The notes under the pieces were generated by a model that made no database searches, had not been told where the DNA came from, and saw nothing but the letters and a program-made list of their open reading frames with translations. Below are positions 1 through 18,270 of a stretch of DNA of 18,270 bases, piece by piece (position 1 is the stretch's first letter; each line of letters begins with the position of its first letter). The stretch is from an uncultured Actinomycetes bacterium (GTDB lineage: Bacteria > Actinomycetota > Actinomycetes > Mycobacteriales > Mycobacteriaceae). The stretch spans positions 1 through 18,270 of the forward strand of contig CAIWCQ010000379.1 of assembly GCA_903911165.1 (NCBI GenBank), in the 5' to 3' direction. Made by a program: the position numbers and the translations under genes.

Positions 1-553
1 CCTCAATGCGCCACTGCGCCCGGCGGTCGGTATCGGGATTGTCCAGGTAATCCCGGGTCAGTGCGACGACGGCGTCGGCGTCGAGGGTAAGGCCCGGCTG
101 CGCACCCAGGGGCCCGGGGGAGAGCATGAACTCGAAGTTCCCGTCGGCGTCGAACGTCAGTGACCGGTCGTTGAGCGTGCCGACGATTCGATTGCTGTAG
201 TGGCCGTCATCCGGACCGCCGTAGACCGTGATCGACAGGTACACCGAGTCCCCGCGATTCCCGCTCACCCGATAGCTGCGGTGGGGGTCGATGGGTGCGA
301 GTTGGTAGAACGCGTCGGAGTTGTCTCCGCCCCACTTCTGGTTCGGGCCGATGATGTCGACGAAGCGGGGATTGTCCTTATCGCCCCACACGTAGGCGTC
401 GACCGCCACCCGCAGCAGGCTGAACGTCAGCCGGTACCCGTCGAGCAGATCGGGTTCCTCCAGCGGCGGATCCGCCGCCAGGAATTTCGCCTCGATGGTC
501 GCGAGTTCGGCGAGCAACCCATGGAACGCCTGCGAGAGTTCGTCGTCAGCCAC
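1..553 (-). CDS. DUF1214-like protein, N-terminal part (cut by window edge)
   Basis: Reading from a GTG at 553 towards position 1 gives about 184 residues in one open frame, running off the window edge, so the C-terminal part is missing. The N-terminus (VADDELSQAFHGLLAELA) is helical and soluble, with no signal peptide. It is followed by a beta-rich stretch containing FYQLAPIDPHRSYRVSG and SVYLSITVYGG, then FEFMLSPGPLG. This pattern recalls the mycobacterial DUF1214 proteins, whose biochemical role is unknown; the assignment is from memory. The GTG was chosen because a strong GGAG lies 8 nt upstream. That Shine-Dalgarno is part of a threefold 20-bp repeat (561-620). The gene is divergent from the mpt53-like gene. 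Confidence 0.6.
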   Translation of the reverse strand, partial: MADDELSQAFHGLLAELATIEAKFLAADPPLEEPDLLDGYRLTFSLLRVAVDAYVWGDKDNPRFVDIIGPNQKWGGDNSDAFYQLAPIDPHRSYRVSGNRGDSVYLSITVYGGPDDGHYSNRIVGTLNDRSLTFDADGNFEFMLSPGPLGAQPGLTLDADAVVALTRDYLDNPDTDRRAQWRIE

Positions 554-560
554 GCCCTGC

Positions 561-620
561 ACTCCTTTCGGTATGTCGGCACTCCTTTCGGTATGTCGGC
601 ACTCCTTTCGGTATGTCGGG
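561..620 (-). repeat. 3 x 20-bp tandem repeat carrying the Shine-Dalgarno
   Basis: Three head-to-tail copies of a 20-bp unit (561-580, 581-600, 601-620), identical except for the last base of the third. On the minus strand each unit reads GCCGACATACCGAAAGGAGT, so each carries a purine-rich GAAAGGAG. The copy nearest the DUF1214-like gene sits at ribosome-binding distance from its GTG start. A degenerate fourth ACATACCG lies just beyond, around 627-634. The array therefore triplicates a ribosome-binding site and could also be a repeated operator. Confidence 0.95.
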
Positions 621-680
621 GCCAACGGTATGTGGTGACGAACCGTCGTCTTACGCTTTTCTGACCGAGGTCCGAAATCC

Positions 681-710
681 GTGACGGCCACCCCCGGGTG
701 CCCCTAGCCT
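681..710 (+). promoter_or_regulatory. Possible promoter for the mpt53-like/ccdA-like pair
   Basis: GTGACG (681-686) and TAGCCT (705-710, TANNNT form) are separated by 18 bp and would start transcription about 25 nt before the ATG at 744, which has a GAGAGG ribosome-binding site. The match is modest and the call is tentative. Confidence 0.3.
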
Positions 711-743
711 CGAACTACACGCTCGTCACTCGAGAGGATTCGC

Positions 744-1244
744 ATGAAGACACCGATCCAAGCCCTGATCAGGCCACTGGCCCTGGTACTGGCGGTGGTG
801 GGGTTGACGTTCGGCATCGCGCAACCGGCCCCGGCGGCCGCCGCTGATCTGAACTTCACCGGGACCACCCTGAGCGGCGCACCCTTCAACGGCGCGAGCC
901 TTCAGGGCAAACCCGCGGTGCTGTGGTTCTGGACTCCGTGGTGCCCGTTCTGCAATCAGGAGGCGCCGAACGTCAGCGCGGTGGCGGCAGCTAATCCGAA
1001 CGTGACCTTTGTCGGGGTGTCCACCCGGGCCGACGTCTCCGCCATGGCGAATTTCGCTTCGAAGTACAACTTGAACTTCACCAACCTCAATGACGCGGAC
1101 GGCTCGATCTGGGCGATGTTCAACGTGCCCTGGCAGCCCGCCTACGTTTTCCTGCGCCCGGACGGTTCGTCGACCTTCGTCAACAACCCGGTCTCAGCGA
1201 TGTCCCAGCAGGAACTGACTAACCGGGTGCAAGCGCTGACATAG
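744..1244 (+). CDS. mpt53: Mpt53-like secreted thioredoxin-fold disulfide oxidoreductase
   Basis: The 166-residue protein starts with a signal peptide (KTPIQALIRP, a hydrophobic core, then alanine-rich PAAAAA near residue 34), so it acts outside the membrane. The mature part is a thioredoxin fold with the WCPFC active site (Cys67, Cys70) and the cis-proline loop VPWQP (Pro132). The sequence, including LQGKPAVLWFWTPWCPFC and KYNLNFTNLNDADG, closely resembles M. tuberculosis Mpt53 (Rv2878c), an exported DsbE/DsbA-like protein involved in disulfide formation in secreted proteins. The ATG at 744 has GAGAGG upstream. The stop codon directly abuts the GTG of the ccdA-like gene, so the two are almost certainly co-transcribed and translationally coupled. 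Confidence 0.92.
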   Translation: MKTPIQALIRPLALVLAVVGLTFGIAQPAPAAAADLNFTGTTLSGAPFNGASLQGKPAVLWFWTPWCPFCNQEAPNVSAVAAANPNVTFVGVSTRADVSAMANFASKYNLNFTNLNDADGSIWAMFNVPWQPAYVFLRPDGSSTFVNNPVSAMSQQELTNRVQALT

Positions 1245-2087
1245 GTGGAACAGAACCTCGTCGCGCTGGCCTTCGTGGCCGGCATGGTCGCGGCGTTCAA
1301 CCCCTGCGGGTTCGCGATGCTGCCCGCCTATCTGACCCTGGTGATCGATCCGCAGAGCAGCGGGCAGCTCGCCGCGGTGGGACGGGCGTTGGCCGCGACC
1401 GCAGCCATGGCTCTCGGGTTCCTGGCTGTGTTCGGATCGTTCGGGCTGCTAACGGTGTCGGTGGCCTCGACGGTGCAGCAGTATCTGCCGTACGTGACAT
1501 TGGCGATCGGGGTCAGCCTCGTCGGCCTCGGGATATGGCTGTTGTCCGGCCGGGAACTGCGGGCTCCGAATCTGGCGGGCGGGCGCTGGGTGCCGTCATC
1601 GCGATTGGGGTCGATGTTCGGGTACGGCGTCGGCTACGCGATCGCGTCGCTGTCGTGCACGATCGGGCCGTTCCTGGCGGTCACCGGCAGCAGCCTGCGC
1701 AAGGGTTCGCCGGCCCAGGGCGTGCTGGTCTACCTGGCTTACGCGGCGGGGATCGCCCTGGTGGTCGGGGTGCTCGCGGTGGCCGTGGCGCTGGCGAGGT
1801 CCTCGTTGGTCGACCGGATGCGGACCGTGCTGCCCTACATCAACCGGATCAGCGGCCTGATCCTGGTGGTGGTGGGTCTGTATGTCGGCTACTACGGCTT
1901 CTACGAGATTCGGCTGTTCACCGCAAACGGCAGCGCAGACGATCCGGTGGTCGGTGCGGCCGGGCGACTTCAACGGGCGCTGGCGGGCTGGGTCTATACC
2001 CACGGCGCCTGGCCGTGGTTGCTGGTCCTGGGTGGGCTCATCGCGGCCGCCGCGGCGCTATGGGCACGACGGCGGATCCACCGGTAG
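1245..2087 (+). CDS. CcdA/DsbD-like membrane thiol-disulfide electron carrier
   Basis: This 280-residue polytopic membrane protein has about six to seven hydrophobic segments (roughly 5-30, 48-73, 80-101, 122-148, 157-183, 197-219, 253-273). The family signature NPCGFAMLPAYL places Cys21 in the first helix. A second cysteine, Cys138, in ASLSCTIGPFLAV forms the expected redox pair. CcdA-type proteins carry reducing equivalents from cytoplasmic thioredoxin across the membrane to an extracytoplasmic thioredoxin-like partner. The partner here is evidently the adjacent Mpt53-like protein, the same pairing as Rv2877c-Rv2878c in M. tuberculosis. The GTG start follows the previous TAG with no gap and no independent ribosome-binding site, indicating coupled translation. 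Confidence 0.9.
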   Translation: MEQNLVALAFVAGMVAAFNPCGFAMLPAYLTLVIDPQSSGQLAAVGRALAATAAMALGFLAVFGSFGLLTVSVASTVQQYLPYVTLAIGVSLVGLGIWLLSGRELRAPNLAGGRWVPSSRLGSMFGYGVGYAIASLSCTIGPFLAVTGSSLRKGSPAQGVLVYLAYAAGIALVVGVLAVAVALARSSLVDRMRTVLPYINRISGLILVVVGLYVGYYGFYEIRLFTANGSADDPVVGAAGRLQRALAGWVYTHGAWPWLLVLGGLIAAAAALWARRRIHR

Positions 2088-2099
2088 GCCGACTGCGGT

Positions 2100-2105
2100 T
2101 ATAGT
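2100..2105 (+). promoter_or_regulatory. -10 box for the small secreted protein gene
   Basis: TATAGT lies 13 nt after the ccdA-like stop and would give a leader of roughly 33 nt before the ATG at 2145. No convincing -35 hexamer is seen, which is common in mycobacterial promoters. It suggests independent transcription as well as read-through from the redox pair. Confidence 0.4.
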
Positions 2106-2144
2106 CGAACTCCCACGCTGGGAAAACAGGTCGAGAGGAACGAG

Positions 2145-2435
2145 ATGAGACAGTCCACCCGCACCTGGGTTGCCGCTGCGGCGGCAGTTCTGGGTCTGAC
2201 GACGGTGCCGGCGGCGATCGTCACCATCTCAGGCAGCGGAGAGGCCCACGCCGACGTGTGCGCCAGCGCCGGCCGACGCGTCTCGGTCAGTGGTTGCGCC
2301 AACCTATCCGACGTGATGGCCCCCTACGTGGTGGAACCCGACGCCTACGCGCCACTGCCCCAGGACATCGCACCCAACGTGAACGCCTGCGTGGGCTACA
2401 ACGGCCGCTGGGTGAGCGCCAACAGCTGCGGGTAG
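2145..2435 (+). CDS. Small secreted protein with four cysteines, unknown function
   Basis: This is a 96-residue protein with a clear Sec signal peptide: a basic N-terminus (MRQSTR), an alanine/leucine core, and a probable cleavage after Ala-His-Ala (residues 34-36). The mature chain of about 60 residues has exactly four cysteines (39, 51, 82, 95) and ends in NSCG. I do not recognise a named family; it resembles the many short exported mycobacterial hypotheticals. A good ribosome-binding site (GAGAGGAACGAG) precedes the ATG. It lies 57 bp after the ccdA-like gene on the same strand, so an even-cysteine secreted protein sits next to an oxidative-folding pair. That it is a client of the pair is inference. 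Transcription ends at the hairpin at 2449-2476. Confidence 0.8.
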   Translation: MRQSTRTWVAAAAAVLGLTTVPAAIVTISGSGEAHADVCASAGRRVSVSGCANLSDVMAPYVVEPDAYAPLPQDIAPNVNACVGYNGRWVSANSCG

Positions 2436-2448
2436 GTCACCGACGACA

Positions 2449-2476
2449 AGATGCCCCGCCGCTCGGCGGGGCATCT
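2449..2476. terminator. Bidirectional intrinsic terminator hairpin
   Basis: A perfect 12-bp stem (2449-2460 with 2465-2476) closes a 4-nt GCTC loop. It begins 13 nt after the small secreted gene and ends 13 nt before the katG stop, so it serves both convergent transcripts. On the plus strand it is followed by CGTCTTT, a weak T tract. It is the only classical strong hairpin at any of the six convergent junctions in the window. Confidence 0.88.
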
Positions 2477-2489
2477 CGTCTTTGGGCTA

Positions 2490-4661
2490 CTACTTCTTGA
2501 CGTCGAACCGGTCGAGGTCCATCACCTTGGAGAATGCCGCGGCGAAGTCCCGGGCGAACTTCTCCTTCGCGTCGTCCTCGGCATAGACCTCGGCCACCGC
2601 GCGCAGTTGCGAGTTCGACCCGAAGATCAGGTCGACGCGGCTTCCGATCCACTTCTGCTTGCCCGTGGACCGATCCTTGCCCACGTAGGTTTCGTCGTCC
2701 TTCGAGGATGGTGACCACTCGGTGTCCATATCGAGCAGGTTCACAAAGTAGTCGTTCGTCAGCCGACCCGGCTTGTCGGTGAACACACCGAGCTTCGAGT
2801 CCTTGAAGTTGGCGCCGAGAACCCGAAGGCCACCCACCAGAACCGTCATCTCCGGCACGGTCAGCGTCAGCAGATTGGCCCGGTCGATCAGCATGTACTC
2901 GGCCGGCAGGGGGTTGCCCTTGCCGGCGAAGTTGCGGAAACCGTCGGACTTCGGCTCCAGGTACGCGAACGACTCGACATCAGTCATCTCCGGGCTGGCG
3001 TCACCGCGACCTGGGGTGAACGGCACCGCGATGTCGAAACCGGCATCCTTGGCTGCCTTCTCGACAGCCGCGACACCGCCAATAACCACGAGATCGGCGA
3101 ACGACACCTTGGTACCGGACGCCTTCTGGATCTCCTCGAGCTTGCGCACCACCTGGGCGAGCTCATCGGGTTCGTTCGATTCCCAGCCGGCCTGCGGCTG
3201 CAGGCGGATGCGGCCACCGTTGGCACCGCCGCGCTTATCGCTGTCGCGGTACGACGAGGCCGCCTTCCATGCGGTCGAAACCAGTTGGGGCACAGTCAGT
3301 CCCGACGCCAGGATCTGTTCCTTCAGTTTGGCGACATCATCAGCAGAGATCTTGCTCTGGCCGATGGGGATATTGTCCTGCCACAGCAGTGCTTCCTTGG
3401 GAACCAGCGGGCCCACATAACGGGCCACCGGGCCCATATCGCGGTGAATCAGCTTGAACCAGGCCCGGGCGAACGCGTCCTCGAGCTCCCTGGGATTGTC
3501 AAGCCAGCGGCGGGTGATCTTCTCGTAGATCGGATCCACCCGCATCGAGATATCCGTGGTCAGCATCGACGGATGGGTCCTGCCGGTACCGAAGGGTTCG
3601 GGCACCGAGTTCGCCCAGCCACCGTCCTTGGGCTTCCACTGATGGGCTCCGGTCGGACTCGCGGTCAGTTCCCATTCGTTGCCGTACAGGATTTCCAGAT
3701 AGCTGTTATCCCACTTGGTCGGGGTGTGCGTCCAGATGACCTCAAGGCCGCTGGTGACGGCGTCCTTGCCGACTCCGGTGCCGAAGTCACTCTTCCAGCC
3801 CAGGCCCTGCAACTCGATCGGGGCGTCTTCCGGATCCGGGCCAACGGTTCCGTCGCCGCCGGCGCCGTGGGTCTTGCCGAAGGTGTGACCACCAACGATC
3901 AGCGCTGCGGTCTCGACGTCATTCATCGCCATCCGTCCGAACGTCTCACGGATATCCATCGCGGCAGCCAATGGATCCGGAACACCCTCGGGGCCTTCGG
4001 GATTGACGTAGATCAAGCCCATCGTGGTGGCGCCCAGCGGGTTCTCCAAGACTCGCTGGCCGGTGTAACGGGCGTCGGTGCCCAACCAGGTGTCCTCGGA
4101 ACCCCAGTAGATGTCCTCATCGGGCTGCCAACGGTCTTGGCGGCCGAAGGCGAAGCCGAACGTCTTGAAGCCCATCGCGTCCATGGCGTGGTTACCGGCA
4201 AAGATCATCAGATCCGCCCACGACAGGCTCTTGCCGTACTTCTTCTTGACCGGCCACAACAACCGGCGCGCCTTGTCCAGGCTGGTGTTATCCGGCCAGC
4301 TGCCGATCGGCGCGAAGCGCTGCATACCGGAACCGGCGCCACCGCGGCCATCCTGCACCCGGTAAGTGCCCGCCGAGTGCCACGCCATCCGCACGAAGAA
4401 CGGACCGTAGTTGCCGTAGTCGGCAGGCCACCAATCCTGCGAATCGGTCATCACCGCTTCGACATCGGCCTTGAGTGCATCGACGTCAATGGTCGCGACC
4501 GCTGCGGCGTAATCGAAATCGGAATCCATCGGATTGTTCTCGGCGGGGTACTTCACCAGCATCTTGAGGTTGATCTGGTCGGGCCACCAATCGCGGTTGC
4601 TGCCCCCCTCTACCGGCGGCCTGATCCGCATTGGGCAGCCGCCCGCGTTGTCCTCAGCCAT
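2490..4661 (-). CDS. katG: Catalase-peroxidase KatG
   Basis: The 723-residue haem enzyme removes hydrogen peroxide by catalase and peroxidase reactions; the M. tuberculosis homologue (740 residues) also activates isoniazid. Distal residues Arg91, Trp94 and His95 are in [12 protein letters not shown]. The proximal haem ligand His259 is in [12 protein letters not shown], with Asp370 and Trp310 in their expected places. The Met-Tyr-Trp crosslink residues are present (Trp94, Tyr218, Met244). The serine corresponding to M. tuberculosis Ser315 is Ser304. The C-terminal duplicate domain is complete. An oddity is [10 protein letters not shown] (155-164) where M. tuberculosis has AGNCALESMG. The ATG at 4661 has a polypurine GAAAGGAAA upstream. 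It lies 61 bp after furA on the same strand, as in other mycobacteria. Confidence 0.98.
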
Positions 4662-4694
4662 TGAATTTCCTTTCAGGAGTGGGTGATTCGAGCC

Positions 4695-4714
4695 GCGATC
4701 ACGGTTGTGATCGC
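4695..4714 (-). other. Perfect hairpin between furA and katG
   Basis: GCGATCAC, a 4-nt loop and GTGATCGC form a perfect 8-bp stem between the furA stop (4723) and the katG ATG (4661). No T tract follows on the transcribed strand, so it is unlikely to be a terminator. In other mycobacteria the furA-katG transcript is known to be processed near the katG 5' end and stabilised by a polypurine stretch; the hairpin plus the GAAAGGAAA near 4669-4677 fits such an element. That role is inferred. Confidence 0.6.
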
Positions 4715-4722
4715 AGCGTAGG

Positions 4723-5142
4723 TCAGGTCGAACAATCTGGGCAGAGTCCCCAGTAGATGACCTCGGCTTCGTCGAGAACGAAACCGTGGTCGGACGCCGC
4801 TGTCAGACAGGGCGCGTCGCCAACGGCGCAGTCGACGTCCGCGATGGTTCCGCAGGACCGGCATACAACGTGGTGATGGTTGTCGCTGACCCTCGACTCG
4901 TAGCGGGCCACAGACCCCGAGGGCTGAATGCGCCGGAGCAGTCCCGCGTCGGTCAGTGCGGCCAGGACGTCGTAGACGGCCTGCCGCGACACGTCGGGTA
5001 GTCCGGCCCGAACCGCGCCGAAAATCGTGTCCGTGTCGGCATGGGGGTGGGCGTGCACCGCGCCGAGAACGGCCACGCGAGGCCGGGTCACCCGCAGGGC
5101 GGAGTTGCGTAGAAGCTCCGCATAATCCGACGTTAACGGCAC
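4723..5142 (-). CDS. furA: FurA, redox-sensing metal-dependent repressor
   Basis: The 139-residue Fur-family regulator has an N-terminal winged helix ([11 protein letters not shown] and the recognition region [14 protein letters not shown], 50-63) and a C-terminal metal/dimer domain. The latter has HHH (89-91), CRSC (94-97), a further Cys105 and CPDC (134-137). It closely matches mycobacterial FurA, which represses furA-katG and is relieved by oxidative stress. The frame is open further upstream, but GTG at 5142 was chosen because homologues start there ([11 protein letters not shown]) and a promoter -10 box ends exactly 7 nt before it. Translation of a leaderless mRNA is therefore likely. 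katG lies 61 bp downstream in the same operon. Confidence 0.95.
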
Positions 5143-5149
5143 GATTGAG

Positions 5150-5178
5150 ATCCTGCCGCGTTTTCTGGAATCAGTCAA
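5150..5178 (-). promoter_or_regulatory. furA-katG promoter, leaderless; likely FurA operator
   Basis: On the minus strand, TTGACT (5173-5178) and CAGGAT (5150-5155) are separated by exactly 17 bp. The -10 box ends 7 nt before the furA GTG, placing +1 on the start codon. The spacer is AT-richer than the surroundings and carries a small CTG-ATTC-CAG dyad (5166-5175). FurA autoregulation through this kind of promoter region is established for mycobacteria; the exact operator boundaries here are inferred. Confidence 0.7.
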
Positions 5179-5207
5179 GTGTGTGTCGGGCTCGTTTGGA
5201 CGATCGG

Positions 5208-5213
5208 TAAGGT
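5208..5213 (+). promoter_or_regulatory. -10 box of the MTHFR operon, leaderless
   Basis: TAAGGT (TANNNT) ends 8 nt before the GTG at 5222. There is no Shine-Dalgarno at proper spacing, and no clear -35. It is divergent from the furA promoter, the two start codons being 79 nt apart. Confidence 0.5.
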
Positions 5214-5221
5214 TGTTCCTT

Positions 5222-6115
5222 GTGTCTCTCTCTACGGTCGCTCTGGAAATGGTGGCGCCCAATACCGATCGCAGCCTGACCGAGCAGTTGGACGAGGCAC
5301 GCAAGGTTGCCCGGATCTCGACCGAGACCGGACTAGCCGGGCGGATCGGCCACGTGATGATTCCGGGGATGATCGATGAGGACGACGACCGCCCGGTGGA
5401 GATGAAACCCAAACTCGACGTCTTGGATTACTGGCAACTCATCGCGCCGGAACTTCCCGGCATCAAGGGTCTGTGCACCCAGGTCACCGCATTCTCCGAC
5501 GAGATTGCACTGCGTCGGCGAGTAACCGATCTGGTCGCTGCGGGTATGGAGGGCATCGCGTTCGTCGGCGTGCCGCGCACCCTGAACGACGGCGAAGGCG
5601 GCGGCGTCGCACCCACCGACGCATTGGCGATCTATCAAGATCTGGTGCCCAACCGCGGGGCGATTCTGATCCCGACCCGCGACGGCGAGGCGGGCCGCTT
5701 CGGGTTCAAATGCGCCCGTGGCGCGACCTACGGCATGACGCAGTTGCTGTACTCCGATGCCATCGTCGGATTCCTGGCGGACTTCGCCCGATCCAGCGAC
5801 CAGCGCCCCGAAATCCTGCTCTCCTTCGGCTTCGTGCCGAAGGTGGAAAGCCGCGTGGGACTGATCAATTGGCTGATCCAGGATGCCGGCAACGCCGCTG
5901 TCGCCGCCGAACAGGACTTCGTCACGACGCTGGCCGCCTCCGATCCGGTCGACAAGCGCCGGCTCACCGTCGATCTCTATAAGCGAGTGATCGACGGCGT
6001 CGCCGAGCTGGGGTTCCCACTCAGCATCCATTTCGAGGCGACCTACGGGTATTCCGCACCGGCCTTCGATACGTTTGCCGAAATGCTGGCCTACTGGTCG
6101 CCGCCGCGCGCGTGA
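5222..6115 (+). CDS. Mycobacterial-type methylenetetrahydrofolate reductase
   Basis: The 297-residue protein matches the atypical mycobacterial MTHFR family typified by Rv2172c (301 residues), including GLAGRIGHVMIPGM, GIKGLCTQVTAF, FVGVPRT, GATYGMTQLLYSD and FGFVPKVESRVGL. The reaction is NADH-dependent reduction of 5,10-methylene-THF to 5-methyl-THF, feeding methionine synthesis. The family is distinct in sequence from canonical flavin-dependent MetF. An earlier ATG at 5183 keeps the frame open, but GTG at 5222 fits homologue N-termini (SLSTVALEMVAPN versus TLNTIALELVPPN) and sits 8 nt after a -10 box. It is followed after 10 bp by the MenC-like gene, so the two form an operon divergent from furA. 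Confidence 0.88.
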   Translation: MSLSTVALEMVAPNTDRSLTEQLDEARKVARISTETGLAGRIGHVMIPGMIDEDDDRPVEMKPKLDVLDYWQLIAPELPGIKGLCTQVTAFSDEIALRRRVTDLVAAGMEGIAFVGVPRTLNDGEGGGVAPTDALAIYQDLVPNRGAILIPTRDGEAGRFGFKCARGATYGMTQLLYSDAIVGFLADFARSSDQRPEILLSFGFVPKVESRVGLINWLIQDAGNAAVAAEQDFVTTLAASDPVDKRRLTVDLYKRVIDGVAELGFPLSIHFEATYGYSAPAFDTFAEMLAYWSPPRA

Positions 6116-6132
6116 GGAACCGGGCGTGAGGA
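6111..6132 (+). repeat. Stop/start-spanning 14-bp duplication
   Basis: CGTGAGGA occurs at 6111-6118 and again at 6125-6132, a 14-bp period. The first copy holds the MTHFR stop (TGA 6113-6115) and the GAGGA ribosome-binding site for the next gene. The second copy supplies the GTG start (6126) of that gene. Outside the 8-bp core the two units are only partly alike. Confidence 0.65.
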
Positions 6133-7097
6133 CCTGGATTGACTTCGACGAAGCGCCGGTGTTCGAGATTCCCCTGATCGACGAGATCGGCGGACGTCGC
6201 GTCCATCAGGGCATGCTCATCGAGGGCCCGCAGGGGTGGGGGGAGTTCAGCGCGCCCCCCGATGTGGACGACGAGCGCGCGGGACGCTGGCTCACCGCAT
6301 CGGTCGAGGCAGGCACAGTCGGCTGGCCGGACCCGGTTCGGGGCCGGGTGCCGGTTGCGGTGACGGTACCGGCGGTGGATCCGGATCGAGCCCGGGAAAT
6401 CGTCGCCGCAGCCGGATGTCGGACCGCGTCGGTCCGGGTCGGCGATCCGGGCGGCACACTTGCCGGCGACATCGCCCGGGTGGCGGCGGTGCGTGAGGCA
6501 CTGGGACCCTCGGGGTCGATCCGCTGCGATGCCAACGGCAACTGGGATCTCGACGCTGCGGTCGCGGCGATCGCGGCGCTGGATCAAGCCGCCGGGGGAC
6601 TGGAGTTCATCGAACAGCCGTGCCGCACCCTCGCGGAGGTCTCGGCATTACGCAGGCGGGTGGATGTTCCGGTCGCCGTCGACCAGTCGATTCGGGACGC
6701 GCCCGATCCGCTGCGACTGCCACTGGCGTCCTCGGCAGATATCGCAGTGCTGACCGTCGCCGCCCTGGGCGGGGTCCGGCGCGCGCTGCGAGTCGCCGAG
6801 TCCTGCGCCCTGCCGTGCGTGGTGTCCGGCTCACTGGAGAGCAGTATCGGGACCGCCGGCGGCCTGGCACTGGCCGCCATCCTGCCCGACACCGGGTACG
6901 CGCACACGCTGGGAGTGGGGGTGCTCGGCGGCGATATCGTCAGCGCAGGCCGGGCCCTGATGCCCGTCGACGGCACCCTTCCGGTCTCACCCATGCCACC
7001 GGCACCCGATCCCGCCCGGCTGACGCAGTTCGCGGCCGACGACGCGACCGTTGCCCGGTGGCGTCACCGGCTCGCGTCCGTGCGGCGCTACACCTGA
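6126..7097 (+). CDS. MenC-like enolase-superfamily protein lacking both catalytic lysines
   Basis: The 323-residue protein has the fold layout of o-succinylbenzoate synthase (MenC; about 326 residues in M. tuberculosis): an N-terminal capping region with LIEGPQGWGEF, then a TIM-like barrel. The three metal-binding acids are kept: Asp135 in CDANGNW, Glu163 in FIEQPC and Asp186 in AVDQS. The lysines essential in MenC are not. The KxK motif is Ser102-Val-Arg104 (TASVRVGDPG), and the barrel Lys is Thr210 (AVLTVAALGG). Asp-Glu-Ser has become Asp-Gln-Ser. It is therefore a paralogue with altered or no lyase chemistry; a separate genuine menC elsewhere is expected. GTG at 6126 has GAGGA 8-9 nt upstream. 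It shares an operon with the MTHFR. Confidence 0.82.
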   Translation: MRTWIDFDEAPVFEIPLIDEIGGRRVHQGMLIEGPQGWGEFSAPPDVDDERAGRWLTASVEAGTVGWPDPVRGRVPVAVTVPAVDPDRAREIVAAAGCRTASVRVGDPGGTLAGDIARVAAVREALGPSGSIRCDANGNWDLDAAVAAIAALDQAAGGLEFIEQPCRTLAEVSALRRRVDVPVAVDQSIRDAPDPLRLPLASSADIAVLTVAALGGVRRALRVAESCALPCVVSGSLESSIGTAGGLALAAILPDTGYAHTLGVGVLGGDIVSAGRALMPVDGTLPVSPMPPAPDPARLTQFAADDATVARWRHRLASVRRYT

Positions 7098-7110
7098 GGA
7101 CCAGCAGCAC

Positions 7111-7178
7111 GTGACCGCCAGCGGCCTGTGACTACCAGCGGACCGTGACTACCAGCGGCCCGTGACCATCAGCGGCTG
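7111..7178. repeat. 4 x 17-bp degenerate tandem repeat at a convergent junction
   Basis: Four units begin at 7111, 7128, 7145 and 7162, with consensus GTGACTACCAGCGGCCC. They start 13 nt after the MenC-like stop and run through the stop of the small minus-strand membrane gene (TGA, 7169-7171). On the minus strand the copies at 7128 and 7145 each carry a TAG, so the stop region itself appears to have been duplicated. A 7-bp hairpin (7172-7178 with 7182-7188) overlaps the last copy. Confidence 0.88.
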
Positions 7179-7351
7179 CGCCAGCCGCCGATCGCGAGTC
7201 CAACGCCGATCACCGCAATGATCGGGCCCAGCACCGACCACGTGGTCGTGTTGCTCATCGGGCTGCCCTGCACCGCACCGAATCCCTGCAGGGTGAATAG
7301 CACCCCGAATAACGCCATCATTACGCCGAGCGCGCCAACCGTTTTCCGCAT
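7169..7351 (-). CDS. Small two-helix membrane protein, conserved actinobacterial type
   Basis: This 60-residue protein has two hydrophobic helices (about 4-22 and 38-56) joined by a short loop (QGSPMSNTTTWS) and ends in a basic WRSR. The motif GVLFTLQGFGAVQGSPM followed by GPIIAVIGVGLAIGGW recalls a widespread actinobacterial small integral membrane family of unknown function; this is recognition from memory. The ATG at 7351 was chosen over a TTG at 7390, which would only add a charged tail in front of the first helix. Its ribosome-binding site is weak. It is convergent with the MenC-like gene across the 17-bp repeats and divergent from the CitE-like gene. Confidence 0.7.
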   Translation of the reverse strand: MRKTVGALGVMMALFGVLFTLQGFGAVQGSPMSNTTTWSVLGPIIAVIGVGLAIGGWRSR

Positions 7352-7406
7352 GCTGGCGATCTTGCCTGATCGGGCGGGTTTGGCTATCAACGGCTGGCAG
7401 TGACAC

Positions 7407-7456
7407 TATATTTTTGCCGGTTCCGCGTTATCCGGTGCTCCGAAACGGTGCGGAGC
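7407..7456 (+). promoter_or_regulatory. Likely promoter and leader hairpin of the CitE-like gene
   Basis: TATATT at 7407-7412 lies in an AT-rich patch (through TTTTTG) that stands out in this GC-rich sequence and is the best -10 candidate. No -35 at the usual spacing is seen. It implies a leader of about 70-75 nt, which contains a hairpin GCTCCG / CGGAGC (7437-7442 with 7451-7456). Whether the hairpin regulates anything is unknown. Confidence 0.4.
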
Positions 7457-7491
7457 CACATTTCGCCGCAGGGAAGGCACCAGGGCCAGGT

Positions 7492-8415
7492 ATGTACGAC
7501 CAAGTCAACGGACTCGAAGCCAGCGCGGACACCCAGGATCCAGGTTTCCGCATCGACCCGGTGCTGGCCCGAAGCTGGCTGCTGGTGAATGGCGCCCAGT
7601 ACGACAAGTTCGCCCCGGCCGCACGCTCGCGCGCTGACATCGTGGTACTCGACATCGAGGATGCGGTGGCACCGCAGGGCAAGGCGGCCGCGCGGGAGAA
7701 CGTGGTGCGCTGGCTGGCTGAAGGCAACAACGATTGGGTGCGGGTCAACGGGTTCGGCACGCAGTTCTGGGCCGACGACCTAGACACGCTGGCGAAAACC
7801 TCGGTCGGAGGCGTGATGCTGGCAATGGTGGAGTCGGTTGACCACGTCACCGAAACCGCCAAGCGACTGCCCGGCGTCCCGATCGTCGCACTCGTCGAGA
7901 CGGCTCGCGGCCTGGAGCGCATCACCGAGATTGCGGCCACCAAAGGCACCTTCCGGCTGGCGTTCGGCATCGGCGACTTCCGCCGCGACACCGGATTCGG
8001 CGAGCATCCGACGACCCTGGCCTATGCGCGTTCGCGGTTCACCATCGCTTCCAAGGCGGCCCACCTCACCGGCGCGATCGACGGGCCGACGGTGGGTTCG
8101 AGCGCACTGAAGCTCAGCGAGGCCACCGCGGTTTCCGCCGAGTTCGGCATGACCGGCAAGATCTGCCTGATGCCCGACCAGTGCGCCACCGTCAACGAGG
8201 GGCTCTCACCGTCGCAGGAGGAGATCACCTGGGCGAAGGAATTCTTCGCCGAATACGAACGTGACGGGGGCGAGATCCGCAACGGCTCCGATCTGCCGCG
8301 GATCGCCCGGGCCACCAAGATCATCGACCTGGCTCGCTCCTACGGCATCGAGGTGTCGGACTTCGACGACCAGGCCGCGCACGTGGCGGCACCCTCGGAC
8401 ACGTATCACTACTAA
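7492..8415 (+). CDS. CitE-like HpcH/HpaI-family lyase or aldolase
   Basis: The 307-residue protein belongs to the CitE/HpcH superfamily of Mg-dependent C-C lyases acting on CoA thioesters or 2-oxo acids. The usual landmarks are visible: IVVLDIEDAV (50-59), Arg84 in VRVNGFG, the metal ligand Glu136 in VALVETARG, and Asp162 in FGIGDF. The Glu-Asp spacing of 26 residues equals that in M. tuberculosis CitE. The normally conserved HPxQ loop is changed to MPDQ (227-230), so substrate handling may differ. The substrate cannot be told from sequence. ATG at 7492 was chosen for AGGG six nucleotides upstream; an open frame extends back to 7414 but adds a low-complexity tail. The stop lies in a 15-bp repeat array. 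Confidence 0.82.
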   Translation: MYDQVNGLEASADTQDPGFRIDPVLARSWLLVNGAQYDKFAPAARSRADIVVLDIEDAVAPQGKAAARENVVRWLAEGNNDWVRVNGFGTQFWADDLDTLAKTSVGGVMLAMVESVDHVTETAKRLPGVPIVALVETARGLERITEIAATKGTFRLAFGIGDFRRDTGFGEHPTTLAYARSRFTIASKAAHLTGAIDGPTVGSSALKLSEATAVSAEFGMTGKICLMPDQCATVNEGLSPSQEEITWAKEFFAEYERDGGEIRNGSDLPRIARATKIIDLARSYGIEVSDFDDQAAHVAAPSDTYHY

Positions 8416-8469
8416 TTGGCCGACTACTAATTGGCCGACTACTGATTGGCGCTCTACTGATTGGCGCTC
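8410..8469. repeat. 4 x 15-bp tandem array joining two convergent stop codons
   Basis: Units at 8410, 8425, 8440 and 8455: two identical copies of TACTAATTGGCCGAC, then two identical copies of TACTGATTGGCGCTC. The period is divisible by three, so the CitE-like reading frame meets TAA, TAA, TGA, TGA in succession. The last unit also supplies two bases of the stop codon of the convergent GMC oxidoreductase (TCA, 8468-8470). The array thus fills the whole intergenic space. Confidence 0.95.
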
Positions 8470-10012
8470 ACCTGTCGGCGGCGATCAACTCCGCCGCCTT
8501 CTCGCCGATCACGACGACCGGGGCGTGGGTGTGACCCCGGATGATCGAGGGCATCACCGAAGCGTCGGCCACCCGCAGGCCGTGCACGCCTCGCACGCGT
8601 AGTTGCGGGTCGACGACGCTGTGTTCGTCGCGGCCCATCCGGGCCGTACCCACCGGGTGGTAGAGGGTGTGCGAACAGGTGTCGAGAGCCCGTTCGAGGG
8701 TCTCGTCGTCGAGCGTGGTGGCGTGCAACGGTCGGGCGATCGGGCCGATGATGTCCTTGAGTGCGGGGGACCGGGTGATGGTGGCGGTCACCCGCAGGCC
8801 GGCCATCATCGCGCCGCGGTCGATGCCGTCCGGATCGGACAGGTAGCGCGGGTCGATGATCGGTTTGTCGGCCGGATCCGCCGAGCGCAACGTGATCGTG
8901 CCGGTGCTGCGGGGTTTGAGCAGGACCGGGCCGGTGGCGATGGCATGCCCGGTGTAAGGCTCACCGATGCCCTGGTCGAAGAACGGGGCGGGCGCCCAGA
9001 TTAGTTCGATATCGGGCAGTTCGAGTTCGTCCCGACTGCGTACGAAGCCGTAGGCCTCGCCGACGTTGGAGGTCAGCATGCCGCGGCGGCGGAGCAGATA
9101 GTTCAACAGCTCACGGGGTTTCTCGGCGGTGAGCAGGCTGTCGTCGCGCACATCGAATCCCAGTGTGGCGACCAGGTGATCCAGCAGGTTCTTGCCCACC
9201 TCGGGACAGTGGTGGGTGACACCAATGCCGAACTCGGACAACTCTTTTGCATCACCGATGCCGGACAGCATCAACAACTGGGGCGTGTTCACCGCACCGG
9301 CGCAGAGCACCACCTCGCGGGCGGCCCGCACCATCTGCCTGCGGCCGTTGGTGTCGTCGAACTCGACCCCGACCGCACGGCTGCCCTCGAAAATCACCCG
9401 GCGCACCGTCGAGTCGGTCAGCAGGGTCAGATTCGAGCGGTACAGCACCGGCTTGAGGTAGGCATCCGCCGTACTCCACCGGGCACCGCGACGTTGCGTC
9501 ACCGCGGTCTCACAGAACCCGTCGAGCATCGGTGCATCGGGCGTGGTCACGCGGTATCCGGCCTGCTGGGCCGCCCGCAACCACGCCGCGGTCGAGGACC
9601 GCGGACTGCGCTGCGGCGAGATCACCAGCGCGGAGTTCTCCACCCTGTCGAAGTAGGACCGCAGGTGCGCGTAATCCCAGTCCTCGCCGGCATGCTGCGC
9701 CCACTCGTCATAGTCCGCCGGGAAGCCGGGCACCCACATCATCGCGTTCATCGACGACGACCCGCCGAGCATTTTGCCTCGCGGCCAATAGATTTCGCGC
9801 CCCGCCACCTCCTTCTGCGGCTCGGTGAGGTAATCCCAGTCCACCGGGCTGCGGAACAGTTTGGAGAAGGCCGCCGGGATGTGGATGAATTTGTCCTTGT
9901 CCACCGGTCCGGCTTCGAGGACGACGACGTTTGTTCGCGAATCCGCGCTCAGCCGGTTGGCGAGCACCGCTCCGGCCGATCCGGTACCCACTACGACGAA
10001 ATCGCATTCCAT
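8468..10012 (-). CDS. GMC-family FAD oxidoreductase (choline-dehydrogenase-like, Rv1279 type)
   Basis: The 514-residue flavoprotein begins with the FAD-binding DFVVVGTGSAGAVLANRLS. It has both GMC signatures: YWPRGKMLGGSSSMNAMMW (about 75-93) and GAVNTPQLLMLSGIG. The C-terminal active-site histidines are in CSHTLYHPVGTARMG and RGHTHAPVVVIGEKAA. It resembles M. tuberculosis Rv1279, annotated as a dehydrogenase of choline or alcohol type; the real substrate is unknown. No signal peptide is visible, so it is probably cytoplasmic. The ATG at 10012 follows a TATACT box by 6 nt, so the transcript is probably leaderless. It is divergent from the zinc alcohol dehydrogenase gene, with only 47 bp between the start codons. 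Confidence 0.93.
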   Translation of the reverse strand: MECDFVVVGTGSAGAVLANRLSADSRTNVVVLEAGPVDKDKFIHIPAAFSKLFRSPVDWDYLTEPQKEVAGREIYWPRGKMLGGSSSMNAMMWVPGFPADYDEWAQHAGEDWDYAHLRSYFDRVENSALVISPQRSPRSSTAAWLRAAQQAGYRVTTPDAPMLDGFCETAVTQRRGARWSTADAYLKPVLYRSNLTLLTDSTVRRVIFEGSRAVGVEFDDTNGRRQMVRAAREVVLCAGAVNTPQLLMLSGIGDAKELSEFGIGVTHHCPEVGKNLLDHLVATLGFDVRDDSLLTAEKPRELLNYLLRRRGMLTSNVGEAYGFVRSRDELELPDIELIWAPAPFFDQGIGEPYTGHAIATGPVLLKPRSTGTITLRSADPADKPIIDPRYLSDPDGIDRGAMMAGLRVTATITRSPALKDIIGPIARPLHATTLDDETLERALDTCSHTLYHPVGTARMGRDEHSVVDPQLRVRGVHGLRVADASVMPSIIRGHTHAPVVVIGEKAAELIAADR

Positions 10013-10018
10013 CGGCGC

Positions 10019-10024
10019 AGTATA
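10019..10024 (-). promoter_or_regulatory. -10 box of the GMC oxidoreductase gene, leaderless
   Basis: TATACT on the minus strand ends 6 nt before the ATG at 10012. The same AT core reads AGTATA on the plus strand, with TATAGG overlapping it at 10021-10026, so it could also initiate towards the alcohol dehydrogenase gene. No good -35 is apparent on either strand. Confidence 0.55.
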
Positions 10025-10059
10025 GGCAGGATGGGACCCAACCCACAGAAAGAAGTGCC

Positions 10060-10989
10060 ATGCGCGCAGTGCGGGCCATCGGCGGTGAGCCCACCGTGGT
10101 CGAGGTCGACGAACCGGACGGCGACTGGCCGCTCCTTGAGGTCGGCGCGGTCGGTATCTGCGGCAGCGACCTGACGCTGCTGCAGTGGAACCTGCCGACC
10201 ACCCTGGGTCACGAGATTGCCGGAACCCTCGACGGCCGGGCCTACTGCGTGGAGCCGACAGTGCGGTGCGGCGACTGCGACCAGTGCCGCATCGGCCAGA
10301 CCCAGCGCTGCCGGGGATCGGCTCGGCACGGCATCATCGGCGCCGCCTTCAACGGTGGACTGGCCGACCGGGTTGCGGTGCCGCGGGACTGCCTGGTGCC
10401 ACTGCCGGATGGACTGGGAGTCGCCGATGCGTCACTGGTCGAGCCACTAGCAGTGAGTTGGCATGCGCTGCAGAAGGTTTCGGCTGCGGTAGGGGAGCGG
10501 GTGCTAGTGGTCGGTGGTGGCAGCATCGGCCTGATGGCGGTGGCGGCAGCGCGCGCCCTGGGCCTGGACGTCGATCTGGAGGCGCGCCACGACCACCAGC
10601 GCGAGGCCGGGGAGCGCCTAGGTGCCGGGACCGCGCACGGGGAGTACGAGGTGGTGGTCGAAGCGGCCGGCACCGACTCCGCACTGGCGGACTGTGTGCG
10701 CCGGGCCGCGCCGGGCGCGCGGATCGCGATGGCCGGATTCGCCCAGGGCGATCGCAAAGTGCCGGGGATGGCGTTCCTGATGAACGAACTGACCATGGTC
10801 GGCTGCAGTTGCTACGACAACGGCGCCGGCGGCCACGAGTTCGCGCTGGCCGCCGCGGCGCTGGCCGCCAACCCCGAGATCGCGGCCACCGTCATCACCC
10901 CCCGATTCCCACTGGCCGATGCCGCCGAGGCCTTTCGGGTGGCCGCCGACCGCGCCAGCGGCGCGATCAAGGTGGTGCTGGAGCCCTAG
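10060..10989 (+). CDS. Short zinc-dependent alcohol dehydrogenase (MDR family)
   Basis: The 309-residue medium-chain dehydrogenase/reductase has the GroES-like catalytic domain first: catalytic zinc ligands Cys34 (GICGSDL), His51-Glu52 (LGHEIAG) and Glu128 ([12 protein letters not shown]), and a structural zinc cluster Cys70, 73, 76 and 84. The Rossmann domain follows with [26 protein letters not shown] (148-173). It is about 40 residues shorter than typical family members; the trimming lies in the N-terminal half and in the nucleotide-binding domain ([15 protein letters not shown]). The pattern suits polyol, threonine or aryl-alcohol dehydrogenases, but the substrate is unknown. ATG at 10060 has AGAAAGAAG upstream; the frame is open further upstream, into the divergent gene, but without a better start. 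Confidence 0.88.
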
Positions 10990-11029
10990 ATGGGTGTGAT
11001 GCAAGCGGCAGAGGTGGGGACTCGGTCGA

Positions 11030-11038
11030 TGTTAAGTT
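11030..11038 (+). promoter_or_regulatory. Extended -10 promoter of fhs, leaderless
   Basis: TGT-TAAGTT: an extended -10 TG (11030-11031) one base before TAAGTT (11033-11038), which ends 7 nt before the fhs ATG. No Shine-Dalgarno is present between them, so a leaderless mRNA is likely. The fhs gene is therefore probably transcribed separately from the alcohol dehydrogenase gene 56 bp upstream. Confidence 0.55.
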
Positions 11039-11045
11039 CGCCCTG

Positions 11046-12716
11046 ATGTCCGACATAGAAATCGCGCAGGCCGCGCTCAAGCGGCCCATCATCGACCTAG
11101 CGGAACGCCGGTACGGTATCCCCGCCGAGCACCTTGAGCCCTACGGCCACTTCAAGGCCAAGCTGTCTCTGGAGTACATCGAAAGCCTGCAGGACCGTGC
11201 CGATGGCGAACTCGTTTTGGTGACAGCCATCAGCCCAACGCCGGCCGGTGAAGGCAAGACCACCACCACCGTTGGGCTTGGCGATGCGCTGAATCGGTTG
11301 GGCAAACGCACCATCATCTGTCTGCGGGAGCCCTCGCTCGGGCCCTGCTTCGGCGTCAAGGGCGGCGCGGCCGGCGGCGGTTTTGCCCAGGTTGTCCCGA
11401 TGGAAGACATCAATCTGCACTTCACCGGCGACTTCCACGCCATCAGCGCAGCCCACAACCTGCTTGCCGCAATCATCGACAATCACATCAAGCACGGCAA
11501 CTCCCTGCACATCGACCCGCGTCGCGTCACCTGGAAGCGCGTGGTGGACATGAACGACCGCGCACTGCGTCACATCATCGTCGGGCTGGGCGGCGCCGCG
11601 AACGGCTACCCACGTGAAAGCGGTTTTGACATCACCGTGGCATCCGAGGTCATGGCCATTTTCTGTCTTGCCACCTCTATCACCGACCTCAAGACGCGAC
11701 TCGGCGAGATCGTGATCGGCTTGAACCGGCGGCGCGAACCGGTGCTGGCACGTGATTTGAAGGCCGATGGCGCAATGGCAGCCCTGTTGAAAGACGCCAT
11801 CAAACCCAACATCGTTCAGACGCTCGAGAACAATCTGGCCTTCGTCCACGGTGGCCCCTTCGCGAATATCGCGCACGGCTGCAACAGCGTTTCGGCCACC
11901 CGCGCGGCGCTGAAGCTCGCTGATTTCGTGATCACCGAGGCGGGATTCGGCGCCGACCTCGGCGCCGAGAAATTCATCGACATCAAATGCCGCAAAGCAG
12001 GCCTCAAGCCCCGCGCCGCCGTCCTGGTCGCCACCGCCCGGGCCCTGAAGTATCACGGCGGTGCGGCACTCGATGCCCTGAACCAGGAAGATCTCGGCGC
12101 CCTCGAACGTGGTCTGGTCAACCTTGAGCGGCACTATCAGAACATCACCACGCAGTACGGCCTGCCCGCCGTGGTGTGCATCAATCACTTCACCGCCGAT
12201 ACCCCGGCGGAACTAGCACTGATTGAAGCCAAGGTCGCCAGCCTCGGCGGGCGGGCAGTGGTGGCTCGACACTGGGCGCAGGGCGGTGCCGGCGCGGAGG
12301 CGTTGGCCGAAGCCGTGATTGCCGCGGTAGCGAACAATCAGGGTGAGCATCGTTACCTGTACCCCGATGACATGGCGCTGTGGGACAAAATCAAGGCGGT
12401 CGCCACCGGTATCTACGGTGCAGCCGACATCACCGCAAGCGCCAAAGTCCGCGCGCAGATTGATGAACTCAATGCCCGGTGGGGACATCTACCGGTGTGT
12501 ATCGCGAAAACTCAGATGTCGTTCTCCACCGACCCGCGCGCGCTGGGTGCACCCAGCGGCCACACGGTCGACCTCAACGAGGTCCGGCTGGCGGCGGGGG
12601 CCGGTTTCGTCGTGGTCATTGCCGGTGGTCTGATGACCATGCCGGGGCTGCCTAAGGTACCGGCCGCGGAGCACATCGACGTCGACGCCCACGGCAACAT
12701 CAGCGGCCTCTTCTGA
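11046..12716 (+). CDS. fhs: Formate-tetrahydrofolate ligase
   Basis: The 556-residue enzyme has the usual family length. It makes 10-formyl-THF from formate, THF and ATP. The ATP-binding loop [11 protein letters not shown] is at 65-75, followed by the highly conserved [23 protein letters not shown] region, [21 protein letters not shown] and [13 protein letters not shown]. The frame is open far upstream through the alcohol dehydrogenase gene, but ATG at 11046 matches homologue N-termini ([10 protein letters not shown]) and follows a -10 box by 7 nt. Codon third positions look less GC-rich than the neighbours, and the protein reads like proteobacterial Fhs. M. tuberculosis, as I recall, lacks fhs. 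Acquisition by transfer is plausible. With the MTHFR it links formate to folate one-carbon flow. Confidence 0.97.
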
Positions 12717-12735
12717 CGCCGCTCTTCTGACGCCG
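12708..12735. repeat. 2 x 14-bp perfect repeat over the fhs stop
   Basis: CTCTTCTGACGCCG is repeated exactly at 12708-12721 and 12722-12735. The first copy contains the last two codons of fhs and its TGA (12714-12716); the second reproduces that sequence in the short gap before the R2lox stop (12741). Confidence 0.9.
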
Positions 12736-12740
12736 CGGAG

Positions 12741-13697
12741 CTACCCGGTCAGCGTCAGCTGATCTTCGGTGTGGAACTGCTCCTCGAGGGTCTCCGGGGA
12801 GGCGTCGCGGTCGATCGTGAACAGGTCGGCTCCGCGGGCCGACTCGATGGCGCCGAGGCGGCGGGTGAGCTTGTCGGCGGCGTAGGCGGCCAGTTCGTCG
12901 GCATCGATACCAAACGGCGGGTCATCCTGGAACTTCTCGGTACCGGACGACACGCTGCCCACCGCCAGTCCCATCAGCTCGCCCATCCGGTCCTGAACCG
13001 CCTGCCAGTTCGCGTCGTCGGCGGCGACATGACGGCGGCAGGTGAAGGTGCCCCACGCCATATGGCGGCGCTCGTCGTCGCCGATGTGCTTGATGACCTT
13101 CTGCATGCCGGGCAGGATGCCCCGGCTGCTGCAGACCTTGTTCCAGCCGTAGTAGCCGGTCAGTGCCAGGCATCCCTCGACCACATGGTTGTAGGTGACC
13201 GAGGCGCGGATCTGGTTGACCGGGCCGGGGTCGAGTTGCAGTGCGTAGAGGCTCTCCGGTAGTTCGCGGGTGAAGATCTGCGACAGCGGCTCATTGGACT
13301 CGACGAACTCGTGTAGGTCCGACTTCACGCCTACCGCGTCGAACCACAGCCGGAACGCCAACGCGTGCTTGGCCTCCTCATAGACGAACTGGGTCAGGTA
13401 CATCTCGTCGGCGAAGCGGCCCTCGGCGGCCATTGCCGCCACGAACGGCTGCAGATCCTGCGTCACTGACTCCTCGCCGGCCAGGAACTGCGCGGCCAGC
13501 ATCGTGGTGTACTCGCGCTCGCGGTCGGTCATCGCCGCGAAGTCCGCCGCGTCCTGGCTGAAGTCGATGTCGGCCGGGTTCCAGTGCTTACCGGCTCCCT
13601 TGAGGAACAACCGCATCGGGAAGGATTCCTGGCTTAGCCCGCCGGCGCCGAGCGAGGCGTAGCCCGTCCGCTTGCCGTGTTCGATGGTGCGTGTCAT
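12741..13697 (-). CDS. R2-like ligand-binding oxidase (R2lox)
   Basis: The 318-residue ferritin-like protein is of the R2lox family (Rv0233 type), which carries a Mn/Fe cofactor and a bound fatty-acid-like ligand; it is not a ribonucleotide reductase subunit despite older NrdB labels. All six metal ligands are present: Glu75, Glu108, His111, Glu174, Glu209 and His212. The two residues that form the ether crosslink, Val78 and Tyr169, are also present; each equals the M. tuberculosis number plus 7. Characteristic blocks are GEESVTQDLQPF, EEAKH, ASVTYNHVVEG and GDDERRHMAWGTFTCRRHVA. ATG at 13697 (MTRTIEHGKR) follows a TAATAT box by 7 nt. The frame runs further upstream as non-homologous sequence. 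It is convergent with fhs and divergent from a small membrane-protein gene. The physiological substrate is unknown. Confidence 0.94.
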   Translation of the reverse strand: MTRTIEHGKRTGYASLGAGGLSQESFPMRLFLKGAGKHWNPADIDFSQDAADFAAMTDREREYTTMLAAQFLAGEESVTQDLQPFVAAMAAEGRFADEMYLTQFVYEEAKHALAFRLWFDAVGVKSDLHEFVESNEPLSQIFTRELPESLYALQLDPGPVNQIRASVTYNHVVEGCLALTGYYGWNKVCSSRGILPGMQKVIKHIGDDERRHMAWGTFTCRRHVAADDANWQAVQDRMGELMGLAVGSVSSGTEKFQDDPPFGIDADELAAYAADKLTRRLGAIESARGADLFTIDRDASPETLEEQFHTEDQLTLTG

Positions 13698-13704
13698 GGC
13701 GCCA

Positions 13705-13710
13705 ATATTA
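13705..13710 (-). promoter_or_regulatory. -10 box of the R2lox gene, leaderless
   Basis: TAATAT on the minus strand ends 7 nt before the R2lox ATG, putting +1 on the start codon. The -35 is not recognisable. Confidence 0.6.
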
Positions 13711-13745
13711 GGTGCGGTTTCGCGGACAGGCGGCCGGATCGGAAC

Positions 13746-13751
13746 TACAGT
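13746..13751 (+). promoter_or_regulatory. -10 box of the small membrane-protein gene
   Basis: TACAGT (TANNNT) ends 9 nt before the ATG at 13761, so the leader would be absent or only 2-3 nt. It is back to back with the R2lox -10, 35 bp away. Confidence 0.45.
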
Positions 13752-13760
13752 CGCAAAGCT

Positions 13761-14096
13761 ATGAGCACCCGGCCCACTCCCGTGCGACCCCGCGGCGAGC
13801 CGGCCAGTCTGCGTCGGCTCAGCCGGCAGTTCAGCACGGTGGGCGTCGACATCCCGGCGGCGCGGCTCAGAGAGATCGCCGGCGGGGCCGACGCCACCGA
13901 TTCCGAACGCCTCGATGTGGGCTTTGCTCTGCTGGCCACCGCAACCCTGGCCGAGGATCGGCACGCCAGGCGACATCGGACACGGCGGCGCTACCTGCAT
14001 TGGGTCGTCATAGCGGGCGCGCTGCTGGTGGCCCTGAACGTGTTGGCCGGGCTGGGGTTCGTGCTTTTTCAACTCATCGGGCAGGCGCACGCCTAG
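13761..14096 (+). CDS. Small basic protein with a C-terminal membrane anchor, unknown
   Basis: I do not recognise a named family for this 111-residue protein. The N-terminal half is hydrophilic and basic (MSTRPTPVRPRGEPASLRRLS). A middle amphipathic part (VDIPAARLREIAGGADATDSERLDVGFALLATATLAED) is followed by a very basic HARRHRTRRRY. A single transmembrane helix lies at about 81-105, and the chain ends in GQAHA. The positive-inside rule predicts a cytoplasmic N-terminal domain with a C-terminal tail anchor. ATG at 13761 was chosen because a -10 box stands just before it and the sequence upstream is the R2lox promoter region. The stop begins a six-copy repeat array leading to the convergent aminotransferase gene. 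Confidence 0.72.
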   Translation: MSTRPTPVRPRGEPASLRRLSRQFSTVGVDIPAARLREIAGGADATDSERLDVGFALLATATLAEDRHARRHRTRRRYLHWVVIAGALLVALNVLAGLGFVLFQLIGQAHA

Positions 14097-14184
14097 CCCG
14101 AATCCATCGGCCCGAATCCATCGGCCCGAATCCAGCTAGCCCGAATCCAGCTGGCCCGAATCCAGCTGGCCCGAATCCAGCTGC
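14097..14184. repeat. 6-copy 14/15-bp tandem array between convergent stops
   Basis: Two copies of CCCGAATCCATCGG (14097-14110, 14111-14124) are followed by four copies of the 15-bp variant CCCGAATCCAGCTGG (starting 14125, 14140, 14155, 14170; one reads CTAG). The array begins directly after the TAG of the small membrane-protein gene and ends 12 nt before the stop of the aminotransferase gene. CCAGCTGG is self-complementary, so neighbouring copies can pair as 8-bp stems with 7-nt loops. Confidence 0.93.
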
Positions 14185-14196
14185 TCAGCCCTACTG

Positions 14197-15579
14197 TCAG
14201 CCGACCACATGCTGATCGGCCACGTCGAGGGCAGCGTCCAGGATTGACAGCCCCTCGGCAGCCTCGGCGTCACTGACGTTGCACGGCGGGCACACGTGAA
14301 TGCGATTGAAGTTGGCGAACGGCAGCAACCCACCCGACTTGCACGCCGCCAATACCGCGTTCATCGCCGGACTGGACCCGCCGTAGGGTGCCAGCGGCTC
14401 CCGGGTGAGCGGATCAGAGACCATCTCCACCGCCCAGAACACGCCGAGCCCACGGACCTCGCCGACGCTGCGATGCCGCTTCGCCAACTCGCGCAGGCCC
14501 GGGCCGAGCACCTTATCGCCGATCCGGGCGGCATTGGTCACCATCGCCTCGTCTTCCATCGCGGTGATGGTCGCCACCGCGGCGGCCGTCGCCAGGGGGT
14601 GCCCGGAGTAGGTCAATCCGCCCGGATAAACCCGGTCGGCGAAGGTCGAGTAGATGGCATCGCTGATCGCGACGCCACCCAACGGAACGTAACCGGAGGT
14701 GACGCCTTTGGCGAAGGTCATCAGATCCGGAACGACATCGAAATGGTCAATACCGAACCACTTTCCGGTGCGGCCGAAGCCCGCCATCACCTCGTCGGCG
14801 ATGAAAACGATGCCGTAGCGGTTGCAGATATCGCGCACCCCGGCCATATAGCCGGGCGGTGGGATCATGATGCCCGCGGTGCCTGGCACCGATTCCAGGA
14901 TCAGCGCCGCGAAGGACGCCGGGCCCTCGTGGGCGATGAGGCGTTCGAGGTAGTCCAGCGCACGCTCGGATTCCTGCTCTTCGTTGTCGGCATAAAACGA
15001 CGAGCGGTAGAGGAATGGTCCATTGAAGTGCACGACGCCACTGCTGGCGTAATCGTTGGGGTAGCGCCGCGGGTCACCGGTGAGGTTGACCGCGGTGTCG
15101 GTCCCGCCGTGATAGGAGCGGTAGCGCGCGAGCACCTTGTAGCGGCCGGTGTGTAGGCGCGCCATTCGCACCGCGTGTTCTACCGCGTCGGCTCCGCCGG
15201 TGGTGAAGAACACTCGGTTCAAATCACCGGGGGTGCGTTCGGAAATCAACCGGGCAGCCTCCGAGCGAGCAGCGTTGGCGTGCTGCGGGGCGATCGTGCA
15301 CAACTTGGCAGCCTGCTCGGCAATGGCCGCAATGACTTTCGGATGCTGGTGGCCGATGTTGGTGAAAACCAGCTGCGACGAGAAATCGAGCAACCGATTC
15401 CCCTCGCCGTCCCAGACGTAGGAGCCGTCCGCGGCGACGATGGTCATGGGCTTGATCTGTGCCTGGGCCGACCACGAGTGGAAGACGTGCCGGCGGTCAA
15501 GTTCGTAGGCGCGCTTCCCCTCGGCAATCGCGGTCTGCAGATCGCGTCCGCCGGGCAGGACCGTCTCGGTAGTGGTCAT
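14197..15579 (-). CDS. Class III PLP-dependent aminotransferase (Rv3329 type)
   Basis: The 460-residue fold-type I enzyme closely resembles M. tuberculosis Rv3329. Visible motifs: the substrate/cofactor region HVFHSWSAQAQ, GGADAVE (128-134) for phosphate binding, YHGG (156-159), the catalytic Asp262 in IADEVMAGFGRTG, and the Schiff-base Lys291 in LMTFAKGVTSGYVPLGG. The family uses omega-amino donors such as diamines, beta-alanine or GABA, with a 2-oxo acid acceptor; the exact substrate here is unknown. The open frame extends upstream through a 21-bp repeat, but ATG at 15579 (MTTTETVLPGG) fits homologues and lies 8 nt after TAAACT. It is convergent with the small membrane-protein gene. Confidence 0.92.
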   Translation of the reverse strand: MTTTETVLPGGRDLQTAIAEGKRAYELDRRHVFHSWSAQAQIKPMTIVAADGSYVWDGEGNRLLDFSSQLVFTNIGHQHPKVIAAIAEQAAKLCTIAPQHANAARSEAARLISERTPGDLNRVFFTTGGADAVEHAVRMARLHTGRYKVLARYRSYHGGTDTAVNLTGDPRRYPNDYASSGVVHFNGPFLYRSSFYADNEEQESERALDYLERLIAHEGPASFAALILESVPGTAGIMIPPPGYMAGVRDICNRYGIVFIADEVMAGFGRTGKWFGIDHFDVVPDLMTFAKGVTSGYVPLGGVAISDAIYSTFADRVYPGGLTYSGHPLATAAAVATITAMEDEAMVTNAARIGDKVLGPGLRELAKRHRSVGEVRGLGVFWAVEMVSDPLTREPLAPYGGSSPAMNAVLAACKSGGLLPFANFNRIHVCPPCNVSDAEAAEGLSILDAALDVADQHVVG

Positions 15580-15587
15580 GAGTGCGA

Positions 15588-15593
15588 AGTTTA
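15588..15593 (-). promoter_or_regulatory. -10 box of the aminotransferase gene, leaderless
   Basis: TAAACT on the minus strand ends 8 nt before the ATG at 15579. No Shine-Dalgarno lies in between. Confidence 0.5.
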
Positions 15594-15661
15594 GCGCCGG
15601 GCAGCGGGAACGCGACCGCCCGGACCATGGCGACCGTTCGGCTACGTTTCGCCCCGGCTTG

Positions 15662-15703
15662 GACACTGTTGGATCACGGTTCGACACTGTTGGATCACGG
15701 TTC
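15662..15703. repeat. 2 x 21-bp perfect tandem repeat
   Basis: GACACTGTTGGATCACGGTTC followed by four further matching bases occurs at 15662-15682 and 15683-15703, both copies identical. It lies about 70 bp upstream of the aminotransferase -10 box. It is in frame with an upstream extension of the aminotransferase frame but is more likely non-coding. Confidence 0.92.
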
Positions 15704-15883
15704 GACAAACGGTCCTGCACCGATCGGATCAGCGGTGGTAGCACGCCGCGGAGTGTTGTAGAAGTGATAGTAGTGACTGATGTGATCTGAGCGCGGCCCT
15801 CGAGTGCGCGCTCAATTCAGCGAAGAGCGGGCTCGACGGACGGGCATCAGCCCGGCCGCGACCCGGAGAGGGGATGGAGACAC

Positions 15884-16372
15884 ATGAAGCGCATTGGAGC
15901 CGTTGTTCTCGGCCTTGTGATGTTGGTTCTGGCGCCCGCCGTGGTGCCGGTTCCGGCGGCTGCGGCCCCGGTATCCCGGGATCAGGCCGTCAGCTACGTG
16001 ATTGCCCGCGGCCTGGCGCAGCGCGGCGTGCCGTACTCGTGGGCAGGCGGCAATATCGACGGACCGAGCCTGGGCACCGACACCGGGGCGTCGATCGTCG
16101 GGTTCGACTCCTCGGGTCTGATCCAGTACGTCTACGCCGGCGTCGGCGCCAAACTGCCGCGTTCCTCGGGTGCGATGTACAACGTGGGTCAACGGGTGAC
16201 GCCGGCCCAGGCGCTGCCCGCCGACCTGATCTTCTACGGACCCGAGGGCGGCCAGAGCGTCACGATGTTCCTCGGCAATAGCGAGATGTTGGAGGTGACC
16301 GACACCGGCGTAGCGGTCTCGCCGGTTCGCACCACCGATATGGCGCCCTACCTGGTTCGTGTCATCGCCTGA
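15884..16372 (+). CDS. RipD-like secreted NlpC/P60 protein without catalytic Cys/His
   Basis: The 162-residue protein has a Sec signal peptide (basic MKR, hydrophobic to about 22, cleavage likely near AAAA-APVS). The rest is a single NlpC/P60 domain, the fold of cell-wall endopeptidases that cut D-Glu to mDAP bonds in peptidoglycan. The two key catalytic residues are replaced. The normal FDCSGL is FDSSGL (Ser76), and the His of HVGIYLGN is Ser125 in SVTMFLGN. M. tuberculosis RipD is a described NlpC/P60 protein with a non-catalytic, peptidoglycan-binding domain, and DTGASIVGFD recalls it. This protein is shorter than RipD, lacking a C-terminal extension. A GGAG ribosome-binding site lies 4 nt before the ATG. 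Confidence 0.87.
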   Translation: MKRIGAVVLGLVMLVLAPAVVPVPAAAAPVSRDQAVSYVIARGLAQRGVPYSWAGGNIDGPSLGTDTGASIVGFDSSGLIQYVYAGVGAKLPRSSGAMYNVGQRVTPAQALPADLIFYGPEGGQSVTMFLGNSEMLEVTDTGVAVSPVRTTDMAPYLVRVIA

Positions 16373-16386
16373 CGCTCAAGCCGGAG

Positions 16387-17166
16387 TCAACACCGCCACA
16401 ACGACTCCTGGGCAACGCTGGCCACCAGCGTGCCCAGGTTGTCGTGGATGGACCCGAAAGCAAGTCCGCGTGCGTCGCTGTGGCTGATCGCGACGGCGTC
16501 GTAGCAGTGCCACTGTCGGGGGTCGACTCGTCGGTGCAACCACAGGGCGTGGTCAAGGCTTGCTGCGCCGCCAGGTCCGGGTTCCTGCTCGCCGGGCGGG
16601 CGTGCGGTGGACACCATGCCTAAATCCGAGACGAAGGTCAACGCGCAGGCCGCAAGGACAGGGTCATCCTCAATCGGCTCGCGGGAGCGGAACCAGAACG
16701 GCTGTTGCGGCCAGGTGGTGTCGGCGTCGGCCGCTACTCGCATTTCGTAGTAGTCGGCCCAACGCTCCGGGGGAGTGACGATGGTTGTGGCGTCGGTGAG
16801 CGGTAGCCGGGGAATCACCGGCCGCTGCCAGTCGAGAGTTTTTTCCGGGGAGTGGAATGAGGCCAGCATCTCAAAGATCGGCATGCCGTCCTGGCGTGCG
16901 GTGACCCGGCGGGTGGCGAATGAGCGACCATCCCGGGTTGTCTCAACGACGTACTCGACGTCCACCCCGACCCGGCCACCCCTGATGAAGTAGGCATGCA
17001 GCGACTGCGGTAATCGCGCACTGTCGACGGTCGCCGCAGCGGCGGACAGCGCCTGTGCGGCAATCAGTCCGCCGAACAAACGCGGACCCGCGCCCAGCGC
17101 CGTGGAGGTCCGGAATACCGTGCCATCGCCGTCAAGGCGGACCAGGTCCGCAATCCAGCTCGACAT
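16387..17166 (-). CDS. TesB-like acyl-CoA thioesterase (double hot-dog)
   Basis: The 259-residue protein has the type II acyl-CoA thioesterase layout. The first hot-dog domain has RLFGGLIAAQAL (29-40), SLHAYFIRGG (55-64) and FATRRVTARQDGMPIFEMLASFH (83-105). The second domain has SDLGM (180-184), SLDHALWLHR (203-212) and a C-terminal GTLVASVAQESLWR. The Asp205 and Gln253 of the Asp-Thr-Gln catalytic network are present; at the Thr position a serine (228 or 230) may substitute. Such enzymes hydrolyse fatty acyl-CoA to free acid and CoA; chain-length preference is unknown. The ATG at 17166 fits homologues, but GGAGG is only 3 nt away. Its stop is 14 bp from the stop of the convergent NlpC/P60-like gene. 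Confidence 0.87.
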   Translation of the reverse strand: MSSWIADLVRLDGDGTVFRTSTALGAGPRLFGGLIAAQALSAAAATVDSARLPQSLHAYFIRGGRVGVDVEYVVETTRDGRSFATRRVTARQDGMPIFEMLASFHSPEKTLDWQRPVIPRLPLTDATTIVTPPERWADYYEMRVAADADTTWPQQPFWFRSREPIEDDPVLAACALTFVSDLGMVSTARPPGEQEPGPGGAASLDHALWLHRRVDPRQWHCYDAVAISHSDARGLAFGSIHDNLGTLVASVAQESLWRC

Positions 17167-17167
17167 A

Positions 17168-17205
17168 CCCCTCCAGGCCCCTCAGTCATCGCGGCCCCTC
17201 CAGGC
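17168..17205 (-). repeat. Duplicated ribosome-binding-site block before tesB-like gene
   Basis: GCCTGGAGGGG (minus strand) occurs at 17168-17178 and 17195-17205, 27 bp apart. The proximal copy is nearly fused to the thioesterase ATG (17166). The distal copy is well placed (5 nt) before another ATG at 17189 in a different frame, which opens a short overlapping reading frame of about 40 codons. Whether that frame is translated is unknown. Confidence 0.7.
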
Positions 17206-17229
17206 ATTGGCGAGGTCAGGCTCACGATA

Positions 17230-17249
17230 TCCGCAGCGGAAATCTCCGC
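17230..17249. promoter_or_regulatory. Candidate operator with three alternating inverted arms
   Basis: TCCGC-A-GCGGA (17230-17240) is a perfect odd palindrome, followed after AATC by a third arm TCCGC (17245-17249). It lies between the divergent thioesterase and tocopherol-cyclase-like genes, just upstream of the latter's promoter, a typical operator position. The binding protein is unknown. Confidence 0.4.
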
Positions 17250-17252
17250 ACA

Positions 17253-17281
17253 TTCAGAACATAAGACCGGCGAGATATGTT
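17253..17281 (+). promoter_or_regulatory. Promoter of the tocopherol-cyclase-like gene, leaderless
   Basis: TTCAGA (17253-17258) and TATGTT (17276-17281) are 17 bp apart, and the -10 ends 6 nt before the ATG at 17288, so +1 falls on or next to the start codon. It is one of the better -35/-10 pairs in the window. Confidence 0.55.
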
Positions 17282-17287
17282 GGTGAA

Positions 17288-18244
17288 ATGCGCCTGACCG
17301 ATGCCTATCGCCGTACCGGGGCCGACGTCCCCTACGGAAATCCGTTGCCCTCGCACGGCACCGAGATGGAGGGCTGGTTCTGGCGGATCACCGACGAGGC
17401 AGCCGGACGTGCCCTGATTGCGCTGTGCAGCATCAATCGGCATCCGGCGGGGGACTGGTCCACCACCGCAGTCGGCGTACATCCGGGCCTGGTGGTGCGG
17501 TCGGCGGCGCTCGACGCCGCCCGGGCCCAGGAGTCACCGTTCTCGGTGACCGCCGGCGAAGGTGCGGATACCTTTACCGTCGGCACTGATCGGGTCCGGT
17601 TCGAACTCGGCGACCTGCGCCTGAACATGGAGATCCGCGATCCGATCACCTGGCCCAAAGCCTTCGGCGGGGGCGGCATCTTCTCGGCGATCCCATTCCT
17701 CAACCAGTACTGGCACCCCTACTATCTCGGCGGCAGAGCGAGCGGAAGCGTCGAATACGGCAACGAGAGTTGGTCATTCGACGGTGCGAAGGTCTACGCC
17801 GAGCGCAACTGGGGTGCCGGGTTTCCCCTCCGGTGGTGGTGGGGGCAGGCGCACGACTTCAGCGGCGCTGATGTGTGTGTTGCGTTCTCCGGCGGTCTGC
17901 TTTCTCTTGGGCCGATCGCCCGCGACGTGAACGGCATCGTTGTCCGGCTCGGCCGCAAGGTCATCCGGATGACTCCGCCGGTTTTAGTGCGATCGCAAAT
18001 CGGCGACAACCAGTGGTTCCTGCGTGGGCGCTCGCCGCGCTACGAGATCGAGATTGAGGGCGACGGCCGGCACCTGCCACCCCACGTCCTGCCGGTGCCA
18101 CTGCCAGCCGAGCGGCGCAATATCGATACCGACTTCGAACACCTCGGTGGTCGGTTGCGACTGACTGTGCGAGAGCGCGGACGCCTACTCTTCGACGGCA
18201 CCTCTGAACTGGCCGCCCTCGAGGTCGGAACCCGGCCCAAATGA
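17288..18244 (+). CDS. Tocopherol-cyclase-like protein
   Basis: The 318-residue protein has blocks typical of the tocopherol cyclase (VTE1) family: an early GTEMEGWFWRI (24-34) and the hallmark YAERNWGAGFPLRWWWGQAHDF (170-191), which in plant and cyanobacterial enzymes reads similarly around NWG-GFP-WWW. The plant enzyme closes the chroman ring of vitamin E from a prenylated quinol. Mycobacteria are not known to make tocopherol, so the substrate here is open; a quinone or other lipid is possible. No signal peptide or membrane helix is evident. An in-frame ATG exists at 17102 inside the thioesterase gene, but the ATG at 17288 was preferred because a promoter ends 6 nt before it. It is divergent from the thioesterase gene. 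Confidence 0.8.
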   Translation: MRLTDAYRRTGADVPYGNPLPSHGTEMEGWFWRITDEAAGRALIALCSINRHPAGDWSTTAVGVHPGLVVRSAALDAARAQESPFSVTAGEGADTFTVGTDRVRFELGDLRLNMEIRDPITWPKAFGGGGIFSAIPFLNQYWHPYYLGGRASGSVEYGNESWSFDGAKVYAERNWGAGFPLRWWWGQAHDFSGADVCVAFSGGLLSLGPIARDVNGIVVRLGRKVIRMTPPVLVRSQIGDNQWFLRGRSPRYEIEIEGDGRHLPPHVLPVPLPAERRNIDTDFEHLGGRLRLTVRERGRLLFDGTSELAALEVGTRPK

Positions 18245-18270
18245 CAGGTACTACTCAGCGAGCACGCCAG

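Follow-up and report, generated by a model that had tools for sequence, protein, structure and literature searches.

Short tandem duplications at gene ends of an uncultured mycobacterial lineage coincide with a trimmed-down end-joining enzyme that may be their cause

What produces the short tandem repeats found between the genes of this uncultured, small-genome member of the Mycobacteriaceae? To our knowledge, both the origin of bacterial intergenic DNA and the mutations that non-homologous end joining (NHEJ) leaves in nature are poorly understood. The window, that is, the whole 18,270-nt stretch of DNA that was analysed, had been read from its letters as carrying direct repeats at eight or more gene boundaries. 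Repeats were called using Tandem Repeats Finder (minimum score 30) and placed on a gene list with 18 boundaries compiled in this analysis. Six of the eight proposed repeats were called as tandem arrays, each consisting of head-to-tail copies of a single unit, as in a tandem repeat or VNTR, and each lying outside genes or at a gene edge; those at 6111-6132 and 17168-17205 were not called. The sequence-only reading had put a repeat at every second gene boundary, which is too high, given arrays at 6 of 18 window boundaries (one in three).

Two arrays have single-copy counterparts in relatives. The first (559-619, minus strand, 20-bp unit, 3.0 copies) lies in the 5' region of a minus-strand gene whose likely start is the GTG at 551-553; AAAGGAG occurs in each unit on the minus strand, giving a Shine-Dalgarno-like stretch three times. 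Exactly one copy of this unit is present in relative L010 between flanks that are 94-96% identical, and the unit is absent from L003. The other (15662-15707, no strand assigned, 21-bp unit, 2.2 copies) occupies the divergent gap between aminotransferase and NlpC/P60 genes. Its unit is present once in L246, L010 and L248, and L246 is shorter by exactly 21 bp; there, the unit opens with GACA and GACA follows again right after it, a 4-bp end homology. Similarly, a 19-bp stretch duplicated in L014 is present in one copy, with two substitutions, in L013.

Two further arrays differ in copy number from those of the close relative L002 (masked N read as A). The array at 7100-7176 (plus strand, 17-bp unit, 4.5 diverged copies) begins 3 bp past the stop of an enolase-superfamily gene and extends to the end of a small minus-strand ORF (7169-7351) for which no family match was found; at this spot L002 carries 2.4 copies in a 17-bp array and L003 has none. 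The array at 8408-8465 (plus strand, 15-bp unit, 3.9 copies) fills the convergent gap between an HpcH/HpaI-family gene (stop at 8413-8415) and a GMC oxidoreductase gene. L002 has 5.9 copies, other, different units are found in this gap in L003, L005, L014 and L020, and no array was found there in L004, L010, L013 and L015. Copy number could be compared between strains in few cases only; two overlapping contigs of the window's own assembly, 92% identical over 298 bp, hold 5.1 and 4.1 copies of one array.

The remaining two arrays are less simply derived. In a convergent gap, a 14-bp unit (12708-12736, plus strand, 2.1 copies) runs across the stop codon of the formate-tetrahydrofolate ligase gene; it is not a clean insertion, because the sister L246 is without the repeat yet its gap is about equally long (21 vs 24). 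The array at 14096-14183 (plus strand, 14/15-bp unit, 6.0 copies) begins at the stop codon of a small ORF (13761-14096, no family match) and fills the gap up to the end of a class-III aminotransferase gene. It is absent from L246, L010 and L248, no single copy was recognisable in relatives, and L003 holds its own 28-bp array of 2.5 copies at this position.

Of the two repeats that were not called, that at 6111-6132 consists of 8 bp matching at an offset of 14 bp (CGTGAGGA) in a region equally long in L002, L003 and L010, and that at 17168-17205 is an 11-bp block present twice with 16 bp between, the repeated block being absent from L010. Across the 18 window gaps with 20-bp flanks, 11-bp matches at offsets of 8-30 numbered 14, against 0.01 in 100 dinucleotide shuffles, and 8-bp matches at offsets of 8-25 numbered 12 against 0.71, counts in which a single array may appear more than once. 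By this comparison a chance origin is unlikely for the spaced pair at 17168, and about one 8-bp match like that at 6111 is expected by chance per window.

Beyond the window, an N-free sample of 366 kb (about an eighth of the genome) contained 200 gaps no shorter than 8 bp, of which 32 (16%) carried arrays. The 42 arrays outside genes correspond to 12.5 per 10 kb of intergenic DNA; shuffled gaps yielded 0.2 arrays on average. The sequence-only reading had proposed such a comparison with shuffled intergenic DNA for the complete genome, and on this sample the boundary count lies far above shuffles. A chance origin of the arrays was rejected by the shuffle comparisons. Genes in the samples were called using a simple dicodon caller, with imprecise starts and small genes missed. 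In the window it misses the ORFs 7169-7351 and 13761-14096, so that the statistics place the arrays at 7100 and 14096 among same-strand gaps, and it calls the minus-strand gene at 12741 too long. The density, gap-class, stop-side and L003-recurrence statistics held on N-free pieces.

Array density is raised several-fold in a lineage-limited manner. Per 10 kb of intergenic, N-free DNA, L002 had 11.9 arrays (13 arrays), L003 6.2 (32 arrays), twelve near-relative loci 4.1 (6 arrays), L007 3.6 (9 arrays) and G002 3.3 (5 arrays); the ordinary Mycolicibacterium samples had 1.5-1.8, comprising M. sediminis (1.8, 7 arrays), M26 (1.6, 2 arrays) and 21 other loci of the group (1.5, 7 arrays). The view that the units are unrelated and form no single dispersed family was borne out for most of them: 7 of 74 units match another place in the sample, and these include a locus that appears on two contigs and a 30-bp palindromic element. 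A single dispersed element family was therefore rejected, and multi-copy arrays with variable unit length argue against the footprint of a mobile element.

No repeat had been seen inside a gene, which is true of the window at score 50. Genome-wide it fails, with 32 in-gene arrays in the 366-kb sample. Density was 13-fold higher outside genes (12.5 vs 0.96 per 10 kb), and 27 of the 32 in-gene arrays had periods that are multiples of three; the mode was 15 bp, as in gaps. The process is thus genome-wide and filtered by selection, which explains much of the boundary pattern. Among 50 exact duplications outside genes in the samples of the window genome, L002 and L003, 36 had periods of 13-18 (15 commonest) and eight had periods of 9-12. 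The mode outside genes was 14-15 bp, whereas counts in control genes peaked at 9-10 bp and were low beyond; these spectra were computed with masked N stretches read as A. Clean two-copy duplications outside genes had a mean end homology of 2.40 bp (n=15, three values of at least 9 omitted) against 0.80 in simulated random duplications (P < 0.0001), or 3.83 against 0.80 when all 18 were included (P = 0.0014); intermediate values could stem from worn third copies. Within genes the end homology was weak (mean 1.27, n=11, P = 0.09).

An association with gene 3' ends, which the sequence-only reading had suspected, is supported. Of the 26 arrays in same-strand gaps that have over 40 bp to spare, 11 begin at most 15 bp from the upstream stop (4.5 expected, P = 0.002), and no excess was found near starts (5 vs 4.5 expected). 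Short convergent gaps were the densest class, with arrays in 16 of 79 vs 1 of 93 in controls (P = 3e-5). Arrays were also present in divergent gaps. Of the proposal of a recurrent local process at transcription ends, recurrence stands, given the mostly unrelated units, the single-copy states and the different arrays that relatives carry in the same gap; confinement to boundaries does not, given the arrays in genes.

The same gaps were also hit in two lineages. Among 34 gaps shared with L003, six held arrays in both genomes, two in the window genome only, one in L003 only and 25 in neither (P = 0.00014; P = 0.00045 when stratified by gap length), although in one of the six (7097-7491) the two arrays lie at different spots in a long gap. 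The arrays in these gaps differ between the two genomes. Stricter pairing, with masked N read as A, gave four both, three own only, none L003 only and 19 neither (P = 0.002). No significant recurrence was found against other near relatives (32 pairs, masked N read as A: arrays in both members of 4, in the window genome only in 14, in the relative only in 1 and in neither in 13; P = 0.35). Twelve gaps compared with L010 gave none in both and four own only, eight compared with L002 loci gave two both (shared arrays) and three own only, seven compared with L007 gave none in both and one in L007 only, and eight compared with controls contained no arrays. An all-against-all gap comparison added little.

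One reading of this recurrence, which we consider plausible without favouring it, is that only promoter-free, unconstrained spacers accept duplications under uniform mutation, whichever the source of the duplications. Convergent gaps need no promoter, and copies that preserve a stop or a Shine-Dalgarno would be tolerated; yet long convergent gaps, which should be equally free, held an array in 1 of 21 (0.24 vs 5.8 per kb in short ones, not significant by gap, P = 0.11), and the L003 recurrence persists within gap-length thirds.

Array-rich genomes contain Ku and, where readable, a LigD apparently without the phosphoesterase (PE) domain, which processes 3' ends. A PE domain was found in 17 of 22 genomes, including all those of the twelve near-relative loci, and was missing from the window genome, L002, L003, L004 and L010, three of which are cut or fragmentary at the LigD locus, and a diverged domain could be missed. 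The polymerase match is separated from the ligase match by 93 bp in the window genome (one predicted 626-aa frame, contig C270), by 108 bp in L003 (630-aa frame) and by 546 bp in L005 (773-aa frame), so the own-lineage POL-LIG layout looks like loss of the middle domain from the POL-PE-LIG order of relatives. In L010 neither Ku nor the ligase domain gave a match, and the polymerase match falls into two separate open stretches that leave the central part of the profile uncovered; no arrays were found in 17 gaps of this genome (20.9 kb seen), a result that is no more than suggestive (at a 15% rate, binomial P is about 0.06). Domain loss is not required for arrays, because L005 and L020, with a full LigD, and L014, with a LigD and no Ku match, carry arrays in the gap at 8408 (one duplication in L014). 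L004 is without the domain, yet no array was found in its 3.5 kb.

From these few lineages we infer that the duplications arise by NHEJ, at a rate that was raised when the PE domain was lost. The most likely source of these short duplications, whose units typically measure about 15 bp (13-18) and whose rate is elevated in a lineage-specific manner, is the joining of staggered breaks by Ku and LigD, to which we give close to an even chance. The 3' single-stranded ends of such a break would anneal through a few matching bases, the LigD polymerase would copy the remainder of both overhangs, and ligation would leave the overhang sequence in tandem; a LigD without the PE domain could keep overhangs long. 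Duplications would strike within and between genes, and selection would purge frame-breaking copies from genes, so that survivors would accumulate in gaps. These would be densest beside stop codons, where a copied stop (or, upstream, a Shine-Dalgarno) leaves a working copy in place, and the arrays would then grow or shrink in copy number and degenerate. The mycobacterial NHEJ polymerase anneals 3' overhangs via 4 bp of microhomology (PMC3898472), and in mouse cells tandem duplications at 3'-protruding breaks were about twofold fewer without Ku80 and reportedly perturbed by a 3' exonuclease (PMC5730883, PMC8355091). The PE domain acts on 3' ends as a phosphoesterase and ribonuclease, and its description as taking off 3' ribonucleotides and phosphates, not trimming long DNA overhangs, counts against the proposed overhang role (PMC8656161). 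The insertions tied to Ku/LigD under oxidative stress in M. smegmatis were T or CG, and the text does not mention duplications (PMC8068969), which counts against an NHEJ reading. The link to LigD is correlative, resting on one domain-loss event and one apparent NHEJ loss.

The main rival, somewhat less probable to us, is replication slippage between short chance repeats everywhere, with a higher slippage rate or weaker selection against spacer growth in this lineage and LigD irrelevant. Slippage likewise predicts an end homology of a few bp, and arrays of 4-6 copies varying by whole units, the milder form in relatives with full LigD and a reduced Y-family polymerase set in the clade speak for it. 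That set (two in the window genome vs 4-5 in four large-genome mycolicibacteria) is insufficient alone, because L010 likewise has two, yet the 20.9 kb of it that was seen contained no array. Against slippage stand the 14-15-bp mode with few 9-12-bp units, the coding density of 0.91, which indicates no general decay, and the presence of NucS and exonuclease VII in the window genome, for which reason loss of either was also rejected as a cause. On unit-size mode, end homology and the LigD change, end joining fits better than plain slippage.

It is improbable that the arrays are selected as a 3'-end spacer or termination element, such as a Rho-binding site whose pyrimidine-C contacts recur at regular spacing or a buffer that separates converging genes. 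Rho-dependent termination sites are C-rich, G-poor transcript stretches with spaced YC contacts. The stop-side bias, the short convergent gap enrichment and the recurrence with L003 would suit such an element, but no clear excess of C over G was found (7 vs 7 of 18 convergent units; 22 vs 12 of 39 same-strand units on the transcript strand), in a comparison of unit C and G content with masked N read as A. Rho-site selection was rejected on this ground. Few units are shared, many orthologous gaps are without an array, and arrays also occur in divergent gaps and in genes; the suggestion of selection for copies of boundary signals thus finds little support. An assembly artefact is very improbable: the window's assembly is in 524 contigs, L002 and L003 are metagenome assemblies and two overlapping contigs differ in copy number, but the diverged arrays at 7100 and 8408 were found independently in L002, other assemblies show clean single-copy states, and assembly error would not give a period-three filter within genes.

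Carried further, the end-joining reading would have a small-genome clade, known mainly from metagenomes, lose the 3'-end-processing domain of LigD while keeping Ku, polymerase and ligase, and so become a steady writer of ~15-bp duplications that renew intergenic DNA, above all at the ends of genes, and a sister that lost NHEJ stop making them; we regard this scenario as less likely than not. If the LigD link is true, fresh 14-18-bp tandem duplications would be a genomic footprint of end joining, countable against LigD architecture over thousands of genomes, and a bacterial counterpart, readable from genomes alone, of the end-joining tandem-duplication signature of animals and plants. Even without that link, a lineage-limited several-fold rise, a set unit size and the same gaps hit in two lineages with different sequences make an unusual mutation pattern.

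Among the papers listed in literature searches, none dealt in its title or the opening of its abstract with tandem-duplication arrays at bacterial gene ends. Mycobacterial VNTR or minisatellite loci likewise lie in tandem in gaps and vary in copy number, but their units are mostly 50-100 bp, whereas here 42 mostly unrelated arrays outside genes, with units mostly of 14-21 bp, occur in about an eighth of a genome. MIRU share the position at gene boundaries and may contain stop or start signals; they are one homologous element family dispersed over many sites, whereas the units here are mostly unrelated to each other and form no such family. The two-domain LigD of Bacillus subtilis resembles the predicted enzyme in having no PE domain and a Ku partner, and differs in its LIG-POL order (PMC8656161). 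Also related are the end-joining duplications of mouse and human cells, and also plants, which are short tandem copies with short or no end homology, sized by the protruding stretch and linked to Ku-dependent joining (PMC5730883, PMC8355091). Of the features expected of an NHEJ-made duplication, Ku and the LigD polymerase and ligase are present in the window genome, and the characteristic size and short end homology are found outside genes, the end homology being weak inside them. In the eukaryotic case fill-in was by Pol alpha-primase in one study; here the setting is bacterial, Ku is accompanied by a POL-LIG LigD, and the evidence that joins them to the duplications is only correlative.

The own-genome assembly (3.14 Mb in 524 contigs, 97.6% complete) includes the window as one contig, C379, with 19 genes and 18 boundaries when small open reading frames without family matches at 7169 and 13761 are included. 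Six of the eight boundary repeats listed in the sequence-only reading were called as tandem arrays by Tandem Repeats Finder and those at 6111 and 17168 were not; arrays thus occupy 6/18 boundaries instead of every second one, as had been proposed. The spaced 11-bp pair at 17168-17205 is longer than expected from shuffled gaps (0.01 expected). Chance is an unlikely origin for such a pair here, and it may be what is left of an earlier duplication.

Array density was determined in N-free pieces of the own genome (366 kb, about an eighth of the genome). Outside genes or across gene edges, 42 arrays were found (12.5 per 10 kb intergenic DNA) compared to 0.2 in shuffled gaps, confirming that boundary repeats exceed shuffled intergenic DNA. 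In contrast to the sequence-only reading, which saw none within a gene, this sample has 32 intragenic arrays, at a lower density of 0.96 per 10 kb of coding DNA; 27 have a period divisible by three. Using the same pipeline, arrays per 10 kb intergenic DNA were 11.9, 6.2, and 3.6 in samples of the L002, L003, and L007 genomes, 4.1 in twelve other near-relative loci, 3.3 in G002, 1.8 in M. sediminis, 1.6 in Mycobacterium sp. M26, and 1.5 in 21 further Mycolicibacterium-group loci, with no arrays across 17 gaps of L010. Based upon these own, relative, and control densities, the excess is therefore quantitative and lineage-limited, with low-level occurrence elsewhere too.

Several repeats were recorded separately. 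Some Gordonia loci (L049, L074, L080) also appear array-rich, possibly an independent group (L049 has 10 arrays in 20.9 kb, 4 outside genes). A 34-bp array with 2.8-4.9 copies lies at the same place (near 6500-6660) in L052, L054, L060, L068, L070, and L079 (M. peregrinum, setense, senegalense, and septicum) and, judged by position and unit length, is perhaps an older shared array. A palindromic 30-bp element occurs at three own-sample places (L140:3763, L157:469, and L120:10753). At two of these it is in tandem within a convergent gap, and it may differ from the other arrays in being a dispersed, terminator-like repeat.

One window protein was used to identify relatives, and the best 80 of 261 loci were retained. 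These belonged chiefly to Mycobacterium and Mycolicibacterium, and metagenome assemblies were the nearest. Among these 80, the closest sister locus was L002, with 90% DNA identity across window positions 4195-9230; L246, from the same genome, was 91-92% identical across 12620-16373. L003 and L010 were syntenic over most of the window, with identity mostly 80-83%.

Copy number was compared across these loci. The 20-bp unit of R1 (559-619) is present in three copies in the window and exactly one in L010, and its flanks (250 bp each side, about 309-869) are 94-96% identical to L010 versus 83% in the wider alignment, which may reflect either local recombination or strong conservation. At R7 (21-bp unit, 2.2 copies, 15662-15707), L246 is shorter by exactly 21 bp and has a single unit, as does L010. 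In several relatives (e.g., L255, L261), the region upstream of the NlpC/P60 gene also has a single R7 unit (15662-15690; resembling GACACCGTTGG-TCACGGTT), and the unit may therefore be a putative binding site that was doubled in the window. R6 (14/15-bp unit, 6.0 copies, 14096-14183) was not present in L246, L010, or L248. R5 (14-bp unit, 2.1 copies, 12708-12736) is not a clean insertion, as L246 is repeat-free there with a similar gap length. R4 (15-bp unit, 8408-8465), in the gap that separates the HpcH/HpaI-family gene from the GMC oxidoreductase gene, has 3.9 copies in the window and 5.9 in L002; the same gap holds arrays of different units in L003, L005, L014, and L020 and no array in L004, L010, L013, or L015, and 19 bp doubled in L014 are single in L013 with two substitutions. 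Own contigs C250 and C305 overlap with 92% identity across 298 bp and differ by one whole 15-bp copy (5.1 versus 4.1); the simplest reading is one locus in two strains. The arrays are thus genuine, some of them are demonstrably young, and they occur generally across the portion of the own genome that was sampled.

Recurrence in the same gaps was assessed between the own genome and L003. Across 34 common gaps, 6 had arrays in both, 2 in own only, 1 in L003 only, and 25 in neither (P = 0.00014, or P = 0.00045 with shuffling within gap-length thirds); stricter pairing gave 4, 3, 0, and 19, respectively (P = 0.002). The units differ, and a gap property, either constraint or break-proneness, appears to carry over between the two lineages. 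This recurrence is preliminary because four of the eight arrays counted on the own side come from the window itself, one of the six double-array gaps has its two arrays at different places, and no significant recurrence was obtained with other near relatives (32 pairs, P = 0.35).

Gap classes were compared using pooled own, L002, and L003 samples, with short gaps defined by an ancestral length up to 60 bp. Short convergent gaps carried arrays in 16/79 cases, versus 17/225 short same-strand gaps (P = 0.003), 1/93 short convergent gaps in control genomes (P = 3e-5), and 1/21 long convergent gaps (P = 0.11). In same-strand gaps with > 40 bp to spare, 11/26 arrays start ≤ 15 bp from the stop of the upstream gene, where 4.5 would be expected (P = 0.002), and 5 lie near the downstream start (4.5 expected). 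The R1 unit contains a Shine-Dalgarno-like stretch of a minus-strand gene, the proximal copy of which was left in place, and by its sequence R1 provides a 5'-end example of the tolerance seen at gene ends. The recurrent local process first suggested is retained as a mutation process; the boundary pattern is what selection leaves of it, together with an additional bias towards gene ends.

Exact duplications were tabulated in the same three samples, where a single array may yield several entries. Outside genes, 36/50 had periods of 13-18, with 15 the commonest (15 cases, with 9 of period 14), and 8 had periods of 9-12. Inside genes, 15 was the commonest longer period (18 cases, with 8 of period 12), and the 9-bp class (31 cases) is partly chance. 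Genic duplications of 15-16 bp numbered 11 in 365 kb of the own genome versus 3 in 783 kb of control genomes. End homology of clean two-copy duplications outside genes averaged 3.8 bp across all 18 cases and 2.4 bp across the 15 with values ≤ 8, versus 0.80 bp in simulated random duplications; inside genes the excess was weak (mean 1.27, n = 11, P = 0.09).

Repair genes were also compared. Ku was present in 24/26 genomes searched and not found in G049 (carrying L010) and G053 (L014). NucS (above cut-off) and the exonuclease VII large subunit were each found in 20/22 genomes, the own genome among them, and the own genome has 2 Y-family polymerases, whereas each of four mycolicibacteria with large genomes has 4 or 5. 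The LigD phosphoesterase domain was found in 17/22 genomes and not in G000 (own), G041 (L002), G042 (L003), G043 (L004), and G049, the LigD locus being cut or partial in G041 and G043. On own contig C270 (1690-4070), a 626-aa frame holds the ligase (1690-2223) and polymerase (2317-3078) domains without a phosphoesterase domain, adjoined by Ku on the opposite strand (3534-4070). L003's genome has the same layout (630 aa), and L005's has a 773-aa frame with the phosphoesterase domain between the polymerase and ligase domains. The polymerase match in the genome of L010 is divided between open stretches of 279 and 63 aa, leaving profile positions 128-204 without a match, and neither a ligase-domain nor a Ku match was found, an apparent loss of non-homologous end joining (NHEJ).

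A staggered break whose two 3' overhangs pair at matching ends and are filled in would leave a tandem duplication with end homology. The phosphoesterase domain processes 3' ends (PMC8656161), and its loss is therefore a candidate for a raised duplication rate. Genome support consists of one phosphoesterase domain loss and one apparent NHEJ loss, both inside one clade, and relatives with full LigD also make some arrays. Bacillus subtilis 168 has a LigD that natively carries no phosphoesterase domain. End joining is the favoured cause, with roughly even odds, and slippage is the main rival. Breaks with 3' protrusions in mouse cells yield mainly small tandem duplications, which drop about twofold without Ku80 and are reportedly perturbed by a 3' exonuclease (PMC5730883; PMC8355091). 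In a study of M. smegmatis under oxidative stress, only short insertions (T, CG) were linked to Ku/LigD (PMC8068969). In mycobacteria, the polymerase domain of NHEJ aligns 3' overhangs by a four-base microhomology and elongates them across the break (PMC3898472), and a survey of ~6,000 genomes classes LigD with just ligase and polymerase domains as non-conventional NHEJ (PMC7719229).
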